Of a stretch of DNA of 64,000 bases, positions 1-64,000 are shown piece by piece (position 1 is the first letter of the stretch; every line of letters begins with the position of its first letter). The stretch is taken from positions 1 to 64,000 of the IMG/VR virus record IMGVR_UViG_3300008267_000265; one strand, written 5' to 3'. A model generated the notes under the pieces. It was not told where the DNA came from and made no database searches. It was given only the letters and a program-made list of their open reading frames with translations. Source of the stretch: a virus. Made by a program: the position numbers and the translations under genes.

Positions 1-41
1 GCTCCAATAACATTCGACAACATTACATCACTCTTACCCAT
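1..41 (-). CDS. 5' end of a gene that continues beyond the window
   Basis: An ATG at 41 opens a frame reading MGKSDVMLSNVIGA up to the window edge without a stop. It overlaps the last codons of the upstream LysM-like gene by 8 bases, which is common in this gene cluster. Position suggests another baseplate gene, but too little is visible to assign a family. Confidence 0.35.
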   Translation of the reverse strand, partial: MGKSDVMLSNVIG

Positions 42-339
42 TATTCTCTAATTTATATCTACTTAAAACTGTTTGTATATTTGTTGGTATTCTTAGCTGC
101 ACTCCGATAGGTGGGTATAACGAATCGCCTGGTAGTGCATTTGCGGATGCAATGATCCACCATAAGTTCACATCTTGATAAAAATCATATGCCATTAAAT
201 CAAGTCTATCTCCAATAGTTGTGATCACATAGTAATCTGTATCAGTTGGTTCGATTGTTGGATACACGTTAGCTTGATAGTACAAGCTACCTGTCATTCC
301 TTCTCTTGTTGTTGGTATGTTTTCATATCTAGATGCCAT
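34..339 (-). CDS. gp53: LysM-like baseplate wedge protein (T4 gp53-like)
   Basis: A 101-residue protein. Residues about 35-90 read like a LysM fold: a threonine-rich start (VITTIGDRLDLMAYDFY), then the W-W-I-I-A-x-A-N segment and a closing L-R-I-P. T4 gp53 is a small baseplate wedge protein with a LysM-like domain, and many contractile tails carry such a protein next to hub genes to bind peptidoglycan or join baseplate parts. It lies just downstream of a large baseplate or tube-cap-like gene, which fits. A tail-associated LysM protein of another class is the main alternative. Confidence 0.65.
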   Translation of the reverse strand: MASRYENIPTTREGMTGSLYYQANVYPTIEPTDTDYYVITTIGDRLDLMAYDFYQDVNLWWIIASANALPGDSLYPPIGVQLRIPTNIQTVLSRYKLENNG

Positions 340-361
340 CTCTTGTTTGTTTTATTTTATT

Positions 362-1795
362 TTAAAAACCACCCGCTTTACCAAAAGTAGCGGCTGCACC
401 AGTGCTAGATTGAGCTCGAACTATCGGTGCAGCTGGTACTGTGGAAGCTCTTCTCGATCTCGGTGTTTTTTTCGTAGATGTCGTCTTTTTAGCTGCTTTC
501 GCTTGGTTCGTTGTAGTAACCGGTGCCTGTGCTGTATTAGTTGGTGTAGTGGCAGCTGTACTAGCTGTTGTACTCGCAACTTGTGCAGCTTGTGCAGCTT
601 GTGCGGCTTGTGCAGCAGTAGCTGCAGCGTTTGCTCTCTCTCCTAGTATGTTGGTCGGATCGTTAATTACTCCGTCACCAAAAGTTGAATCAGGAGTCAC
701 GTTGCCAATATATCTACTGTATAGATTCGCAGACGTTATCTTACTTGGTAAAATATCCATAATTGGAAAGAAGGTACACGCAACTGTCACATAGTGTGGT
801 AGTTGAGCTACCTCGTTCTTTTCGTCACCAAATGAATTTAGCATTATTTCCCACGGAGTATTGCTATTCTCTACTGTTATATTAACACTTTCTAGAAAGC
901 CTGGCATCCTGTAAATATAATCACCTATTGTCAATCTAACAACATTACCTCTCATTATATTTGTCCCTGGAGAATAGTCTGGGTATATTTGTGATACTAG
1001 TTGGTTTAGTTTGTTATACAGTGGTTTTAATTCCTGTCTGCTTTGTGCAGCAATCTTAAAAGTAAAAGATAAGGATCTGTTAAATCCTTGATATGTTCTG
1101 AATGTTTCACCACGACCTAAATACTTAAATGTGCTATACTCGGCTGTGTTATTATCAGTTATTGTGCCGTCTAAGAAAGCTCTAAAAATTAAAGCCACTG
1201 CATTATCTTGATAGTTATTATCTAAACATTCGAATGCAAATTTTATAATGTCGTTAGTTGTAGTACCTGGGCCTGTGCTATTTGGTACATCCCACGGAGT
1301 GTTTATGCTAGCGTCGTAGTAGAACGGATTGAGCATATTAAGCTGGTCTTGTCCATCTTCACTCGCGTTAGTGTATACGCTAGTACCTCCTGCAGCTAGT
1401 CCGCCTGGATTTCCTATTTTTAACCTGCCTTCCAATGACTCGTCTTGGTAGTCCCAACTAGGGTGTGATCCATCCAGCTCCTCTCTATAATCTCGTGGGG
1501 TTGGATATGCATTATAAAGACCTCTCTGCTGTGCTTGGTTAGCTAACTGCTGGTATGTAAACCCAATGGCTGAGTACGCAATCTCTTCAACCGGATCTTG
1601 AATCGGTTGTGTATCTACGGCTCTCTTTATTGCTGTGTATCCAATACCATAAACAGATCCAGGACCGCCTAAGTAGTTGTATATTTGATTCTGTAAAAGC
1701 GATATTCCCATTTTATCAATCAAACCAGGATCAATGCCTTGCCCCGTTGATGTGTTTGAGTTGTTTATAAAATTCGTACTACCGACTAGTTTCAA
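362..1795 (-). CDS. baseplate/tail-tube cap-like structural protein
   Basis: A 477-residue protein. Residues about 240-365 contain a stretch (VRLTIGDYIYRMPGFLES, then N-T-P-W-E-I) of the kind seen in tube-initiation and cap proteins of contractile tails (T4 gp48/gp54 type). The last 90 residues are a low-complexity Ala/Thr tail with QAAQAAQAAQ repeats, ending in a basic segment. It overlaps the upstream gene by 17 bases and sits between the tape-measure cluster and the LysM-like gene, as expected for a baseplate component. The specific gp48/gp54 assignment is an inference; the structural role is firmer. Confidence 0.5.
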   Translation of the reverse strand: MKLVGSTNFINNSNTSTGQGIDPGLIDKMGISLLQNQIYNYLGGPGSVYGIGYTAIKRAVDTQPIQDPVEEIAYSAIGFTYQQLANQAQQRGLYNAYPTPRDYREELDGSHPSWDYQDESLEGRLKIGNPGGLAAGGTSVYTNASEDGQDQLNMLNPFYYDASINTPWDVPNSTGPGTTTNDIIKFAFECLDNNYQDNAVALIFRAFLDGTITDNNTAEYSTFKYLGRGETFRTYQGFNRSLSFTFKIAAQSRQELKPLYNKLNQLVSQIYPDYSPGTNIMRGNVVRLTIGDYIYRMPGFLESVNITVENSNTPWEIMLNSFGDEKNEVAQLPHYVTVACTFFPIMDILPSKITSANLYSRYIGNVTPDSTFGDGVINDPTNILGERANAAATAAQAAQAAQAAQVASTTASTAATTPTNTAQAPVTTTNQAKAAKKTTSTKKTPRSRRASTVPAAPIVRAQSSTGAAATFGKAGGF

Positions 1796-2285
1796 AGCTC
1801 TTAATCCCTTGTCTATTGAAATGTGCTCCAGTACCGCTAACTCTTACTTGAGCTAATGTGTTTAATTCACTATATGTTTGTGTAACTGGCAGCACTACAT
1901 TGCCTAATGATAAGCCAGCAAACTCTAATGCTTGTGGTACTTGTGTTCTTGGATTAGTTAATCCTAAACCCTTCTGCTTCTCTATAAAGGTTGTACCGCG
2001 TGGTTTATCTTTAAAAAAAGCTTCTATTCTTCTTACATCTATTGCAGCTGATATTGTTGCATCGCCACCCTCCACCAATTGTGTTATAGAACCACCCCTA
2101 ATTGGAAAATCTAAACTTGTTCTATTAGCACTGTAGTATGTTGCAAATGGATCGGCTACATTACCGTTGTCTATTGGTGCTTGTATAAAAGGCTGCCCGC
2201 TATATCCACCACCCGGTCTATCACCTGTATCAGGCTGACCGTATTTAAGGCTTGTTAGATTGGTTCTAAAGTTAATTAATGGCAT
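1779..2285 (-). CDS. baseplate-region structural protein, unknown
   Basis: A 168-residue protein with no recognised domain. Visible segments are a Gly/Pro-rich start, a central A-A-I-D-V-R-R-I-E-A-F-F-K-D-K-P-R-G motif, and K-G-L-G-L-T-N-P-R followed by L-A-Q-V-R-V-S-G-T-G-A-H-F-N-R. The pattern (helix with FIEKQKGLGLTNP, then Gly-His-Asn-Arg) looks like a structural connector rather than an enzyme. It begins one base after the upstream stop and overlaps the downstream cap-like gene by 17 bases, implying translational coupling within the baseplate operon. Confidence 0.55.
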   Translation of the reverse strand: MPLINFRTNLTSLKYGQPDTGDRPGGGYSGQPFIQAPIDNGNVADPFATYYSANRTSLDFPIRGGSITQLVEGGDATISAAIDVRRIEAFFKDKPRGTTFIEKQKGLGLTNPRTQVPQALEFAGLSLGNVVLPVTQTYSELNTLAQVRVSGTGAHFNRQGIKSFETSR

Positions 2286-2286
2286 C

Positions 2287-2757
2287 TTATATTCGGTTAG
2301 CTGCTTTTAAATAATTCAAATACGTTGGCTGTGGTAATGAGTTAAAGGTTATGTCAATTGGATCTAAGATGGGTGGTATTATCTCTGATCTATCTGGGAC
2401 TGAGTAACCTCTTATCACAGCAGCTACGTTTTGAGGTACTCCCTCGAACTTACCTGTTGGATTTGTTTTACCACGCTTACTTAATTTTGAGTTAGGTATT
2501 TGTCCTAGTAATGTATCAGTAGCACCTGGCGTTTGATCATGTACTCCTGATGTGATTACTCTACCGTCGTTACTTAAATTTGTATCAGCTGCTTGTTGTG
2601 CTGCTGATTGCTGAGTTATTGGTGGTGTGGACGGTACTGGGTTGCTGTTGCCGAAGATAGGACTTGGATTCACATTCGTGTCCATTGGATCCGGTAGTAT
2701 GAACGCATTAACTAGTCCTAGGTTGGTATCTGTACTTTGATCTGTTATTCTTGGCAT
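2287..2757 (-). CDS. baseplate-region protein, unknown
   Basis: A 156-residue protein rich in Pro, Asn, Thr and Gln, with little predicted helix until the final 25 residues (DITFNSLPQPTYLNYLKAANRI). It has no recognisable domain. It lies 12 bases after the tape-measure gene and one base before the next gene. Composition and location suggest a small tail or baseplate structural protein. Confidence 0.5.
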   Translation of the reverse strand: MPRITDQSTDTNLGLVNAFILPDPMDTNVNPSPIFGNSNPVPSTPPITQQSAAQQAADTNLSNDGRVITSGVHDQTPGATDTLLGQIPNSKLSKRGKTNPTGKFEGVPQNVAAVIRGYSVPDRSEIIPPILDPIDITFNSLPQPTYLNYLKAANRI

Positions 2758-2769
2758 AGTTATCCTATT

Positions 2770-5109
2770 TTAGGTGTGATAAATTGTTGATGCATTTCTA
2801 TTGTAAGCTACTGCTACTTCACGACCATCTATCTGTACTGATTGCTTTTGATTAATCATTGCTGCTAATAACTCGTTAGTTTTCTTTTGTGCATCCAGCT
2901 GATCTTTTATTACTGATATTGAATTAGCTCCTAGGTAAACTTCACCCTTATCGACTTTTGCCATACCCGTCTCCGTTACAATGCCGCCATCTGCTAGTCC
3001 AATACCACCGCTTACTGCTCTTATTCCACCTGTAAACATTCCGGTGCCGCTTGATACAGTTTCTGATAAGCCTTTGAACATATCACCATACTTATTACTA
3101 AAGATGCCAGCAAAATCACCTATCATCGCAAGCGTTCCTGATATTATTTGACCTACTGTATCAATAGCTTGTGCAAGTCCACTTAGAACGGATTTAATGA
3201 AGCCGTTTACTCTTTCAGGCTTTGTTAAAAAATCAAAGATCTGAGATTTTTCTATAAAATCAATAAACGTTTGTTTAATTTTTTCCATAACAGCTGCTAA
3301 TTTTTCAGCTATTGAAATTTGCGTGTAACTTGCATACATCTCTTCTCCCAACATTTCTTTTAACTGTTGCTTACCCTTTACTGTTTTATTAAGTATGTTA
3401 AAGTTAGCTAGTGCATCTTTTTGATTAGTTGCACTCAGCTTATTATACATTTCTTGTTTTGTCAACACATCTGCTAAGCTATCAGCTGTCATATTCACTG
3501 CAGCTGCTATTGCCTCTTGTTTGAATCTGTCCATTTCGAGAAACTCACTAGCAGTCCCAACATTCTTAGCAATCTCAGCAGACAATTCCGCATATCTATT
3601 ATTCATAGCGGCGTCCCTTGCTTTTGTTAGATTCATCTCTTTTCCACTAATTACCTGTGCTTCAAATTCCTTTGATATACTGCTTTCAAAATCTAAAAAG
3701 CCGCCTGCTGTATCACGTAGCTCTTTCAAATCAAATCCGAGTACCTTAACCTTCATCATTGTACTTGCTATCTTGCCTGGAAATTTAGCAAACTCCAATC
3801 CTAGTACTCCTGATAGTTTAGCAAGGTCTCCCATTACATTACGGAAGTTAAATGATATGCCTGTCATTTTCTTAACATATCCAACTTGTCCCATTAGCTC
3901 CTTAGTAAGACCTTCTGCGTTCTTACCTGTAATTATACTTAATTGAGCTATCTTTTCTCTTGATTGTAATTCAAATCCTGCAATGTCTTTTAATTTAACA
4001 TCGTTTTCTAGAATGCTTCTAGACATTATATTATTAACACCTAAAGCTTCGGAGAGCTCCACTTGCTGCTCAAGCAATCTTGTCTGATTAACGACTATGT
4101 TATTAGATGATAAGGATATTTGTTGAAACTCAGCTCTTATCCCTTGTGCTGCTTTGAGTGAAATTCCTTGATTTCTTGCGAAATTTACCTGTGCTTGGTT
4201 GATACCCAAAATAGCTTGTAATAGTGTATTAAATCCTTTTACCGCCATGCTGATATATCCACCCACTACTGGTATGAGATCTGTAAAGCCTGTGATGAGA
4301 TTAGTAACACCGTCCATCATGCTTGTGACACCTTTTCCAGATGCCTTACCACCACCAATGCCGTAGCCACCGCTATCAATTAAGGCGGCAGCTTCGCTCA
4401 GTGGTGCAGTTAACCCATCCATCACTGCTTTTTTTACTGCCTGAAATGGTGCTGCTAATGCTTTTACTTTTGCTATTAAAAGTCCTGCTATTGCTCCGTA
4501 CGGACCTGCTGCTGCAAGTGCTGCTTCTGATCCACCCCCTCCCTCGCTTGCCAGCTCGCCTGTATTAGCTCCACCCCCTGCTTTTGCACGTGCTAGATCA
4601 ATACTTTTTTGCTTAGCTTCTTTAGACCTAAATAGATCGGCTATCTTACCACCTAACCCTCGTTTTTTATTAATATCTTCTACTAAGTTCTTTTCTGCTT
4701 CAAGAGCTGCTTTTTGTTTAGCTGCTGCTGCTTCTTGCATTCGTAAATAACCACCATGAGTTTTCATTAAATACTCTAAGTTAGCTTTCTCCGCTGCCAT
4801 TAACCTCTTTGTGTTCGCTATTTGCTGTTGATTACCGTTTCTTCTGTAGTTAACTAAATCTTGCTCTAATCTCTTTATCGATAAGATGGAGGTCTGTGTG
4901 TCTCTAGAGTTTTTTGCTTCTTGTCCTTGCAGCTTGTTAAGCTCTCTCATAAGACTAGCCTGCTCTTTGGTAGCTCTATTTATCTGCTTTTTGACCTTTA
5001 AAATATTGGACCAAGAAAGTTGCTCCTTCTCTATGCGTCCAACATCTGATGGATCTACGTTGGGATTAGACGGTCTTCCCGCTGGTCCTGGATTTTGAGA
5101 TGTTGCCAT
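2770..5109 (-). CDS. tail tape measure protein
   Basis: A 779-residue protein. The first 180 residues are a charged coiled coil. Residues about 200-300 are Ala/Gly-rich and hydrophobic (GLLIAKVKALAAPF, GFTDLIPVVGGYISMAV), as in membrane-interacting tape-measure segments. A long helical middle follows. The end has a G-G-I-V-T-E-T-G segment and a final VQIDGREVAVAYNR motif typical of tape-measure C-termini. It directly follows the chaperone frames and precedes baseplate genes, the canonical position. In the family this protein sets tail length and is ejected with DNA. A promoter-like motif lies 22 bases upstream of its start. Confidence 0.8.
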   Translation of the reverse strand: MATSQNPGPAGRPSNPNVDPSDVGRIEKEQLSWSNILKVKKQINRATKEQASLMRELNKLQGQEAKNSRDTQTSILSIKRLEQDLVNYRRNGNQQQIANTKRLMAAEKANLEYLMKTHGGYLRMQEAAAAKQKAALEAEKNLVEDINKKRGLGGKIADLFRSKEAKQKSIDLARAKAGGGANTGELASEGGGGSEAALAAAGPYGAIAGLLIAKVKALAAPFQAVKKAVMDGLTAPLSEAAALIDSGGYGIGGGKASGKGVTSMMDGVTNLITGFTDLIPVVGGYISMAVKGFNTLLQAILGINQAQVNFARNQGISLKAAQGIRAEFQQISLSSNNIVVNQTRLLEQQVELSEALGVNNIMSRSILENDVKLKDIAGFELQSREKIAQLSIITGKNAEGLTKELMGQVGYVKKMTGISFNFRNVMGDLAKLSGVLGLEFAKFPGKIASTMMKVKVLGFDLKELRDTAGGFLDFESSISKEFEAQVISGKEMNLTKARDAAMNNRYAELSAEIAKNVGTASEFLEMDRFKQEAIAAAVNMTADSLADVLTKQEMYNKLSATNQKDALANFNILNKTVKGKQQLKEMLGEEMYASYTQISIAEKLAAVMEKIKQTFIDFIEKSQIFDFLTKPERVNGFIKSVLSGLAQAIDTVGQIISGTLAMIGDFAGIFSNKYGDMFKGLSETVSSGTGMFTGGIRAVSGGIGLADGGIVTETGMAKVDKGEVYLGANSISVIKDQLDAQKKTNELLAAMINQKQSVQIDGREVAVAYNRNASTIYHT

Positions 5110-5130
5110 GTTAATCTAGTTCTTGTGTAA

Positions 5131-5138
5131 ATAAATAG
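5131..5138 (-). promoter_or_regulatory. late-promoter-like motif before the tape measure gene
   Basis: The minus strand reads AGCTATTTATTT here, 22 bases upstream of the ATG at 5109. It matches the recurrent intergenic motif CTATTTAT. Confidence 0.45.
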
Positions 5139-5387
5139 CTATTTTCTAGATTTTACTGTCGATGTGTAAGTCGGCTTAGCTACGACCTCTTCCTTACCCT
5201 TCATTGTAGGTGGTTTGCTAATTTTAGGTTTATCTGCAGTTATGATTTCTCTTTCTTCACGAGCTTCTTTAACCTTCTCTAAATGCTCGTTTATAAAGCG
5301 AAGATTAAGCCTCCTCTCGGAAACTGACATACTCATCACCTCCGACCAAGTGAAGCCACCTCCGCCGTGATAAACTAGCTCAAACAC
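5139..5387 (-). CDS. tail assembly chaperone, C-terminal extension frame
   Basis: Taken alone this is an 82-residue frame starting at a GTG. It has an E-L-V-Y-H-G-G-G-G-F-T-W-S-E-V segment followed by V-S-E-R-R-L-N-L-R-F-I and a charged C-terminus, a layout typical of the second half of frameshifted tail chaperones. The frame is open upstream of the GTG as far as a TAA at 5442-5444, so it overlaps the end of the preceding gene exactly across a run of nine T. It is therefore more likely made as a fusion to the 250-residue protein at 5413-6165 by frameshifting than from its own GTG. It sits just before the tape measure gene, the usual place for such pairs. Confidence 0.6.
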   Translation of the reverse strand: MFELVYHGGGGFTWSEVMSMSVSERRLNLRFINEHLEKVKEAREEREIITADKPKISKPPTMKGKEEVVAKPTYTSTVKSRK

Positions 5388-5412
5388 CTCTCTTTTGTAG
5401 ACCGCTCTATAC

Positions 5413-6165
5413 TCAGTTCCTGGGAAAAAAAAATTCAGCCGTTAAAGGTAGTGTATCCGTGACTTCTGTGCCGTTGGATAACTTGAAGTCTACCGTGAGA
5501 TCGATGTCTGGAGTAATACTCGTAATATAGGATCTAAGTGCATTAGAATCCCTAGCAAGCATTATCGTATCTACAAAGTCTCTTACTGACTTGGCGTTGT
5601 AGTCGCCGTTTATTGAAGTTATTTGGTGCTTTAAACGTGTTGTTAATTCACCGGTCTGTATGTTTGCTTTTTTAAGACCTTTTAGTTCCTGGTCTATCTT
5701 TTTTTCATCTCCTACTGTAAGTAGTTTTACAGTTACCACATTCTTAGATGCTGGTAGCTCGAAAGTAAATTCATTCTTATTGTTGTATAGACTGTGGTCT
5801 ACTACTTTATCCTTAATCTGTTGTAAATCGATTGTGATCTGCTCTCTGTTTTCTGTTTCAGGATCTTGATACTCGAAAGTATAGGTTGATCCGTATCCTA
5901 AAATTCTTGCAGCAATCAATAGTGCATTTCTATCACCTAACAACAAGTCCTCATACTGGATTGGTGACTTGATTAATGCTTGAAGCATTTTCTCAATTGC
6001 TAAACCTTGTCTTAATAAATTTGCATTTGTTAGGATATCTTCCTCTCTTGCTGTCATATACTTCATTTCTACTGTACCCGATGAGAGTGGATTTTCTGTT
6101 TCGTAAACTTTTCCTTGTGATGGAAGTGTAACTGTTTCTGTTGGGAGAGCTATTTTTTCAGCCAT
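5413..6165 (-). CDS. tail/baseplate assembly chaperone (T4_baseplate family, gp26-like)
   Basis: A 250-residue protein. It shows the family pattern of an N-terminal L-P-S-Q-G-K-V-Y, then E-M-K-Y-M-T-A-R-E-E-D-I-L-T-N, L-L-L-G-D-R-N-A-L-L-I-A-A-R-I-L-G-Y-G, and later T-R-L-K-H-Q-I-T-S-I-N-G-D. These match what I know of the T4 gp26-related baseplate assembly proteins that occupy the tail-chaperone position upstream of the tape measure gene in T4-like phages. The likely role is assisting tail or baseplate initiation rather than being a major structural part. The last codons form the slippery run through which an extended product could be made. Confidence 0.65.
   Translation of the reverse strand: MAEKIALPTETVTLPSQGKVYETENPLSSGTVEMKYMTAREEDILTNANLLRQGLAIEKMLQALIKSPIQYEDLLLGDRNALLIAARILGYGSTYTFEYQDPETENREQITIDLQQIKDKVVDHSLYNNKNEFTFELPASKNVVTVKLLTVGDEKKIDQELKGLKKANIQTGELTTRLKHQITSINGDYNAKSVRDFVDTIMLARDSNALRSYITSITPDIDLTVDFKLSNGTEVTDTLPLTAEFFFPRN
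5416..5441 (-). promoter_or_regulatory. candidate +1 (or -2) ribosomal frameshift site
   Basis: In the frame of the upstream gene the minus strand reads GAA TTT TTT TTT CCC AGG AAC TGA. Skipping one base gives TTT CCA GGA ACT GAG and enters the frame of the 82-residue extension with no stop between. The recipient frame has a TAA at 5442-5444 and the donor frame stops at 5413-5415. Any shift must therefore occur inside this short window, which is dominated by the T9-CCC slippery stretch. A homopolymer sequencing error would look the same. Confidence 0.5.
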
Positions 6166-6183
6166 AATCTTTATTTGTTTATT

Positions 6184-6191
6184 ATAAATAT
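6184..6191 (-). promoter_or_regulatory. late-promoter-like motif before the chaperone gene
   Basis: The minus strand reads ATATTTATAATA, 18 bases upstream of the ATG at 6165 and immediately after the terminator of the preceding unit. The terminator-then-promoter order supports a fresh transcription start here. Confidence 0.45.
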
Positions 6192-6212
6192 ATACGAATT
6201 AGGTTTTACAAT

Positions 6213-6240
6213 AAAAAAACCCCTCTTTTTTTGAGAGGGG
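6213..6240 (-). terminator. rho-independent terminator after the glycine-rich adhesin gene
   Basis: On the minus strand, CCCCTC (complement of 6235-6240) pairs with GAGGGG (complement of 6220-6225) across an A-rich loop, followed by seven T. It lies about 25 bases after the stop of the gene at 6264. The stem is almost identical to the terminator at 7513-7531 on the other side of the same gene. Confidence 0.85.
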
Positions 6241-6263
6241 CTATTATAAGTTAGTTTATTTTA

Positions 6264-7460
6264 TTAAACTGCGTAGGTAATTATTACAACACCGTTTCCA
6301 CCACTTCCACCGGCTCCCCAGTTACTTGCTTGATCTGATAATGCTCCACCTCCACCTCCGCTTCCGGATACGCCATTTCCACCGTTACCACGTACACCAC
6401 CGCCACCGTTTCCGCCTATGCTAGATCCACCAGCTCCACCTGCACCCGGTCCAACATTTACATCACCACCACCACCGCCACCGGCTGCATATGCTTTTGA
6501 AGTACCGTCTTGTAAAAAATAAGACTTACCTGCACCGCCTGCACCGCCACTCCAAATAAGGAATGGAGCATTCCAAGTTGATGTAGCCGGATTACCTACT
6601 GCTGTAGCACCACCGCCACCAGCTCCTGATCTTCCTCCTTGCAATCCACCCGCTGATCCACTGTCTGCAAATATAGCAGATCCTGATGGGTTACCACCAC
6701 CTCCTGATGCACCGTCTCCACCTGCAGGTTGTCCGCCGTATCCACCACCTGATCCTGTGAAGCTAAGAACTGCGTCGACACCACCTTGAAAGCTGGTTAC
6801 TGTTGAGCCTGTTACAAATCTAAAACTATTTCCTACTGTACCACCTATACTCGCTGTTAAATTAAGGTTTCCACCAGGATGATTAGCAATTATATTAAAG
6901 CTCGATGATAACGAATTAATTTTAGCAGCTAGATTTGAGGTTGTTGCTGTTACTCCTGAAGCTGATACAACATAGTAATTTGGAAATACGTCTACTTGAG
7001 TAGTACTTCCTGTTATATAAAACCTACCAGCTACCGATCCCGTTAATTGGATGTATGTGCCATCTGCCCATGAAGTTATAGTTACTGAGGCTGTTGCGAA
7101 ATTTGATTGTTGAGCAAAGCTGGATGTACCACCGTTAGTTGATCCTATTGCTGGGTAGTTGCCGCCTTGACCTCCTGCACCAACTACTGCATTCCATATA
7201 GGGTAAGTGGTTGTCATTATGTAGGAACTTGTGTAGAATATACCACCAGCACCACCACCATTTCCACGGGTAGTAGCATTTGATTCGCCACCACCCCCTA
7301 AAGCTCCACCGCCTCCGCCTCCTACAACTAATACCTGAATGGCTTGTGTACCAGTTCCGGTAATTGTAAGATTTCCTGTGCTTGTAAATGTATGCGATTT
7401 ATAATTAACAGCTCCTGATGTGAAGGTTGTTTCAGTGCCGCCTGATAGTGTTAAGGCCAT
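6264..7460 (-). CDS. glycine-rich tail adhesin-like protein, solitary cassette
   Basis: A 398-residue protein. Residues about 45-75 and 235-390 are very rich in Gly (G-G-G-G-G-G-A-L-G-G-G-G) and end in G-N-G-V-V-I-I-T-Y. Polyglycine-rich domains ending in I-V-I-I-T are known in phage receptor-binding proteins (for example gp38-type adhesins with polyglycine helices). A non-glycine domain (about 105-230, Ser/Thr-rich beta) is inserted in the middle. It shares the C-terminal signature with the three adhesins at 10879-13543 but has a different N-terminus. It has its own promoter motif and is bracketed by two near-identical terminators between the tube and chaperone genes, an unusual place for an adhesin. 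Confidence 0.65.
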   Translation of the reverse strand: MALTLSGGTETTFTSGAVNYKSHTFTSTGNLTITGTGTQAIQVLVVGGGGGGALGGGGESNATTRGNGGGAGGIFYTSSYIMTTTYPIWNAVVGAGGQGGNYPAIGSTNGGTSSFAQQSNFATASVTITSWADGTYIQLTGSVAGRFYITGSTTQVDVFPNYYVVSASGVTATTSNLAAKINSLSSSFNIIANHPGGNLNLTASIGGTVGNSFRFVTGSTVTSFQGGVDAVLSFTGSGGGYGGQPAGGDGASGGGGNPSGSAIFADSGSAGGLQGGRSGAGGGGATAVGNPATSTWNAPFLIWSGGAGGAGKSYFLQDGTSKAYAAGGGGGGDVNVGPGAGGAGGSSIGGNGGGGVRGNGGNGVSGSGGGGGALSDQASNWGAGGSGGNGVVIITYAV

Positions 7461-7488
7461 GATTTTTGATTTAGTGGGTTATGTGTTA

Positions 7489-7496
7489 ATAAATAG
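7489..7496 (-). promoter_or_regulatory. late-promoter-like motif before the solitary adhesin
   Basis: The minus strand reads AACTATTTATTAA, 28 bases upstream of the ATG at 7460 and directly after the terminator at 7513-7531. Confidence 0.45.
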
Positions 7497-7506
7497 TTTT
7501 TAAAAT

Positions 7507-7531
7507 AGAAAACCCCTCTTTTTGAGAGGGG
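7507..7531 (-). terminator. rho-independent terminator after the tail tube gene
   Basis: The minus strand forms CCCCTC (complement of 7526-7531), a short A-rich loop, then GAGGGG (complement of 7513-7518), followed by TTTTCTATTTT. It lies about 20 bases after the tail tube stop codon. Strong termination after tube genes is common because the protein is needed in large amounts. Confidence 0.8.
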
Positions 7532-7553
7532 CTTAGTAATATTTGTAAATTGA

Positions 7554-8039
7554 TTAGTAGTTTAAAATACAATAATCCATTCCAATTCCAAGTTCGATTG
7601 TGATCGCATCTTGGTTAGACCAGTCATAAGATCCGAAGTTAGATGTCTTAATGAAGGCTCCTTTGATGATCCACTCACTAACCACATCACCCACCGGTCC
7701 TAAAATAGATAGGTTTAAATCCTTTTTATAGAAGTCTGAATAGCCATCACGTCCTGTTACAGATTCGTGAGATAGACGAATCCACTCCATTACAGCCTGC
7801 TGGCCAGAAGGAGAGATTGGATTATAGAGGTTAAGAGTCATATCTTGCCACTCGGCTTTTCCTTTTATCTTACGATACACGTTGATATGATCTAACTTAA
7901 CTTCGTTTAAGTTTATGTTTGGAGCTGTTGCACTTTTAATCATGAAGGATGGGATACCATCAACATACATGATAAAGCGGTTCTGAACGGTCGGTTCATA
8001 CGCCGTGAACATTATTTCGTTTGGATCTAATACTGGCAT
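7554..8039 (-). CDS. gp19: tail tube protein (T4 gp19-like)
   Basis: A 161-residue protein of normal length for T4-type tube subunits. The family pattern is visible: N-R-F-I-M-Y-V-D-G-I-P-S-F-M-I-K-S-A near residue 20, a W-Q-D-M-T-L-N-L-Y-N-P strand region, then G-P-V-G-D-V-V-S-E-W-I-I-K-G and a final I-T-I-E-L-G-I-G-M-D-Y. Tube subunits stack as hexameric rings inside the sheath. Sheath lies upstream, separated only by one small gene, and a promoter motif and a terminator define its own highly expressed unit. Confidence 0.85.
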   Translation of the reverse strand: MPVLDPNEIMFTAYEPTVQNRFIMYVDGIPSFMIKSATAPNINLNEVKLDHINVYRKIKGKAEWQDMTLNLYNPISPSGQQAVMEWIRLSHESVTGRDGYSDFYKKDLNLSILGPVGDVVSEWIIKGAFIKTSNFGSYDWSNQDAITIELGIGMDYCILNY

Positions 8040-8053
8040 GTTATTACTTTTAA

Positions 8054-8061
8054 ATAAATAG
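8054..8061 (-). promoter_or_regulatory. late-promoter-like motif before the tail tube gene
   Basis: The minus strand reads TACTATTTATTTAA, 14 bases upstream of the tube ATG at 8039. Confidence 0.45.
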
Positions 8062-8069
8062 TACTGTTA

Positions 8070-8462
8070 TTATTTTTTAGTTTTCCCTATCTTTACTAAT
8101 TGCGCAGCTGTCTTAGCAGCATCTTCTTCTGAAAACCCAGCCTTCATAAGATCTTTTTTTAGATCCTCTTCAGTACCCATTTCTGCTCCTCCGAACATAT
8201 CATCACTACCCATGTGATCATCATCGTCATCAAAATCGTTGTATTCTTCTACCTTTTTCATTTTTTCGGTAGATTCCTCCATTGCCTTCATTTTATCGGT
8301 TTTGCTAACTTCTGGAGATTTTTTAGCTTTTGGTGTCTTTACGGCTTCTGTGTAAGCACCACCAGACATATCCATCTTTTTAGCTTCTGCGATGATTTGT
8401 TTGCTTAGGGATTCGAATAGCTGCTTTGATAGACGAATTCTAACTTTTGTGTTGTTGTTCAT
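8070..8462 (-). CDS. small charged protein with IIAE/A leader, unknown
   Basis: A 130-residue highly charged protein between sheath and tube. Residues about 20-28 read SKQIIAEAKK, which resembles the T4 capsid-targeting and prohead-protease site EFIAE/A. The middle is Lys/Glu-rich and contains an acidic block F-D-D-D-D-D-H. The C-terminus has a UBA/NAC-like helix pair (LMKAGFSEEDAAKTAAQLVKIG). I do not recognise a family. It may be an internal head protein despite its tail-gene neighbourhood, or an assembly factor. No promoter motif precedes it; it follows the sheath gene by 16 bases. Confidence 0.55.
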   Translation of the reverse strand: MNNNTKVRIRLSKQLFESLSKQIIAEAKKMDMSGGAYTEAVKTPKAKKSPEVSKTDKMKAMEESTEKMKKVEEYNDFDDDDDHMGSDDMFGGAEMGTEEDLKKDLMKAGFSEEDAAKTAAQLVKIGKTKK

Positions 8463-8478
8463 TGGTTATTGTTTTGTC

Positions 8479-10257
8479 TTACGGTTGACCAAAGGTTACT
8501 CCAGTTGGTAAGATGTTAAAGTCTAATTGAATAAATTCTGCTGTTCTAGTTGGTTGTAAGTAAATAGCACCTACTAACAAGTTTCTATCGATTACATCTG
8601 GCGTGTTGTTAGTGTCATCCATTACAACTCTGAAGGAGAACAAACCTTGTCTTTGTTGTACATACTGTAGGTATGGATTAACTTGAGATAAGAATCTGTT
8701 TCTTGTTACAGCTGTGTTTTGTTCGAAGACTAATGTTTGAGCAATTTGACCAATGTAACTCTTAAGAGCAATCAATAGTCTTCTTACGTTTACTCTATCA
8801 AGTGCTGATGCACGAGCTTGTAAAGTCTTTTGACCGTAGATTACTGTTCCTTGTCCTGGGAATACTGCGATTGGGTTTACTTTTGCAGTATACAATATGT
8901 TTCTTTGACCTACTGTTAATCTTCTTTCAGGTTGGATTACTGTTGGTAGACCACCTCTGTTAAGACCTGCAGGTGCAAACCACTCAGCAGATACCTTATC
9001 ATTGTATTCATATACAGCTGGTACAATCGTAGAAGCTGGAACGAAATGTAGTTTACCTGTCTCAGTTGATCTTACCTGTACCCATGGCCAGTATGTAGCA
9101 CCATATGAATTATCGTAGCTTTGTGCTGCTGATGTAGTAGTTGTAATTGATGAATTATATCCAACCACATCAACTACTGCAATAGCATCTCCGCGATCTT
9201 GTACTGTACCTAATAGTGCACTTATTTGTGACGGTGCGTTTTGACTGGTGATACCAGGTGCGTAGATTGATTTATATAAATATGAATCTTTATTCGCTAG
9301 TAAGTTAATTGCTAGATCGTAATCACCTGCAAACAAGCCTTGTGTATTATTTGCTGCTGTTGTTGCTGGTACTGTTGGAATGTCCTCGAATAAATTTAAA
9401 GGCTGTACTCCAAAGCATCCGTACAAAGGACCGTTAGCACCACCGAAGGATCCGTTAAAAGAACCACTACCGTTTCTAGGAATAGATCCTGTATAAGCTG
9501 GTTGTGGTTGTCCGTTTGGAGTTAGGTAATTCGGTGTTGGGTAGTTAACTTGCTTAACTCTAACATAGTTTGATGAGTTAGGATAGCTACCAGTTGTTTG
9601 TAAATATGCTTGACCGTATTCATCTACCAGTACAGTTTGAGTTTGGTTACCAATGATGTACTCAATGTAGTTATTTTGATTTGGATCCAACGATAAGTTA
9701 GTCCAAGTTTCTAACACAGTTTGTGAGTTGGTATAATCATCACCTCTTCTGATCAATAATGTAAAGTATCCAGAAGCTGAGTCAGCTTGTGCAACTTGCC
9801 ATCTAACGTTTGATGCAGATCCTGATGGTAGTATTCCGTTTTGGTTTACTGCAGCTGATGATGAAAAACTGTTGTTCATTACATCACCTACAGATAAAGT
9901 TTCAAGTACGAAAGCGCCATCTGTTGCACCTGCAATGTTATTTGGAATTACTGACGATGTTGCTGGTGTGTATGATCCACTAGCTACCCTAGTTACCAAT
10001 AACGAAGTACCACCTTGCTGAAAATAGTTGTAGGCTGCTTGAGAAGTTAAATACTCTCTAGTAGTACCTCCAGAAATGAAGGTAGTACCAAACCTAGCTC
10101 TATATTCAGAGTAAGATGTTACTAAGGTTGGAATGTTGGGTTTACCTACTACTGTAGGTCCAATCAAAGCTGCGCCAACGTCAATTGGGCCTGCTGTTAT
10201 TTGAGAAAGATCGTTTTCTCTAAGAAATACGCCTGGTGAGATTAGTGCTTCTGCCAT
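8479..10257 (-). CDS. gp18: tail sheath protein (T4 gp18-like)
   Basis: A 592-residue protein, in the range of T4-like sheath subunits. The N-terminus has the characteristic L-I-S-P-G-V-F-L-R-E-N-D-L. The C-terminal part has the conserved V-N-V-R-R-L-L-I-A-L-K-S-Y-I and a closing R-T-A-E-F-I-Q-L-D-F-N-I-L-P-T-G. The subunit polymerises around the tube and contracts to drive it into the host. The large variable middle (about 120-320) is the usual surface-exposed insertion of gp18 homologues. The tube gene follows after one small gene. Confidence 0.9.
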   Translation of the reverse strand: MAEALISPGVFLRENDLSQITAGPIDVGAALIGPTVVGKPNIPTLVTSYSEYRARFGTTFISGGTTREYLTSQAAYNYFQQGGTSLLVTRVASGSYTPATSSVIPNNIAGATDGAFVLETLSVGDVMNNSFSSSAAVNQNGILPSGSASNVRWQVAQADSASGYFTLLIRRGDDYTNSQTVLETWTNLSLDPNQNNYIEYIIGNQTQTVLVDEYGQAYLQTTGSYPNSSNYVRVKQVNYPTPNYLTPNGQPQPAYTGSIPRNGSGSFNGSFGGANGPLYGCFGVQPLNLFEDIPTVPATTAANNTQGLFAGDYDLAINLLANKDSYLYKSIYAPGITSQNAPSQISALLGTVQDRGDAIAVVDVVGYNSSITTTTSAAQSYDNSYGATYWPWVQVRSTETGKLHFVPASTIVPAVYEYNDKVSAEWFAPAGLNRGGLPTVIQPERRLTVGQRNILYTAKVNPIAVFPGQGTVIYGQKTLQARASALDRVNVRRLLIALKSYIGQIAQTLVFEQNTAVTRNRFLSQVNPYLQYVQQRQGLFSFRVVMDDTNNTPDVIDRNLLVGAIYLQPTRTAEFIQLDFNILPTGVTFGQP

Positions 10258-10278
10258 TTTATTATTTTATTTCTACTA

Positions 10279-10286
10279 ATAAATAG
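10279..10286 (-). promoter_or_regulatory. late-promoter-like motif before the sheath gene
   Basis: The minus strand reads AGCTATTTATTAG, 21 bases upstream of the ATG at 10257. No Shine-Dalgarno-like sequence is visible; the leader is A-rich. Confidence 0.45.
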
Positions 10287-10328
10287 CTATTACTAGTGGC
10301 AAAACCTAATTTATTATAAAGCTGTATT

Positions 10329-10586
10329 TTAGTTTGCTTCAATTGGAGTAATTTCACCTGTTTCAACGTTGATTGATCCGTCTCCGTACTTCTCTCCTAA
10401 CGTTTTCATAAGTGCTTGTTGTGTGTCAACATTGCTCTTAATTGCTACTTTTAGGTTGTCTAACTCTAAATCAATTAGCGTTTTTTGATAGTGAATCTCA
10501 CCTAGCATAGCTGCTAAGCGGTTAGCTTCTGTTCTGTAGTTTTGGAATTGACTTAATTCTTCTGCTGTAAGTTGTTTTTTATCCAT
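10329..10586 (-). CDS. small coiled-coil protein, unknown
   Basis: An 85-residue protein that is almost entirely predicted helix, with heptad-like spacing (RLAAMLGEIHYQKTLIDLELDNLKVAIKS) and an acidic, isoleucine-rich end. Similar short helical proteins occur beside sheath genes in T4-like phages, but I cannot name a family. Its start overlaps the end of the upstream membrane-anchored gene by 8 bases, so the two are probably co-translated. Confidence 0.55.
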   Translation of the reverse strand: MDKKQLTAEELSQFQNYRTEANRLAAMLGEIHYQKTLIDLELDNLKVAIKSNVDTQQALMKTLGEKYGDGSINVETGEITPIEAN

Positions 10587-10821
10587 TGTTTTGTTTTTTT
10601 GTAACTTGAGTTTTAGGTTTTTTTGTTGTTGGTGTTTTTGTTTTCTTAGGAGCTTTCATAATTGGAGCATCAGTTTTTTTAACTGGCTCTACAACTGGAG
10701 TTGACTCTTCTGTAGTATTCTCTATTGTTATCTGAGATGATACTACTGGTTTCTTAGCAGCTAACTTTGCAATAATGCCTGCTACTGCTAATACGGCGAT
10801 AAGTACAAGAACGAATGACAT
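10579..10821 (-). CDS. small N-terminally anchored protein with Lys/Thr/Pro tail
   Basis: An 80-residue protein with a hydrophobic N-terminal segment (residues 3-18, FVLVLIAVLAVAGIIA) followed by basic AKLAAKK, suggesting a single membrane anchor. The rest is low complexity and basic, with K-K-T-K-T-P-T-T-K-K-P. A promoter motif lies 19 bases upstream. The function is unknown; a small host-envelope protein is possible. Confidence 0.55.
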   Translation of the reverse strand: MSFVLVLIAVLAVAGIIAKLAAKKPVVSSQITIENTTEESTPVVEPVKKTDAPIMKAPKKTKTPTTKKPKTQVTKKQNNG

Positions 10822-10840
10822 AGTAGTTTGTTTATTTAAT

Positions 10841-10848
10841 ATAAATAT
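10841..10848 (-). promoter_or_regulatory. late-promoter-like motif before the anchored small gene
   Basis: The minus strand reads ATATATTTATATTA, 19 bases upstream of the ATG at 10821. It lies in a 57-base AT-rich gap after the third glycine-rich adhesin gene. Confidence 0.4.
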
Positions 10849-10878
10849 ATACGATTAAGAGAAAACGACCAAATCTTT

Positions 10879-11742
10879 TTAAAAAGTTGCTATAATTACT
10901 AAGCCGTCGCCTCCTTTACCTCCACGACCTCCCGCCGCTCCTACTCCAGGCCCTCCTGCTCCTCCTCCGCATCCAAATGCACCATCTCCTCCATTTCCAC
11001 CAACTCCCGCATTATTACCGCCTCCACACGCTCCTCCTGTTCCGTAGAAAGGCTTCCAACTCCATATTCCACTACCTCCTGCCGCTCCTGTATTAGCTCC
11101 TCCAGCTGGTATGGTTGGAGTCGTAAATACAGAGAAGTTAGCAGTTAGTATTCCTGCTCCTACAGCATTTGTTCCACCTCCTGGGTGTCCGCCTCCTGCT
11201 GATAATGTATAAACTGGATATGCTGAGATGTTCGTAGTCGATGTACTTGTTCCTCCTGTTGCTGACCAAGTTGCTAGGTTTAATAGATATGCGTTTATTA
11301 TTCCTGCTGTTGTTTCCCCACTTCCCGCTACTGTTGCTGCTGCGTTACCTGACGTACATACTATATTCATTGTATTACCTGAGCTAGCTGATACCGCTAC
11401 AAAACTCTTGTTTCCTGCTCCTCCTTGATTTGCTGCTGATGTTGATGTTGTACCTGCTCCACCAGCTCCACCTGGACCTGGCTGCACGTATAAAGTATCG
11501 GGTAGTACATTTGCTGGAAATAATGCTTTTGTTATACCTCCACCACCACCACCGTTAACCGATATAGCTGATATTGTAGATCCTGATACTCCGCCTGACC
11601 CGCCAGATCCTCCTCCGATACACATTATCCAAACAAAGTTACAGTTTCTTGGCTTATTCCAAGTTTGCCAGGTTGTAGTTCCTTGTGAGTAAAATACTTT
11701 TATACCTTCTTGTTGATTCGGTATATTGAATACATCTAACAT
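10879..11742 (-). CDS. glycine-rich tail adhesin, tandem copy 3
   Basis: A 287-residue protein. The N-terminal 45 residues match its two upstream neighbours (M-L-D-x-F-N-I-P, then T-W-Q-T-W-N-K-P-R-N-C-N-F). The rest consists of Gly-rich runs interleaved with small Ser/Thr/Ala segments, ending G-G-K-G-G-D-G-L-V-I-I-A-T-F. Polyglycine-rich receptor-binding tips are known in gp38-type adhesins, where glycine helices present variable loops. Here the loops (about 90-230) differ strongly between the three copies while the ends are conserved. Confidence 0.65.
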   Translation of the reverse strand: MLDVFNIPNQQEGIKVFYSQGTTTWQTWNKPRNCNFVWIMCIGGGSGGSGGVSGSTISAISVNGGGGGGITKALFPANVLPDTLYVQPGPGGAGGAGTTSTSAANQGGAGNKSFVAVSASSGNTMNIVCTSGNAAATVAGSGETTAGIINAYLLNLATWSATGGTSTSTTNISAYPVYTLSAGGGHPGGGTNAVGAGILTANFSVFTTPTIPAGGANTGAAGGSGIWSWKPFYGTGGACGGGNNAGVGGNGGDGAFGCGGGAGGPGVGAAGGRGGKGGDGLVIIATF

Positions 11743-11746
11743 ACTT

Positions 11747-12631
11747 TTAAAAACTTGTTGTTGTTGTTATAATTACTATTCCGCTACCTCCGTTTCCTCC
11801 ATTACCTCCTAAAGCACCGCCTCCGCCTCCACCACCACCGCCTGAACCGTATGATCCATCACCTCCTCTACCTCCGGTAGTTGTGCTACCAGCACCGCCA
11901 GTTCCTCCCATAAAAGATAGTACTGGTTCAGTTATTATCGGTCCGTTAGATCCGTTAGGAGCGGTGACTCCTGTTGCAGCTAATGGGCCTGGTATAGCTG
12001 GGAAGTATCCATTTGCTACGTAGCCCCCACCTGCAACTTGAGCACCTCCTCCACATCCGGCTAACGTTATTGAAATCGGGGTTATACTAGTTCCAGCACT
12101 TACAGCTCCACCAAGTACACCAGCTGCCCCAGCAATAGCTGTAAAACTTGCTATATTCAAGAAAATAGCACCTGCAACTGTTGCTATTGTTTCTCCAGCT
12201 CCACCACCATTACCTGCAGCACCTCTAGCAGATGTTATGCCTGATGTACATACTATGTTTGCTATAGACGATGCATCTGGAATTATACAAATATTTGATT
12301 TCTCAGCATTTTGAGCTGGGTTGAATGTTGAGGTAGAACTTCCTAGACTACCGGATCCTCCAGCTCCTATATAAACATATAATAAGTCTGGTAGCACGGA
12401 TGCTTGATAGTATGCGCGAACTACACCACCTGCTCCACCGCTACCGCCACCAGTACCTCTTGCTGTAACTCCTGTCACTGCTCCTCCAGCTCCACCACCT
12501 CCTCCACCAATGCATAGTATATTTACAAACTTAGCTCCTCTTGGTTTTACCCATGTTACCCAAGATCCTGCATTTGTGAATGTTTGTGTATTTACGTTAC
12601 CGCTATTTCGAAAATATGATAAATCTAACAT
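11747..12631 (-). CDS. glycine-rich tail adhesin, tandem copy 2
   Basis: A 294-residue paralogue of its neighbours. The N-terminus keeps M-L-D and S-W-V-T-W-V-K-P-R-G-A-K-F-V-N-I-L-C-I-G-G-G-G-G-G. The end is a long Gly block followed by G-S-G-I-V-I-I-T. Internal loops differ from copies 1 and 3. It begins immediately after copy 1 (no gap) and is followed by copy 3 four bases later, so the three are one transcript. Confidence 0.65.
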   Translation of the reverse strand: MLDLSYFRNSGNVNTQTFTNAGSWVTWVKPRGAKFVNILCIGGGGGGAGGAVTGVTARGTGGGSGGAGGVVRAYYQASVLPDLLYVYIGAGGSGSLGSSTSTFNPAQNAEKSNICIIPDASSIANIVCTSGITSARGAAGNGGGAGETIATVAGAIFLNIASFTAIAGAAGVLGGAVSAGTSITPISITLAGCGGGAQVAGGGYVANGYFPAIPGPLAATGVTAPNGSNGPIITEPVLSFMGGTGGAGSTTTGGRGGDGSYGSGGGGGGGGGALGGNGGNGGSGIVIITTTTSF

Positions 12632-13543
12632 TTACAATATTGTTGTTATTATTACTAGTCCATCACCGCCCTTACCCCCTCTACCGCCAGCTGTCACGCC
12701 AGCGCCACCACCGCCGCCACCTGATCCGTATCCACCATTCCCTCCAGTCCCTCCAGTACCTCCAACTGCTACTGTCCCTCCACCTCCTGCTCCGCTCATG
12801 CTACAGAGTGGGTTCAATGATGCATACCCTGATTCAGCAGATCCTGATTGAGGACCTCCATTTACATTTGCAGTTAGAACTGCAGTTGCAGCTGTGTTAG
12901 TGCCTCCGTTTCCAAATGTACCTGCCGTCCCGTTTTTAAACCCTCCACTTGCACCTCCCATCGCTAAGTTGTTTGATGCAAAAGCGGCTGATCCATTACC
13001 TGCTGTTATTAATCCGGTTATGCCGTTTACACCTGCAACTGGTATAATACTCAATCCTATCGTAGCTCCTAAAATAGTATTTCCAGGTACTACTGCAATT
13101 AGACCACCTGTACCTCCTGTTGCGTTACCGCTTGCACCGGCATTTCCACCGCTTCCTCCATTTGTATTGCCTGATGATAAGATGCCTGGGATTATTGCGT
13201 TAGTTGGCGCTATGGAAACAATACTAATAGTACCGCCACTCCCATTGCCACCGCTCGCTCCACCTGCTCCACCTGCCCCTACCTGGATATATAAAATGTC
13301 GGGTAGTAGGAATGCTGGGTAGAATCCTCTGCAGTATGCTGCTGATCCACCTCCGCCGCCTCCTGATCTAGTTGTGGCTCCGGTTGCAAAGCCACCGCCT
13401 CCACCACCGCCTCCGCCGCCCATAGCAAATATTTGTAGGAACTTAGCTCCACGTGGTTTTTTCCACGTCTGCCAAGCACTTCCCATTGTGTAAAATATTT
13501 GAGAGGTTGTTTCAGTTGCAGGTATATTAAATATATCTAACAT
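12632..13543 (-). CDS. glycine-rich tail adhesin, tandem copy 1
   Basis: A 303-residue protein, the first transcribed of three tandem paralogues. It starts M-L-D-I-F-N-I-P and has A-W-Q-T-W-K-K-P-R-G-A-K-F-L-Q-I-F-A-M before the first poly-Gly stretch; it ends G-G-K-G-G-D-G-L-V-I-I-T-T-I-L. Conserved ends with divergent Gly-rich interiors are what one expects of a receptor-binding repertoire kept by duplication. Receptor binding is an inference from family resemblance and the fibre-gene context. Confidence 0.65.
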   Translation of the reverse strand: MLDIFNIPATETTSQIFYTMGSAWQTWKKPRGAKFLQIFAMGGGGGGGGGGFATGATTRSGGGGGGSAAYCRGFYPAFLLPDILYIQVGAGGAGGASGGNGSGGTISIVSIAPTNAIIPGILSSGNTNGGSGGNAGASGNATGGTGGLIAVVPGNTILGATIGLSIIPVAGVNGITGLITAGNGSAAFASNNLAMGGASGGFKNGTAGTFGNGGTNTAATAVLTANVNGGPQSGSAESGYASLNPLCSMSGAGGGGTVAVGGTGGTGGNGGYGSGGGGGGAGVTAGGRGGKGGDGLVIITTIL

Positions 13544-13551
13544 AAACTAGT

Positions 13552-13740
13552 TTATGGTTGTTGTGCGCAAGCTGGCGGTTGTGCGTATCTATCTATTAAA
13601 TGAAATGCTACTGGTAGTCCAATTTCATTACAATCTTTATCGATTGCTTTTACAAAGACTTGCCAGTCATCTTCTACTACATAGTAAAATTCAGGGTCTT
13701 GTAATGTTCCTGTATCATCATGTGATAATATATAATGCAT
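13552..13740 (-). CDS. small fibre-region protein, unknown
   Basis: A 62-residue protein (M-H-Y-I-L-S-H-D-D-T-G-T start, A-C-A-Q-Q-P end) with no recognised domain. It fits tightly between the 142-residue fibre-region gene (15 bases away) and the first glycine-rich adhesin (8 bases). It could be an assembly chaperone for the adhesins, but nothing in the sequence proves that. Confidence 0.45.
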   Translation of the reverse strand: MHYILSHDDTGTLQDPEFYYVVEDDWQVFVKAIDKDCNEIGLPVAFHLIDRYAQPPACAQQP

Positions 13741-13755
13741 ATTGTATGAGTTTTA

Positions 13756-14184
13756 TTATGGTGTTGTATAAGATCCTCCTACTGCTGATGCATACCAACC
13801 GCCGCCTGCTGATTGAGCTGTTGCAAGCGTTGCTAATATTCTATATCCGGCTGGTAATGCTGCGTTTACTGGTAATTCGTATACTGCTGTTGCGGCTGTT
13901 TGAGTTGCTGATGTTAGCGGTAACGTAATTTCATCGAATAATACGTTGTTTGCTGCACTGCCCGTTGCTTGACCGTTATTAATGAATATACGAGCTGCTG
14001 TTGCTGTAGTAGATCCTGATGCTTTGAATCTAACTCTCTGTACAAAGCTTCCTGAAATAGAGGCTGAGAAGACTATTGCTGCGTTAGCAGCTGTTGCATC
14101 GTACGTAGAGTTTACCGCTGTTAATACAGTTGTCCACTGTATATCTCCTACTCCTGAGTAAATTGGTGCTGTGTTTAATGCCAT
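13756..14184 (-). CDS. tail fibre-associated structural protein
   Basis: A 142-residue beta-rich protein, high in Ala, Thr and Ser. It has an N-terminal M-A-L-N-T-A-P-I-Y-S-G and a segment F-V-Q-R-V-R-F-K-A-S-G. The end (L-P-A-G-Y-R-I-L-A-T-L-A-T) resembles small virion or fibre-tip proteins found with phage fibre genes. There is no enzyme motif. It follows the disrupted fibre gene by 12 bases. Confidence 0.5.
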   Translation of the reverse strand: MALNTAPIYSGVGDIQWTTVLTAVNSTYDATAANAAIVFSASISGSFVQRVRFKASGSTTATAARIFINNGQATGSAANNVLFDEITLPLTSATQTAATAVYELPVNAALPAGYRILATLATAQSAGGGWYASAVGGSYTTP

Positions 14185-14196
14185 AATTGTTTATAT

Positions 14197-15427
14197 TTAA
14201 AATAAGTTTGAATATCCTATTGCTATTGCTACTACTTTACCTTGTGATAAGCCTCCTCCACCTCCACCAGTTGAATTAATTGTCACATCTCCTGTTCCTG
14301 ACGGACCTGTGGAAGTTATTGATATATTTGTTCCTGCTACGATTGGAGGAACTTAGTACTGTTCCTATTACATTTGATGCCGTTACGAAAGAAGCAGTTT
14401 GTGCTGTCGTAGCAAAGGATGCTGATGTTATGGTACCCGAAAACGATCCTGTAAATCCTGCTGTAGATGTTACACTTCCGCTGAATATGGCAGGGCCTAT
14501 ATTTGTAAAAGTAGATGAACCTGATACGATTAATGATCCTGTTATTTGTACTTGCGATCCTGATGCGAATATTAAATTGCTTCTGTTGAGGTCACTAGTT
14601 CCGTTTCCTATTATAAAAGCATTTGGATCTGTTAATGGAATGTTATAGGCTCCTTCTACGTGTTGAAAATCACCGTACGCTATTGTACCCAGTCCTTCTG
14701 CATGTGATGCATCTCCTACCGCCAAGCTTCCGCTGCCTTCTGCATGTGAGTAATCGCCATATGTTATGGTTTTACGACCTTCAACATGGGATGCTAATGC
14801 TGATGGAAACGTTTCGCTGGCGTTGTAAGGCGTAGGTGTTGTTGTTGATGTAAAATATAAAGTTCCGTTAACGGACGCGTCTACTAATTGTATTGATACT
14901 GTTCCAGCAAAACCTATCTCAGATGGTGTGTAGGTTACTGATTGTATTTCGTAAAGTGTTCCTTCAATATTCAAGTACTTACCAAAATCGCTACTGAAGT
15001 CAACTCCTGGATCGAGAACGATGTTGACTAATCCGGAGCTAAAAGAGAGATAGTACCAGAGCTGTCCAGCTGTAGTGCCTTCTCCTTCTGCGTGAGTGTA
15101 GCTGCTAACAGCAATTGGGTTACTGCCGTTTGAAAGTTTACCAAGAGTTATTAAATCCGATGTAAAGTATCCACCACCATCAACAGTTAGTTTTTGATAC
15201 AGAGTCGTTGTACCGATTCCTATCTGAGCAGCATTTTCATAAATTACACTTGCTGTTAATTGTGTTGATCCGTTCCATTTAGCTATGTAGCTATCTGTAC
15301 CGCCTTGAAGATTACTTGCTGTACCGAATAGTGATCCGGTTATGCCGTTTGTAACTGTTAATGATCCAGTTACTATAGAATTATTTTGTGAGATGAGCCC
15401 GTTCTTGGCTACAAATTCATTTGCCAT
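14197..15427 (-). CDS. tail fibre with HAEG repeats, frame interrupted near its 3' end
   Basis: The first frame encodes 383 residues: an N-terminal I-T-G-S-L repeat zone, then several Y-S-H-A-E-G-type repeats (about 108-245) and I-I-G-N-G-T. HAEG repeats form beta-roll stalks in phage fibres and tailspikes. The frame decays after T-V-L-S into an Arg/Asn-rich tail ending at 14276. Skipping one base at about 14351-14356 restores a fibre-like continuation (V-P-P-I-V-A-G-T-N-I-S-I-T-S-T-G) with a Gly run, ending Y-S-N-L-F at 14197. The gene thus appears to carry a frameshift (real mutation, programmed or assembly error). Coordinates include the recovered 3' part. Confidence 0.6.
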
Positions 15428-15462
15428 GTTTAATTAGTTTTCACTATCCAACTAATAGTCTA

Positions 15463-17241
15463 TTATAAATAGGTAGCTATCATTTTTACAGTCCATGCTG
15501 ATGATGCTGCTACTGCGTTAATTTGAATTTGACTTGAGACTATTGCTGCTTGGAATGTTATATCTGATGTGTTTCCTATATCTACTGTTGCGTTATCGTA
15601 GTATGATGTTGATGTACCGTTCCACGATACTACAAATTCACCTGCTCTTGAATTAGCTCCTTTGTAGACTGTATACCTACAATGAGCTGATGTCCACGAT
15701 CCAGTTGCTTGCTGGAACATATTGTTCGATCCAACTATTGTAGATGCATACTTTGAGAAATCTGTTAGTGTTTCGTCTATTGTAAGTGTTGATGTTACAA
15801 CGAAGTTTGATCCACTCTGTGCATTTATTGCATTAATTACAGTTCCAGTTACTAGTGACGCTGTTTGAGCAAAACTTGCTGTACCTGCAAACTGAGATGT
15901 GTTGGATCCAGTGTACGCGTTAAAGCTCGACGTCGTCACTAATCCACTAGTATCTACTGATCCACCTCCTGCATTCATAGCATATGATGCTGTTAGTGCG
16001 TATGATGATGATCCTAATAGTGATCCTGTTATATTCGCAGCAAGTAATGATCCAGTTACTGTAAGCCCGTTTGTAAAATTACCTGAGCCTGATACATCTA
16101 GTTTGTAGTTTGGAGTGGTTGTACTTATACCTACATTTGTATTAGCTCTAATATAGAGAGCAGTATCTAAAATAGAAGAACCATTTCTTACTTGAATAAA
16201 AAAATCACCAGTATAAAGACCTGTACCTCCACCTAATGTTATTAATCTAGATCCTAATCTAGCTACAGCTGTAGGACCATTACCATGAGCAAATGAAAAT
16301 AGAGAAAATGTGTTAAGAGTTGTTGCTCTATTATATGTTGATATTGTAGATCCTAATGTCAAATCTGTTAAATCAGTTTGAGAATCAGCGGTTGTTACTC
16401 GAAGTACATTAGTACTAAAAGTACTTCCACTTACTTCTAATCTAGTATCAGGACTATTTACTCCTATACCAACTCTATTAGCGCCTCCATCTACAAATAA
16501 TGTATTACTATCTATATTTAGATTACCCAACAAACTCATAGTAGCCGCATTCATTACAATGCTATCTGTTGTAGCATCGCCAAATGTCATATTCCCTGAG
16601 ACGATTAGATTTCCATTTAAGACAGTTGCTCCTGAAACAAATAAGGATCCTGATGTGCTTGGTCCATTTATTGCTATTCTATATCCTAAATCTCTAATAG
16701 TGATACCACTTTGAGATGGTTCAAATACGAAGTTTCCTGATGAGGAGAACATAGTAGCTACTACTGTATTTCCTGCGCTGCCTGATTGAAAAACTAGATC
16801 GCGTGTATTTGCTCGTATGATATTTGTTACAATGTGAGATGTAAATGTGTTACCGCTTGCTCTCATATCTCCAGATACATCAAGTTGCACACCAGGAGAG
16901 ATTGTACCTATACCAACTCTATTAGCTGCTCCATCAACATATAAAGTATTACTATCTATATTTAATATACCATTACCACTGCCTAGACTCATTGTGGTAG
17001 CGGTTAATGTAATAGTATCTGTACTTGTATCACCTAATGCAACGTTGCCTGATACGATTAAATTATTTCTCACAGTAAAGGCATCAGCGCTTGATGCTGT
17101 GGCGGCATGAGATGCACTGACGGTGTTTAGAACATTATTAGCCCAGCTCGCAGTTCCAAATAAACTACCCGTAAAGCTAGTTGCAGTTACTGATCCTGTT
17201 ACATTTAGTGATCCTGTTACTATGGGTTGAAATATTCTCAT
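15463..17241 (-). CDS. tail fibre protein
   Basis: A 592-residue protein. It begins I-V-T-G-S-L-N-V-T-G-S-V, with V-T-G-S/V-S-G-S repeats and recurring S-N-T-L-(F/Y)-V-D-G-x-A-N-R-V-G-I-G modules around residues 100-280, typical of long beta-structured fibre shafts. The last 110 residues form a separate domain (E-F-V-V-S-W-N-G then D-I-G-N-T-S-D-I-T-F) of the kind found at fibre tips. Its ATG lies 3 bases after the stop of the 1431-residue fibre gene. Confidence 0.7.
   Translation of the reverse strand: MRIFQPIVTGSLNVTGSVTATSFTGSLFGTASWANNVLNTVSASHAATASSADAFTVRNNLIVSGNVALGDTSTDTITLTATTMSLGSGNGILNIDSNTLYVDGAANRVGIGTISPGVQLDVSGDMRASGNTFTSHIVTNIIRANTRDLVFQSGSAGNTVVATMFSSSGNFVFEPSQSGITIRDLGYRIAINGPSTSGSLFVSGATVLNGNLIVSGNMTFGDATTDSIVMNAATMSLLGNLNIDSNTLFVDGGANRVGIGVNSPDTRLEVSGSTFSTNVLRVTTADSQTDLTDLTLGSTISTYNRATTLNTFSLFSFAHGNGPTAVARLGSRLITLGGGTGLYTGDFFIQVRNGSSILDTALYIRANTNVGISTTTPNYKLDVSGSGNFTNGLTVTGSLLAANITGSLLGSSSYALTASYAMNAGGGSVDTSGLVTTSSFNAYTGSNTSQFAGTASFAQTASLVTGTVINAINAQSGSNFVVTSTLTIDETLTDFSKYASTIVGSNNMFQQATGSWTSAHCRYTVYKGANSRAGEFVVSWNGTSTSYYDNATVDIGNTSDITFQAAIVSSQIQINAVAASSAWTVKMIATYL
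15465..15472 (-). promoter_or_regulatory. late-promoter-like motif before the HAEG fibre gene
   Basis: The minus strand reads CCTATTTATAATA, 37 bases upstream of the ATG at 15427, overlapping the final codons and stop of the preceding fibre gene. Confidence 0.35.
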
Positions 17242-17244
17242 CTT

Positions 17245-20200
17245 TTATGCTATCTGTGTTACTGTTACTGTTATTGATGGTGTTGCTGGGAATCCACTTC
17301 CTGCAGCAGTATACGGAAAGGATGTATTTGCTCCGTTGGAATGGTACCATATTTCGATATACTCTCCTGCGTTTATAGATTGTGCAAATTGAGACGTTAC
17401 AGCTGTTTGACTATTGTTTTCCAATTGTATAATCGTACTCGAATTATCTACATTAGATCCTGTTTTCCTAAACCATATACGTAAGGTAGGTGTAGTATTT
17501 CCTTGTTGTGCTAGTGCTGCGTATTGTATGTTATATAATCCTGTGTTTTCAAAAGTCATCCTACTACTACTAACTATACTTACACCGTCCTTAAAATATG
17601 TTAGTGGTAGTTCAATAGACGCTGATACGTTTTGAGTCGCTGTTATAGAGCCGGTATTAGCAAATTGAGCATAGTTAAATAGTTTGTTACCCCATCTTGT
17701 AAATGAAGAACCGCTTATAACGTTGATGTTGCCTATTACATTTAATGATCCTGTTATAGTTGAATTACCTGTAAGGCTTTGGTTTCCATTAATGAAGGAC
17801 GACCCTGTAAAATACTGAGATCCGGTTACTGTGAATGTCGTATTTGAGAATGTAGAGGTGCCCCTTACGTCGAAGTTTCCTAGTACTTTTGTTGATCCAG
17901 TTACTATAAACTCACTATTGTGAAAATTAGAAGATCCACTAACTTCAATACTACCGCTCATTACCGTATTCCCCAAAATTGTATTACTTCCACTTAGAGT
18001 GTGGTTACCGTAGAACGCCGATGTACCGTTAAATGTCTGAGATCCACTTATGTTAATTGATCCTGATAGTACTGTGTTTCCTATTAATGTGTTATTGCCC
18101 GTTTGTGTTGTTGAACCGGTAATGTTGACCGATCCTGTAAAGTATGAGTTACCTACTTGATTTCCTATACCTGTGAATGTCTGAGATCCGCTTATATCTA
18201 TACTACCGCTTAAAACTGTAGTACCTATTAATATATTATTACCGGTTTGTGTAGTAGAGCCTGTTACACTTAGAGAGCCAGTTAAAGTAGTTAGCCCTAT
18301 ATTTGTGAATGTACTCGATCCAGATACGGTAAGTGAACCAGTTATTGTGTATGATCCACTTAGTTGTTTTGTATTAACCCAAACACCGTTACCGTTGCGC
18401 ATTAGTAAATCTCCATATGCTAATGAACCTGTATTAATCAATACATTGTGAAGCTCATCTAATTCATAGCCGTTATCCACTTTTACAAAGATAGATCCGT
18501 TAGGACTTGCTTGTACAACGTATCCTAATCTAACTGAGTGACTTGGGGCAGATGGTGGTATATTCGTTATTCCTCCAAATGTAGTGGGAGACAGATAAAG
18601 TCCGTCTCCATCAACCCAAGTTTCTCCTTGCAATGTTCCTCTTGTATCAATATTTCGTACTAATCCATAGGTAGTAACAAAACCTTCTTGGTTAATAGCT
18701 ATATTCTCTGTTACTAATCCTATTGTATCTAATGAATTTGCATCACCATCTCCTTTAGCTAGTGCCACTTTTATTCTATTTCCTTGAGCACCATCCAATC
18801 TTACAACCTGATATCCTGCTTCTGTTAGGTTGGTTCCGGTTTTGTTTACGACACGGACTACTTCTTCTTGTCCTATTTGTAAAGTAACGCTGCCTCCTTT
18901 TAATCCTAAATCTAATGTACCGTCGACATCATTCCATTTTAATCTACCTACTGCTCCTGCATTTGATGCCGTTGTATCAAAGTCGATATAATCAACTCCT
19001 GATATGTAGGATGACCCCGACATTATGATAGAGCCTGTTAGTATTACATCTTGATATAGTGGATTAAGGTAGGATGCTGTTTGTGAATTTATAGCATTAC
19101 TAGCACTAGTTGCCCAGCTCGCAGTTCCAAATAGTGATCCCGTAGCTCCATTTACTAAAGTTACACTACCGTTAAATGTAGTTGATCCTGATATTGATAA
19201 TGAACCTGTTATTGTTTGGTTGCCTCTAAATGTATTTGATCCTGTTGTTGCTAATGATGCTGACTTGGCTACAAATACTGGATCTGTTTCTATGTAGTAT
19301 GACGCTGTCTGAGCATAGTCTGAGAAAGTTGCGTATGATGCTGATAAGGCTGTTCCTGTTGTACCGCCCGTAGATCCAATAGCAAATCCACTTTCTTGAG
19401 TCGGAAATGTTATAATAGCACTTGCTGTGTCTACTAGTTGTATGTTTTCCGGTATGATTTGATTATAGTTAGAATCAAATACAGTTATGATAGGTGTTCT
19501 AGTACCGAGATCGTGGTTGAACGTAAAAGATGTTGTGTTGACGAAAGATCCGGTTACGAGTGATCCTGAAATGATTGTTACGCCTCCGCCTGCAGATGCT
19601 ATAACTGTTACCGCTCCTTGACCGTTAGATGGGAGGAGTGTTATACCCGATCCAGCTATTAGCTGCGTTACACCTCCATTTCCTGCTATTGCTGCATAGT
19701 CAGCAGAAGTTGCAGTATTCGACTGTAGGGCATGTGATGCACTTGTTACTGTTCCTACTACGTTTGCCGCAGCTACAAATGAAGCTGTTTGTGCAGTTTG
19801 TACATACGATGCTGTTTGAGCAAATGAGCTACTGACTGCTTGTAATACGTAAGATGCAGTTTGAGCAAATGAAGCTGTTTGTGCTAGTGATGCTGTAGTT
19901 GCAAATGAACTACTAACTGCTTCTAGTACGTAGGATGCTGTTTGAGCAAATGATGCCGTCTGTGCTAGTGATGCTGTAAAAGCATACGAAGCTGTGCCTG
20001 CGAATTGAGACGTATTTGATCCTGTGTATGCATTGAAGCTTGACGTTGTAACAACCGAGCTTGTAAACGCATTGAAAGAACTTGTTGTTACGAATGATCC
20101 TGTATCGACTGCAGAACCTCCTGCATTTAATGCGTAGGATGCTGTTAAAGCGTACGATGCACTTCCAAACAGCGATCCAGTAATACTTGATGCATTTAAG

Positions 20201-21540
20201 GAACCTGTGATCTGTTGACTACCTGATACTATTACCGTTCCTACTAATGTTTGTACATCGTCCGTGTTATCACCAAATATATTTGATCCACTTGAGTATA
20301 TTACAGAGGCTGATTCGTAGGTTACATTTAGAAATGTTACCGATGCTGTTCCGTTTACAGTTACATTTCCATTTATCGTACCTCCTGTGAGTGGTAGATA
20401 GGCTGGTGCGAAAGATGCTGTTTCAGCGTAGCTTGCACTTCCGTATAGTGATCCGGTTATACCTCCGAGTACAACTAGGTCTGTATCAATCTCTAACGAA
20501 CCAGTTATGTTGTGGAGGTTGTTAGCATTTAATTCAAACTTCCTATCTACTTCTGTATCCGGTCCGCCTACAAAGAACTGTAGTGGTTTATTAGGAGTTG
20601 CATTACCAATGTGAAGATGGCTACCAGTAGCGTATAGGTATGCATCATTAGGTCCACCTAAGAATCCGCTGAAGTTATCGCTATTGATACCCATATCAAT
20701 GTAGTTGCCATTCTCGTTTCCGTTACCTGCTGTTGCAACTACATCTGATGATGCATTCGTACCTTGATTTGTATTTTGAATGTTAAGCTGTAGGTAGCTA
20801 TTAAGGTTACCTTTACCGCTTATTACATTAATTGATGTTGGATTTGGTTGATAGACGTATAATGCTTCTGGATTGTCTATTGTAGCATTGTCTTGGTTTA
20901 TTACTACAGTGCTGGAACCTGATTGATATAGAGAGCTTGTAGCAAGTGTTGTATCTGTGATGAAATATGGTATGTGAGTTGCTTTACCTCCTAAAATAGC
21001 TGATGCTGTTGTTGAGTTAAGAGCGTATGACGCACTCACTGCATTTTGTGCGTAGGATGCTGTTTGTGCGTTTTGTGCGTATGAGGCTGTTCTTGCATAA
21101 CTAGCTGTCACTGCAAAACTACTACTCAATACCCTCATCGAACTAGTCTGCGATGTCAACACATAAGGTGCTAACATAGAGCTAGTTGCGGTCAGCGGTA
21201 AGTAGGCTGGTGCAAAGGATGCTGTTGAGGCATTTGTTGCATTTAGTGCATATGATGAGCTGATTGCATTATCGATCGTACCTGATACGTTTACTGCGTA
21301 CGATGCTGTTAGAGCATTTATAGACCAGCTAGCTGTTGCAGCGTAGGATGCTGTGCCCGGAAAAGATCCCGTATACGTAGTGGAAACTAGAGAGACTATT
21401 GATTGTGTAGTATCGACTTCTTGCTTAAGATAGACGGCACCGTCGTAGGTATTAATTGCTAACTCACCTAAGTCTAGCGATGCGGTGGTTGGTATTTTAC
21501 CTGGTACGGAACTACGTTTCAGTTCTATCTTAACTGCCAT
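17245..21540 (-). CDS. long tail fibre with SYA repeats and a C1q-like tip
   Basis: A 1431-residue protein, the longest in the window. The N-terminal 25 residues (V-K-I-E-L-K-R-S-S-V-P-G-K-I-P) look like a virion-attachment segment. Most of the rest is made of short repeats: T-A-S-Y-A-x-T-A-S-Y-A blocks (about 55-175 and 500-590) and V-S-G-S/I-T-G-S/N-T-V-L-S-G-S-I blocks (about 1080-1280). The last 140 residues fit a C1q/TNF-like jelly roll (F-E-N-T-G-L-Y-N-I-Q-Y-A, then L-R-I-W-F-R-K), a fold used by phage fibres to bind glycans or proteins. It heads a fibre operon with its own promoter motif. Confidence 0.75.
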   Translation of the reverse strand: MAVKIELKRSSVPGKIPTTASLDLGELAINTYDGAVYLKQEVDTTQSIVSLVSTTYTGSFPGTASYAATASWSINALTASYAVNVSGTIDNAISSSYALNATNASTASFAPAYLPLTATSSMLAPYVLTSQTSSMRVLSSSFAVTASYARTASYAQNAQTASYAQNAVSASYALNSTTASAILGGKATHIPYFITDTTLATSSLYQSGSSTVVINQDNATIDNPEALYVYQPNPTSINVISGKGNLNSYLQLNIQNTNQGTNASSDVVATAGNGNENGNYIDMGINSDNFSGFLGGPNDAYLYATGSHLHIGNATPNKPLQFFVGGPDTEVDRKFELNANNLHNITGSLEIDTDLVVLGGITGSLYGSASYAETASFAPAYLPLTGGTINGNVTVNGTASVTFLNVTYESASVIYSSGSNIFGDNTDDVQTLVGTVIVSGSQQITGSLNASSITGSLFGSASYALTASYALNAGGSAVDTGSFVTTSSFNAFTSSVVTTSSFNAYTGSNTSQFAGTASYAFTASLAQTASFAQTASYVLEAVSSSFATTASLAQTASFAQTASYVLQAVSSSFAQTASYVQTAQTASFVAAANVVGTVTSASHALQSNTATSADYAAIAGNGGVTQLIAGSGITLLPSNGQGAVTVIASAGGGVTIISGSLVTGSFVNTTSFTFNHDLGTRTPIITVFDSNYNQIIPENIQLVDTASAIITFPTQESGFAIGSTGGTTGTALSASYATFSDYAQTASYYIETDPVFVAKSASLATTGSNTFRGNQTITGSLSISGSTTFNGSVTLVNGATGSLFGTASWATSASNAINSQTASYLNPLYQDVILTGSIIMSGSSYISGVDYIDFDTTASNAGAVGRLKWNDVDGTLDLGLKGGSVTLQIGQEEVVRVVNKTGTNLTEAGYQVVRLDGAQGNRIKVALAKGDGDANSLDTIGLVTENIAINQEGFVTTYGLVRNIDTRGTLQGETWVDGDGLYLSPTTFGGITNIPPSAPSHSVRLGYVVQASPNGSIFVKVDNGYELDELHNVLINTGSLAYGDLLMRNGNGVWVNTKQLSGSYTITGSLTVSGSSTFTNIGLTTLTGSLSVTGSTTQTGNNILIGTTVLSGSIDISGSQTFTGIGNQVGNSYFTGSVNITGSTTQTGNNTLIGNTVLSGSINISGSQTFNGTSAFYGNHTLSGSNTILGNTVMSGSIEVSGSSNFHNSEFIVTGSTKVLGNFDVRGTSTFSNTTFTVTGSQYFTGSSFINGNQSLTGNSTITGSLNVIGNINVISGSSFTRWGNKLFNYAQFANTGSITATQNVSASIELPLTYFKDGVSIVSSSRMTFENTGLYNIQYAALAQQGNTTPTLRIWFRKTGSNVDNSSTIIQLENNSQTAVTSQFAQSINAGEYIEIWYHSNGANTSFPYTAAGSGFPATPSITVTVTQIA

Positions 21541-21589
21541 ATCTAGGAGCGTTTAAAGTATATACTACGAGGACTTATATAAGCCGTTT

Positions 21590-21597
21590 ATAAATAG
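21590..21597 (-). promoter_or_regulatory. late-promoter-like motif before the long fibre gene
   Basis: The minus strand reads TACTATTTATAAAC, 49 bases upstream of the ATG at 21540, leaving one of the longer leaders in the set. Confidence 0.4.
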
Positions 21598-21602
21598 TAT
21601 AC

Positions 21603-22085
21603 TTAGAAGGTTCCCCCGTCGATTGTATTGGTTGGTTCCATGGATCCTGATACGGATACGATAAAGTCTTCGTTAGGTACGAATGGTAGATTTAGGTCTT
21701 GTGCAAAGGTCGTTGATCCTGATACATACAAGCTGCCAGAAATAATAATGTCGTTGTTAGCGGTTCCGTTGAGCGCACTAATAATTCTAAGAACGTGATC
21801 AGCTTTAATGATTGCTCCAGGATAAATTCCATCAGTTGAGATTGTACCGCTGGTAGGTGTTGGGGTGTAGATTATGATTGGTCCACCAACATTCGCTCCA
21901 GATACGAAGGATGCACTAGTTGGTGGTATATTAAAACCTGTTAAGTTATTAATTTGATTAACTATGCTATTTACAGATCCACTTCCAACTGGTTGAGATG
22001 CACTTATAATATAGCCACTAGCACTTGGAATTAGGTACCCAGTCAAACTGTTTATCTGGCTTATTATATCTCCTAGTGTACTCAT
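21603..22085 (-). CDS. small fibre-like structural protein
   Basis: A 160-residue protein. The N-terminus has a duplicated unit (I-I-S-Q-I-N-S-L-T-G-Y and I-V-N-Q-I-N-N-L-T-G-F). A later I-S-G-S-L-Y-V-S-G-S-T-T-F segment is shared with the fibre proteins. Its start overlaps the stop of the gp15-like gene (ATGA). A fibre-attachment or tail-accessory role is plausible. Confidence 0.5.
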   Translation of the reverse strand: MSTLGDIISQINSLTGYLIPSASGYIISASQPVGSGSVNSIVNQINNLTGFNIPPTSASFVSGANVGGPIIIYTPTPTSGTISTDGIYPGAIIKADHVLRIISALNGTANNDIIISGSLYVSGSTTFAQDLNLPFVPNEDFIVSVSGSMEPTNTIDGGTF

Positions 22086-22942
22086 AAGGCTTGTTCGGTG
22101 TTAAATACTATCTTGCATAGGTTGTATGTCTTACCTTGTAGCTGTGCTAGGAAGGCATTTATGGAGTCTGGTATTAGATATCCATTCAGCGTCATATCGA
22201 ATTCTGTTCTTACTAATCTATCCTCACCTTGTTCATACGTCTGAGAATCCGTAAACGTTTCAATTTTTGTTAAGAATTGAAATCTTGATGGATCACCCCA
22301 ATAAGAATTGGATGCGAAATTTACCGCTTCTATTAGCTTATCCATCTGCTCTACGAAGTTAGTCCACATTAGACATCTGTAGTTTACTGTAACATAGTCC
22401 GGTGTTACTGTTACAACGAATTCTTTTTGTGGTGTTTGGTTCCGCAGTACTGCGAAGTTATCGTATACGTTTCTTCTTGAGTATGACTTTTCAAATAATT
22501 GCACGTTGTGAGCATTGTTACCATCCAACTTGTTACCAAGTGTGCGATTCTGTACAACAGACTCTCTTTTAAACATCACAAGTGGTGACATAATTCTAGC
22601 TGCTCCGTCTCTGTAGTATCCGTCTGCTTGTACTGATTTCCACTTTTCAGGTGATCCGTATATGATTGGCACTAGTACTGACTCATTGTTCTGGTATACT
22701 GATAGCTTGAGGACATTATCAAAATAGTACATGATAGCTTCGTCAATATCCTTTATACCAATAGAAAACTTCTTATCTTGCAGATCCTTTAAAGATGTCT
22801 CATATGCACGATTAAACTCAGGTTGACCTGGTTTGAACGGTTCAGAGAATACAATGTTAGGATTACCGTACTGTGGGTCGTACGGATTCACTAACTTATT
22901 CATGAACTCCCTTCTAGTTTGTGGTCTTACTTGTTGTCCCAT
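22082..22942 (-). CDS. gp15: proximal tail sheath stabilisation protein (T4 gp15-like)
   Basis: A 286-residue protein, close to T4 gp15 in length. Shared landmarks are V-L-V-P-I-I-Y-G-S-P-E-K-W (VPITYAS in T4), a middle P-L-V-M-F-K-R-E-S segment, an F-V-V-T-V-T-P-D-Y-V-T-V-N-Y-R block before an acidic helix, and a final E-F-D-M-T-L-N-G-Y-L-I-P. In T4 the protein caps the tail and joins it to the neck. Location next to the gp14-like and gp13-like genes supports this. Confidence 0.65.
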   Translation of the reverse strand: MGQQVRPQTRREFMNKLVNPYDPQYGNPNIVFSEPFKPGQPEFNRAYETSLKDLQDKKFSIGIKDIDEAIMYYFDNVLKLSVYQNNESVLVPIIYGSPEKWKSVQADGYYRDGAARIMSPLVMFKRESVVQNRTLGNKLDGNNAHNVQLFEKSYSRRNVYDNFAVLRNQTPQKEFVVTVTPDYVTVNYRCLMWTNFVEQMDKLIEAVNFASNSYWGDPSRFQFLTKIETFTDSQTYEQGEDRLVRTEFDMTLNGYLIPDSINAFLAQLQGKTYNLCKIVFNTEQAL

Positions 22943-22943
22943 A

Positions 22944-23435
22944 TTATAATCTTTGGCGTGTAATACCCAATCTTTCTGGTGATGTTAAGTGAGCGTTTAG
23001 TATTATTGAGAAGCTGCCACCAAAGTTTTGTAATCCATCAGAGTATGTATAATCCGGATCTTTACCAAGTATTAATTGGTTTTCATTGGTATTATCAACT
23101 TCGTAGTATAGCTCATTATACATAATAATATCGCCAGTTTCTGGTACGACGTTTGCAGTTATTAGATCGTCTTTTAAGAATCTAAAAACAACCTCTCGTC
23201 TACTGTCTGGTCCAAAGCTATCAGCTACTGTTGTAAAGTCTCCTCTCTCAATCAAACAGTCTATCAATACAGGTCCAATATAGTCTTTTACCAAAGCTTC
23301 ACCGTACACATTGGGTTGTGTATTAGGTAGTATTACTTTGTAGTATCCTATCTGCTGAGTAGCAACGTTGTGAACGAATTCCATTGAAATTCCTTTAAAC
23401 ATTGTTACGTCTCGTACTGTTCCAAATAATGCCAT
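22944..23435 (-). CDS. gp14: neck protein (T4 gp14-like)
   Basis: A 163-residue protein, shorter than T4 gp14. The recognisable core is V-V-P-E-T-G-D-I-I-M-Y-N-E-L-Y-Y-E-V-D-N-T-N-E-N, which in gp14-type neck proteins follows an F-R-F-L-K-D-D-L segment. Neck proteins close the filled head and provide the docking surface for the tail. It lies one base from each flanking gene, in the order gp13-gp14-gp15 also found in T4. Confidence 0.6.
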   Translation of the reverse strand: MALFGTVRDVTMFKGISMEFVHNVATQQIGYYKVILPNTQPNVYGEALVKDYIGPVLIDCLIERGDFTTVADSFGPDSRREVVFRFLKDDLITANVVPETGDIIMYNELYYEVDNTNENQLILGKDPDYTYSDGLQNFGGSFSIILNAHLTSPERLGITRQRL

Positions 23436-23436
23436 G

Positions 23437-24624
23437 TTATCCTATGTACACCATCATCGGTATACTATTTAGTGTATCGTTTAATGATTGATTCTCTGAT
23501 TGCTTTCTTTCTAGTTGAGCCTTTCTTGACATCTCTTCTAGATCTCCTCTTAGCTTCTCTCTCAAGGTTGTCTGCATTGCTTGTCCTCGTGATATTAGAT
23601 CAGCAAAGTTGAGAGTTACCTCTGCTCCTGGTATTGCTACTTGTTGGTACTTACCTCTAACTAATCCTAACAACTCAGATGTCAAAGCAGCTGTGTATTC
23701 TTTGATCCACTGCTTACCTGGTTGATTGATTTCTCCGTATACAATGTTAGCATACGGTACTTGTGATGGGTTAGCTACCAATCCTTGGTTGCCGTTATAC
23801 GGACTGTTGGTAGTCAAACTCATTAAATCTGATTGAAAGCAGTATTGAATAGACATGTAGGAGTATACTGATAGTCGTGGTACTGGCATTAGTCTCAAGT
23901 TTGTACCAATTATCTCGAAGCTCCAGGCTGGTAGACGAACTTGGTTTGACATCTCAAGCTCCTGGATTCTTTGAATATCCCAGAATACTGGGTATAGTGT
24001 AACACTATTACCTGCACCACCTACGCCAACTCCCATACCAAATCCACCCCAATCACCTGGTGTAGCTCCGGCTCCTCCTAATTGTGGATAGTATGCACCG
24101 TAGCCATATCCATACACAGCTGGTGGTGCTTGATACATTACTCTTTGTACGATTACTCTATCGGTAGGATCCATGCCTTGCGTATTGACAGCCCAATCGT
24201 ATAGATCGTAGTTTTGCTGGCCAGCTATCAACTCAATTGACCCTGTCCTCCAACTTACAAATCCACCAACTCCTGCAGCTTGACCGTAGGTTTCTGATAT
24301 GTTTAGGGTGTTTGTTAGGTTTGGCGACACTACTGTATTATTCAGAGTAGATCCAGTTGGAGTACCTTCAATTGTAAGATAGTTGTCTTTAATCTTAATT
24401 TGGTAGAGCTCTTCTGCGTAAATAGCAGTTGCTTCTTCAAAGCAGGCGTATATGTTGATATCTTGAAGCTCAACATCTAATACTGGATATCCTAATTTAC
24501 GAGCACAATAGTTTGCTACCTTAGGGCCGTCTGCCTGGTATACCGGGTCACTATCAAAGTACCCGAAAGGAGTTGATCCTGAGATTGGTCCTGGTGTACC
24601 GTCGTATATTATTGGATTTGCCAT
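23437..24624 (-). CDS. gp13: neck protein (T4 gp13-like)
   Basis: A 395-residue protein. Residues about 33-70 (V-A-N-Y-C-A-R-K-L-G-Y-P-V-L-D-V-E-L-Q-D then C-F-E-E-A-T-A-I-Y-A-E-E) match the start of head-completion proteins of the gp13 group. A G-Q-Q-N-Y-D-L segment and a helical C-terminus (about 310-380) follow. A Gly/Tyr-rich insert (about 170-210) is unlike T4. Gene order supports the assignment. Confidence 0.6.
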   Translation of the reverse strand: MANPIIYDGTPGPISGSTPFGYFDSDPVYQADGPKVANYCARKLGYPVLDVELQDINIYACFEEATAIYAEELYQIKIKDNYLTIEGTPTGSTLNNTVVSPNLTNTLNISETYGQAAGVGGFVSWRTGSIELIAGQQNYDLYDWAVNTQGMDPTDRVIVQRVMYQAPPAVYGYGYGAYYPQLGGAGATPGDWGGFGMGVGVGGAGNSVTLYPVFWDIQRIQELEMSNQVRLPAWSFEIIGTNLRLMPVPRLSVYSYMSIQYCFQSDLMSLTTNSPYNGNQGLVANPSQVPYANIVYGEINQPGKQWIKEYTAALTSELLGLVRGKYQQVAIPGAEVTLNFADLISRGQAMQTTLREKLRGDLEEMSRKAQLERKQSENQSLNDTLNSIPMMVYIG

Positions 24625-24629
24625 GTTAA

Positions 24630-25295
24630 TTAGTCTCTGTGATCATTGTAGATTTTTAGAAGCTCTTCTACAATTGGATCACGGTGGTTTGTTTTAAGTG
24701 TTACTACTGAAAAACCTTTAACAGTTGTTAGATTATTGCATATAAAGTTGAATCCTGACTGCTTTCTATCTTTTAGATCCACTTGAGCAGTATCACCGCA
24801 AATAATCATCTTGCTACCCTCGCATAGACGGCCTAGAATCAGTTCCATCTGTCTGTGAGTAATGTTCTGCCCTTCATCAACTACAACGCAGCAATTCGAA
24901 AGATTTCGCCCTCTCATGAAGGCTACTGGAATTACTTCGATGTGACCTTCTGCCAGCTCTCTGTCGATCTTCTCTTTGCTGTACAATCTATACATGTTGT
25001 CGTAGATTGCGGCTGTATAAGGAGCTAATTTAGCATCCTTATCACCAGGCATAAATCCTAATTCTTCACCAGATGTTACAGCTGGTCTTGTTAGGATAAT
25101 TTTCTCTACTTGGTGTGTAAATAAAAGATCTAAAGCTACTTGAGCTGCAACCATCGATTTACCCGATCCTGCACCTCCTTTCAGCACTGTTATCTTATTT
25201 TCTAATATAACTGCTTTAGCTTGTTTCTGTTCTTCGTTTAGTGTAACCTGGAACTTTATTGGGTTCTTTGGTTTGCGCTTTGGTTGTGTGCTCAT
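24630..25295 (-). CDS. phoH: PhoH-like ATPase
   Basis: A 221-residue protein with the full PhoH signature: Walker A G-G-A-G-S-G-K-S (about 40-47), I-L-T-R-P-A-V-T-S-G-E-E-L-G-F, Walker B V-V-V-D-E-G-Q-N, I-I-C-G-D-T-A-Q-V-D and a final arginine region L-K-T-N-H-R-D. PhoH-like genes are very common in marine and freshwater myoviruses. The family is related to RNA helicase-like P-loop ATPases and the phage role is unsettled. A promoter motif lies upstream and a terminator closes the preceding unit. Confidence 0.85.
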   Translation of the reverse strand: MSTQPKRKPKNPIKFQVTLNEEQKQAKAVILENKITVLKGGAGSGKSMVAAQVALDLLFTHQVEKIILTRPAVTSGEELGFMPGDKDAKLAPYTAAIYDNMYRLYSKEKIDRELAEGHIEVIPVAFMRGRNLSNCCVVVDEGQNITHRQMELILGRLCEGSKMIICGDTAQVDLKDRKQSGFNFICNNLTTVKGFSVVTLKTNHRDPIVEELLKIYNDHRD

Positions 25296-25310
25296 ACGTA
25301 TACCTTTTAA

Positions 25311-25318
25311 ATAAATAG
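25311..25318 (-). promoter_or_regulatory. late-promoter-like motif before phoH
   Basis: The minus strand reads AAACTATTTATTTAA, 15 bases upstream of the phoH ATG at 25295 and just downstream of the terminator at 25334-25355. Confidence 0.45.
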
Positions 25319-25333
25319 TTTATACTACCAAAT

Positions 25334-25355
25334 AAAAAAGCCCCCATGTGGAGGC
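25334..25355 (-). terminator. rho-independent terminator after the 462-residue fibre gene
   Basis: The minus strand forms GCCTCC, loop ACAT, GGGGGC (one T-G wobble), followed by six T. It sits 25 bases after the stop of the gene at 25380. Confidence 0.8.
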
Positions 25356-25379
25356 TTCTATATTATTCTTGTTTTTAAA

Positions 25380-26768
25380 TTAACCTAGACTTGATGTTAC
25401 CCATCCATCTACACCTCCGTTTCCAGTGTAGATCCACAATTTGTTAGTCGCTGGTTCAACATACATAGAGCCGGTTAATGTTAGCGATGAGCTGATTGGT
25501 ATTACCAATGAGCCGCTTATTCGAACTGACCCTGATGTGATTTGATCTCCGTTAAATGTATTTGAGCCAGTTGTTGCTAGATTTGATGCTCCTGTTATAG
25601 TACCAGGAACACTTAAAGATCCACTGGTATCGAAGGTCCATGTTTTTGTTGCTCCAATACCATCATAGGTGTTTATAGTTACGTTACCATTTTGTATATA
25701 TCCGTATCCCGACCCACCATAAATATTTACAGCACCTCCCACTGCATTAATACTGTCACCTCCTCTTATTTCTACGAATCCTGCATTACCATCATCCGTA
25801 TTACCACCTTCTATTCGAACATATCCACCGCTTCCTGATAATGGTCCGTATCCACCACGTACTTTAATATCGCCACCACTACCACCTTCCACACCGCCGC
25901 GTCCTGCCCATAGGTAGATATCACCACCTTCACTTGAGCCACTTCCTTGTCCTGGGTTGATTACTAGTCTTTGGCTGTTAGGAAATGCAGCAGTTCCGTT
26001 AGGTGTGCTTATCACTGCTTGATCTGTACCATCGCCTAATTTTAATGTATTTGTGGTTAGATCACCACTAGCGTTGTCCCCTCTTGGAGTAGTCAAGGAT
26101 GGAAATAACGTATTCCCGTTGTCATCGAATACCCAGGTGCTTTGGGTTGAGCCTGTTTGGGAATTAATTTGAACCCAGTATTTGTCGTTAAAAGAATTAT
26201 CTAAATTTCGTACAACTACATTTGCTTTTTCACCACCTAAATATAAATAAGCACTTGATGAATCTATTGTACCACCGGCACGAATGTGAATATGATTTGG
26301 TGATGTTGGGTCTAATACTATATATTGATCAGTACCTAAATTTTCATCTGGGTTTAATTGTAATGTTGACGCTCCTAATCCGTCTCCTGAGCTCTGTGAT
26401 ACCGATTGTATTAAACTACCATCTCCAAAATTAATTGATCCTGATATTGTTTGATTTCCTCTGAACGTGTTTGACCCTGTTGTTGCAAACGATCCAGTAT
26501 TAATATTAACTCCTCCACCACCGTTCATGGCATATGATGCTGTTAGTGCATACGATGCACTTGTTACTGTTCCTCTTACATTAGATGCTGTTACAAAAGA
26601 AGCTGTTTGAGCTGTTGTGGCTGTTCCTACGGTGCCATCTACATCAGCACCAGCAACATAGGATGCTGTTTGAGCGTAGGATGCAGTTGTGACTAAGGTT
26701 GCGTTTAAGGTTATAGTGGTTGAACCGCTGGAAAACGGTGTGATATTGTCTACTCTTAGTGTGCTCAT
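25380..26768 (-). CDS. tail fibre-like structural protein
   Basis: A 462-residue protein. The N-terminus (M-S-T-L-R-V-D-N-I-T) is a recurrent phage-fibre start. It is followed by T-A-S-Y-A-x-T-A-S-Y repeats, a T-G-S-N-T-F-R-G-N-Q-T-I-S-G-S module shared with the long fibre at 17245, and a Gly-rich middle (about 270-370: G-G-D-I-Y-L-W-A-G-R-G-G). The end (T-G-S-M-Y-V-E-P-A-T-N-K-L-W-I-Y-T-G) resembles fibre C-termini. It lies among head-proximal genes rather than with the fibre cluster, so it may be a head or neck fibre. Confidence 0.65.
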   Translation of the reverse strand: MSTLRVDNITPFSSGSTTITLNATLVTTASYAQTASYVAGADVDGTVGTATTAQTASFVTASNVRGTVTSASYALTASYAMNGGGGVNINTGSFATTGSNTFRGNQTISGSINFGDGSLIQSVSQSSGDGLGASTLQLNPDENLGTDQYIVLDPTSPNHIHIRAGGTIDSSSAYLYLGGEKANVVVRNLDNSFNDKYWVQINSQTGSTQSTWVFDDNGNTLFPSLTTPRGDNASGDLTTNTLKLGDGTDQAVISTPNGTAAFPNSQRLVINPGQGSGSSEGGDIYLWAGRGGVEGGSGGDIKVRGGYGPLSGSGGYVRIEGGNTDDGNAGFVEIRGGDSINAVGGAVNIYGGSGYGYIQNGNVTINTYDGIGATKTWTFDTSGSLSVPGTITGASNLATTGSNTFNGDQITSGSVRISGSLVIPISSSLTLTGSMYVEPATNKLWIYTGNGGVDGWVTSSLG

Positions 26769-26807
26769 TTTCGATTGGATTATTTGTAATAAAATATTAT
26801 ATTTTTG

Positions 26808-27149
26808 TTATAGTATTGATAAATTTGAACCAGACCCCACAGACACTGTTCCACCAAACCCAGTAGGTCCTATTAAAAAGGCGTTATGCTGCGCTGGTAT
26901 ATCTACGTTGCTTGTTATTGTTTGTGGATGCATAAACATCTGGCTGTTAACGGTGTTACTTGTAGTTATACTACCGCTTACTGCTAAAGATCCGCTAATA
27001 ACAACGGCTTGATCATCTAAGGAGATCGCTGTTGGATTGCCAAGACCATCTGTTATATTTTTTAGCGTACTGTCTACTATACCGTTATCTACTGTTTTTA
27101 GGAGCGATTGATACGTTGAAGCTACCGTATTGTTTGTTAAAGCTGCCAT
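26808..27149 (-). CDS. small fibre-like virion protein
   Basis: A 113-residue protein. It starts A-L-T-N-N-T-V-A-S-T-Y-Q-S-L-L-K and includes T-D-G-L-G-N-P-T-A-I-S-L, V-I-S-G-S-L-A-V-S-G-S-I, and a final N-A-F-L-I-G-P. The same modules occur at fibre N-termini of related phages. It could be a short fibre or head-surface decoration. It has its own upstream terminator and promoter. Confidence 0.5.
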   Translation of the reverse strand: MAALTNNTVASTYQSLLKTVDNGIVDSTLKNITDGLGNPTAISLDDQAVVISGSLAVSGSITTSNTVNSQMFMHPQTITSNVDIPAQHNAFLIGPTGFGGTVSVGSGSNLSIL

Positions 27150-27169
27150 GCTTAGAGATTGATTCCTAT

Positions 27170-27177
27170 ATAAATAG
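27170..27177 (-). promoter_or_regulatory. late-promoter-like motif before the 113-residue gene
   Basis: The minus strand reads CCACTATTTATATAG, 20 bases upstream of the ATG at 27149, immediately after the terminator at 27193-27217. Confidence 0.45.
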
Positions 27178-27192
27178 TGGTATACTCAATAT

Positions 27193-27217
27193 AAAAAAGC
27201 CTCTCATTAAAAGAGGC
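27193..27217 (-). terminator. rho-independent terminator after the 98-residue gene
   Basis: The minus strand forms GCCTCT, a TTTAATG loop, AGAGGC, followed by six T. It lies about 30 bases after the stop at 27246. Confidence 0.85.
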
Positions 27218-27245
27218 TTACTATAAATTAGAGCTAATTAACTTA

Positions 27246-27542
27246 CTATTGTCCTGGTGTGCCTGGAAGGTACGCTCCTGAATATAGTATTGCTACTCCT
27301 GCTGATTGACTTACTGATGTGATTGCACCGTAAATGCTTTGGCCGGCTGCAAACGATGCAGATATTGATCCTGTAGCAATGGTTCCAGCATTAGTCGTTA
27401 AATTACTAAAGTTTATAATTGCTGTTGTTGCAGTTACAGCACTGTACCAAAAGGCATCTACTGAGAATGTTACTGATCCGCTTAGGATTTTTCCACCTGA
27501 TAGACCGAAAGGACTTTTTAGTTGATCTACTATTTGAGGCAT
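27246..27542 (-). CDS. small virion protein downstream of the capsid gene
   Basis: A 98-residue protein (M-P-Q-I-V-D-Q start), small-residue and beta-rich. I chose the ATG at 27542 rather than an earlier one at 27575, because the longer version would translate the promoter-like motif at 27555-27562 and reach almost to the capsid terminator. The protein has no known domain. It has its own promoter and terminator right after the capsid gene, suggesting a high-copy head component such as a decoration protein (inference). Confidence 0.5.
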   Translation of the reverse strand: MPQIVDQLKSPFGLSGGKILSGSVTFSVDAFWYSAVTATTAIINFSNLTTNAGTIATGSISASFAAGQSIYGAITSVSQSAGVAILYSGAYLPGTPGQ

Positions 27543-27554
27543 AGTTGTTTTTAT

Positions 27555-27562
27555 ATAAATAG
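27555..27562 (-). promoter_or_regulatory. late-promoter-like motif before the 98-residue gene
   Basis: The minus strand reads TAACTATTTATATAA, 12 bases upstream of the chosen ATG at 27542, between that gene and the capsid terminator. Confidence 0.45.
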
Positions 27563-27575
27563 TTACTACTTGCAA

Positions 27576-27602
27576 TAAAAAAACCGGCCTTACGGGGCCG
27601 GC
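27576..27602 (-). terminator. strong rho-independent terminator after the capsid gene
   Basis: The minus strand forms GCCGGCC, loop CCGTAA, GGCCGGT, followed by a run of eight T (one overlaps the stem). This is the most GC-rich stem in the window. It lies 33 bases after the capsid stop codon. Confidence 0.9.
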
Positions 27603-27634
27603 TTTCTTTTTATTCTAAAGTTCTGATTTTGCTA

Positions 27635-30475
27635 TTAAGCTACACCAGCAACTTGTAGGTCAGATACATACACCTTACCATAGAATTCAGGACGAACCAT
27701 TTTCTTAGCGTAACGAGTCATGATACCTTTACGTGGAGTGAAGGTAGTTGGATCGTAGATAAGAGGAGTCATGATCAATGGAACATAAGGAGCGTAAACA
27801 GCACCAGTCTCCAAGAATTGGTTACCTCTGAAGCCCATCAAGATGGTGTTTTCAGTCATGTATGGATTCTTGTAAACTTTGTAACGGCTGTTCAAAGAAC
27901 CAATTTTCTGTACGCCAAATGCATACTTCATTGTATCTGCTGCACCATCAGTATCAGCTGCAAATCCAGGAATTGATTCCAAGATAGTAGCTACTGTTGG
28001 AGAACATACTAAGAAGTTAGCACCACCACGCAAAGTCAACTGGTGAATTTTGTTAGATACAGCTTGAAGCTTAATACCTAAAGTTTGGAACCAAGACATT
28101 TGATTGTAGTATGCACCAGCAGTGTTGCTTACATAAGCGGTACCAGCTGCATTGATTTGATTACCAATCTGAGCAGACCAATTAGCAACTGTTGGAGCAT
28201 TTTCAATCAACATATCCATGATTTCCAAGTCAATTTCCAAAGAAATGTACTCAGACAACATACCAGTCAATTCAGCTTCAGCATCCAATGAGTGGTAAGC
28301 ATTCAAGTCTTGAGCAAATTCTGGAGTCCATTGTGCTTTCAACTTACGAGTTTTAGCAGAAATGGTTTCAGACTTCATCTGAACATTGATTTCTGGAATA
28401 ACGATCTGAGTTGCAGAAGCAGCGTTTGGATTAGAGAATGGAGTTGGGGTATCGTTTGGAGCATCTTCGAAGTCACCACGAGTTTGGAAGTTAGTAGCTT
28501 TGTTGTACCATACTGCAAGTGAACCTGTGCAAGCTTCGATAGCTGCTCTTGTACCACTAACAAAGAAAGTCAAATTACCACCACTTAAAACAGTGAAGTC
28601 GTTAATTGTAGTTGATGGAGCGATAACTACACCAGCACTTTGAGATGAATACAATTCAAAAGCACGAACACCGTTTGAATCAATTGATCCTGTCAAAGAT
28701 GATGTTGGAACTGTGATAGCCATCATAGTAACAGTTGCACCAGCGATTGACGCTGAGTAATCCGCGTTAAAGTTAAGTTGTGCATAGGTAGCTGGTGCTA
28801 TACTAATAGACGCAGAGCTAACAGATGCAGAGAATTGGTTGATTGAGTAACCAAAACGACCTTGACCGTAAAGACCACCGTCAGCAGTGTTACCAAATCC
28901 GCTATTTGCAGTTTGGGTTAAGTTACCATACAATGAGTTTCCAGCACTGAAAGGCTTAGGAACGTTGTTACCGTATTGGAAATCTAGGTAGAATACCAAT
29001 CCAGCAGGCAAGTTCATTGGTTGAACAGAAACGAACTCTTTAGCAGCGATCTGACCGAAGATCTTACGAACCAACGGAAGAGCTACACCAGCCCATTGCT
29101 CACCATTACCTGGAGTGAAAGTAGCACCGTTTGTTACGTTACCACCTGTTGATGATTGTTCCATCACCAATTGTTTTGCTTGGTTTTCCAAGATAGTAGC
29201 CATGTTGTTTTTGTCGTAGTCCTTAAGACCTTCCAACAAACCAGATTTGGCCCACTTCTTTACAAGCTTCTGGCTAACACCAAGTTGATCTTGGTAAGGG
29301 CCAGCAAGCACTTGCCATCTGTTTACGAAGGCGTCTGCTTCAACAATTGGACGAGCTGGGGCGTTTCCAATTGGTTTTGATGCGAAACCAATAGATTCTT
29401 TAATAGATGACTTTTTAGATTCACCTATAGATTCCATTAATGTTTTGTAGGTATTCTCAACTTCTTTAACCGATGTTACTCTATCAAATGCATTGATAAC
29501 CTTAGTCTTTTGAGCTTCGTTAAGATTTTTAGCTTTGAAGATTTTATTTACGTAAAGCATTTTGGCATTGAACAAATTAACTTCGTTAAGTTCTGCTTTA
29601 AGGGCTTTGATAGTCCTAATAGCTTCATTCAACTCTTTCTTTACTTCTTCAACCGCATAAGAATCAGCAGCTTTAGTTTGGATCTGTCCACCTGGGATGT
29701 GTCCTGGTTCAGCAGCTTCTTCCATTTTCTTTTCGTCTTCTTCAAGCTCAGCCAGAATTTCTTCAAGAGTGATCTCTTTCATTTCTTCGTCGTCTGTGCC
29801 TAAAGTAGCCGCCATGTCAGTACCTGCGTCTAAGTCACCTGCTGGTGCTCCGCCGCCTTGCATCTGCGTAAATACATCACGGATGATGTCTTTTAGCTCG
29901 CCAACTTTCAGTTCAATAACTTCTTCTTCATCAGTTACTGGACCACCGTCGTCATCGCCTGCTGGTAATTCTGTGTCTGCTTCTTCAGCATCTTCTTCAT
30001 CACCTTCGTCTTCATCAGCTTCGTGTAGTTTGTAGTCACTGTGAGATACCTTGTCTGATTCGCTGTAACTACCGTTTTTGTTGCCAGATTTTTTTCCAGC
30101 CTTTTCAGTGTAAACTGATTCTTTGCCTTCTTCAATTGATTCATCTTTCATGTCACTTCCGTCCATGTCTTCTGACAAGGCGTTTAGTTCAGCTAAGATT
30201 TCATCAAGAGTAGATTCGTCCATTCGATCTGAATCTTCTGTGTGCATTGATTCGTCCGTTCCTTCTTCCATGTTAGTACCTTTTTCGTCCATTGATTCTT
30301 CAATGTCCTCTTCAATTTGGTCGTCCATGTCTTCAGAAAGTTTTTGACGCATCATTTCTTTGATCTGTGGCTCAAAATGTTCCGCGAGAGTCGTTCTAGC
30401 TGCAGCCATAGCCGTCTCACGTACTGCTTTTGCATCCAAGATCGCTTGTCTGTACAAGTCTTGATTGCTTTCCAT
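27635..30475 (-). CDS. scaffold-major capsid protein fusion (T4 gp22-gp23-like)
   Basis: A 946-residue protein. Residues about 1-275 are extremely acidic and low complexity. About 275-355 is a helical segment ending K-T-K-V-I-N-A-F-D-R-V-T-S-V-K-E-V-E, which resembles the C-terminus of T4-type gp22 scaffolds. From about 380 the sequence is gp23-like capsid: F-V-N-R-W-Q-V-L-A-G, A-L-P-L-V-R-K-I-F-G, R-K-L-K-A-Q-W-T-P-E-F-A-Q-D, and a final Y-G-K-V-Y-V-S-D-L. The junction holds P-I-V-E379/A380, a fit to the hydrophobic-x-Glu site cut by gp21 proteases. Cutting there would leave a 567-residue mature subunit. In T4 scaffold and capsid are separate genes. A leader of about 90 bases with a hairpin precedes it. 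Confidence 0.85.
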   Translation of the reverse strand: MESNQDLYRQAILDAKAVRETAMAAARTTLAEHFEPQIKEMMRQKLSEDMDDQIEEDIEESMDEKGTNMEEGTDESMHTEDSDRMDESTLDEILAELNALSEDMDGSDMKDESIEEGKESVYTEKAGKKSGNKNGSYSESDKVSHSDYKLHEADEDEGDEEDAEEADTELPAGDDDGGPVTDEEEVIELKVGELKDIIRDVFTQMQGGGAPAGDLDAGTDMAATLGTDDEEMKEITLEEILAELEEDEKKMEEAAEPGHIPGGQIQTKAADSYAVEEVKKELNEAIRTIKALKAELNEVNLFNAKMLYVNKIFKAKNLNEAQKTKVINAFDRVTSVKEVENTYKTLMESIGESKKSSIKESIGFASKPIGNAPARPIVEADAFVNRWQVLAGPYQDQLGVSQKLVKKWAKSGLLEGLKDYDKNNMATILENQAKQLVMEQSSTGGNVTNGATFTPGNGEQWAGVALPLVRKIFGQIAAKEFVSVQPMNLPAGLVFYLDFQYGNNVPKPFSAGNSLYGNLTQTANSGFGNTADGGLYGQGRFGYSINQFSASVSSASISIAPATYAQLNFNADYSASIAGATVTMMAITVPTSSLTGSIDSNGVRAFELYSSQSAGVVIAPSTTINDFTVLSGGNLTFFVSGTRAAIEACTGSLAVWYNKATNFQTRGDFEDAPNDTPTPFSNPNAASATQIVIPEINVQMKSETISAKTRKLKAQWTPEFAQDLNAYHSLDAEAELTGMLSEYISLEIDLEIMDMLIENAPTVANWSAQIGNQINAAGTAYVSNTAGAYYNQMSWFQTLGIKLQAVSNKIHQLTLRGGANFLVCSPTVATILESIPGFAADTDGAADTMKYAFGVQKIGSLNSRYKVYKNPYMTENTILMGFRGNQFLETGAVYAPYVPLIMTPLIYDPTTFTPRKGIMTRYAKKMVRPEFYGKVYVSDLQVAGVA

Positions 30476-30540
30476 TTTTTAAAATGTTTCGGGGATTGCT
30501 TATTAGAGTAGTAGCAATATAGGGGTAAAATGAAATTAAC

Positions 30541-30560
30541 ATGCTATATTGGGATAGCAT
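30541..30560 (-). promoter_or_regulatory. hairpin in the leader of the capsid gene
   Basis: A perfect 7-base inverted repeat (ATGCTAT ... ATAGCAT, 6-base loop) lies 7 bases downstream of the promoter-like motif and 66 bases upstream of the capsid ATG. If transcription starts near 30560, this hairpin would be at the very 5' end of the mRNA, where stem-loops are known to protect abundant phage and bacterial transcripts. No T tract follows, so it is not a terminator. Confidence 0.4.
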
Positions 30561-30566
30561 ACACTC

Positions 30567-30574
30567 ATAAATAT
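30567..30574 (-). promoter_or_regulatory. late-promoter-like motif before the capsid gene
   Basis: The minus strand reads GATATTTATGAG, 92 bases upstream of the capsid ATG at 30475, the longest spacing among the motifs found. Confidence 0.4.
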
Positions 30575-30602
30575 CAGAGAGTTAGAGAAAAAACTATGCT
30601 AG

Positions 30603-31160
30603 TTACTTAAGATTTGTTAAAAAGTTTTTTACTATCTGTGTTAGTTTTGGCGCACTGTGTTCGCTAATTGCTTGTAAAATCTCACTACTTGATTCACCTG
30701 CAAGGTCTTTTATTGCTGCTACTGCACTGTCTAGTTTGGTTAGGTCTACTGCTCCTAAAACTGCCATACTTGCCAATGTTATTGCTTTTAAAAATTTAGC
30801 AACTTTGTCTCTCTTCGTTTGATCGGGTATGAATGGGCGAAGCATTAGTTTGAAAGGGGTGTCTAAATAGCCGTCTATTTTAGCAGTTACTTTTTCTATA
30901 GTTTTATACCAACTTGGACTTTTCCTCTTTTTTAAATCGATGCCACTTTTCTTAGCGATTACATCCACGACCTTCATAACCGCATTAATAATACCCGGTG
31001 CTGCTAGTACAAGTGCGGTAGCACCTAGTATTGATTCATTCTCTTGCTTTGAAGCTTTTTCTAGCTCCTTACCTATTAAATCAGGAAGGTCCCTCAAGTC
31101 TGATAAATCGATGGAGTTTTCTTCTTGTATTTCTTTTAGTATATTAACAAACTTAATCAC
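30603..31160 (-). CDS. head-region protein with capsid-targeting-like leader, unknown
   Basis: A 185-residue protein. It begins M-I-K-F-V-N-I-L-K-E, which aligns without gaps to the T4 internal-protein leader MKTYQEFIAE. Two hydrophobic helices follow (about 45-65, A-T-A-L-V-L-A-A-P-G-I-I; and 130-145), and a basic middle. I recognise no family. It lies between the 115-residue gene and the capsid gene, within the protease-capsid cluster, so an internal head or core protein is plausible. A membrane-active protein delivered with the DNA is an alternative. Confidence 0.55.
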   Translation of the reverse strand: MIKFVNILKEIQEENSIDLSDLRDLPDLIGKELEKASKQENESILGATALVLAAPGIINAVMKVVDVIAKKSGIDLKKRKSPSWYKTIEKVTAKIDGYLDTPFKLMLRPFIPDQTKRDKVAKFLKAITLASMAVLGAVDLTKLDSAVAAIKDLAGESSSEILQAISEHSAPKLTQIVKNFLTNLK

Positions 31161-31171
31161 TCTTAAAACAA

Positions 31172-31519
31172 TTAAGCTTTTACGTTTTTCATAGTTCTGG
31201 TAAAGTTTGCGTTCGTTGTCTTAGCTATACCAGAGATACTTGCTTTACTACCTTTTTCTACGAATTGCTTGATAAAATCATACAACGCTACTGCTTCTTT
31301 AGGATCAAGATCCATTTTTATTTGACCCGTACCTATATTTTTAAGGTATAATTTAAGGGTCGCTGAGTTTGTTACTACTGGTTCTTCTTTCGCACCAACA
31401 GCTGCTGGCTCTTGTTCTATGCTACCGTTTGTTTCTTCCATTGATGCTTGGTACTCACCTTCTGTTATAAGCCCAGCTTTTAACTGCATTAATTTTGCTT
31501 CTTTGATTAAGTTTGCCAT
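31172..31519 (-). CDS. small head-region protein with LIKEAKxMQ leader, unknown
   Basis: A 115-residue protein starting M-A-N-L-I-K-E-A-K-L-M-Q-L-K-A-G-L-I-T-E, nearly the same leader as in the genes at 42371, 43305 and 43828. A disordered acidic stretch follows. The C-terminal half (about 50-115: T-L-K-L-Y-L-K-N-I-G-T to the end) looks like a compact domain. It sits directly after the prohead protease gene, consistent with a protease substrate. Function unknown. Confidence 0.55.
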   Translation of the reverse strand: MANLIKEAKLMQLKAGLITEGEYQASMEETNGSIEQEPAAVGAKEEPVVTNSATLKLYLKNIGTGQIKMDLDPKEAVALYDFIKQFVEKGSKASISGIAKTTNANFTRTMKNVKA

Positions 31520-31534
31520 TGTGCTATTTAGTTT

Positions 31535-32164
31535 TTATTTTAAACAACAGACTCCTGACTGGGTACAGATGATGTCTGAGATTAATCTGTCAATCCCTGC
31601 ACGTCTATTGTTGTTTATTTGTGGATTATAGCTTTCATTTAAGCCTCCTACTGGTTTTACATATGCTCCATAAGTTGATGGAGTGGATACGAAATCCCAG
31701 CAAATTAATTCCAAATCCTCCTCAACTTGAACAAGACCTTCACCAATTGGTGTTACAGATCCCATTGCTCTTGATGATACACCAACATTAATTCCTGCTA
31801 GGAATAATTCTTTTAATATGTTTCCAGATGGAGTGTCTAAGATTTCAAATTCACCAAACAATTCTTTTCCTTCCCACCACAGTCTTGTAATATTGTGACA
31901 AACGTTCTTTAAGTTGATCACAGAGGTTTCTGGGTGATCTAATTCACCTAGAGCTCTTTTTTCTTTAACCGGACCTTCCATGTAGAGTTCTACTTGTTTG
32001 TGGAGCGTTGGATAGCTGTAGATACGTTTATTTGCATTAGGCATGTCCGCTGCCTGCACCTTACCGGATACTAAGAAAGGAGCTCTTGGATTCACTCTAG
32101 CTTCATGCAACTGCTTAGGCAGTGGCTTGAAGGTCATGTATTCTATTAAGACTTCTTTGCTCAT
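31535..32164 (-). CDS. gp21: prohead core protease (T4 gp21-like)
   Basis: A 209-residue serine protease of the herpesvirus-type prohead protease fold. Landmarks are N-A-N-K-R-I-Y-S-Y-P (about 43-52), the catalytic histidine in L-D-H-P-E (His77), the G-V-S-S-R-A-M-G-S serine motif (Ser130/131), and W-D-F-V-S-T-P-S-T-Y-G-A-Y. The length is as in T4 gp21. It matures the head by cutting scaffold, capsid and internal proteins after a hydrophobic-x-Glu sequence. It lies upstream of the scaffold-capsid fusion in one cluster. Confidence 0.85.
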   Translation of the reverse strand: MSKEVLIEYMTFKPLPKQLHEARVNPRAPFLVSGKVQAADMPNANKRIYSYPTLHKQVELYMEGPVKEKRALGELDHPETSVINLKNVCHNITRLWWEGKELFGEFEILDTPSGNILKELFLAGINVGVSSRAMGSVTPIGEGLVQVEEDLELICWDFVSTPSTYGAYVKPVGGLNESYNPQINNNRRAGIDRLISDIICTQSGVCCLK

Positions 32165-32165
32165 G

Positions 32166-33905
32166 TTATACTTGAGTTTCTTCTCCTGTTTTAGTGTTTA
32201 TTACCTTAAGTCGATCCTTTGTTGTTGCTGTTATCTGCTTACCTTTTTTTATAGCATCTGCTACAGTTGGTCCTGAGTAGATTGGTGTCGATTGTGTTGT
32301 AGTATTTCCAACTTGACCTGTTGCAAGAATAGCTCCTTCCTCTACTTCCTTTTTAACAAACTTCATCAACTTCTCTTTGATAGCTTTTAGCTTATCTTCT
32401 CTGCTCATCTCTTCTTTCTGTGCAAGAGGTGGTGCATTCTTTATGAAATCAGATTGATAGTTAGGTAGCTTTGGTCTTGGAGCTGCGTCTGAGTGTTTTA
32501 AGAAATTTGGTTGAAAATCTCTTTCTTCACCTGTCGTATCTAATTTAACAGTGGCTGTATGTCCATCGAATTTAGTTATCTCTCCTGCAAACCTTCCGTC
32601 ATTAGTCTCCACTCTATGTCCGGTTTGGAATTGTTTTTTTATTGGGTTTTCCACTGTCAAATCTTCCATGATATGCTCTTTGAGAGCTAGTACTTTTTCT
32701 TTGCCAGGAACTTCCATTACTTGAGCAATTCCTTTAGATTTTTTTGGAGTTTGAGTCATGTGCTTAAGTCCTTCTCCGTTTTTGCTTTTAGCTCTTTCTT
32801 TCTTTCCTAAATTATCTTGAACATTTCCTTTTGCATCTTTTTCAACAACTTTCATTCCGTTTGCCTTATCAACCATGTTATCTTTTTTAACTGGTTGCAT
32901 TCTAAGGTCTTTATCTTTCTTCTCGATATCCTTAACGTTGGCAATTACTAAGTCTCTGTAGGCGTTAGGATCTTTTACAAGATTCTTAACAGCTTTTTGC
33001 TTAGCTTTTACCAATGCCTCATCTGTAATCTCTCCCATCTTAGAAAGCTCGTATTGTAGACCTTTCATTAGTTGGTTGTAGTTTACATGATCAGCTCCTG
33101 GAAATACATCGTATTCTGCTTTGCCAGTTACCTCTTTATATTTTCCTTCTGATTTTTTAACTGCTTCGTTTAGGGATCCTTGTAGAGATTGGTTAAGTGC
33201 CGTTATGTAATCCGATGGCCAATCTTCGTCAGCAAGGCCGTATGTTAAGTTTTTAACAACTACTTGTTCCATTTTAGCATCAATCATCATATTAAAAGCG
33301 TGATTAAGTGCAGCGTGTTCAAATTCTTTGTAGCCTTCGCTCTTTTTCTGTTTTAATTCTTTGCCATGCTTCTTTGCTACTGCTTTAGCTAGGATTTCCG
33401 GATTGCGGAAAGTTTGGTTTGGAGTTGATCCCGGTACTGCTTCGTTAAATCTATCTGCACTTACTTCTGGATCAGCACCTGGATTGCTTGGATCGTGATG
33501 GCTTTGTTTTGATGCCATTTGCGACACCATTTCACTTTCAGCTCTTTTCACAATCTCGCTAGCATCTCCCATAAACGCTCTAGCAGCAAACGGTGATTGC
33601 ATCATTCCATACATATCAACTAATCCATGATCTCCTAAATATCTCATAGCTGCTTCCGCCTCTTCTTTCTTTTCAGGTGATAGGTTTGCTGCTTGGATAT
33701 CCTGCTTAAAGGTATCTAACCATTGAGTGTTCCCTTCGTGGCTTTCATTCAAAATCCTCTTACTCTTCAAGATATTCACGGCATCGTTAAACGAGTTACC
33801 AGAGGAAATCCACTGAGGGAAGTCTCTGCGTATGTTTACCATGAAATTGGTTTTTGACATTTTACCTTCTAAGAGGTCTTGGTACTGTGCTTGTATGTTC
33901 TTCAT
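32166..33905 (-). CDS. large head-region protein, unknown
   Basis: A 579-residue, Lys/Glu-rich, mostly helical protein just upstream of the protease. The first 60 residues contain Y-Q-D-L-L-E-G and S-K-R-I-L-N-E-S, both possible protease sites. Around 425-475 is a short beta domain (T-G-H-R-V-E-T-N-D-G-R-F-A-G-E-I-T-K-F-D-G) with the look of a KOW/SH3-like fold. The last 40 residues are Thr/Lys-rich. A core or internal head role is inferred from position. The ATG at 33905 is only 4 bases from a promoter motif. A second ATG at 33860 (M-S-K-T-N-F), preceded by AGAAGG, could be the real start. Confidence 0.55.
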   Translation of the reverse strand: MKNIQAQYQDLLEGKMSKTNFMVNIRRDFPQWISSGNSFNDAVNILKSKRILNESHEGNTQWLDTFKQDIQAANLSPEKKEEAEAAMRYLGDHGLVDMYGMMQSPFAARAFMGDASEIVKRAESEMVSQMASKQSHHDPSNPGADPEVSADRFNEAVPGSTPNQTFRNPEILAKAVAKKHGKELKQKKSEGYKEFEHAALNHAFNMMIDAKMEQVVVKNLTYGLADEDWPSDYITALNQSLQGSLNEAVKKSEGKYKEVTGKAEYDVFPGADHVNYNQLMKGLQYELSKMGEITDEALVKAKQKAVKNLVKDPNAYRDLVIANVKDIEKKDKDLRMQPVKKDNMVDKANGMKVVEKDAKGNVQDNLGKKERAKSKNGEGLKHMTQTPKKSKGIAQVMEVPGKEKVLALKEHIMEDLTVENPIKKQFQTGHRVETNDGRFAGEITKFDGHTATVKLDTTGEERDFQPNFLKHSDAAPRPKLPNYQSDFIKNAPPLAQKEEMSREDKLKAIKEKLMKFVKKEVEEGAILATGQVGNTTTQSTPIYSGPTVADAIKKGKQITATTKDRLKVINTKTGEETQV

Positions 33906-33909
33906 ACTT

Positions 33910-33917
33910 ATAAATAG
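33910..33917 (-). promoter_or_regulatory. late-promoter-like motif abutting the 579-residue gene
   Basis: The minus strand reads AAACTATTTATAAG directly before the ATG at 33905. If this is a -10 element the first ATG would be leaderless, which is a reason to consider the later ATG at 33860. Confidence 0.4.
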
Positions 33918-33919
33918 TT

Positions 33920-34051
33920 TTAGCGACCTTGGCCGCGGTATGTTTTCTCTGTTCTATTGTGCTTATTTCTTGACTTTGCTGCCTTACCTGACTTTCTTTT
34001 TCCGAAAGTGATTTTTGTGGCTGATCCTGCTGATGATTTTGTCTTTGCCAT
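33920..34051 (-). CDS. 43-residue basic protein
   Basis: A short frame starting at 34051 and stopping at 33920. It encodes M-A-K-T-K-S-S-A-G-S, then a very basic stretch with F-G-K-R-K-S-G-K-A-A-K-S-R-N-K-H-N and an end Y-R-G-Q-G-R. It fills the gap between two head-region genes, and its composition resembles DNA- or RNA-binding tails. Very small basic proteins of this type occur in T4-like structural clusters, but I cannot give a function. The overlap with the downstream promoter motif is minimal. Confidence 0.6.
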   Translation of the reverse strand: MAKTKSSAGSATKITFGKRKSGKAAKSRNKHNRTEKTYRGQGR

Positions 34052-34059
34052 TTTATAAA

Positions 34060-34680
34060 CTAGATTGCGTATTTTTTAAGATAGTTTTGTATTTTACTTG
34101 GTACAGTTGCGTTATCAGTACCCAAATCTACGTAGCCTCCTCCTTTGAGAATACCTTCCACACTTTGTGTTCGTCCTGAAGAATCTTTTTTGTTTCTAGC
34201 TGTAACTCTCTTAGTTGCTGGAAAGAATACTAGTTCGTAGTTGATTTGTCTTGATCCATTCTGTGTAAAGCCCTGCACGTCAAATTCAATGCGGTTAAAC
34301 TTAGGGTCATTCTTGTCTGGGGTTATAACTAATCCTCCAATAGCTTCACCGTCCGTAAGTGCGTCTCCTTGAGAGCCACTCCCATCATCTTCGTACATAC
34401 GACCAAACGGCTCATCTCCACCAAAATCATCATCTCCCATTTCAAAATCACCTGTTAAATCTTCTCCGTAGATGCTATTTACAATCATTTTAGCTTTGAT
34501 TGGATCGATACCGGATACTTCTAATTCTTCAGCTGCATCTTCTGCAGTTGCTCCATCCAACTTTGCTTGTCTAGCTATTTTATGAGCTGTTGAATCCATT
34601 CCTTCTTTTACTACAGCCTTACTGTAAGCTCCTAATTTATTTTCCATTAGGAATTTCTTAAAATCAAAATTGTCTGCCAT
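34060..34680 (-). CDS. head-region protein with FLMEN leader, unknown
   Basis: A 206-residue protein. It starts M-A-D-N-F-D-F-K-K-F-L-M-E-N, a spacing of hydrophobic residues and Glu like capsid-targeting leaders. A helical UBA-like region (about 35-70: A-E-D-A-A-E-E-L-E-V-S-G-I-D-P) and an acidic linker follow. The C-terminal 85 residues are a beta domain (I-E-F-D-V-Q-G-F-T-Q-N-G-S-R-Q-I-N-Y-E-L-V-F-F-P). The start overlaps the upstream stop. I recognise no family; packaging or core function is inferred. Confidence 0.55.
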   Translation of the reverse strand: MADNFDFKKFLMENKLGAYSKAVVKEGMDSTAHKIARQAKLDGATAEDAAEELEVSGIDPIKAKMIVNSIYGEDLTGDFEMGDDDFGGDEPFGRMYEDDGSGSQGDALTDGEAIGGLVITPDKNDPKFNRIEFDVQGFTQNGSRQINYELVFFPATKRVTARNKKDSSGRTQSVEGILKGGGYVDLGTDNATVPSKIQNYLKKYAI

Positions 34681-35750
34681 TAGTTTAAGTGTTTTAGTTT
34701 TTTATATGCTTCTGCTATTTTTGTTTTTAGTTTATCCATTGATTTAGCTGTACGAGCCTTTACTTCTAACGTTTCTTCTCCTTCTGATAATTCCTCTTTC
34801 ATTCTGGTTGTAAACTCTAGTATTCTATTTACTTCGTCTAGCTTTTTATTTACAGCTTTGATTGCTTCGTGGTATTGATCCTGCTTTGGACGTATTTTTG
34901 TTTCTTTTTTGAAGCGGTTGTAGTTTTCTTGAATGCCTGCTTTTGCTGCTGCGTCTACTACATCACTATATGTATGTGGTGCTAAATCCATTTCAAGAGC
35001 GTATTTAATTTTCTCATACACAGATTCATTCTTTTCTTTTATCTTACTAAGTAGCTGTAGTATTTTTTTGTAGTCTGGTTTATACCAAGTTTCTTCCAGT
35101 TCCTCGCTCATTGCAGTTGGTTTCGTATCCCACAAATCATCTACATCAATGCTTTTTAATTTTGGATGACCCTCTGTTTTCTTAAATCCGTCTTGTGTAT
35201 ATGTGCTGATATCTGCTTTGCCTGCTGCAAGCATTGGAGCGTCCTCGTTAACTGACTTGATTTCTTCGCCTTTATTTAGTATGTTAGTTGCTTTTGTTAA
35301 GCCGGTACCTTTGTTATAGGATACGTTGTAATTCCACCTACCCATCATATCTTTCTCAACTTTTGTAATTACTGCAGGATGTCCGAGATACGCCACTTTC
35401 TGACCTACTTTAAACATGGGGCTATCACTACCTTCTTCCATCTTTTTTCTGCCCGTCATCTGCTCACCATTATTTGTTCCACTTGACCAGCTTGCTCCGT
35501 TTGTTACTCCGCCACCTGTAGTTGATCCAACACCCATTCCATCCTCACTTAATCCAGTTGTTGCTTTGCAGATTTCAATAGCTTTTTCAAAATCAATTAC
35601 ATGATCTGCTGCTGCTTTTGCTAACATGGTAGCAGCATCTTTATTAGCTCCACAGTATCTTACAAGATAATCTACCATCTTCTGGCGGAAGGCTTCTTTG
35701 TCTGCATCGAACTCCTCCAATAAAAACTGCGTTGCAAATTGATTATTCAT
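34680..35750 (-). CDS. head-region protein with FLLEE leader, unknown
   Basis: A 356-residue protein with an N-terminal M-N-N-Q-F-A-T-Q-F-L-L-E-E, possibly a protease-cleaved leader. A segment at about 110-155 (F-K-V-G-Q-K-V-A-Y-L-G-H-P-A-V-I-T-K-V) looks like a small SH3-type beta barrel. The C-terminal 150 residues are charged coiled coil. It lies between the portal-proximal protein and the FLMEN protein, all with overlapping stop and start codons. Composition fits a prohead core constituent. Confidence 0.55.
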   Translation of the reverse strand: MNNQFATQFLLEEFDADKEAFRQKMVDYLVRYCGANKDAATMLAKAAADHVIDFEKAIEICKATTGLSEDGMGVGSTTGGGVTNGASWSSGTNNGEQMTGRKKMEEGSDSPMFKVGQKVAYLGHPAVITKVEKDMMGRWNYNVSYNKGTGLTKATNILNKGEEIKSVNEDAPMLAAGKADISTYTQDGFKKTEGHPKLKSIDVDDLWDTKPTAMSEELEETWYKPDYKKILQLLSKIKEKNESVYEKIKYALEMDLAPHTYSDVVDAAAKAGIQENYNRFKKETKIRPKQDQYHEAIKAVNKKLDEVNRILEFTTRMKEELSEGEETLEVKARTAKSMDKLKTKIAEAYKKLKHLN

Positions 35751-36601
35751 TATTTGATGGCTTTAAGCTCATTTACTAATTGATAGTACTGCATAAGACC
35801 GATCAAAACTTCATCTTTTATAGATTCGTTAGGACCGATTGGCTTTACGAAGTTTAGTACTTCGTTTAATTTTATCTGTAGTACTTTGTCTTGTGCTTTA
35901 TCTTTCAAGCTACTTAGCTCTACTTTTACTTCAATTAGTTTTGTATTCAGATAGCTTCTTAGTTGCTTTGTATCTGATATATTGTTGATGTACTCTTTTA
36001 GTAGGTCCTTCTGCTCTGCAGATAGGGTTGAGTATTTATCGTTAAACTTTTCTACTAATATTTTGTAAGCCAGTACTCTGATTTCTTTATCCTCTTTCAT
36101 GAACTCCTCAACAACTTTAGATGCTACTTTTCTTTCGGTGAGAGTTTCTTTTGTGATATGTTCTAGGAGGGTTAGTTTGTTTGTTACAATCTGCTTTGTG
36201 TCTGTTGCACTTCTAGCAATTGTTGCTTCAATTAGAGTGTATACTGATGCGTAAACTTTGTAAGCGTCGATCTTTGCTTTGAAGAAATTGTCGAGGTCGT
36301 AGTTCTTTTTAACCTCTTTTATTAGATTATACTTCTCTTTATCTAGCTTTTCTCTATCAAGTTTCTTTGCTTGCTCTGTAATCGTTGATATTAAAATATC
36401 AGCTTTAGTTTCGTTTAATTTCGGAGCGTTTAATACTGTGTTGTACAAGTCGTACTCCTTACTGAGTTCGGTATTTGTAAAGTATTTCTTGAAGATTTTT
36501 ACGGCTACTGGGTTCTTGTTTGACATTAGATCCGAGGTTGCTTGCCTCACTAATAATTCAAATAATATTCCAGTATTTTTGTATTTGCTGTGCTTTATCA
36601 T
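35750..36601 (-). CDS. conserved portal-adjacent helical protein, unknown
   Basis: A 283-residue, almost fully helical, Lys/Glu-rich protein beginning M-I-K-H-S-K-Y-K-N-T-G-I-L-F-E-L-L-V-R-Q. This start is familiar from uncharacterised proteins next to portal genes in distant T4-like marine phages. It has no catalytic motif. A role in prohead core assembly is likely from position and composition. A promoter motif precedes it. Confidence 0.6.
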   Translation of the reverse strand: MIKHSKYKNTGILFELLVRQATSDLMSNKNPVAVKIFKKYFTNTELSKEYDLYNTVLNAPKLNETKADILISTITEQAKKLDREKLDKEKYNLIKEVKKNYDLDNFFKAKIDAYKVYASVYTLIEATIARSATDTKQIVTNKLTLLEHITKETLTERKVASKVVEEFMKEDKEIRVLAYKILVEKFNDKYSTLSAEQKDLLKEYINNISDTKQLRSYLNTKLIEVKVELSSLKDKAQDKVLQIKLNEVLNFVKPIGPNESIKDEVLIGLMQYYQLVNELKAIK

Positions 36602-36618
36602 TGCGTTTTAGCTTACTT

Positions 36619-36626
36619 ATAAATAT
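36619..36626 (-). promoter_or_regulatory. late-promoter-like motif after the portal gene
   Basis: The minus strand reads AGATATTTATAAG, 18 bases upstream of the ATG at 36601. Confidence 0.4.
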
Positions 36627-36633
36627 CTGTGTA

Positions 36634-38580
36634 TTAGGTTAAATCGGGTTTTATTTGGTTCTCATTGAGCAGATCGCTCTCCTTGTACAAGTCCACACGT
36701 CTTTTACCGAATGCCTCTAAAGCACTTTTGTTTCTTAGGTAAGCCGCAACCGTGTTATTACTGTGTTCTTTGTTCTCTTTCAGTGATAATGGTGAGTTTC
36801 CTTTGTACTTGACCTTTAAGTTGTCCTCTCCTGTGGTTGGTTTTGACTTCAAGTCATAAACACCCATTCTGTCACGTCCTAATGGATCCTCTGATGTGTT
36901 GATAAGTGATACTTTATCTTCAGGTCTGCCTGGCAATTTAACTGGTTCGTTAGGATTAATCTCGTCGTATCCCTGCGGAACCTCTGTATTGGCTAGGTTA
37001 GTGTTGCCGTATCCACCGTACATAGACGCAATCTGATGCGGTGTACCGAATGCTTGGCCTGATTGAGCTGGATCATTACCCTCTTCTTCGATTTGTTTGA
37101 ACCTAAATGCTCTCTTTTTGTCTTCTGCAACAAGGTCTCTGTACTCATCAAACTCTTCCTCAGAGAAGTGGAACAGTTTATCGTAGATCCAGTCAGTAGG
37201 TAACAAGCTAGTTTCCATCATTTGAGCTGCTAAATCCATCTTTTCCTTCATTAATGCCACTCTTTCTTGTTCGTAAATGATGGATGGAGTTGTTAAACTT
37301 AGATCGAAATTAGTTAACGACTCGTCTGTATAACCCTGTGCGTACAAGTGAACTAGTGCTATCTTAGTCAATTCACTAAGAACAATGCGCTGAAGTCTCT
37401 CGATTGTACGGGCAAAACGGATATCTTCAGCTGCTAATGTCGCTTTACCGGTCAAGTCTTTCTCATATCCTAAGAACGCTTTTGGTATTTTAAGAGCTGC
37501 GAATAGCTTGTTTAGTAGATAGTTGATGTCCTCTATACCGTTGTAATCCAACGCTTTAGCTGTGTCAATTCTCGTTGATGTATCGTTACCGCGCACAGGG
37601 ATGAAGAAATCTTCCATCATATTCTGCACGTTAAAGTTGAGATTGTACTGTCCCGTTTTCTGATCAACAAGTGGTGTTTTCTTCATCTTGTTAATCATTC
37701 TTTGCATGTAGTTTTCTACTTCATTTGGCGGAATAGCGCCAACGTTTACATAGAATATTCTACGCTCTGGGGCACGTGTGATACGGTGAATTAACATCGC
37801 ATCTTCCATCAAAACGTACTGCTTATACAATCTACGTCCTGGCTCCAAATAAGATCTACCGTATGGCAAATAATTTATATCTCCAATCAATCTTAGGTGT
37901 GCCATTTCATAGTTATAGAAGGTAATACCTAAGTCAGTATTTTGATATGAGGTTGAGTATCCCGCAGTTGCACCTAAGGCAGCTGTCGGATCGTACTTGT
38001 AAATTACTTCAGATGGATTACTTGGGTTGGTTCCTTCTAAGCGCACAATATTATATGCCGAGAAAGGAATTACATTATAGACACCAAACTTTTCTGCGAT
38101 CTCTAATTTCAAGAAGAAATCGCCGTATTTACACATATTCCTAATCCAGAACCACAAATTGAATTCAATATTCAATACATCGTAGAATAAACTACGAAGG
38201 ATATGCTGTATGTTTTCGTCTGCTGATCTAATTTGTAATACATCTCCAGTTGCATTCTTTAATGTACACTCATCTGCAATAATATCCAAAGCGGATGCTA
38301 CGATTGGATCTGTATCCATTGCTTCGTAGTCTGCGTAAATTTGAACACGTACATTCTGGTAATTCTGAGCGAGATTAAGGTTTACACCGTAGGAAGTTGA
38401 TGTCGTGTAAATACGATTAAAACGGTCAATAAGTGCATTCGTTTGAAGCACACCATCGACCTGAATCTTTTCGACATCTACTGTCTTTAAATCTCCACCA
38501 TCGTTACGTATAATAACGTCCGTGGAAAATAGCCTTTTTAAGGTTGAAAACAGATTTCTCTGCGGTTGTTGTTCTGCCAT
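36634..38580 (-). CDS. gp20: portal protein (T4 gp20-like)
   Basis: A 648-residue protein, somewhat longer than T4 gp20. Characteristic stretches are Y-E-A-M-D-T-D-P-I-V-A-S-A-L-D-I-I-A-D-E, Y-G-R-S-Y-L-E-P-G-R-R-L-Y-K-Q, A-P-E-R-R-I-F-Y-V-N-V-G, E-D-F-F-I-P-V-R, and I-P-K-A-F-L-G-Y-E. The dodecameric portal nucleates head assembly and is the DNA channel. Terminase lies directly upstream. The C-terminal 150 residues are Asn/Glu-rich and variable. The ATG is only 5 bases from a promoter-like motif and no later ATG would preserve the N-terminus. Confidence 0.9.
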   Translation of the reverse strand: MAEQQPQRNLFSTLKRLFSTDVIIRNDGGDLKTVDVEKIQVDGVLQTNALIDRFNRIYTTSTSYGVNLNLAQNYQNVRVQIYADYEAMDTDPIVASALDIIADECTLKNATGDVLQIRSADENIQHILRSLFYDVLNIEFNLWFWIRNMCKYGDFFLKLEIAEKFGVYNVIPFSAYNIVRLEGTNPSNPSEVIYKYDPTAALGATAGYSTSYQNTDLGITFYNYEMAHLRLIGDINYLPYGRSYLEPGRRLYKQYVLMEDAMLIHRITRAPERRIFYVNVGAIPPNEVENYMQRMINKMKKTPLVDQKTGQYNLNFNVQNMMEDFFIPVRGNDTSTRIDTAKALDYNGIEDINYLLNKLFAALKIPKAFLGYEKDLTGKATLAAEDIRFARTIERLQRIVLSELTKIALVHLYAQGYTDESLTNFDLSLTTPSIIYEQERVALMKEKMDLAAQMMETSLLPTDWIYDKLFHFSEEEFDEYRDLVAEDKKRAFRFKQIEEEGNDPAQSGQAFGTPHQIASMYGGYGNTNLANTEVPQGYDEINPNEPVKLPGRPEDKVSLINTSEDPLGRDRMGVYDLKSKPTTGEDNLKVKYKGNSPLSLKENKEHSNNTVAAYLRNKSALEAFGKRRVDLYKESDLLNENQIKPDLT

Positions 38581-38585
38581 ATTTT

Positions 38586-38593
38586 ATAAATAT
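38586..38593 (-). promoter_or_regulatory. late-promoter-like motif abutting the portal start
   Basis: The minus strand reads AGATATTTATAAAAT followed at once by the portal ATG. The close spacing suggests either a leaderless transcript or a role for the motif in translation. Confidence 0.4.
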
Positions 38594-38605
38594 CTTTTGT
38601 CTGTA

Positions 38606-40081
38606 TTATCCCAGCAGCCAGGTTATATCTGTTTGTTCGTTGCCAGCCTGCATTGTCCATGGGTTATTTTGAGTGTTGGACGTTGGTGTATAAACTTGGA
38701 ATCCGTCAGTTGTTCTTGTAAAGCTATTGAGGCTTGCGTAGGTTAAATCCATTGCTGTTCGTCTGAATCTCAATGCTGTATCTCGTAAAAATAATCCAAC
38801 ACATCCTGGCATCACAAGGTCATCGTTGTAGCCATTCATTGCTTGTGCTCTACCGTTCTTCCAGATGAATACTCTCAGCTCATCTAAGAATCTTTGTGAT
38901 CTTATTACTACTGTTTTTTCTTCTATGAAGGATCTTGCTTTTTCAATTACAAGTGGTCTCGTTTTTTGGTTCATTGAGAAGCCTGGAACCATTCCGTCTC
39001 CTCTATCAAACTTGGCAACGTATAAATCTATCTGTGTGCCAACTACTTCTGATTTAGGAGAGTAGTATAGGTTTGCATAGCCAGCTTCTTGAATTGTTGT
39101 TACAACATCCCATCCAATACTTGCATTCTCCACGACTAGCATTGCGTTATTCCAATCGGTTGCAACTGATATTAGCTTGCGTGCAAAGTCTTTGGTTGGT
39201 ATTTGATCTTTAAACTCTGCTACTTGCTCTAATTCATCTACATCAAATACGTGGAAGGTTGAGAAGTCTTTTCCGTCTCCACGGGCAACGTCAGCTACAA
39301 CCATATAGGTCTTCATTGAGTCCGGATACTTCCATATCCAGTAGTTGCCACCTTGATCTCTTCTTTCAACTGGCTCTCTTACTGTGTTCTCTTGGTAGTA
39401 GTTTAGTGTATTCGGTTCAATTACAGTATCACCGGATGTACTGAAGTCACAATCACATTCCTGCGCAGCTGCTCTCGGTCCTAGTTGAGCTGTTTGCTCG
39501 TCTCTCCATGATTGCTCTCTTTCTGGATGTACTGTCCACGGTAAGCTAATTGGAGTAAATTTATTCTCTCCAACTTGAGCTCTTGTGAACTCTTTATGGA
39601 ACCAGTTACCAACACCGTTAGGAGTTGATAGTGCAATACATCTACCACCCGTTGCAAGTGTTTGTTGTGCAGCTGTAAAGATGTCTTCAATACGATCAAT
39701 GAACGCAGCCTCATCTATTACAAGTAGTGATACCGCTTCCGAACGAGCTGAGTCAGTTGCTGCTGATACTGCTTTGATTTGCGATCCGTTCTTAAGTCTT
39801 AAACTAAGACGGTTATGTTCCATCACCGGTAGCTTCATCCAGGTAGGTAGATTGTCGTATGCAAATCTAACCTTTGTTACCATATTCTTTGCAGTTGCTT
39901 GCGTTGTCGCAAGTACAAGAATATTCTTATCCTGTTCAAAGAGCATCATCCAAAGAGCAAATGCAGAGCTCAGCGTTGATATACCGAGCTGTCTTGATTT
40001 GTTTATGATCGTGTAATCGTATCTCTGTAGTAGTTTTAACGTCTTTTTTATTGCGTCGTTTATGCTTAGTTGGGAAGCCAT
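38606..40081 (-). CDS. terL: terminase large subunit (T4 gp17-like), deviant P-loop
   Basis: A 491-residue packaging motor. ATPase motifs are Walker A-like K-S-R-Q-L-G-I-S-T (28-36), Walker B L-L-V-I-D-E-A (119-125) and the coupling motif A-L-S-T-P-N-G. The nuclease domain has V-V-A-D-V-A-R-G-D-G, V-V-E-N-A-S and a C-terminal N-D-D-L-V. T4 has SRQLGKTT; here the usual lysine is Ile, and the only nearby lysine is at the start of the loop, as in lambda gpA. Only 27 residues precede the P-loop, against about 160 in T4, and an in-frame TAA immediately precedes the ATG. A T4-type N-terminal subdomain is therefore missing or encoded elsewhere. Confidence 0.88.
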   Translation of the reverse strand: MASQLSINDAIKKTLKLLQRYDYTIINKSRQLGISTLSSAFALWMMLFEQDKNILVLATTQATAKNMVTKVRFAYDNLPTWMKLPVMEHNRLSLRLKNGSQIKAVSAATDSARSEAVSLLVIDEAAFIDRIEDIFTAAQQTLATGGRCIALSTPNGVGNWFHKEFTRAQVGENKFTPISLPWTVHPEREQSWRDEQTAQLGPRAAAQECDCDFSTSGDTVIEPNTLNYYQENTVREPVERRDQGGNYWIWKYPDSMKTYMVVADVARGDGKDFSTFHVFDVDELEQVAEFKDQIPTKDFARKLISVATDWNNAMLVVENASIGWDVVTTIQEAGYANLYYSPKSEVVGTQIDLYVAKFDRGDGMVPGFSMNQKTRPLVIEKARSFIEEKTVVIRSQRFLDELRVFIWKNGRAQAMNGYNDDLVMPGCVGLFLRDTALRFRRTAMDLTYASLNSFTRTTDGFQVYTPTSNTQNNPWTMQAGNEQTDITWLLG

Positions 40082-40113
40082 TTATTTAGGTTATAACCTA
40101 CGAGTGTTTATTA

Positions 40114-40121
40114 ATAAATAG
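40114..40121 (-). promoter_or_regulatory. late-promoter-like motif before terL
   Basis: The minus strand reads TAGCTATTTATTAAT, 33 bases upstream of the terL ATG at 40081. Confidence 0.45.
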
Positions 40122-40127
40122 CTAGAA

Positions 40128-40376
40128 TTAGAAGTCAAAGTTTGTTGGCTCCACTGCTGCAAACATCTTATCCTGTGCTACAAGCGCTAACCAGTCGTTT
40201 TTGCTGTACTTAATTCCGTTTACATAATACTCAGGTTGCAACCCTTCTGATTCTGGGTAGGTTATAGCCGGTCCTTCCAAGGAATGTGGCTTTGCATTTT
40301 CTCCAACCCTTTGTGTATAGGTAATTGTTTTACCGCATACAGTTGTCATTGTTTTGTTAATAATTGCTGCTCTCAT
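40128..40376 (-). CDS. 82-residue protein upstream of terL, unknown
   Basis: A small protein with an N-terminal M-R-A-A-I-I-N-K-T and a middle Y-Y-V-N-G-I-K-Y-S-K-N-D-W-L-A-L. I recognise no family. It lies in the place where a small terminase subunit could be expected, but it is shorter than typical TerS proteins and lacks an obvious helix-turn-helix. It follows a terminator, so it needs its own promoter; none of the repeated motifs is visible in the preceding 60 bases. Confidence 0.45.
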   Translation of the reverse strand: MRAAIINKTMTTVCGKTITYTQRVGENAKPHSLEGPAITYPESEGLQPEYYVNGIKYSKNDWLALVAQDKMFAAVEPTNFDF

Positions 40377-40437
40377 ATCGATTTGTTTATACTAATAATA
40401 TAGTTCCTTTTATTGGTATTTCCAACAATAAAATAAG

Positions 40438-40461
40438 AAAACCCAAGCTTACAGGCTTGGG
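40438..40461 (-). terminator. rho-independent terminator
   Basis: The minus strand forms CCCAAGC, loop CTGTAA, GCTTGGG, followed by TTTTCTTATTTTATTG. It ends the transcript of the small-gene cluster before terL. Confidence 0.85.
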
Positions 40462-40504
40462 CTTGCACCTATGGTCTAGATAGGCTGTCCTAGGGTAGCA
40501 GGAC
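40442..40504 (-). ncRNA. three consecutive stem-loops, candidate structured RNA
   Basis: Reading the minus strand from 40504: GTCCT-(8-base loop)-AGGAC, two bases, CCTAT-(7-base loop)-ATAGG, six bases, CCCAAGC-(6-base loop)-GCTTGGG, then the T tract. The last hairpin is the terminator. The first two have perfect 5-base stems and no coding sense, as they lie after the stop codon of the gene ending at 40512. It could be a structured 3' end that protects the mRNA or a small RNA released from it. No known RNA family is recognised and it is not a tRNA. Confidence 0.35.
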
Positions 40505-40511
40505 GATTATT

Positions 40512-40979
40512 TTATGATTCAGTCTCACCTGCTGTTTCTTCTGCTGGTGTTGGTTCTTCTTCTGCTGCTTCTGGTTCAGATGTTTGCTCTTCTCCTTCTG
40601 GTCCTTTTGTTGTGATTGGGTTACCCAATGCAAGCAGTCTTGCTATTGCATTTATACACCTCTCTTTCTCACCGATTGTACGAAGATAAAACTTCTTACC
40701 AGCCACTGTTGCTTCGTATGCTTTTTCTAAGAAAGTTAGTAGATATTCTTGGTCGTTGTGTAAAGCAATTTTGAAAGTTGTTGGCTTTGGTGCAATGATG
40801 TAGATACCCGTAACGTAATCTTTGAAGGCTGGTGTCATCAACATCTCTAATGTGTGGTTGAGAGTTGGATACTTTTTAAGAATAAAAGCGATTGGATTAT
40901 CCTCAAATGATTGTACATTCGGTTCCATCCTCTCCACTTCATTCAATATCAGTCTTCTTATAATTGCTTTATTGTTCAT
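40512..40979 (-). CDS. small-cluster protein with LILNE leader, unknown
   Basis: A 155-residue protein. I place the start at 40979 (M-N-N-K-A-I-I-R-R-L-I-L-N-E), one base after the upstream stop; the longer frame would overlap the preceding gene. The leader ends in a candidate protease site (L-N-E/V). The middle has K-I-A-L-H-N-D-Q-E-Y-L-L-T-F-L and Y-L-R-T-I-G-E-K-E-R-C-I-N-A-I-A. The C-terminal 35 residues are almost all Glu, Pro, Thr and Ala. Function unknown; packaging into the head is an inference from the leader. Confidence 0.55.
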   Translation of the reverse strand: MNNKAIIRRLILNEVERMEPNVQSFEDNPIAFILKKYPTLNHTLEMLMTPAFKDYVTGIYIIAPKPTTFKIALHNDQEYLLTFLEKAYEATVAGKKFYLRTIGEKERCINAIARLLALGNPITTKGPEGEEQTSEPEAAEEEPTPAEETAGETES

Positions 40980-40980
40980 A

Positions 40981-41511
40981 TTAATATCCTTTTTCTTGAG
41001 CTCTGCGTTTAGAATAATCTGAAGCATACTCCTTTTCGTCATCTTCTATTTCAGAGTCGTATCCTACCTCATCAATAAACTCTTGTAGTTCTCCTAGTGC
41101 CTGCAGCAGTCCTTGTTTATCTGCTGTAGAAATATTTGAATTGGTTGAGATATTTCTCATTAAGTTACGGACGGTGGTGTCAGCGGCCTGTACTTTTTTT
41201 AAATCCACAGATTCAGCTACCACAGCAAATCCCGGTGTTGGTTGCTGCATTGCTCCCATTTCGTGTTGCTTTCCAATCATATACTCAGCTACTGAGTGCA
41301 TATAGTCAGCTGCTAAACTAATGTATGCTGAAACCCATCCTGGAAGTTCATCTCCTGGTTGGATGATGTTTTGTAGTTTTGATGCGTTTGAGATCATATC
41401 TCTCAATTCGCTGTCAGCCATTGAAGCTTCGTGATCGTGTCCGTGAGTGTAATCGGTGCCTTGTCTTTCGCAGTCTCCGCACTCGTTTAGTAAGTTAGCT
41501 AATCTGATCAT
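40981..41511 (-). CDS. small-cluster protein with MIRLANLLNE leader, unknown
   Basis: A 176-residue protein. The start at 41511 (M-I-R-L-A-N-L-L-N-E-C) is preferred because upstream codons would translate the promoter motif at 41525-41532. The leader aligns with the neighbouring M-I-K-L-T-D-L-L-S-E and with the T4 internal-protein leader. A Cys/His-rich patch (C-G-D-C-E-R-Q and H-G-H-D-H-E) near the N-terminus could bind metal. The rest is helical, ending in an acidic region. No family recognised. Confidence 0.55.
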   Translation of the reverse strand: MIRLANLLNECGDCERQGTDYTHGHDHEASMADSELRDMISNASKLQNIIQPGDELPGWVSAYISLAADYMHSVAEYMIGKQHEMGAMQQPTPGFAVVAESVDLKKVQAADTTVRNLMRNISTNSNISTADKQGLLQALGELQEFIDEVGYDSEIEDDEKEYASDYSKRRAQEKGY

Positions 41512-41524
41512 TACTGTGTTTTTA

Positions 41525-41532
41525 ATAAATAG
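41525..41532 (-). promoter_or_regulatory. late-promoter-like motif in the small-gene cluster
   Basis: The minus strand reads TAAACTATTTATTAA, 14 bases upstream of the chosen ATG at 41511. Confidence 0.45.
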
Positions 41533-41533
41533 T

Positions 41534-41881
41534 TTACTTGTGTTTAATAAGTAATTCACCTAGAACCTCAATCTTACCAACTATCTCCTGAAAGCGGATC
41601 TGAGATATGTCCATCTCTTTGCTGGTGGCTTTGTGTAGTTTCTTGAGTAGTTCTTTGTATTCTTTTTCTGCTCTCTCGATATCAAACTTACCTTCTGCTG
41701 CCTTTTTATAGTATGGCTCTTTTACTTTGAAGTGATGCCAGGTTAGTAGTGCTAGACCACCTTTATCGTGGGCATTATCAGCAATCTTAGCAGCTCCTTT
41801 GCCACGTGTCTCTGCAAAGTCTTCGAAGGTGTCTTTTACTTCTTTCTTTGCTTCGCTTAGTAGGTCGGTTAGTTTTATCAT
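41534..41881 (-). CDS. small-cluster protein with MIKLTDLLSE leader, unknown
   Basis: A 115-residue helical, Lys/Glu-rich protein. The ATG at 41881 overlaps the stop of the membrane protein gene (TAATG), so translation is probably coupled. The first eleven residues M-I-K-L-T-D-L-L-S-E-A align position by position with the T4 internal-protein leader M-K-T-Y-Q-E-F-I-A-E-A, with cleavage expected after Glu10. The remainder has a central W-H-H-F-K-V-K-E-P-Y-Y-K-K-A and no known domain. Confidence 0.55.
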   Translation of the reverse strand: MIKLTDLLSEAKKEVKDTFEDFAETRGKGAAKIADNAHDKGGLALLTWHHFKVKEPYYKKAAEGKFDIERAEKEYKELLKKLHKATSKEMDISQIRFQEIVGKIEVLGELLIKHK

Positions 41882-42243
41882 TAGAATAAGTTGGCTACGG
41901 TTAAATTGATAATAAGTGCTATAAAGAATATCATCCAAGCCTGGTTGATTTGTGGTTTAACTCCATCCTCATCGAAGTTACCAATGTGATACGGTCTTGT
42001 TTTAAAATTAGAGAATCCCATTGTTAATCCAGCTCCAATAAATGCAAATAGATATGCTAATACCACATACCACATTTGATGATCCTTGTCTGCAAATAAG
42101 ATTGGAAACGGTATACCTACTCCTATTACTATGACTGGTATTAGAGCAAGTAGTGGGGATAGTATAAAAAAGGATAGACAGTATATTACTGTCCCCGCTA
42201 TGAAATGGTTTGCTTTGTCGGCTGCTATAATTAGTTTTGTCAT
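41881..42243 (-). CDS. small membrane protein
   Basis: A 120-residue protein with about four hydrophobic segments: residues 14-30 (F-I-A-G-T-V-I-Y-C-L-S-F-F-I-L), 31-50, 57-76 (M-W-Y-V-V-L-A-Y-L-F-A-F-I-G-A-G) and 103-120. The start M-T-K-L-I-I-A-A-D-K-A-N-H-F-I-A-G resembles small YfiM-like or VanZ-like phage membrane proteins with a D-K-x-x-H-F-x-A-G motif. Its function is unknown; lysis or envelope remodelling is possible. It overlaps both neighbours by 1-4 bases. Confidence 0.55.
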   Translation of the reverse strand: MTKLIIAADKANHFIAGTVIYCLSFFILSPLLALIPVIVIGVGIPFPILFADKDHQMWYVVLAYLFAFIGAGLTMGFSNFKTRPYHIGNFDEDGVKPQINQAWMIFFIALIINLTVANLF

Positions 42244-42350
42244 GCTTTTAATTTCTTCAAGATCGCATTATTTTGATCTATCTGCTTTTGTTTTTTGATA
42301 CCACTTCTTTTTGATTTCATTGGTACCTTTTTTAATTTTGCTCTTGCCAT
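42240..42350 (-). CDS. 36-residue basic protein
   Basis: A frame from the ATG at 42350 to a TGA at 42240 encodes M-A-R-A-K-L-K-K-V-P-M-K-S-K-R-S-G and ends N-A-I-L-K-K-L-K-A. The stop overlaps the start of the membrane-protein gene as ATGA, a classic coupling arrangement that supports a real gene. It is very basic and has no recognised family. Confidence 0.5.
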   Translation of the reverse strand: MARAKLKKVPMKSKRSGIKKQKQIDQNNAILKKLKA

Positions 42351-42370
42351 TTGTGGAAGCTCTTTATTAT

Positions 42371-42667
42371 TTATCCTTGTTGCATTAGCTTTTTCATGTA
42401 CGCTCTAGCATCTTGAAGATCATCTATATCTATAGTCGCTTTAATGTGTGCACGTAGTTCATCATCACTAAGCGGTGTCATATCTAGGCGCTCACGTGGC
42501 GAAAAGGCTTGTTTAAAAGCAGGTGTGTTTCTGTTCATTACTATAAAGTCAATATCTTCATCACTACCCTCTTTAAAGCCATAGCCTCCAAATTCGTTCA
42601 ACTGTGATTCTTTAATCAATCCAGCTAATTGCTGCATTCTTTTTGCTTCGTTTATTAGTTTTTTCAT
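42371..42667 (-). CDS. small protein with LINEAKRMQQLAG leader
   Basis: A 98-residue protein starting M-K-K-L-I-N-E-A-K-R-M-Q-Q-L-A-G-L-I-K-E. The same leader is found in the gene at 43305 and, more loosely, in those at 43828 and 31172, although the rest of each protein is unrelated. Here the body is acidic with a C-terminal helical region (D-D-E-L-R-A-H-I-K-A-T-I-D). No known domain. Two candidate protease sites lie in the leader (LINE/A and LIKE/S). Confidence 0.55.
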   Translation of the reverse strand: MKKLINEAKRMQQLAGLIKESQLNEFGGYGFKEGSDEDIDFIVMNRNTPAFKQAFSPRERLDMTPLSDDELRAHIKATIDIDDLQDARAYMKKLMQQG

Positions 42668-42670
42668 ATT

Positions 42671-43288
42671 TTACCATGCTCTGCAGGACCAGTAGTTTGC
42701 TTTCCATCTTGGTCCAGGGTTTTGACAATGGTGTCTTGCTCTATAGGATTTTCTACGAGCTGGGATGTTCTTTTTTATTTTCATGTTAGGATCACCGAAG
42801 TTCACCTTAACAACGTTTCCTTTTGCATTCTTAACGTATACCGATCTTTTCTTGGGTCCGCCTGGTGTTAGGAATGGTTTACCTAGCTTTACTTTGCGAC
42901 CTCTATACTCTGCTTCTTCTAGCTTGTGTTCGTATTCTAATAGATACTCTATCATGCACTCTGTACAGAAGCTATCTGTCTCGTCCATTGCATTTATTCT
43001 ATCCGCTGCTTGTTTTGCTTTTTTAAAAGCTTCTGATCCTTTGCGGGCAGGCTTTTCGCCACGGGCTTGCTTAGCTCTGATGTTTGCCCATAGACCTTTT
43101 AAAGCCTCTTCAACATCAGCTTTTGGATCGTGAAACTCATCATGGGCGTCGTGATTCATTGTATGCATTTCATTTGCTCTTCTTGCACAGCTTCTCTCTC
43201 CTTTTAAATAAGGGGTTGGGCACGATGTTCCTTTTACGTGAACGTGCCCACATCTACCACAGCATGTACCTTTCTTTTCGTCTAGCAT
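42671..43288 (-). CDS. zinc-binding protein with DUF5872-like C-terminus
   Basis: A 205-residue protein. The N-terminal 40 residues have C-C-G-R-C-G-H-V-H-V-K-G-T-S-C and a further Cys, suggesting metal binding. A middle F-C-T-E-C-M motif could be another half-site. The last 85 residues (E-Y-R-G-R-K-V-K-L-G-K-P-F, K-K-R-S-V-Y-V-K, N-F-G-D-P-N-M-K-I, R-H-H-C, W-S-C-R-A-W) match the pattern I know from DUF5872-type domains in phages and large viruses, whose function is unknown. It sits in the cluster of small leader-bearing genes. Confidence 0.6.
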   Translation of the reverse strand: MLDEKKGTCCGRCGHVHVKGTSCPTPYLKGERSCARRANEMHTMNHDAHDEFHDPKADVEEALKGLWANIRAKQARGEKPARKGSEAFKKAKQAADRINAMDETDSFCTECMIEYLLEYEHKLEEAEYRGRKVKLGKPFLTPGGPKKRSVYVKNAKGNVVKVNFGDPNMKIKKNIPARRKSYRARHHCQNPGPRWKANYWSCRAW

Positions 43289-43304
43289 TGCTCTTTAGTT
43301 ACTA

Positions 43305-43607
43305 CTATCCTATAATCCGGTTAACATCATTCACAAGATTTCGATCTACGTCAACTGTGCTCCAGTCTGAAAAGTCGATTTCACTATCTATACGCGCTTC
43401 AGGATCTTCTTGAGAAGATAGTTCTTTTTGAGAGAGATCAAATGAAATAGAGTATTCGTTATCTAACATGTCGACTAGTGTATCTATTTTACCGTTGTTA
43501 TAAGCTTTCTTTAGAGCGTTTTTAAAAAATCTCTCAGTAGTTCCTTCACCTTCTTTCAAGATTCCAGCTAATTGCTGCATTCTTTTTGCTTCGTTGATTA
43601 GTTTCAT
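43305..43607 (-). CDS. small protein with LINEAKRMQQLAG leader
   Basis: A 100-residue protein starting M-K-L-I-N-E-A-K-R-M-Q-Q-L-A-G-I-L-K-E-G. It shares 13 consecutive residues with the leader of the gene at 42371. The body is different, with F-F-K-N-A-L-K-K-A-Y-N-N-G and an acidic C-terminus containing D-F-S-D-W-S-T-V-D-V-D. Candidate protease sites are LINE/A and ILKE/G. Function unknown. Confidence 0.55.
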   Translation of the reverse strand: MKLINEAKRMQQLAGILKEGEGTTERFFKNALKKAYNNGKIDTLVDMLDNEYSISFDLSQKELSSQEDPEARIDSEIDFSDWSTVDVDRNLVNDVNRIIG

Positions 43608-43633
43608 ATTAATGTAAGAATTTTAGTTTGTAC

Positions 43634-43828
43634 TTAGTTGATATAGCCTCTAACGATTCCGTATCTACCTTGGAAACTTTCTACCAAACCGTCTGCTAAA
43701 TCAACGATTTCATCGTAGAAGGTATTCAATGCTGCGTGAGCTGCAAATGAAGTTGTCTGTAGGTGAAAGATGTGAGCTTGTGTGCGTGATGCAAACAGCG
43801 TGCTGATGAATTGTGCGTATTGTTCCAT
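43634..43828 (-). CDS. 64-residue protein, unknown
   Basis: A small protein (M-E-Q-Y-A-Q-F-I-S-T-L-F-A-S-R-T start) with a mostly helical layout and no leader motif. Its ATG overlaps the stop of the upstream leader-bearing gene. No family recognised. Confidence 0.45.
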   Translation of the reverse strand: MEQYAQFISTLFASRTQAHIFHLQTTSFAAHAALNTFYDEIVDLADGLVESFQGRYGIVRGYIN

Positions 43829-44169
43829 TATTTTTTATCTTTATTTTCTGGTAATCCGTATGGGATGCCTAGTATGCTGTGTACAACACTTCTAAACATT
43901 TTTTGCGACTCTACTTGAAATGCTTTTAATAGTAAATCCTGTAGTACTTTATTGCCTACTAACAGTGGTATTTTATGGTTTTCTGGACCGTGGTAGAAAG
44001 CGCTTATTTCAAGTTTTAATTTATTGTTATCATCCACGTATAATCTAACAGATGGCACGTCGTCTACCTGCTCCGGGTCAGCGGGTTCATCTATTTGATT
44101 AAACTCCTCCTCACCAACAATACCTGCTAGTTCTTGTAATCTTCTTGATTCGTTGATTGATTGTTTCAT
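43828..44169 (-). CDS. small protein with INESRRLQELAG leader
   Basis: A 113-residue protein starting M-K-Q-S-I-N-E-S-R-R-L-Q-E-L-A-G-I-V-G-E, a variant of the leader at 42371 and 43305. The body has V-R-L-Y-V-D-D-N-N-K-L-K-L-E-I-S-A-F-Y and a helical C-terminus. Candidate protease sites are SINE/S and IVGE/E. It overlaps both neighbours at start and stop codons. Function unknown. Confidence 0.55.
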   Translation of the reverse strand: MKQSINESRRLQELAGIVGEEEFNQIDEPADPEQVDDVPSVRLYVDDNNKLKLEISAFYHGPENHKIPLLVGNKVLQDLLLKAFQVESQKMFRSVVHSILGIPYGLPENKDKK

Positions 44170-44783
44170 TACTCCTCTTCTTTTTCGATTTCTTTTTTAG
44201 ATGCCTCAACCCTTTGATGCTTACTGCGGAGCTCTGCGATTCTTTGTAGCATTTCTTGTGCTTTCATGTCATTACCCTCATCCATGCAGCGATTAACTTC
44301 TTTTTGCAGTTTCTTAATTGTTTCTTCAATTTTAGAAATTACTGTATGCTTCTTATCTTCGATTTCTTTTAGTTTATTTTGGATAGCTGCAATAAGCTGG
44401 TCAGCTGTTTTTACAGCTTTTGACTCCTCTTTGTAAATGCCGATTACCTCTTCCTCGTACAAGCCACCTCTAACCTGATTTGCAAAGTGTAATACGTTTG
44501 ACTCAAACACGATATCTTCCATTGTTGATCCTTCGTTTGGTCTAGTCACTACCCAAAAACTTCCAACTTCGTCTACCATTTCAGGCTGCTGGGCTTCTTC
44601 AATAGACTCATTTACGTGTTTTGGTAATCCTTTGTGCTTTGTAGATGCTACTTTTTCTAATTCTTTTTTAGACATCTTAGCCATTGATTTAGCTGCGCCT
44701 TTAAGATCTGTTGTTTTTCCTTTTTTCTTAGCTGCTAAAGCTGCTCCTGCTGCTTGTTGTTGTGCTTTTGATACTGCTGGCAT
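44169..44783 (-). CDS. DUF3008-like protein with coiled-coil extension
   Basis: A 204-residue protein from the ATG at 44783. The N-terminus M-P-A-V-S-K-A-Q-Q-Q-A-A-G-A-A-L-A-A-K-K-K-G then S-K-K-E-L-E-K-V-A-S-T-K-H-K-G-L-P is the pattern of the small DUF3008 family, normally about 60 residues. Here it is extended by a beta-rich middle (about 70-110) and a long charged coiled coil. An upstream ATG at 44816 would translate the promoter motif and is rejected. DUF3008 has no settled function. Confidence 0.6.
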   Translation of the reverse strand: MPAVSKAQQQAAGAALAAKKKGKTTDLKGAAKSMAKMSKKELEKVASTKHKGLPKHVNESIEEAQQPEMVDEVGSFWVVTRPNEGSTMEDIVFESNVLHFANQVRGGLYEEEVIGIYKEESKAVKTADQLIAAIQNKLKEIEDKKHTVISKIEETIKKLQKEVNRCMDEGNDMKAQEMLQRIAELRSKHQRVEASKKEIEKEEE

Positions 44784-44784
44784 G

Positions 44785-44910
44785 TTATTGTGAGTTATTT
44801 TGATTATAAATATCAAGTTTCTTAAGTTCAGCTATACGCTCTTTTACCTGTTGGTATATAGCTTTCTTGTCTCCTCCTCCCCATTTCTCTACTTCTCCAG
44901 CTGATGACAC
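44785..44910 (-). pseudogene. displaced 3' part of the zinc-ribbon gene (other frame)
   Basis: Overlapping the end of the gene at 44828, in the +1 frame, are 41 codons from a GTG to a TAA one base before the next gene. They read S-S-A-G-E-V-E-K-W-G-G-G-D-K-K-A and then an amphipathic helix A-I-Y-Q-Q-V-K-E-R-I-A-E-L-K-K-L. Proteins I know as homologues of this zinc-ribbon gene in other T4-like phages end with a similar G-x-V-E-x-W-x-G plus helix. This piece therefore looks like the true C-terminus, displaced by a frameshift or internal deletion. A small independent gene is the alternative. Confidence 0.4.
44806..44813 (-). promoter_or_regulatory. late-promoter-like motif before the DUF3008-like gene
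   Basis: The minus strand reads TGATATTTATAATC, 23 bases upstream of the ATG at 44783. It also lies inside the displaced frame at 44785-44910, so one of the two readings may be fortuitous. Confidence 0.35.
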
Positions 44911-45229
44911 AGTCAAAACAGGTTTTGTGGATGTTCCACATTTTCTTCTCAATATCGTGCGTTTTCATAAGACCCCCACAATTAGGACAGGAGAGAGGCA
45001 TTAAAACTAGTTCTTTGATCTTATCGAGTTTGGTAACTGTCTGCTTTATGCCGCTCTTGATAGTCCATTTCTTGCCACCCTCTTCCCAGATATCACCTTC
45101 TCCGTAGCTCTTCTTCTCTTTTTCCCAGCCAGCTTGCAGTTGTGTTGCATCTCCTGTGTTACCTGTGATGATGTTTCTCATTCTTTGCACATCTCTTGGT
45201 GCAAATTCTTTCTTTAAATTATTGTCCAT
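44828..45229 (-). CDS. zinc-ribbon protein, apparently truncated
   Basis: A 133-residue protein. Residues 40-70 (E-G-D-I-W-E-E-G-G-K-K-W-T-I-K-S-G-I-K-Q) and the zinc ribbon C-P-N-C-G-G ... H-K-T-C-F-D-C match a conserved but uncharacterised protein of T4-like phages. After the last Cys pair the frame turns Arg-rich (G-R-R-R-Q-E) with AGG and AGA codons and stops early. A better family-like C-terminus lies in the +1 frame (44785-44910). I therefore read the gene as shortened or frameshifted. The zinc ribbon itself is intact. Confidence 0.55.
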   Translation of the reverse strand: MDNNLKKEFAPRDVQRMRNIITGNTGDATQLQAGWEKEKKSYGEGDIWEEGGKKWTIKSGIKQTVTKLDKIKELVLMPLSCPNCGGLMKTHDIEKKMWNIHKTCFDCVISWRSREMGRRRQESYIPTGKRAYS

Positions 45230-45249
45230 AACATTTTATTTTATTATTA

Positions 45250-46053
45250 TTATTCGTCGTCGTCTGGAAATAGTTGGTGTGCTTTGCTTGTATCGATTTT
45301 CATGAATTTATTTACATCCTTTGGATCAGCTATGACATAGAATAAGCCGTCTTGCTCTTCTTCAGATGCTTTTCTTGTTCTGTGATTACCGTCTATCAAG
45401 ATCCACTCTGTCTTTTTTGATTCTGGATCTTCGAACTTTACTACGATTCCAATTGGCTTGCTGTAATCTATCTTCATAGCAGCTACCTTTGTAGGTTCTG
45501 CTACACTAAACTCAGGATGTGATAACTGCTTCATCATATATGGCTTGAATGGCTTAATGTTGCTTTTAACCTTTCCTGACTCAATCATTTGGTAAGCCCT
45601 TGTTACATCAAACAAATACCTACCGTTGTATGCTGAGAATATTTCATTTTCTGGTTTGATCTTAGCTTCGCTCATCATCTGCGATGACGCATCTAGATCA
45701 TAAACACTTAAATTCAGCTTACCGTAATCTCTCATTAAGATACCTGCCATCGCATTTGCTTCGTTCTCAATCTCCGATCCAGTATCACCTGAGTTAGTTG
45801 CGATCATACCAAGCTCGTTCTGTCTGTGGTGTACCAGTTCATGTGCCAAACTTCTACACACATCTGCTAAATTTCTGCCTGGGTAGTACAGTCTTATTTG
45901 GTTCTCATGCACACTATACTCACCGTATGATCTAAATTGCTCAACAAAGCTTCTATCATTTATCAGTTTAATCACAGGTAGCGACTGTATGTTTAACTCT
46001 TCTTTACAGTATCTAATAAAGTGTTTTATTATATCAAGCTTGTTTTGGTTCAT
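45250..46053 (-). CDS. zincin metallopeptidase fused to a ParB-like domain
   Basis: A 267-residue protein with two parts. Residues 1-110 have a zincin signature: S-L-A-H-E-L-V-H-H (H71-E-x-x-H75) and a downstream E-N-E-A-N (Glu98) as third ligand. Residues about 165-255 contain I-L-I-D-G-N-H-R-T-R-K-A, the D-G-N-H-R motif of ParB/sulfiredoxin-type nucleotide-binding domains. Between them is Q-M-M-S-E-A-K, similar to prohead-protease sites. The combination is unusual. Peptidase activity is well supported; the role of the second domain is open. The start overlaps the upstream nucleotidyltransferase gene. Confidence 0.65.
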   Translation of the reverse strand: MNQNKLDIIKHFIRYCKEELNIQSLPVIKLINDRSFVEQFRSYGEYSVHENQIRLYYPGRNLADVCRSLAHELVHHRQNELGMIATNSGDTGSEIENEANAMAGILMRDYGKLNLSVYDLDASSQMMSEAKIKPENEIFSAYNGRYLFDVTRAYQMIESGKVKSNIKPFKPYMMKQLSHPEFSVAEPTKVAAMKIDYSKPIGIVVKFEDPESKKTEWILIDGNHRTRKASEEEQDGLFYVIADPKDVNKFMKIDTSKAHQLFPDDDE

Positions 46054-46726
46054 TTGGTATAGGTGGTGCTTTAGGTATAGGTGGTGCTTCAGGTGTTGCT
46101 GGTTCAGCCGGTGCTGGTTCTTCTTGCGGTTCTGGTTGCTCTTCCGGTGGCTGAATTGTTGCTGTCAGCATTTGAAATATTTTTGGAGCGAATCCTTTAT
46201 TGTAAGCTGCTTCTGGGATTGTTGTTTTGAATCCCTCATAATCACGCTTTCTCAAAAGCTCTCTAACGTAGTACGAATTAACTCTACCATCCTTCTCCTG
46301 TACTGAGATTGTCTTTAGAATGTTTGGGTATCTTTGTCGTAGACTTTTCATGTATTCCTGATCATCCTTCTCATCTTCTCCTCCTGCTACGTAGATTGCT
46401 TTTAGATCCTCTTTACCTGCCAAGTATTTAAAGATATCTTCTACTGGACTATCCTCTTCGGCTATTCTTACTTTGATCTTTGGATTTGGTTCTGCCTTCA
46501 AAAACATCTTCCACACTTGCAGTGACTGCTCTGGTGTGAGGCCTTCTTCAGTTTTTCTGCTTATTATAACAACTACTTCTGTTATATAATTTCTGGATGT
46601 GAGATTTTTAGCAGCTTTAAAGTGACCTTTATGAGGTGGCTTGAAACCTGCTGGATAAAAGCAGATGCCTGCTTCGTTTACAATCTCTTCAACTATTAAT
46701 TTGGCTATTGATGTGTAGTCAATCAT
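46034..46726 (-). CDS. nucleotidyltransferase (cytidylyltransferase-like) with Pro-rich tail
   Basis: A 230-residue protein. Residues 20-32 (I-C-F-Y-P-A-G-F-K-P-P-H-K-G-H) carry the HxGH motif of the nucleotidyltransferase superfamily, which includes NMN adenylyltransferases and cytidylyltransferases. V-V-V-I-I-S-R-K-T and N-S-Y-Y-V-R-E-L-L-R match the later strand and the usual ISSTxxR region. The first 19 residues (I-A-K-L-I-V-E-E-I-V-N-E-A) form a leader like the capsid-targeting ones. The C-terminal 40 residues are Pro/Glu/Ala repeats. The substrate is unknown. Either NAD metabolism or delivery with the virion is possible. Confidence 0.7.
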   Translation of the reverse strand: MIDYTSIAKLIVEEIVNEAGICFYPAGFKPPHKGHFKAAKNLTSRNYITEVVVIISRKTEEGLTPEQSLQVWKMFLKAEPNPKIKVRIAEEDSPVEDIFKYLAGKEDLKAIYVAGGEDEKDDQEYMKSLRQRYPNILKTISVQEKDGRVNSYYVRELLRKRDYEGFKTTIPEAAYNKGFAPKIFQMLTATIQPPEEQPEPQEEPAPAEPATPEAPPIPKAPPIPNEPKQA

Positions 46727-46732
46727 ATGATA

Positions 46733-46740
46733 ATAAATAT
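46733..46740 (-). promoter_or_regulatory. late-promoter-like motif abutting the nucleotidyltransferase
   Basis: The minus strand reads ATATTTATTATCAT, ending 6 bases before the ATG at 46726 and overlapping the stop of the exonuclease gene. Confidence 0.35.
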
Positions 46741-47396
46741 CATTGAGCCGGATCTACCTCGGTAATTAGTTGGTTATTACGTTTTTTAAACAATTCTTTT
46801 AGCTCTTCCATGTATTTTGCAGCCTGCTCAATCCTATCTATCATGCTTTTTACCTCATCCTCATTACGATTCAGTCTGTAAACGAACATAGTATACTCGG
46901 AATCTACTCTTGGATCAAAGCTAATAAAGTCACACCACTGCGCATTTGCACATATCATATTAGAAATACACTGGTAGTAATAGTCGGATGCTATCTTTTT
47001 GAAGTCTGCATCTGTCTTTATCATGCCGTGCTTAAAGTGTTTTGCAGATGTATAGGGGCATTTCACTTCTATAATACCTTCAGGCGGTGCTATTCCGTCC
47101 GGAGATCCGCCGTAGTAGTCGTTGTATACTATAAAAGATGCCTTATCTACTTGTGTTTTTGTAATATCTGAGTAGTGTTCTATCGCTACTGGCTCCCAAT
47201 TCGTTCCCCATTCTAAGGCTATTCCAGTGGCTGAGGATGCTGCACCGCCGTAAAACTCCGATACTTTTTCCAGTAGGTAGGTCTTTGCTGTCTCACTAAA
47301 CCCCTCTTTGCCCATTATTTTATGTACTTCAGAGCTTGTTATTTTACCTTTTCTGATCTTGAACCATTCCTGGCTTCTTTGTTCAATTATCTGCAT
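46740..47396 (-). CDS. YqaJ/lambda-exonuclease family recombination nuclease
   Basis: A 218-residue protein. The start Q-R-S-Q-E-W-F-K-I-R-K-G-K-I-T-S-S is typical of YqaJ-type recombinases. Active-site residues are Glu68 (N-W-E-P-V-A), Asp100 (G-S-P-D-G) and E110-x-K112 (I-I-E-V-K-C-P). Such 5'-3' exonucleases resect double-strand ends for single-strand annealing or replication-linked recombination. It overlaps the primase gene by 10 bases. No single-strand annealing partner is visible in this window. Confidence 0.8.
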   Translation of the reverse strand: MQIIEQRSQEWFKIRKGKITSSEVHKIMGKEGFSETAKTYLLEKVSEFYGGAASSATGIALEWGTNWEPVAIEHYSDITKTQVDKASFIVYNDYYGGSPDGIAPPEGIIEVKCPYTSAKHFKHGMIKTDADFKKIASDYYYQCISNMICANAQWCDFISFDPRVDSEYTMFVYRLNRNEDEVKSMIDRIEQAAKYMEELKELFKKRNNQLITEVDPAQ

Positions 47397-48154
47397 AGTT
47401 GCATTTTCTTTAGTAGCAAGTCGCTGAATGTTAGCTGCTTTGCTGTGTGTAAATACTTTGTTATATTTTCAAAGCCAATATCGGATGGGTCTTTTCCTTC
47501 TAATTCAATCAAATAAACGTCTTTACCGAGGTTTAATAATTGTTGTGAGTAGTTGATAGCTTCCTTTAAGGCATCGTTATCTAACGCAAGATAAACCGTT
47601 TTAACATCATTCTCTACGAGCTTCATCATAAGAGACTTTGGAATCGTCTTACCGAAGAGTGGTATTGCATTTCTTTTGAGTGCTATTGCGTCAAAAATAC
47701 CCTCACATAGTATGACTGGTACCTTCCAATTAATATAATACTCAAAACCAATCAGCTCATTCTTGTTGCAAGACGGTGCATTATACTTTCTTCCTGGATC
47801 TTTCTCGAATGATCTTGAGATGTAGTAGTTTAGTTTACCATTTTTATCGTAGGATGGCACTTGGTAAGTTTTGTTCTGTTCTTCTCCTTTTCCATCTGGA
47901 AAGTAGGACCTCATTTCACTTACTTGTGTAGGATCTGCGTGTAGTTTCTTGAGTAATGATACTAGATTTCTACCCTTAGTTGCAGGCTGACACGTCCAGC
48001 AGTTATAGAAGCCAGTCGTTGGATCTATCTCAAGTTTTGGTTTATGATGCTTGCAGAAAGGACAATGGAAGGCGTGATTACCCTTCGTAGATGGCTTGGA
48101 TCTACCAATAACAGTGTGTAATAAACCTAATACTAACCGTGCTTTTTCGTTCAT
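47387..48154 (-). CDS. DNA primase (zinc finger plus TOPRIM)
   Basis: A 255-residue protein. The zinc site is C31-P-F-C34 with N-C52-W-T-C55, as in CHC2-type primase fingers. The TOPRIM part has L-C-E151-G-I-F-D-A, L-D192-N-D194-A and D-P-S-D. Primases lay down RNA primers at the replication fork. It is shorter than T4 gp61 and bacterial DnaG and lacks a helicase domain. It lies with endonuclease I and exonuclease genes in a DNA-metabolism island. Confidence 0.8.
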   Translation of the reverse strand: MNEKARLVLGLLHTVIGRSKPSTKGNHAFHCPFCKHHKPKLEIDPTTGFYNCWTCQPATKGRNLVSLLKKLHADPTQVSEMRSYFPDGKGEEQNKTYQVPSYDKNGKLNYYISRSFEKDPGRKYNAPSCNKNELIGFEYYINWKVPVILCEGIFDAIALKRNAIPLFGKTIPKSLMMKLVENDVKTVYLALDNDALKEAINYSQQLLNLGKDVYLIELEGKDPSDIGFENITKYLHTAKQLTFSDLLLKKMQLCR

Positions 48155-48178
48155 AGTATACCTTTAACTTATACTATA

Positions 48179-48619
48179 CTACTTCTTCTTTGTATTTGCA
48201 ACAGGCTGTTCTTCCAGCCATGCGTCCGGAATCTTTTTATCGGCGTACGGTATGCCTAGTGCTTCACACCAACTGCCATAGGTTGTCTTTGATCTCTTGG
48301 ATATTTTTGTATTGGAGTTGCTAAATACGAATCTAATATCAAGCTCTGGGTGTTGTTCTTTAATCAGCTTGTGCTTCTTTCTATCTGCTAGTACGAATCT
48401 ACCTTTTGTTTCTACAATAATTCCGTTCCATAGCTTGAAATCGGGTAAGTAGGTGTGATCTTTAGCGGGGACTGTATATTTTACAGTATTTGCTTTGTCT
48501 TCGTAGTCGTAATATATCTTTTGTTGTTGTAGTTGCTCTGCAACCGCTTCTTCTAATCCGCTGCGGTATCCGTGCTTTATTGCTCTTGCTCTCGCACTAA
48601 CCTTTTTCTTTTTTTTCAT
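48179..48619 (-). CDS. endonuclease I (T7 gp3-like Holliday junction resolvase)
   Basis: A 146-residue protein. The family pattern is clear: Y-R-S-G-L-E-E-A-V-A-E-Q-L (Glu23/24), T-Y-L-P-D60-F, I-I-V-E70-T-K72-G-R-F, then D-R-K-K-H-K-L-I-K-E-Q-H-P-E-L-D-I-R-F-V-F. T7 endonuclease I cuts branched DNA and debranches replicating phage DNA before packaging. Both ends carry Lys-rich tails. It sits upstream of the primase gene. Confidence 0.85.
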   Translation of the reverse strand: MKKKKKVSARARAIKHGYRSGLEEAVAEQLQQQKIYYDYEDKANTVKYTVPAKDHTYLPDFKLWNGIIVETKGRFVLADRKKHKLIKEQHPELDIRFVFSNSNTKISKRSKTTYGSWCEALGIPYADKKIPDAWLEEQPVANTKKK

Positions 48620-48628
48620 AAGTTTGTT

Positions 48629-49000
48629 TTAAGAATCCCATCTGACTATGAACGTCATATCCGTATTGGATGGGATCGGGTATGGGGTCGCCAATTTACC
48701 AACTACTAGTAGATCGTTATTTTCATTGTAAAGACCTATGGTAGTTGCATATGGACGGAAGTCTGATCCCGTAATATTATCAGCTAATGTACCATCTATA
48801 ATTTGACCATTTATAGCCGTTTGCCCTGGTGGTGCAAAAAACGGTAATGCTGCTGAGGAGGTTATACCTGATACCCTAGCAAATACTGATGGATTCTGTG
48901 AGTAATTAAAGTCGTTTTCTAAAACTCTACACTTAACCTCGTTCTGATAAATTGTGGTTTCAGAGGTAAGTCTTAGTTGGTATGGTATTGTTGTTGGCAT
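48629..49000 (-). CDS. short paralogue of a baseplate-region protein
   Basis: A 123-residue protein resembling the last 130 residues of the 361-residue protein at 59325: both have N-Y-S-x-N-P-S, Y-x-T-T-I-G-(L/M)-Y-N-(E/D)-N and (V/A)-(G/A)-K-L ahead of a final V-(R/K)-(W/L)-D. It looks like the C-terminal domain on its own. It sits beside glycosyltransferases and DNA-metabolism genes, away from its relative. A virion role is inferred from the homology. Confidence 0.55.
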   Translation of the reverse strand: MPTTIPYQLRLTSETTIYQNEVKCRVLENDFNYSQNPSVFARVSGITSSAALPFFAPPGQTAINGQIIDGTLADNITGSDFRPYATTIGLYNENNDLLVVGKLATPYPIPSNTDMTFIVRWDS

Positions 49001-49004
49001 GCTT

Positions 49005-49012
49005 ATAAATAG
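49005..49012 (-). promoter_or_regulatory. late-promoter-like motif abutting the 123-residue gene
   Basis: The minus strand reads AATCTATTTATAAGC, ending 4 bases before the ATG at 49000. No later in-frame ATG is available near the N-terminus. Confidence 0.4.
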
Positions 49013-49019
49013 ATTATTG

Positions 49020-49964
49020 CTACTGTTTTACTTCAACTACAGCTATATTTGCTGCATACGAGTACTCATCTGTCATTGGAAACAGCTCTTTACTCTTTGC
49101 ATAATGTCTTATCATATTTGCAAATTTTTGCCTGTCCATGTCTTTTTTAAAACAGAATTTATGAATAAGAAAATCGCAGAGTCTGTGAGCATCTTCTATT
49201 GGTTGTACGTTCGTAACAAATTCTTCTTTTGAATAAATTATTCCATACGCATTGTAGAAGGTGCCTGGAGCATACTGCACGTACGGCACTCCTTTTAGGA
49301 GCGCATCCACTGCAAAAGTAGAGTTGAAGGATACACAAAATTCTGCATTGTCTATTATACTCAACCTTGCTTTTCCATACTTACATCCATACTGCTTTAC
49401 AATGGCTTCTAACTCTGCGTAGATTTCTCCAGAATTCCATGGATGAAATTTAACAAATAGTTTATCTCCGTAAAATTTACAGCAATCTCTTACAAACTCT
49501 AAGTACTTCTTTGTACTTGTTACGCTCAGTATCGATCTATCTGTTGGATTCTGTAGTATCAAGACCGGGCCAGTCCAGCTAGCGATCTCACTTTCATTGT
49601 ATGTTGCATTGTATTTAGATTGCTGATGGGCTGGAAGACTTTGTATCAACTCTCTAGCACTTTTTTTATCTTCTAGATCAAAGTCAGCCACTGCCTTATA
49701 ACCAGCTGCTGTGTTTAATGAAATAGTCTGGTAGTTGCCAACTGTATCTATAAAGGATGCGTTGTGAAAAAAGCCTGTTTCCATCACACCGTATCTATCG
49801 CCGTACTGAGCAGTATACGGCTTAGTTCCCCAGTAGACAACATACTCGTAATCTGTTTTACTCTTGTGGCTAAAAGTGAATCCTAGCTCTTGAGCCTCTG
49901 CTTCTGTTGTTAGCGGTAGCAGTCCGTAGTTAGTTGCGTATGATGGCAGTACTATACTAGACAC
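49020..49964 (-). CDS. capsule-synthesis-type glycosyltransferase-like protein
   Basis: A 314-residue protein. The C-terminal half has the layout of KpsC/KpsS-like capsular polysaccharide transferases: L-F-V-K-F-H-P-W-N, then S-I-I-D-N-A-E-F-C-V-S-F-N-S-T and A-L-L-K-G-V-P-Y-V-Q-Y-A. Those enzymes transfer sugars onto surface glycans. The N-terminus is less clear. It overlaps the second glycosyltransferase by 13 bases. Targets could be virion proteins, phage DNA or host glycan; see the neighbouring threonine-rich protein. Confidence 0.6.
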   Translation of the reverse strand: MSSIVLPSYATNYGLLPLTTEAEAQELGFTFSHKSKTDYEYVVYWGTKPYTAQYGDRYGVMETGFFHNASFIDTVGNYQTISLNTAAGYKAVADFDLEDKKSARELIQSLPAHQQSKYNATYNESEIASWTGPVLILQNPTDRSILSVTSTKKYLEFVRDCCKFYGDKLFVKFHPWNSGEIYAELEAIVKQYGCKYGKARLSIIDNAEFCVSFNSTFAVDALLKGVPYVQYAPGTFYNAYGIIYSKEEFVTNVQPIEDAHRLCDFLIHKFCFKKDMDRQKFANMIRHYAKSKELFPMTDEYSYAANIAVVEVKQ

Positions 49965-50911
49965 GACTTACTTGCTGTTTCAATGATCTCTCTAACATAG
50001 TTATATGTGCAGCTATTAGAGCTATAATCTTCTTGTTGTATACTGTATGGTAGCTCAGTCATGTACAAACCCTTGTAAAACTTTCTACCGCAGTTACACA
50101 CAATACCTGCATTGTGAAAGATTGGACATTCATCCCATCTTTCAACCGGATCTGTTGCCCATGCAAAGTTTAGTTCTGGGACTACTTTGACTTCGTTACC
50201 TCTCAACCAGCTATTCCATAGCACTGCCCACATATCTGCACACCATATTTGCAGTTCATGGTAGTTAGGTTCTGTTTCTTTTACCTGGTAGTTTATTTTA
50301 TTAATCTCAAAAAACATAGTTTCAGCATCTCTTTCAACCTTATGCCAGTAGTCTGCATCAACATTTTTAAGAATGTATTGTGCACCTCCTGAGTGTGCGT
50401 TGTTTTGTTTAGGTATTTCCGGATCGATACCAACTATCTCACACATCTTTTCATAAACACCGTAGCCTTTTGACTGGATATACGTGTAGTTTATGTAGCT
50501 GTTTGTGTCGCTAACGTACCAAACATCGTCGTTTAGTAGATGATCAAAAGTAGGTTTTCGTGTAAATAGTGCATCACAGTCGTGATAATATATCGCAGCA
50601 TCCTTCAATTCAGGGTAAGCTTCAAAGTGCTGCTTCAAGATATTGGGGCGGACTGATGAAATGTAGTGAATTGGGTGTGGTCTTGTGTCTCTGTAGAAGT
50701 GAAAATTAACAGTTGTATAGTGCTTTTTTAATTTATCCCAAGCACTCACTGCTTCTTGAGTGTTGGTTCCGTCTATCGGATTCCAAGCAACTAGGATATC
50801 AATCTTACTTCCATCTATTCCATGCTTTAGGAAGTTGTTTATTGCAACTTCAACTTGCCATGCATAGTAGACTAGGCGTGGTTGAACGCACATGTACCGT
50901 AACTCTTTCAT
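49952..50911 (-). CDS. GT-A type glycosyltransferase-like protein
   Basis: A 319-residue protein with I-Y-Y-H-D-C-D-A-L-F around residue 110, a D-x-D motif as used by GT-A glycosyltransferases for metal and nucleotide-sugar binding. An aromatic- and Cys-rich C-terminal half includes F-H-N-A-G. The N-terminus (R-Y-M-C-V-Q-P-R-L-V-Y-Y-A-W-Q-V-E) fits an alpha/beta start. It forms an overlapping pair with the KpsC-like gene, and a promoter motif lies 14 bases upstream. The precise sugar and acceptor are unknown. Confidence 0.6.
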   Translation of the reverse strand: MKELRYMCVQPRLVYYAWQVEVAINNFLKHGIDGSKIDILVAWNPIDGTNTQEAVSAWDKLKKHYTTVNFHFYRDTRPHPIHYISSVRPNILKQHFEAYPELKDAAIYYHDCDALFTRKPTFDHLLNDDVWYVSDTNSYINYTYIQSKGYGVYEKMCEIVGIDPEIPKQNNAHSGGAQYILKNVDADYWHKVERDAETMFFEINKINYQVKETEPNYHELQIWCADMWAVLWNSWLRGNEVKVVPELNFAWATDPVERWDECPIFHNAGIVCNCGRKFYKGLYMTELPYSIQQEDYSSNSCTYNYVREIIETASKSCLV

Positions 50912-50924
50912 AAACTATTTTATA

Positions 50925-50932
50925 ATAAATAG
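50925..50932 (-). promoter_or_regulatory. late-promoter-like motif before the glycosyltransferase pair
   Basis: The minus strand reads AAGCTATTTATTATA, 14 bases upstream of the ATG at 50911. The 79-base gap around it is otherwise AT-rich with no other feature seen. Confidence 0.45.
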
Positions 50933-50990
50933 CTTAGTATATATCTAAACGAAGAGCTATGTTGCTTTTAGTGTATTATATTTTTTGTTT

Positions 50991-53426
50991 TTATGTTATA
51001 GGATAATAGTTATTAGCCACTTCAGTAATATTAATTAGGGCTGATGCATATGTATAGGCACTTGGGTACAGTCCTGTAATGTTGGATGCTACTGACCCAC
51101 TTCCTATTAGCGTTGTACCACTAGATGGATCGGCTACTCCTTTCCATATAAATCTATAATATCGTGATCCATCTAAATTTAGTATACTGCTATAGTTAGT
51201 ACTTGTAACTGCGCCGTCAGGTGTGTATACCTCGTATATTCTATATGTAATCGGCATATCGCTCCAACCTATGTAACTTCCAGGTCTCGTTTGCATTCCC
51301 GTAACTATTACTTCACCAGCACTTACACCAACAGTTATTGATAGGTCTACTCTATAGACACCAGTAGTTGGTACATAAAATCCATCGCTACTATCGTATG
51401 TTATTCCTAATGAGTTTTGTATTTGTAATTGCGCTATAGCTTGATAGGTGTCTGCCGTGGTAAGATCCTGAGATGATGTACTGTATGCTGATATGTAGTA
51501 TGGATCGCGACTCGGCACTGCTGTTGATGCTGTAGCAAATACTTGTCCACTACTACTAATCATTAAAATGTTTGTTGGTAGTGTTACTGGTGTTTGTAGG
51601 TCTGGGAAATATATTGAGCCTGATAAATTAGTTGAGCCTGTTACCGTTAAATTATTTCTAAAGTTGCCATCACCGTCTACGTCAAAAGTATATGCTGAGG
51701 ATGTTGCTCCTACTATTAATTTAGATCCGTTTCCTCCAGTTTTAGTTCCAGATAGTGATGCACTAAGAGCTACTCTACCGTCATCAAAAATTGACAATAT
51801 ATCATTATAAGAGCCGAGTACGAGACCAGCTGTGTTTCTTTCTAAAGAATTAAATCTAACTCTATTTTGCGATTGAGTATTGCTACCAAACATCTGTATT
51901 TCAAATCCAGGATAGTAGGTTGAGGAGGCTGTTACATTACTATATCCAAATGCTATGGCAGCCCCTCCTGAGGTAAAGTTAGCAACTGATGTGTATACTC
52001 CCATCTTTAGGTCACCGTTTCTTTCACTAACTATATTCTCATATTGATTCGTAGCCATGCTACCTGCACCATTAATCGCTCTTAAAGAACCTGTTGCGTT
52101 TATTGATCCAGTCACTCTGTGTACGTCTGTTAGTGCGTTGCCTATTGTTACACCCGTTCCAGCCACAGCAAACTCTGTTATACTAGCGCTTGCAACAGTA
52201 AATACATTTCCTCCACCTATGTTTACACTGGCAGTTACTGACCCTGTTGCTATTTGCATTGGTGTTGTACTGACTACACTCAGCGCTGATGAAGCTGTTA
52301 TAAATAACTGTCCGCTATTATCCATCAGTACGACTTTATCGGCAGTATTTGAGTCTGTTAGGTTTGGAAATCCAACTGTACCGCTTACATGTAGCGTATA
52401 TAACGGTGTCCGAGTGCTGATACCAACTCTCGCACTTTGTACTGAACCTGAGAATGGATTTCCTGTGGTTGTACCGTATGATCCAGTTGCAAAGATCACA
52501 CCTCCTATGTTGATTGAGTTTCTAGATCCGCTTGGTAATGTAATGTTTGTACCGATGATGATGTTGTTGATGCCTACACTCCTCGGTCCCTGTGTAGCTT
52601 CGTAACCTGCGTAGTATCCTATGAAGGTCGAGTAGGATGCATTTATTGAGTACGCACCTGCGTTGTAGCCTATGAAGTTCGAGGATGATGCGGCAGAGGC
52701 ACTGTAACCTACCCCCGCTCCTATAAAATTTGAATAGTTTGCATTAATCGCTTTTTCACCTGCTCCGCTTCCGATGAAAGTCGAATAGGCTGCGTTTGTT
52801 GCTTGATATCCCGCTTGTGTTCCTATAAAAGTAGAATAAGATGCACTTACTGCTTGGTTTCCTGCAGAATTTCCTACAAAGTTTGAATTGTCTGCATGTC
52901 TTGCGTCGTTGCCCGTATTACTTCCTATAAAATTTGAGTTCGCTGCGTTAGTTGCTCCGAAACCTGCTAAGGCTCCTATAAAGTTTGAATTATACGCGTT
53001 CGTTGCTTGACGGCCTGCATTCAGACCTATAAAATTGGAATACTGGGCGTTTGTTGCACTTAGACCTGCTTGGTATCCTAGAAAGTTTGATATGTTTGCG
53101 TTTGTTGCATTACCACCCGCTTGATATCCTATAAAGTTTGACTCAGCTGCATTTGTTGCACCGTATCCAGCTCCTGTATTTAAAAACACTGAGTTGTTTG
53201 CTAGCGTTGCATTATACCCTGCATCTAGACCTAAGAAGATCGATTCCGTTGTATTAACGCCCGTGGTTGACGGGTCATATGAATATATTGTACTTCCAGT
53301 TGTTCGCACTGAACCTAATGGTCCTTCTAGAGCGTAGGATGCTGTACCGTGTAATGATCCTGTAAATCCTCTGGTTGCTATGATCGATCCTGTTAAGTCA
53401 ATTGATCCTGATAATATTAGTGGCAT
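50991..53426 (-). CDS. tail fibre with 17-residue SNFIG repeats
   Basis: An 811-residue protein. An N-terminal I-T-G-S module (R-G-F-T-G-S-L-H-G-T-A-S-Y) is followed by about 13 copies of a 17-residue repeat (x-S-N-F-I-G-x-x-A-G-x-x-A-T-N-A-x, about residues 60-285). Then comes a conserved N-N-I-I-I-G-T-N-I-T-L-P-S-G-S-R-N-S-I-N-I-G-G block, more fibre modules, and a C-terminal beta domain (F-Y-V-P-T-T-G-V-Y-R-V-D-L-S-I). The repeats look like the left-handed beta-roll of trimeric adhesin heads. It is paralogous in part with the gene at 53438. Confidence 0.7.
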   Translation of the reverse strand: MPLILSGSIDLTGSIIATRGFTGSLHGTASYALEGPLGSVRTTGSTIYSYDPSTTGVNTTESIFLGLDAGYNATLANNSVFLNTGAGYGATNAAESNFIGYQAGGNATNANISNFLGYQAGLSATNAQYSNFIGLNAGRQATNAYNSNFIGALAGFGATNAANSNFIGSNTGNDARHADNSNFVGNSAGNQAVSASYSTFIGTQAGYQATNAAYSTFIGSGAGEKAINANYSNFIGAGVGYSASAASSSNFIGYNAGAYSINASYSTFIGYYAGYEATQGPRSVGINNIIIGTNITLPSGSRNSINIGGVIFATGSYGTTTGNPFSGSVQSARVGISTRTPLYTLHVSGTVGFPNLTDSNTADKVVLMDNSGQLFITASSALSVVSTTPMQIATGSVTASVNIGGGNVFTVASASITEFAVAGTGVTIGNALTDVHRVTGSINATGSLRAINGAGSMATNQYENIVSERNGDLKMGVYTSVANFTSGGAAIAFGYSNVTASSTYYPGFEIQMFGSNTQSQNRVRFNSLERNTAGLVLGSYNDILSIFDDGRVALSASLSGTKTGGNGSKLIVGATSSAYTFDVDGDGNFRNNLTVTGSTNLSGSIYFPDLQTPVTLPTNILMISSSGQVFATASTAVPSRDPYYISAYSTSSQDLTTADTYQAIAQLQIQNSLGITYDSSDGFYVPTTGVYRVDLSITVGVSAGEVIVTGMQTRPGSYIGWSDMPITYRIYEVYTPDGAVTSTNYSSILNLDGSRYYRFIWKGVADPSSGTTLIGSGSVASNITGLYPSAYTYASALINITEVANNYYPIT
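52585..53246 (-). repeat. 51-base coding repeats
   Basis: Thirteen or so imperfect 51-base units encode the 17-residue SNFIG repeat. Key residues (S-N-F-I-G, A-G, A-T-N-A) are conserved between units while nucleotide sequence drifts, so selection acts on protein structure. Confidence 0.75.
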
Positions 53427-53437
53427 CTGTTTTTATT

Positions 53438-55681
53438 TTATACTATTCTTATTGCTATAAAGTTTCCGCTTCTATATAACCCTCCTAACGGTACTCCACC
53501 TGCTGCGGCTGCAGTATCGTCTGCAAAATTCAAGCTTTGTGATACTTGTGTTAGTATTACCATGCCGTGATTGAATCTAGCAGATCCCGATACATCTAAT
53601 GATGCGCTTGGTGATACAATATTAATACCAACTCTACCGCCTGCTGATCCTGAGGATACAGTTGAGGTATTTGAATAGGACCCAGTTGCAAAGATCACAC
53701 CTCCTATGTTGATGGAGTTTCTAGATCCGCTTGGTAGGCTGATGTGGTTTCCAATTATAATGTTATTACTTCCTACTGTACGAATGGAATCTGTTGTTGA
53801 ACCTGCTTGATATCCTATTGCAATGTTATATGATGCGCTAGCTGCATAATAACCAGCAAATGTTCCTAAAAATACTGATCGAGATGCGAAGGTTGCATTG
53901 TTGCCTGCACCGTATCCGACAGCTGTTGTATTATCTGCTCCTGCAGCTTGTGTACCAGCAGAGTCCCCTACGAATGTTGAGAAGGATGCACTAAATGCTT
54001 GGAGGCCTGTATTTGTTCCTATGAAAACCGAGTTGTTTGCATTGGTTGCACCGTTTCCTGTGTTACCTCCTATAAAGCTTGAATTATACGAATTCGCTGC
54101 ATCATTCCCTGCACTACTTCCTATAAAGTTTGAATTGTATGCGTTCGTTGCTTGACCGCCTGCATTACTTCCTATGAAGTTTGAATTAGATGCGCTGTAA
54201 GCGGATATACCAGCAGCATATCCTATAAAGTTTGAGTAATACGCATTTACTGCACTCTGGCCTGTCTGACGTCCAATAAAATTTGAATGTGATGCGTTCG
54301 TTGCACTTCTACCTACATCGCTACCTATAAAGTTGGAGTATGATGCACTTGTTGCTTGTAAGCCGGTGGAATCTCCTATAAAGTTAGAATAAAATGCATT
54401 TGTCGATCCTGATCCAGCAGTTATTCCTATAAAATTAGAACCGCTGGCATTTGTTGCACCATACCCTGCATTAAATCCTAGGAAGTTTGATAGGATTGCA
54501 CTCACTGCTTGATATCCTGCATTTGTTCCTATGAAGCTCGAGCTGGCTGCGTTTGTTGCTTGAAAGCCTGCACTATTTCCTATAAAATTCGAGTTTGAGG
54601 CGCTTACTACTGATTGTGCTGCGTTTCGTCCTAAAAATATACCGTTTTGTGTATTTTGAGTTGAGAAAGTAGTTATCGATACCGGTGCTGTTGTGTATAT
54701 TGTACTACCTGTTACATTTATCGGATATGATGATGTTGTAGCAGTTGCTGTAGTTAGTGCATACGATGAGCTTACCGAATATGAACTAGTCAAAGCATAT
54801 GATGAGCTTACCGAATATGAGCTAGTCAAAGCGTACGATGAGCTTACCGAATATGAACTCGTTAGAGCGTATGAACTACTTAAAGCTGGATTTGTCGATG
54901 TGAATATTGAGCCAGTTACATAGCTAGCTGTGCCAAATAAAGATCCAGTTATTCCTTGGCTTACACTCAGCGATCCTGATATTACAGCTCCGCTGCCAGA
55001 TACAAGTAAACTGCCTGAAATGACTGCATCACCTGTGTAAGGAAAGGTTGGTGCTGCCACAAAAGCTGATGATGCTGTGTAGTAGACGTCTCCTGTCGTT
55101 TCGTCGTACACCAGTACATTATTAGCACCCGCGTTATCTAGATATCTAAAATTAACAGACCCGGTTACGCGTAGTGATCCGGTAAATTCATGTGTATTTG
55201 TTAGGAGGCTACCAAATCTTGATGAGCCTGTTACGTAGTCTACGCTCGATGTTACAAACTGTGTAAAGAGTGTAACTGTCGTTAGAGTACCGTTAATTAA
55301 GGCACTTGATGCTGTTATTGGTCCGTTTACATTTAGCGATCCAGTTATAGTAGCACCACTTCCTGATAGTCGTAGACTGCCTGTAATTACTGTATCTCTT
55401 AACCTTGTTGTTCCGTCTACATTTAGTGATCCAGTTATGGTAACACCGCTTCCCGATACTAATAAACTACCTGATATTACAGCATTTCCTACGTAGGGAA
55501 AAGTAGATATTCCACTACTATTTAGAGCATAGGACGCTGTAAATGCGTAACTACTGCTCAATACAGTCATTGAGCTCGTTTGAGCACTTGATATAAACGA
55601 GGATGATAGGTATAAAAAGTTATCATCCAGCTCCTGGTATGTGAGTGGTAATCCTTTGGTAAGTCTGAGTGTTAATGCCAT
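53438..55681 (-). CDS. tail fibre with 17-residue SNFIG repeats, second copy
   Basis: A 747-residue protein. The N-terminal 30 residues (L-R-L-T-K-G-L-P-L-T-Y-Q-E-L-D-D-N-F) are a known attachment-type start of phage fibres. I-S-G-S/V-S-G-S modules, a tandem S-S-Y-A-L-T-S-S-Y-S-V-S stretch and about 16 copies of the SNFIG repeat follow. It carries the same N-N-I-I-I-G and P-S-G-S-R-N-S-I-N-I-G-G block as its neighbour and ends shortly after it. The two fibres lie 11 bases apart in one operon. Confidence 0.7.
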   Translation of the reverse strand: MALTLRLTKGLPLTYQELDDNFLYLSSSFISSAQTSSMTVLSSSYAFTASYALNSSGISTFPYVGNAVISGSLLVSGSGVTITGSLNVDGTTRLRDTVITGSLRLSGSGATITGSLNVNGPITASSALINGTLTTVTLFTQFVTSSVDYVTGSSRFGSLLTNTHEFTGSLRVTGSVNFRYLDNAGANNVLVYDETTGDVYYTASSAFVAAPTFPYTGDAVISGSLLVSGSGAVISGSLSVSQGITGSLFGTASYVTGSIFTSTNPALSSSYALTSSYSVSSSYALTSSYSVSSSYALTSSYSVSSSYALTTATATTSSYPINVTGSTIYTTAPVSITTFSTQNTQNGIFLGRNAAQSVVSASNSNFIGNSAGFQATNAASSSFIGTNAGYQAVSAILSNFLGFNAGYGATNASGSNFIGITAGSGSTNAFYSNFIGDSTGLQATSASYSNFIGSDVGRSATNASHSNFIGRQTGQSAVNAYYSNFIGYAAGISAYSASNSNFIGSNAGGQATNAYNSNFIGSSAGNDAANSYNSSFIGGNTGNGATNANNSVFIGTNTGLQAFSASFSTFVGDSAGTQAAGADNTTAVGYGAGNNATFASRSVFLGTFAGYYAASASYNIAIGYQAGSTTDSIRTVGSNNIIIGNHISLPSGSRNSINIGGVIFATGSYSNTSTVSSGSAGGRVGINIVSPSASLDVSGSARFNHGMVILTQVSQSLNFADDTAAAAGGVPLGGLYRSGNFIAIRIV
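53795..54643 (-). repeat. 51-base coding repeats, second array
   Basis: About 16 imperfect units of the same 51-base pattern as in the neighbouring gene. Adjacent units differ at most third positions. Confidence 0.75.
54765..54872 (-). repeat. three tandem 36-base repeats
   Basis: Three nearly identical direct copies (54765-54800, 54801-54836, 54837-54872) encode the 12-residue unit S-S-Y-A-L-T-S-S-Y-S-V-S. Very high nucleotide identity suggests recent expansion and possible length variation between strains. Confidence 0.8.
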
Positions 55682-55701
55682 TTTTTGTAGTTTCTTCCTA
55701 T

Positions 55702-55709
55702 ATAAATAT
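55702..55709 (-). promoter_or_regulatory. late-promoter-like motif before the fibre pair
   Basis: The minus strand reads GATATTTATATAG, 21 bases upstream of the ATG at 55681. Confidence 0.4.
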
Positions 55710-55722
55710 CACAACTACCTTA

Positions 55723-57552
55723 TTATAATTGTCCACCATCAATTAGATTCCAAGTAGCATCAGCTATTATGTTGTTTCTAGCTGTTGCTGCTGATGATGG
55801 ATATTGGATTGTTCCAAAGTTTACAGTCAGGTCTGGTTGTAGTTCTATTAATGACCAACTATTCAATATATCACCGTAATTAACTGCTGAGTAATTAGCT
55901 GATGTTTTACCAGCCATGAAGTTGATAAAGTTTCTAACGTTTGTAACATTCCAATTATTGATTGGTTGGTTGAAATTAGTAGCGTTTTGGAACATAGACT
56001 CCATGTTTGTAACAAATGCTACTTCCCATATAGCTGTGTTAGGGGTTGTATTGATTGGTTGATTGAAGCTAGTAGCATTCTTAAACATATAGCTCATGTT
56101 AGTTACTCTCAATGTATTCCAAGTTGATATACTATAGTTGAAAGCAGTTGCGTCTTCAAACATATGCGACATGTCAGTAACCAGCTCAGTATTCCACGTT
56201 GATAACGGTCTGTTAAATACAGTTGCACCGTTAAACATGTAAGACATATCTGTTACTTTAGCTACGTTCCATGCTCCTACCGGACTATTGTATAAAGGCG
56301 TATCTTGGAACATAGCTTTCATTGTAGTAACATTGTTAGTATACCAAGTTGCTACATCACCTAGGACAGCTCCAAAATTTGCTGCACCGCTAAACATATA
56401 AGACATGTCTGTTACATCGGTTGTAGTCCAGCTTGTCAAATCTTGATCAAACGAAGCTGCTGCACTGAACATACCTGACATGTTTGTTACATTGCTCACA
56501 TTCCAATTGCCAATGCTTTGATTAAAGAGACTAGCTCCTCTAAACATATCGCTCATATTTGTCACGTTTGCTAGCGTCGATCCAACTCTCTCCCAATTAG
56601 ATAGTGCTCTGTTAAAGGAGCTAGCACCTTGGAACATCCCTGCCATGTTTTGAACATTTGTGACATTCCAGTTTGGTAGTATTGTGTTAAATGTAGTAGC
56701 GAACGCAAACATGTATGACATATCTCTAACAAGACTGGTATCCCAGCTGTTAAGGATTTGATTGAATACCATTGCGTTGTAGAACATATATGACATGTCT
56801 TTAACCCTACTCGTATTCCAGCCACTAACATCGTCGTCAAACTGTTCACAGTTCTTGAACATACTTGCCATGTTTGTCACTCTAATTGTATTCCAACTAG
56901 TAATATTAGCAATTGTTGTGAGACTTATGCAGTCCTCAAACATTCCACTCAAGTTCGTTGTATTCCCTAAAATAAGTGTGTCCGTTACTGCTGATAAATC
57001 TAGATTGGTACACCCTTTAAAGTAATTTCCATCATTTCCTAATCTAAGTGGTCCCCACTCTAGTATACTTGTTAATTTTCTCTCACTAACGCTTATGTTC
57101 CAGCCAATACCATTAATTACTCCGTAAATTTGAACAGTGTATGTGCCCGCTACCACGTATGTATGAAAGGCGTCCGTATCATTCCAAGTTGTCACATTTA
57201 CGACTGGGCTTCCGTCGCCCCAATCAACGTAAAAGTCATATGTACCGTTGCTTGTAAGTGGTAAGCTAATTTGTTCGTAAGGGACCGTTGTTGTCCACGT
57301 ACTTCTGAAATACTGTATAGGTATTGGTATGTCTTGGTAGTTATCACATGTTGCATTTGTTGATTGAACTCTAACTGAGACAGCACTTCTTGGTACTTGT
57401 ACTGTAAAACCACTACCTAAAAAACCACTTGGTGGTACACCTATTGCTAGTAGCATTAGATTTCCATTTGCATCCACGGAATATACGTCGAACGGTCCTG
57501 TTCCAAGACCATTGGCTGTTAATTGTACTTGTACTGTATAATACTGTGCCAT
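55723..57552 (-). CDS. BspA-type repeat protein with PKD-like domain
   Basis: A 609-residue protein. Residues about 95-150 form a PKD-like domain (F-Y-V-D-W-G-D-G-S-P, then V-A-G-T-Y-T-V-Q-I). From about 185 to 530 there are some 13 units of a 25-residue repeat (D-M-S-Y-M-F-x-x-A-x-x-F-N-x-x-I-x-x-W-N-T-x-x-V-T), the DUF285/BspA family best known from bacterial and protist surface proteins. In a phage fibre cluster it probably forms a rigid binding module. Its relation to bacterial surface proteins suggests gene exchange with a host. It starts 20 bases after the Thr-rich gene. Confidence 0.75.
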   Translation of the reverse strand: MAQYYTVQVQLTANGLGTGPFDVYSVDANGNLMLLAIGVPPSGFLGSGFTVQVPRSAVSVRVQSTNATCDNYQDIPIPIQYFRSTWTTTVPYEQISLPLTSNGTYDFYVDWGDGSPVVNVTTWNDTDAFHTYVVAGTYTVQIYGVINGIGWNISVSERKLTSILEWGPLRLGNDGNYFKGCTNLDLSAVTDTLILGNTTNLSGMFEDCISLTTIANITSWNTIRVTNMASMFKNCEQFDDDVSGWNTSRVKDMSYMFYNAMVFNQILNSWDTSLVRDMSYMFAFATTFNTILPNWNVTNVQNMAGMFQGASSFNRALSNWERVGSTLANVTNMSDMFRGASLFNQSIGNWNVSNVTNMSGMFSAAASFDQDLTSWTTTDVTDMSYMFSGAANFGAVLGDVATWYTNNVTTMKAMFQDTPLYNSPVGAWNVAKVTDMSYMFNGATVFNRPLSTWNTELVTDMSHMFEDATAFNYSISTWNTLRVTNMSYMFKNATSFNQPINTTPNTAIWEVAFVTNMESMFQNATNFNQPINNWNVTNVRNFINFMAGKTSANYSAVNYGDILNSWSLIELQPDLTVNFGTIQYPSSAATARNNIIADATWNLIDGGQL

Positions 57553-57572
57553 TTAGAGTTTAATTAGTTTTA

Positions 57573-59312
57573 TTAACAGACGATATCAACAAAGCCTTGA
57601 CTTGGACATGGGTGACTACCTTGAACACCTGCTCTTTCAGCATTGTATGTTGGTCCAGTAGCTCCCCCCTCTAGTTGAGCTAATCCAAAGCTAGTACATA
57701 CAAATGGCTCTGTAATAGGTGTAGTAGATCTCACTATAAACTGATCTCCATATGATTCACAGTTCTCTGAGTCGAATTGCCTTGCGTTATAATAATAATA
57801 TAGTATGCCACTAGTAGTCGTTGTAGTTGTTGTACTTGTCGTAGTTGTTGTTGTACCGGTTGGGCATGGTCCTTGTGGTGTTGCTGAACCGAAGCCACTT
57901 AATCTTACTACGGTTCCTGTTCTAGCACAAACAAATTTAGGAGATGCTGTAGAATTGACAGTTATAGGTAGTAGGTCGTTTTTATCACAATCTCTGTACT
58001 GGAAGGTTGTCTGTGCGAACGGTGATGCTAATCTATAGTAGGTACATGTCACTGCTGCAGTAGTCGTTGTAGTCGTTGTACTTGTTGTTGTTGTTGTTGT
58101 AGTTGGCGGTGCAGTAGTCGTTGTAGTTGTTGTACTTGTTGTTGTTGTCGTTGTTGTAGTTGGTACTATAACACTACCTGCTAAGAAACAATCTGCTATA
58201 CAGCCTATTCCCGATAATAGACTAACGTTAAATAGTATTGGATCGTAATTTATTTCGTTGTTGCAAACGCAGACTTCTATTTGATTATCATCATTCGTTA
58301 ATTGGACCGTTTCTGTATTGCCCGTACTACACGCAGTGTATGTAAATGTTGCTGCAGTAGGTCCTAGATACTGTACGTAATATGTTCTACATATACACGG
58401 ATCAGGTGTCACTGTAATAGTTACTCTACCACGATTACTTGTTAGTAGGCAGCCCTCGTTGAAAGTACTATCTACAGTATAATCTACTGTGTAAGTTCCA
58501 ATTGTTGTTGAATTGAGTGTGATAGTGCCATCTAAATTGTTCGTAAATAACGGTGCATTACTTCCATATAGTACTACTGAGGATGGTACTATTGTGCCAC
58601 TCCCTGCTATATCGTTTGCTATAACGTTAATTGTTTTTGGAACAGTTGATTTTGCATATGTTCCAAAATCTGGTATTGCAGTCGGTGCTATAGGGAATAC
58701 ATTCTGATAATTAGGGTTTGTTATTACTGCAAATCCTTGTTTATATAAGACATTACCTACGTGCGTTACTGGACCGTATACATACCAATCTGTAAATTCA
58801 GGTACGTAGGCTTGCTGTATAACGTATGGAAGTGCTGATATATCCAACAAGTTACCGTTTCCATCGTCTACAATAACACCCAGTGATGAGCTAGCCCAGA
58901 AGCCGTATCTTGAGATTTGTTGACCGAATACGTTTCTAGGGATTGATATTGCAATAATGCTATCTCCTGATCCTGTTGGAAAATTTCTTATATCTGCATC
59001 CTCTGTTCCGAATGCTGCTGACGATTGTAGTGAATTATCAAAGCTGGATGTGGTGGTTAGATAGGAGCCTGATAGTTGTGCGGTAGTTACTGACCCAGTG
59101 AGGTAGTTTGAATAAAAAAGTTGCCTGATTGATCTGTAAATCAGCGTCTCTTCAGGCACTGACCCTGTTACTGTCACAGCTCCATTAACTCCTTTGTAAA
59201 CCGCTATACCTACTCCAGGTGCTGTATTGCAGTCGTATGAAGAAGTATACTTTAGTTTAATTGGAGTAGTTATAACATCTGATACCCTAAGGCTATTTGA
59301 CGATCTACTCAT
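57573..59312 (-). CDS. virion protein with threonine-only linkers
   Basis: A 579-residue protein. The N-terminal 200 residues are a structural domain. An Ig-like bacterial module (about 215-305: S-T-V-P-K-T-I-N-V-I-A-N-D-I-A-G) follows. Then come three small Cys-containing domains separated by tracts of Thr with few Ser or Pro (around 389-425 and 487-503). The tracts are encoded mainly by ACA and ACT codons. Mucin-like Thr tracts are typical O-glycosylation sites and stiff spacers. The gene lies upstream of the BspA-type gene; two glycosyltransferase genes lie about 7 kb downstream. A tail or adhesin role is inferred. Confidence 0.6.
   Translation of the reverse strand: MSRSSNSLRVSDVITTPIKLKYTSSYDCNTAPGVGIAVYKGVNGAVTVTGSVPEETLIYRSIRQLFYSNYLTGSVTTAQLSGSYLTTTSSFDNSLQSSAAFGTEDADIRNFPTGSGDSIIAISIPRNVFGQQISRYGFWASSSLGVIVDDGNGNLLDISALPYVIQQAYVPEFTDWYVYGPVTHVGNVLYKQGFAVITNPNYQNVFPIAPTAIPDFGTYAKSTVPKTINVIANDIAGSGTIVPSSVVLYGSNAPLFTNNLDGTITLNSTTIGTYTVDYTVDSTFNEGCLLTSNRGRVTITVTPDPCICRTYYVQYLGPTAATFTYTACSTGNTETVQLTNDDNQIEVCVCNNEINYDPILFNVSLLSGIGCIADCFLAGSVIVPTTTTTTTTSTTTTTTTAPPTTTTTTTSTTTTTTTAAVTCTYYRLASPFAQTTFQYRDCDKNDLLPITVNSTASPKFVCARTGTVVRLSGFGSATPQGPCPTGTTTTTTSTTTTTTTSGILYYYYNARQFDSENCESYGDQFIVRSTTPITEPFVCTSFGLAQLEGGATGPTYNAERAGVQGSHPCPSQGFVDIVC
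57812..57855 (-). repeat. Thr-codon tract 1
   Basis: Near-uninterrupted ACN triplets encode a Thr/Ser linker before the last domain of the protein. Confidence 0.7.
58060..58162 (-). repeat. Thr-codon tract 2, duplicated
   Basis: Two adjacent ACN-triplet tracts separated by an A-P-P interruption. The halves share long identical stretches, showing internal duplication. Confidence 0.75.
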
Positions 59313-59324
59313 TATATTTTTTTA

Positions 59325-60410
59325 TTACCAGTCTAACTTAACTCTGATTAAAGCTTCTTTTGTGAAATCCTTAACTAAAGGTTTAGATAATTTTGCTACT
59401 GCTAGTAGCTCTGTGTTATCATTATACATACCTATAGTTGTAATATATGTCTGTGGACTGAATACCATTGTATCAAACAATACGTTACCTGATCCTGAAG
59501 TGAAGCTTGGGTTTGATGAGTAATTATAGTCTCCGTTTGCCACTCTTACAAATACGTAATCTGATGAAATAGTTTCTTCCGAGTTCAGTTGAAAGTATCC
59601 AGCAGTATTTAACGCATTATATAGTACTGTGTTATTTGTTGAGGTATATGATGCTGATGCGTTGAACGAAACTACTCCGTAATTTCTAGTATCGTTTTGG
59701 AAGGCGATTCCTCCTGATACTGCTGATAATTTAAGAGCACCTACGTTAAGAATAATTGTACCTATGTCAGGTAAGAACAAGCCATATGATCCAGACGCTG
59801 TGTAGCCTGGAGCTATTTGATTAGCTGCGGCTGTTGCTGCAGCGTTTCCGTAGGAACCTGATACTATATTGAAAACTCTACCACAGTCTAAGTAGCTTAC
59901 TACTGTTGTATCTCTACTATCATCACATAGTTGTATCTTTGTTCCGGTTGGACCTGTAAGTTGTAAGTTAAAAGTTCCTGGGAATAGGCTGCCTTTATAT
60001 CTATTTCTTTCGACGTTAAGTGCATAGATCTCAGGAGCTTGTGTAGATGCACCACCAAAATTAAAGCCTTGAGAGCCTGATAACTCAGGTCCGTATATCA
60101 AGGTTTTATACTGCTTATAAGTTGATAAAGACGGTGACACTCCCGGTACTAGTTGATTATATAGGATCGATCCAGACCCGTTAATATTACCGTAAGCAAT
60201 TGCGAATTGTACGGCTGATCCGTTAGTTCCTATTGGTAATTGGTATACGTTTAAGTAGAAGGCTCCGGCTGTAATGGTTGTACTTGGTAGCGGAGGTGCT
60301 ACATTAAAATTACCAGGAGTTAGTACTGTAAGGTTAGTACTCCAGGCAGGAGCTGTTACAGAATCAGAGCTTATTACAAAGTCTGTTGGAGCGAATCTTG
60401 TAAATGACAT
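59325..60410 (-). CDS. tail/baseplate-region structural protein
   Basis: A 361-residue protein. The start M-S-F-T-R-F-A-P-T-D-F-V-I-S-S-D-S-V-T-A-P-A-W-S and the beta-rich remainder suggest a virion protein. The C-terminal 130 residues have a stand-alone relative at 48629 (shared N-Y-S-S-N-P-S and Y-I-T-T-I-G-M-Y-N). No enzyme motif. It lies between the MGYL-type protein and the Thr-rich protein, within 15 bases of each. Confidence 0.55.
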   Translation of the reverse strand: MSFTRFAPTDFVISSDSVTAPAWSTNLTVLTPGNFNVAPPLPSTTITAGAFYLNVYQLPIGTNGSAVQFAIAYGNINGSGSILYNQLVPGVSPSLSTYKQYKTLIYGPELSGSQGFNFGGASTQAPEIYALNVERNRYKGSLFPGTFNLQLTGPTGTKIQLCDDSRDTTVVSYLDCGRVFNIVSGSYGNAAATAAANQIAPGYTASGSYGLFLPDIGTIILNVGALKLSAVSGGIAFQNDTRNYGVVSFNASASYTSTNNTVLYNALNTAGYFQLNSEETISSDYVFVRVANGDYNYSSNPSFTSGSGNVLFDTMVFSPQTYITTIGMYNDNTELLAVAKLSKPLVKDFTKEALIRVKLDW

Positions 60411-60424
60411 ATTATATTATATTA

Positions 60425-61081
60425 TTATGATCTTGTTATTTGAACTGGGATAAATAATCTTGCACCTGAATCGCGGCCGACAATTGTCAAGGTCGTGTAT
60501 AAGGTTGTATTGGAGCCGAATAAAGTATTCACAGTCGTTGCTGTAATGTTAATACTTGTACCAATCACCGTCTTAGATACTTCTGTTCCAACTGTTTGAG
60601 TAGCGGCATTCAAGGTTGTTGCCTGAGCTGTGTTGATACCAACTCCGTTAAATGCTGCAGTTGTTCTCACATCTCCAATTGTTGCAACATATCCTGATTG
60701 CTCGAAGGTCGAAGTTGCACCTAGGTAATTAAGAGTTTGTGGTGTTATTGTAGTTGAGCCACCTTGTGGTAAAATGATTGACGGTCTACCTGCAGTAATT
60801 ACAGGCAACTTAGCTGTTCCTCTCGGTAATGTGATTAGCTTGTACTTCATAATCTCATTTGACTGAGGGAATGCTTGTACAATTGGCATATTCTCAATAG
60901 CTTCTCCGTAGAACGCTGATCCGGATGGATGGTTTGGATTATACAAAGTGTAATCAACTTCGTCATCCGATAGTGAAAATTGTGTAATTTGAAATGAACC
61001 GTTATTCTGTGCTAGTAGTTCTCGACCTTTGTCAGTCAATATAGCATCTACAACAACCGATGTGTTACTTAAATATCCCAT
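60425..61081 (-). CDS. conserved virion protein (MGYL...ILTDKGRELLA type)
   Basis: A 218-residue protein. Its start M-G-Y-L-S-N-T-S-V-V-V-D-A-I-L-T-D-K-G-R-E-L-L-A and the following F-S-L-S-D-D-E-V-D-Y-T-L-Y-N-P are a pattern I know from structural proteins of marine myoviruses. The C-terminus is beta-rich and Thr-heavy. It probably belongs to the baseplate or tail. A promoter motif precedes it. Confidence 0.6.
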   Translation of the reverse strand: MGYLSNTSVVVDAILTDKGRELLAQNNGSFQITQFSLSDDEVDYTLYNPNHPSGSAFYGEAIENMPIVQAFPQSNEIMKYKLITLPRGTAKLPVITAGRPSIILPQGGSTTITPQTLNYLGATSTFEQSGYVATIGDVRTTAAFNGVGINTAQATTLNAATQTVGTEVSKTVIGTSINITATTVNTLFGSNTTLYTTLTIVGRDSGARLFIPVQITRS

Positions 61082-61102
61082 GTTTTAATTGTTTTTCTTC
61101 TT

Positions 61103-61110
61103 ATAAATAT
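61103..61110 (-). promoter_or_regulatory. late-promoter-like motif before the MGYL-type gene
   Basis: The minus strand reads ATATATTTATAAG, 22 bases upstream of the ATG at 61081. Confidence 0.4.
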
Positions 61111-61138
61111 ATGGTTTAGTCAAAAGTTCTATTATTTA

Positions 61139-63940
61139 CTACCCTGGTGTATTTTGATTTTCCAATAATTGTGATTGTATCGCAGATTGCAGTGTATTAA
61201 TTTGAGCTGTTACAGTCGGGTTCGTTTGATCTGGTATTAGGAATCCGTACGATGTTGCTCCTGTTTGTTTGTTAAAAGTCAATACTATGTTTTGTTCGTC
61301 TTTATATTTTCTTAAAATTAGAACTCTTGTGATTAGAGATGGATCATTTACCCAATTTGTTACGACATTAGGTACAACATCTACTACCATTGATCTTGGC
61401 GATGTTGGCGATGTTTGCTGTATTTGTGACGAGAGTACCTCATATGTCTGAGTTGTACCGTTGTCGTCCTGTAATACCATCGTATCACCTGCTATTGGAG
61501 CCATTTGTGAGTTCACATCCCCATACTGCGTGTATAAGCTGCTTGAATAAATCGTTGATCCTGATTCAAAATAAGGAACAAATTCATAATCAGTATACTG
61601 CGATATGGAGTTGTTAAATGTAATAGATGCTTCTGCTGTTGTCGTATTTATGATACTGGTTATAAAACCTGATCCTGCTGATGCAGATGCATACGTTGTG
61701 CCACCTCCTGCTGTTATAGCTGTAAGTAAACTATTCTGGCCTGGTGCTACAGATGCTGTGTATCTGGATGTTGATGGTATAAACCGATACTTAAATTCAA
61801 CGTAATCAGACGGCTCTAATCGTATAGGTGTACTCGTTTGATCGAATGTTAGAGTTTTGAATAATCCTGGGTTTGTAACACCTTGCAGGGTGTCATGAAC
61901 AAAATATGGATTGATTGGTGACGGTTGCTCATTCCATAGTGGTAAATTTCTAGCAAATATTGGATTATTTAAGTCTGAACTTCTTCTTACAATTCCAGGC
62001 TGAACGATAGTTTGAAAGCCGGTGGAAGTTCTAGCTATTAGCGTATAATTTTGTAGCTCTATCCACGATCCTGGAGTTCCCATTGACTGTCCTAACAATG
62101 TCTGAGTAGCGTTCTGTATGTATGGACTTTTCCGATATGTAGTGAAAGGTCCAGCTAGGAAAGTCACTGGGCCAGATGGTGCAGCTACTATAGCGTTTGT
62201 TTGGTTCTGGGTACTACCATACCATAAAAATAATACGGTTGGTACTGGTGGATCTTGCGTAGCAGTTACTATACTACTCGTAGTGTAGTAGTTAGAGCCA
62301 CCGTTCTTTGCTAGTTGCCACTGCAACTGTGCTGTTTGACCAACATTAGTAAACTGTACCGATATTAGAAGCTTTGTTCTAAAACTTTTAATTGCTGCTT
62401 GAGATGCTGTAAATTTTGGAAATGCTGGAGCTGTTTTGCTTCCCGTCTCGTAGCCTGTTCCAGAATCGAATGCTCCAAAGAAATTGTATACTATATTATT
62501 TGGACCTGTTGGTTTGTAAAAAGGTGTTGGAACACCTGATATATAAGAGTTATCTTCCGGGAATGGTGCAGGAATTGGACTGTTAGTTGCTACGAAAGTA
62601 TCTGATTCCCCCTCACCAGCATACTGAAAATATAAATCAGTATCCGTAGATGTATTGTAGTATAGTCTCGGCGTATACGAATACCCACTATTAAAGACTC
62701 TTTTTACACCGTCCGTTGATGATTGGTTGCCATACTTTTGACTATCGAACTGCTTAATTGTTAGCGTTGTTCCTGCTATAAATGTGTTTTGTACATCCTG
62801 CCAATTCTTATTATTTTGATTCAATTCTAACAATCCGCCTGATACATCTGCCAAGTATGCCATCTTAGCATTTACTTTACCTGGTAGGAATGAGCTTGTT
62901 TCTATCTGAGTAAAGAATCCTAACTTATTGGTATAGTGGTTTATTACAGGCTCGTTTCCGTATGATAAGTCGCCGTTAGTGTATACGTTGTATCTCCTGC
63001 CTATCAATGTCGATCCGCTATATCTTGCATTTATCGAGGATTGTAAGTAATAGTTGAAGTCTTGTAGCTGTGCATATTGTGAGTACGGTTGTTGACTCTG
63101 TATAACCGATCCTGTCAAAGCAGTTTCCTCTAGTGACTTTGTTATTAGTCCGTAGTTAACTGGAGTAGCTTGTGATCCATTGTAGTCTAGATCTAAAAAT
63201 CTTTGCGATAGTATTGCTCCCGATACATTCTCAAATAACGGACTCACTGAGTAGGTTGTGAACATTATTTGCGACCTACCTCGAATAGATGATGTTGGTG
63301 GATTACTGTACGTTGATGTTTCTTGTTGATCGAAGGGTTGCTCGACCATTAAGATACTACTACCACTAAGCTCTCCGTTATACTGCTGTACGTTATCAGT
63401 TGATGCTACGTAGACTGTTCCAGGAGCTAGTGCTAGTGGAGCAGATGCTGTGTAATTATATTGTACTGGGATTGCTTGAATATATCCTGTTGATGTTGTT
63501 ATACATCCTCCTCCTGAGCCCGATACGATCACCATTTGATAGTACCCCTCATTGGAGCTCGTTATGTACGTAGGCTCGTGTCTTGGGTACTTATTTCTTT
63601 CAAGTAAATGCGATTTGATTATAATACCGGTTGCTGCGCTTGATCTTGCAGGTACCCAATCTCTTAGCATTTTGAAAAGAGAGTTGTTATAGTATTTAAT
63701 CAATCTAATAAAATCCCAAACATTGTATCTACTTGTGTAATTTGCAGCAAAGTACGCATCTTTTAAGTTCTCTAATGGCGTATAGGAGCTTGAATACTGT
63801 AGTTGCGGATCACCTATCAGCTGCATTATGTTGAAATAACCTGGCTGGGCTGATGATGTTATCATTCCAGATGAGGTTATTGCTGCGTTAATGGAATCGG
63901 CAGGTGAGAAACCTATTTCGAGATCAATAGAGCTCTTCAT
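61139..63940 (-). CDS. large baseplate/tail structural protein
   Basis: A 933-residue protein. Residues about 60-125 contain an aromatic-rich helical region (A-N-Y-T-S-R-Y-N-V-W-D-F-I-R-L-I-K-Y-Y, then W-V-P-A-R-S-S-A-A-T-G-I-I-I-K-S-H) that recurs in large virion proteins of this phage type. The remainder is Ser/Thr/Tyr-rich beta structure. I cannot assign a T4 gene number with certainty; a baseplate wedge or fibre-connector protein is most plausible given the following virion genes. The stop of the preceding gene lies 4 bases before its ATG. Confidence 0.5.
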   Translation of the reverse strand: MKSSIDLEIGFSPADSINAAITSSGMITSSAQPGYFNIMQLIGDPQLQYSSSYTPLENLKDAYFAANYTSRYNVWDFIRLIKYYNNSLFKMLRDWVPARSSAATGIIIKSHLLERNKYPRHEPTYITSSNEGYYQMVIVSGSGGGCITTSTGYIQAIPVQYNYTASAPLALAPGTVYVASTDNVQQYNGELSGSSILMVEQPFDQQETSTYSNPPTSSIRGRSQIMFTTYSVSPLFENVSGAILSQRFLDLDYNGSQATPVNYGLITKSLEETALTGSVIQSQQPYSQYAQLQDFNYYLQSSINARYSGSTLIGRRYNVYTNGDLSYGNEPVINHYTNKLGFFTQIETSSFLPGKVNAKMAYLADVSGGLLELNQNNKNWQDVQNTFIAGTTLTIKQFDSQKYGNQSSTDGVKRVFNSGYSYTPRLYYNTSTDTDLYFQYAGEGESDTFVATNSPIPAPFPEDNSYISGVPTPFYKPTGPNNIVYNFFGAFDSGTGYETGSKTAPAFPKFTASQAAIKSFRTKLLISVQFTNVGQTAQLQWQLAKNGGSNYYTTSSIVTATQDPPVPTVLFLWYGSTQNQTNAIVAAPSGPVTFLAGPFTTYRKSPYIQNATQTLLGQSMGTPGSWIELQNYTLIARTSTGFQTIVQPGIVRRSSDLNNPIFARNLPLWNEQPSPINPYFVHDTLQGVTNPGLFKTLTFDQTSTPIRLEPSDYVEFKYRFIPSTSRYTASVAPGQNSLLTAITAGGGTTYASASAGSGFITSIINTTTAEASITFNNSISQYTDYEFVPYFESGSTIYSSSLYTQYGDVNSQMAPIAGDTMVLQDDNGTTQTYEVLSSQIQQTSPTSPRSMVVDVVPNVVTNWVNDPSLITRVLILRKYKDEQNIVLTFNKQTGATSYGFLIPDQTNPTVTAQINTLQSAIQSQLLENQNTPG

Positions 63941-63944
63941 TAAA

Positions 63945-64000
63945 TTATTCTGATAAAGCTGTATTGTTGTGTTGGTAGTTAGTAGATCCGACTTTATTTG
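63945..64000 (-). CDS. 3' end of a gene that begins outside the window
   Basis: One minus-strand frame is open from the window edge and ends with a TAA at 63945, giving a C-terminus N-T-A-L-S-E. It fits the tight spacing of this operon (4 bases to the next ATG), but 18 codons cannot identify the product. Confidence 0.4.
   Translation of the reverse strand, partial: NKVGSTNYQHNNTALSE

What the first reader, a model, noticed from the sequence alone, without database searches (positions are those of the whole stretch)
30603..46726. A family of unrelated small proteins shares a capsid-targeting-like N-terminal leader
At least ten proteins begin with one of two related leaders. Type 1: MIKLTDLLSE-A (41881), MIRLANLLNE-C (41511), MIKFVNILKE-I (31160), each aligning without gaps to the T4 internal-protein leader MKTYQEFIAE-A. 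Type 2: MKKLINEAKRMQQLAG (42667), MKLINEAKRMQQLAG (43607), MKQSINESRRLQELAG (44169), MANLIKEAKLMQLKAG (31519), each ending in hydrophobic-x-x-E. Looser versions occur at 34680, 35750, 40979, 46726 and 8462. Bodies after the leader are unrelated. In T4, such leaders send internal proteins into the prohead and are cut by gp21 after (L/I)xE. A gp21-like protease is encoded at 31535-32164. I infer that this phage packages and processes a large set of internal proteins, possibly including the nucleotidyltransferase, for delivery with its DNA.
Basis: partly seen in the sequence, partly recalled or inferred. Interest (0 to 1): 0.78.

Follow-up and report, generated by a model that had tools for sequence, protein, structure and literature searches.

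The report
Scaffold-mimicking tags on phage cargo proteins
A T4-like phage, and many relatives, put one of a few short removable N-terminal tags on dozens of otherwise unrelated proteins, and the commonest tag copies the tail end of the phage's own head-scaffold protein, so these proteins are probably loaded into the virus head, trimmed, and delivered with the DNA.

Summary
The window is part of a T4-like myovirus (gp23, gp21, gp20, gp17). Three 10-residue leaders end in LxE at residue 10, as the T4 capsid-targeting sequence does. A second, ~20-residue leader (consensus MKKQLLNEVKRMQKLAGILKE) occurs on five G000 proteins and on 71 separate body clusters in related contigs. A profile trained elsewhere finds 13 such leaders among 922 proteins of five genomes (19-50 bits; next best 0.3). 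The cleavage-like hydrophobic-hydrophobic-x-E ending is enriched upstream of gp21 in four independent genomes (70/148 genes against 91/687 elsewhere). Homologous bodies carry different leader types, so the leaders are interchangeable modules. The same RMQKLAG helix is the C-terminus of the core-scaffold ORF just upstream of gp23 in about 46 relatives. There the order is body, cleavage-like site, helix; in the leaders it is helix, cleavage site, body. The type 2 leader therefore looks like a copied scaffold docking end with a protease site attached. Packaging and cleavage are inferred; no virion proteomics was found for this clade. In kind this is T4-style capsid targeting; the scaffold-end tag and the breadth of its use appear new.

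The parts
41852..41881 (-). Type 1 leader MIKLTDLLSE on ORF 41534-41881
   Evidence: sequence; hydrophobic at 4, 7, 8 and E10 as in T4 CTS MKTYQEFIAE; ortholog leaders conserved in immuto, G032, G035, G038
41482..41511 (-). Type 1 leader MIRLANLLNE on ORF 40981-41511
   Evidence: sequence; the homologous body in L204 carries a type 2 leader instead
31131..31160 (-). Type 1 leader MIKFVNILKE on ORF 30603-31160 (GTG start)
   Evidence: sequence; homologous bodies carry type 4 (immuto) or type 2 (L054) leaders
42608..42667 (-). Type 2 leader MKKLINEAKRMQQLAGLIKE on ORF 42371-42667
   Evidence: PSSM 40.7 bits; scaffold C-terminus HMM hit
43551..43607 (-). Type 2 leader MKLINEAKRMQQLAGILKE on ORF 43305-43607
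   Evidence: PSSM 42.4 bits; scaffold C-terminus HMM hit iE 0.0024
44110..44169 (-). Type 2 leader MKQSINESRRLQELAGIVGE on ORF 43828-44169
   Evidence: PSSM 23.0 bits; leader conserved in 8 homologs, several next to gp21; AF2: helix 2-14, low confidence 16-35, then folded body
31460..31519 (-). Type 2 leader MANLIKEAKLMQLKAGLITE on ORF 31172-31519, directly downstream of gp21
   Evidence: PSSM 19.0 bits
34642..34680 (-). Type 3 leader MADNFDFKKFLME on ORF 34060-34680
   Evidence: same leader type on 7 body clusters in relatives
35715..35750 (-). Leader-like MNNQFATQFLLE on ORF 34680-35750
   Evidence: hydrophobic-hydrophobic-x-E ending; no family-level support of its own
40938..40979 (-). Leader-like MNNKAIIRRLILNE on ORF 40512-40979
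   Evidence: hydrophobic-hydrophobic-x-E ending
46688..46726 (-). Leader-like extension MIDYTSIAKLIVE ahead of the nucleotidyltransferase domain (ORF 46034-46726)
   Evidence: PHROG 3041 cytidyltransferase E 8e-7; analogous extensions in G035, G032, Mel-JY01, L132
31535..32164 (-). gp21-type prohead protease
   Evidence: PF03420 E 3.6e-25, PHROG 207 E 4e-46; H77 and S130/S131 blocks invariant with T4 gp21; LIE8 aligns with T4 LIE9
27635..30475 (-). ORF joining the core scaffold (about residues 1-392) to gp23 major capsid protein
   Evidence: PF07068 E 5.6e-74; separate ORFs in the closest relative L003
29300..29320 (-). RWQVLAG: the scaffold C-terminal docking motif that the type 2 leaders copy (residues 386-392 of the fused ORF), preceded by the cleavage-like PIVE
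   Evidence: near-invariant C-terminus of the scaffold ORF in ~46 relatives

Best explanation
The leaders are removable capsid-targeting tags. During head assembly the tag joins its protein to the prohead core or shell; after assembly the gp21 protease cuts behind hydrophobic-hydrophobic-x-Glu, frees the body inside the head, and the body enters the next host with the DNA. The ~10-residue type 1 tag works like the T4 internal-protein CTS. The ~20-residue type 2 tag is a copy of the C-terminal helix of the core-scaffold protein, so it probably occupies the docking site that the scaffold end uses. The order of parts is reversed: helix, cut site, body in the cargo; body, cut site, helix in the scaffold. 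In both, one cut separates docking helix from body. Shown: the tags, their positional and genomic specificity, their modularity, and their identity with the scaffold end. Inferred: packaging, cleavage, the docking partner and delivery.
For: T4-like head genes with gp21. Type 2 profile: 13 of 922 proteins at 19-50 bits, next 0.3, shuffle maximum 5.8. One leader on 71 body clusters. N-terminal in 114/131 viral matches, 11/104 bacterial ones. The ending is enriched 0-30 kb upstream of gp21: immuto 15/30 v 22/181, G032 20/44 v 25/163, G035 17/38 v 15/164, G038 18/36 v 29/179, pooled Fisher p 2e-18; the rate returns to background at residues 30-56. Leader swaps on homologous bodies at E 1e-75, 1e-28, 1e-25 and 1e-21. 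MCP cleavage site QLVME|Q aligns with T4 gp23 LTE65|A. The scaffold C-terminus carries the same motif; an HMM of 46 scaffold ends picks type 2 leaders as its top non-scaffold hits. The motif is terminal: 127 N-terminal, 42 C-terminal, 4 elsewhere. Conservation is at protein level: codons differ at 49% of identical residues. Some cargo domains parallel T4 Alt: an ADP-ribosyltransferase (ART-PolyVal E 1.2e-8).
Against: No virion proteomics was found for any phage with these tags. Type 4 leaders (MKKSELRQIIKEE) are less specific: an orthologous gene beside baseplate genes starts alike (G000 69733-70170, immuto 81525, G032 79958). Some type 2 genes lie far from the head genes (G000 78131, immuto 25061, G032 147-148 kb). 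The scaffold ORF does not match the T4 gp22 profile, so its role rests on position, composition and conservation. Only 15 of 42 leader contigs over 15 kb show gp21 or gp23 (all 7 of those over 58 kb), the rest being fragments. The 30 kb region was chosen after seeing the data, though the effect is large in each genome.
Confidence: 0.83

Rival explanations
1. The leaders are docking tags for head assembly but are not cut; the proteins act as minor core or scaffold components and do not reach the next host.
For: The docking helix is the conserved core of type 2, and some scaffold ends lack the Glu (LAGIK, LAGII). No proteomics exists.
Against: The leaders add a Glu that most scaffold ends lack at that place, Glu ends all the aligned type 2 leaders (partly imposed by the search pattern), and the ending matches the MCP cleavage site. 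AF2 shows low confidence just behind the leader helix and then a folded body, as expected of a processed propeptide.
Confidence: 0.08
2. The tags are targeting or interaction helices for something other than the head (tail, host membrane, a host protein).
For: The leaders are short helices with regularly spaced hydrophobic residues; type 4-like starts also occur beside baseplate genes.
Against: Strong enrichment next to the head genes and not in tail regions; identity of type 2 with the scaffold C-terminus.
Confidence: 0.05
3. The shared starts are DNA-level cassettes (recombination hot spots or translation signals) with no protein function.
For: Genes with the same leader sit side by side; two G000 leaders (42371, 43305) are 90% identical in DNA.
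Against: Across body clusters synonymous codons differ at 49% of identical residues; the same motif occurs at scaffold C-termini, where a 5' DNA signal makes no sense.
Confidence: 0.02
4. Chance: N-termini ending in Glu after hydrophobic residues are common and the reader selected them.
For: The loose ending occurs at background rate in most genes (91/687).
Against: Profile, shuffles, internal windows and tail or early genes all serve as controls and fail to match.
Confidence: 0.02

Closest known systems
T4 capsid targeting sequence (CTS) of internal proteins IPI-III and Alt, cut by gp21 (PMC9026906, PMC3012670)
   Same: Short N-terminal propeptide on unrelated bodies, L/I-x-E ending, gp21-type protease; type 1 has the same length and E10, with hydrophobics at 4, 7 and 8; an ADP-ribosyltransferase among the cargo
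   Different: Several leader families instead of one; type 2 is longer and identical in motif to the scaffold C-terminus; leader found on at least 71 body clusters; cargo not yet seen in virions
P22 scaffold-cargo fusions used to load virus-like particles (PMC9962691)
   Same: A scaffold carrying a C-terminal coat-binding element, fused to cargo, brings it into the shell
   Different: P22 fusions are engineered and not cut by a phage protease; here the tag is natural, at the N-terminus, and carries its own predicted cut site
P1 DarB N-terminal packaging signal (PMC9024508)
   Same: N-terminal signal of at most 30 residues packages an anti-restriction protein
   Different: No shared sequence among Dar proteins; a single substrate was tested
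Giant-phage (phiKZ, SPN3US) propeptides (PMC5694885)
   Same: Many packaged proteins cut by a gp21 relative after x-x-E
   Different: Propeptides mostly longer than 100 residues, A/S/G-x-E, no common leader

Membership tests
T4-type internal head proteins with CTS | gp21-type prohead protease in the same phage | tested here: met
   PF03420 E 3.6e-25; catalytic blocks invariant with T4
T4-type internal head proteins with CTS | Short (10-20 aa) N-terminal leader shared by unrelated bodies | tested here: met
   Type 1 and type 2 leaders; type 2 on 71 body clusters
T4-type internal head proteins with CTS | Leader ends in L/I-x-E, with hydrophobics at 4, 7, 8 and E10 in the 10-residue form | tested here: met
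   Type 1 leaders at 41881, 41511 and 31160 compared with MKTYQEFIAE (residue roles from PMC9026906). Position 7 is L, L and I; position 4 is L, L and F
T4-type internal head proteins with CTS | Leader cleaved by gp21 | not testable with these tools
   Motif agrees with the MCP cleavage site; no proteomics
T4-type internal head proteins with CTS | Mature protein present inside the virion and ejected | not testable with these tools
   Needs virion mass spectrometry
T4-type internal head proteins with CTS | Leader is a portable module | tested here: met
   Homologous bodies with different leader types, E down to 1e-75
T4 gp22 core scaffold (for the ORF upstream of gp23) | Gene between gp21 and gp23, acidic, with L/I-x-E sites | tested here: met
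   Directly upstream of gp23 in about 50 relatives
T4 gp22 core scaffold (for the ORF upstream of gp23) | Sequence match to the gp22 profile | tested here: not met
   PHROG 237 matches T4 gp22 (E 1.6e-92) but none of the six ORFs tested; described here only as a gp22-position scaffold

The most novel reading that the evidence does not exclude
A whole clade of T4-like phages loads dozens of proteins by scaffold mimicry: the cargo carries a copy of the scaffold's C-terminal docking helix, usually at the N-terminus and sometimes at the C-terminus, joined to the body through a prohead-protease site, so one cut both clears the scaffold and frees the cargo.
Probability: 0.7. Interest if true: 0.82.

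Novelty: new variant of a known kind. Interest (0 to 1): 0.74.

Why it matters
It gives a sequence test for which of a phage's many unknown small proteins are delivered with the DNA, and so are candidate first-strike or anti-defence proteins in aquatic phages, at least one of which infects Flavobacterium. It also proposes a physical basis for capsid targeting: cargo borrows the scaffold's docking end. That is testable by mutating RMQKLAG or the terminal Glu. A natural, protease-released scaffold tag could also serve as a packaging tool.

Tried and rejected
Chance and DNA-cassette explanations were rejected on shuffles, internal windows, permuted pattern and codon comparison. A short-leader tblastn in cultured phages found only Flavobacterium phage immuto. 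No virion proteomics was found: the 2020 Baltic Flavobacterium phage paper does not mention immuto, proteomics or mass spectrometry, and Mel-JY01 is absent from the library. Fold searches of two cargo models gave no significant match. PADLOC gave nothing clear for the cargo. Co-occurrence with gp21/gp23 is weak on fragmentary contigs. The ending alone is too loose to call single genes. My first gene caller mis-set some starts and was replaced; one regular expression was wrong and rerun.
Full report
WHAT THE WINDOW IS. The window is bases 1-64000 of a 79,661-base viral record. It encodes a T4-like myovirus: major capsid protein gp23 (PF07068 E 5.6e-74), prohead protease gp21 (PF03420 E 3.6e-25) and portal gp20 (PHROG 213 E 1.3e-66) by profile, and the terminase next to gp20 by homology to the terminases of relatives. 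The nearest cultured relatives by gp21 are Microcystis phage Mel-JY01 (44%) and Flavobacterium phage immuto (45%). Eighty related environmental loci were fetched.

THE OBSERVATION. The type 2 leaders run to LIKE, ILKE, IVGE and LITE, so their end resembles that of type 1. A fifth type 2 leader lies at 78131-78562, outside the window. Bodies are unrelated. In G000 the hydrophobic-hydrophobic-x-E ending occurs in the first 24 residues of 13 of 28 genes in the head region (2.3-3.2 expected) and of 3 of 46 tail-type genes (1.5-2.6 expected).

IS IT MORE THAN CHANCE. A type 2 profile trained on leaders from other contigs was run on all 922 proteins of five genomes. Thirteen score 19-50 bits and the next 0.3; 9,220 shuffled N-termini reach at most 5.8 and internal windows at most -1.3. 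114 of 131 matches lie within 25 residues of the first start codon, against 11 of 104 in bacterial genomes, where the listed near-start matches are unrelated proteins such as GTPases. A permuted pattern finds only 16 in the whole viral collection. The type 2 leader occurs on 71 body clusters with consensus MKKQLLNEVKRMQKLAGILKE. Part of that consensus is fixed by the search pattern, but E at -13 (57/71) is not, and R/K/Q at -10 only by my looser extraction expression.

WHERE THE LEADERS LIE. In four genomes not used to form the idea the ending is concentrated 0-30 kb upstream of gp21: immuto 15/30 against 22/181, G032 20/44 against 25/163, G035 17/38 against 15/164, G038 18/36 against 29/179; pooled Fisher p 2e-18. 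The region was set after inspection, but the effect is large in each genome. The Glu peaks at residues 10, 12 and 20; per residue the rate at 8-22 is 0.035 inside and 0.008 outside, and at 30-56 it is 0.007 and 0.006. Immuto's 131 early and middle genes are at background (15 hits, 14-17.6 expected), although a few of those 15 look like real leaders (1803, 24569, 25061).

LEADERS ARE INTERCHANGEABLE. Homologous bodies carry different leader types: L054 type 2 and immuto 12294 type 4 (64% identity, E 1e-75), the family of G000 30603-31160, which itself has type 1; G032 105660 type 1 and G032 387 type 4 (E 2e-28), inside one genome; immuto 13806 type 3 and L132 type 2 (E 1e-25); L005 type 1 and L204 type 2 (E 1e-21), the family of G000 40981-41511. 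Conservation is of protein, not DNA: codons differ at 49% of identical residues.

THE TYPE 2 LEADER IS THE END OF THE SCAFFOLD. The ORF directly upstream of gp23, in the gp22 position, ends in a nearly invariant motif, I(V/I)ExDxFVxRWQxLAGIK-COOH, in 46 non-identical relatives, including immuto (SRWQKLAGIIK) and Mel-JY01 (ERMKKLAGIVK). In L094, L129, L184 and L197 it reads FARMQKLAGIIKEN, almost letter for letter the type 2 leader. An HMM built only from scaffold ends and run on 985 proteins returns type 2 leaders as its top non-scaffold hits (up to 15 bits, best unrelated hit 5.6). Over all viral loci the motif is at the N-terminus 127 times, within 12 residues of the C-terminus 42 times and elsewhere 4 times, of which three are apparent fused or internally tagged proteins. 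Besides the scaffolds, two cargo-like ORFs (L132 4451-5032, L142 2711-3043) end with it. In the scaffold a cleavage-like IVE precedes the helix; in leaders ILKE follows it. One cut separates helix and body in both.

THE PROTEASE. gp21 keeps the T4 blocks GEL(D/N)HP and GVSSR and the N-terminal LIE (LIE8 here, LIE9 in T4), plus a second conserved LxE|A/S/G-like site at QLHE|A. The MCP site AKQLVME|Q aligns with T4 gp23 LTE65|A and has the form of the leader endings. The MCP N-terminus in relatives (MxNIQNLLES) resembles the T4 gp24 propeptide MAKINELLRES and type 1 leaders.

CARGO. Most bodies have no known family. Tagged or leader-like proteins in relatives include an ADP-ribosyltransferase (ART-PolyVal E 1.2e-8, G035 64055; T4 packages the ADP-ribosyltransferase Alt), two zeta-toxin/AAA_33 kinases, a 5'-nucleotidase and cytidylyltransferase-like enzymes. 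The nucleotidyltransferase has a short hydrophobic-x-E extension ahead of its catalytic motif in G000, G035, G032, L132 and Mel-JY01, but not in immuto. AF2 models of two G000 proteins show a leader helix, a low-confidence stretch, then a folded body (the first is a weak model).

MECHANISM. The best-supported reading is capsid targeting as in T4, where residues 4 and 7 of the CTS target and 8 and 10 govern cleavage (PMC9026906), and where engineered P22 scaffold fusions show that a scaffold can carry cargo into a shell (PMC9962691). Here the scaffold end appears to have been copied onto many proteins. Packaging, cleavage, docking partner and delivery remain inferences.

LIMITS. No proteomics; the scaffold ORFs do not match the gp22 profile; type 4 leaders are not exclusive to the head region; on fragmentary contigs co-occurrence with gp21/gp23 is 15 of 42, but 7 of 7 above 58 kb. 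That the scaffold-end tag is new rests on a search of one open-access library, in which no earlier description was found.

Noticed in passing
window 27635-30475 (-), junction near 29300: Scaffold and gp23 are one 946-aa ORF. Relative to L003 (separate ORFs) an in-frame deletion of roughly 80 bp removes the scaffold stop, the spacer and the gp23 start. It could be real or an assembly error.
   Followed up: partly
G035 67235-68569 (L155, L363); G038 104390-105406: Proteins with internal type 2 tags; the G035 protein has two tags in a row, as if a C-tagged and an N-tagged protein had fused.
   Followed up: partly
L132 4451-5032; L142 2711-3043: Non-scaffold ORFs ending with the RxQxxAGL(I) tag at the C-terminus.
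   Followed up: partly
G000 69733-70170 and orthologs in immuto 81525, G032 79958, G035 40006: A conserved gene near the baseplate genes starts with a type 4-like helix, so type 4 starts are not exclusive to head genes.
   Followed up: partly
immuto record 1803-2318 and 25061-25456: Type 3 and type 2 leaders on genes far from the head cluster, next to replication and small early genes, recalling the scattered ip genes of T4.
   Followed up: no
G032 94552, G035 55476, L132 8278 (leaders) next to nucleotidyltransferase genes: Zeta-toxin/AAA_33-like P-loop kinases with type 1 leaders lie close to leader-bearing nucleotidyltransferases in several phages.
   Followed up: partly
window 31538-32164 (-), about residue 20: A second conserved site (QLHE|A, LLTE|S, IIKE|S) in the gp21 N-terminus, beyond the T4-like LIE, possibly a further self-processing site.
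   Followed up: no
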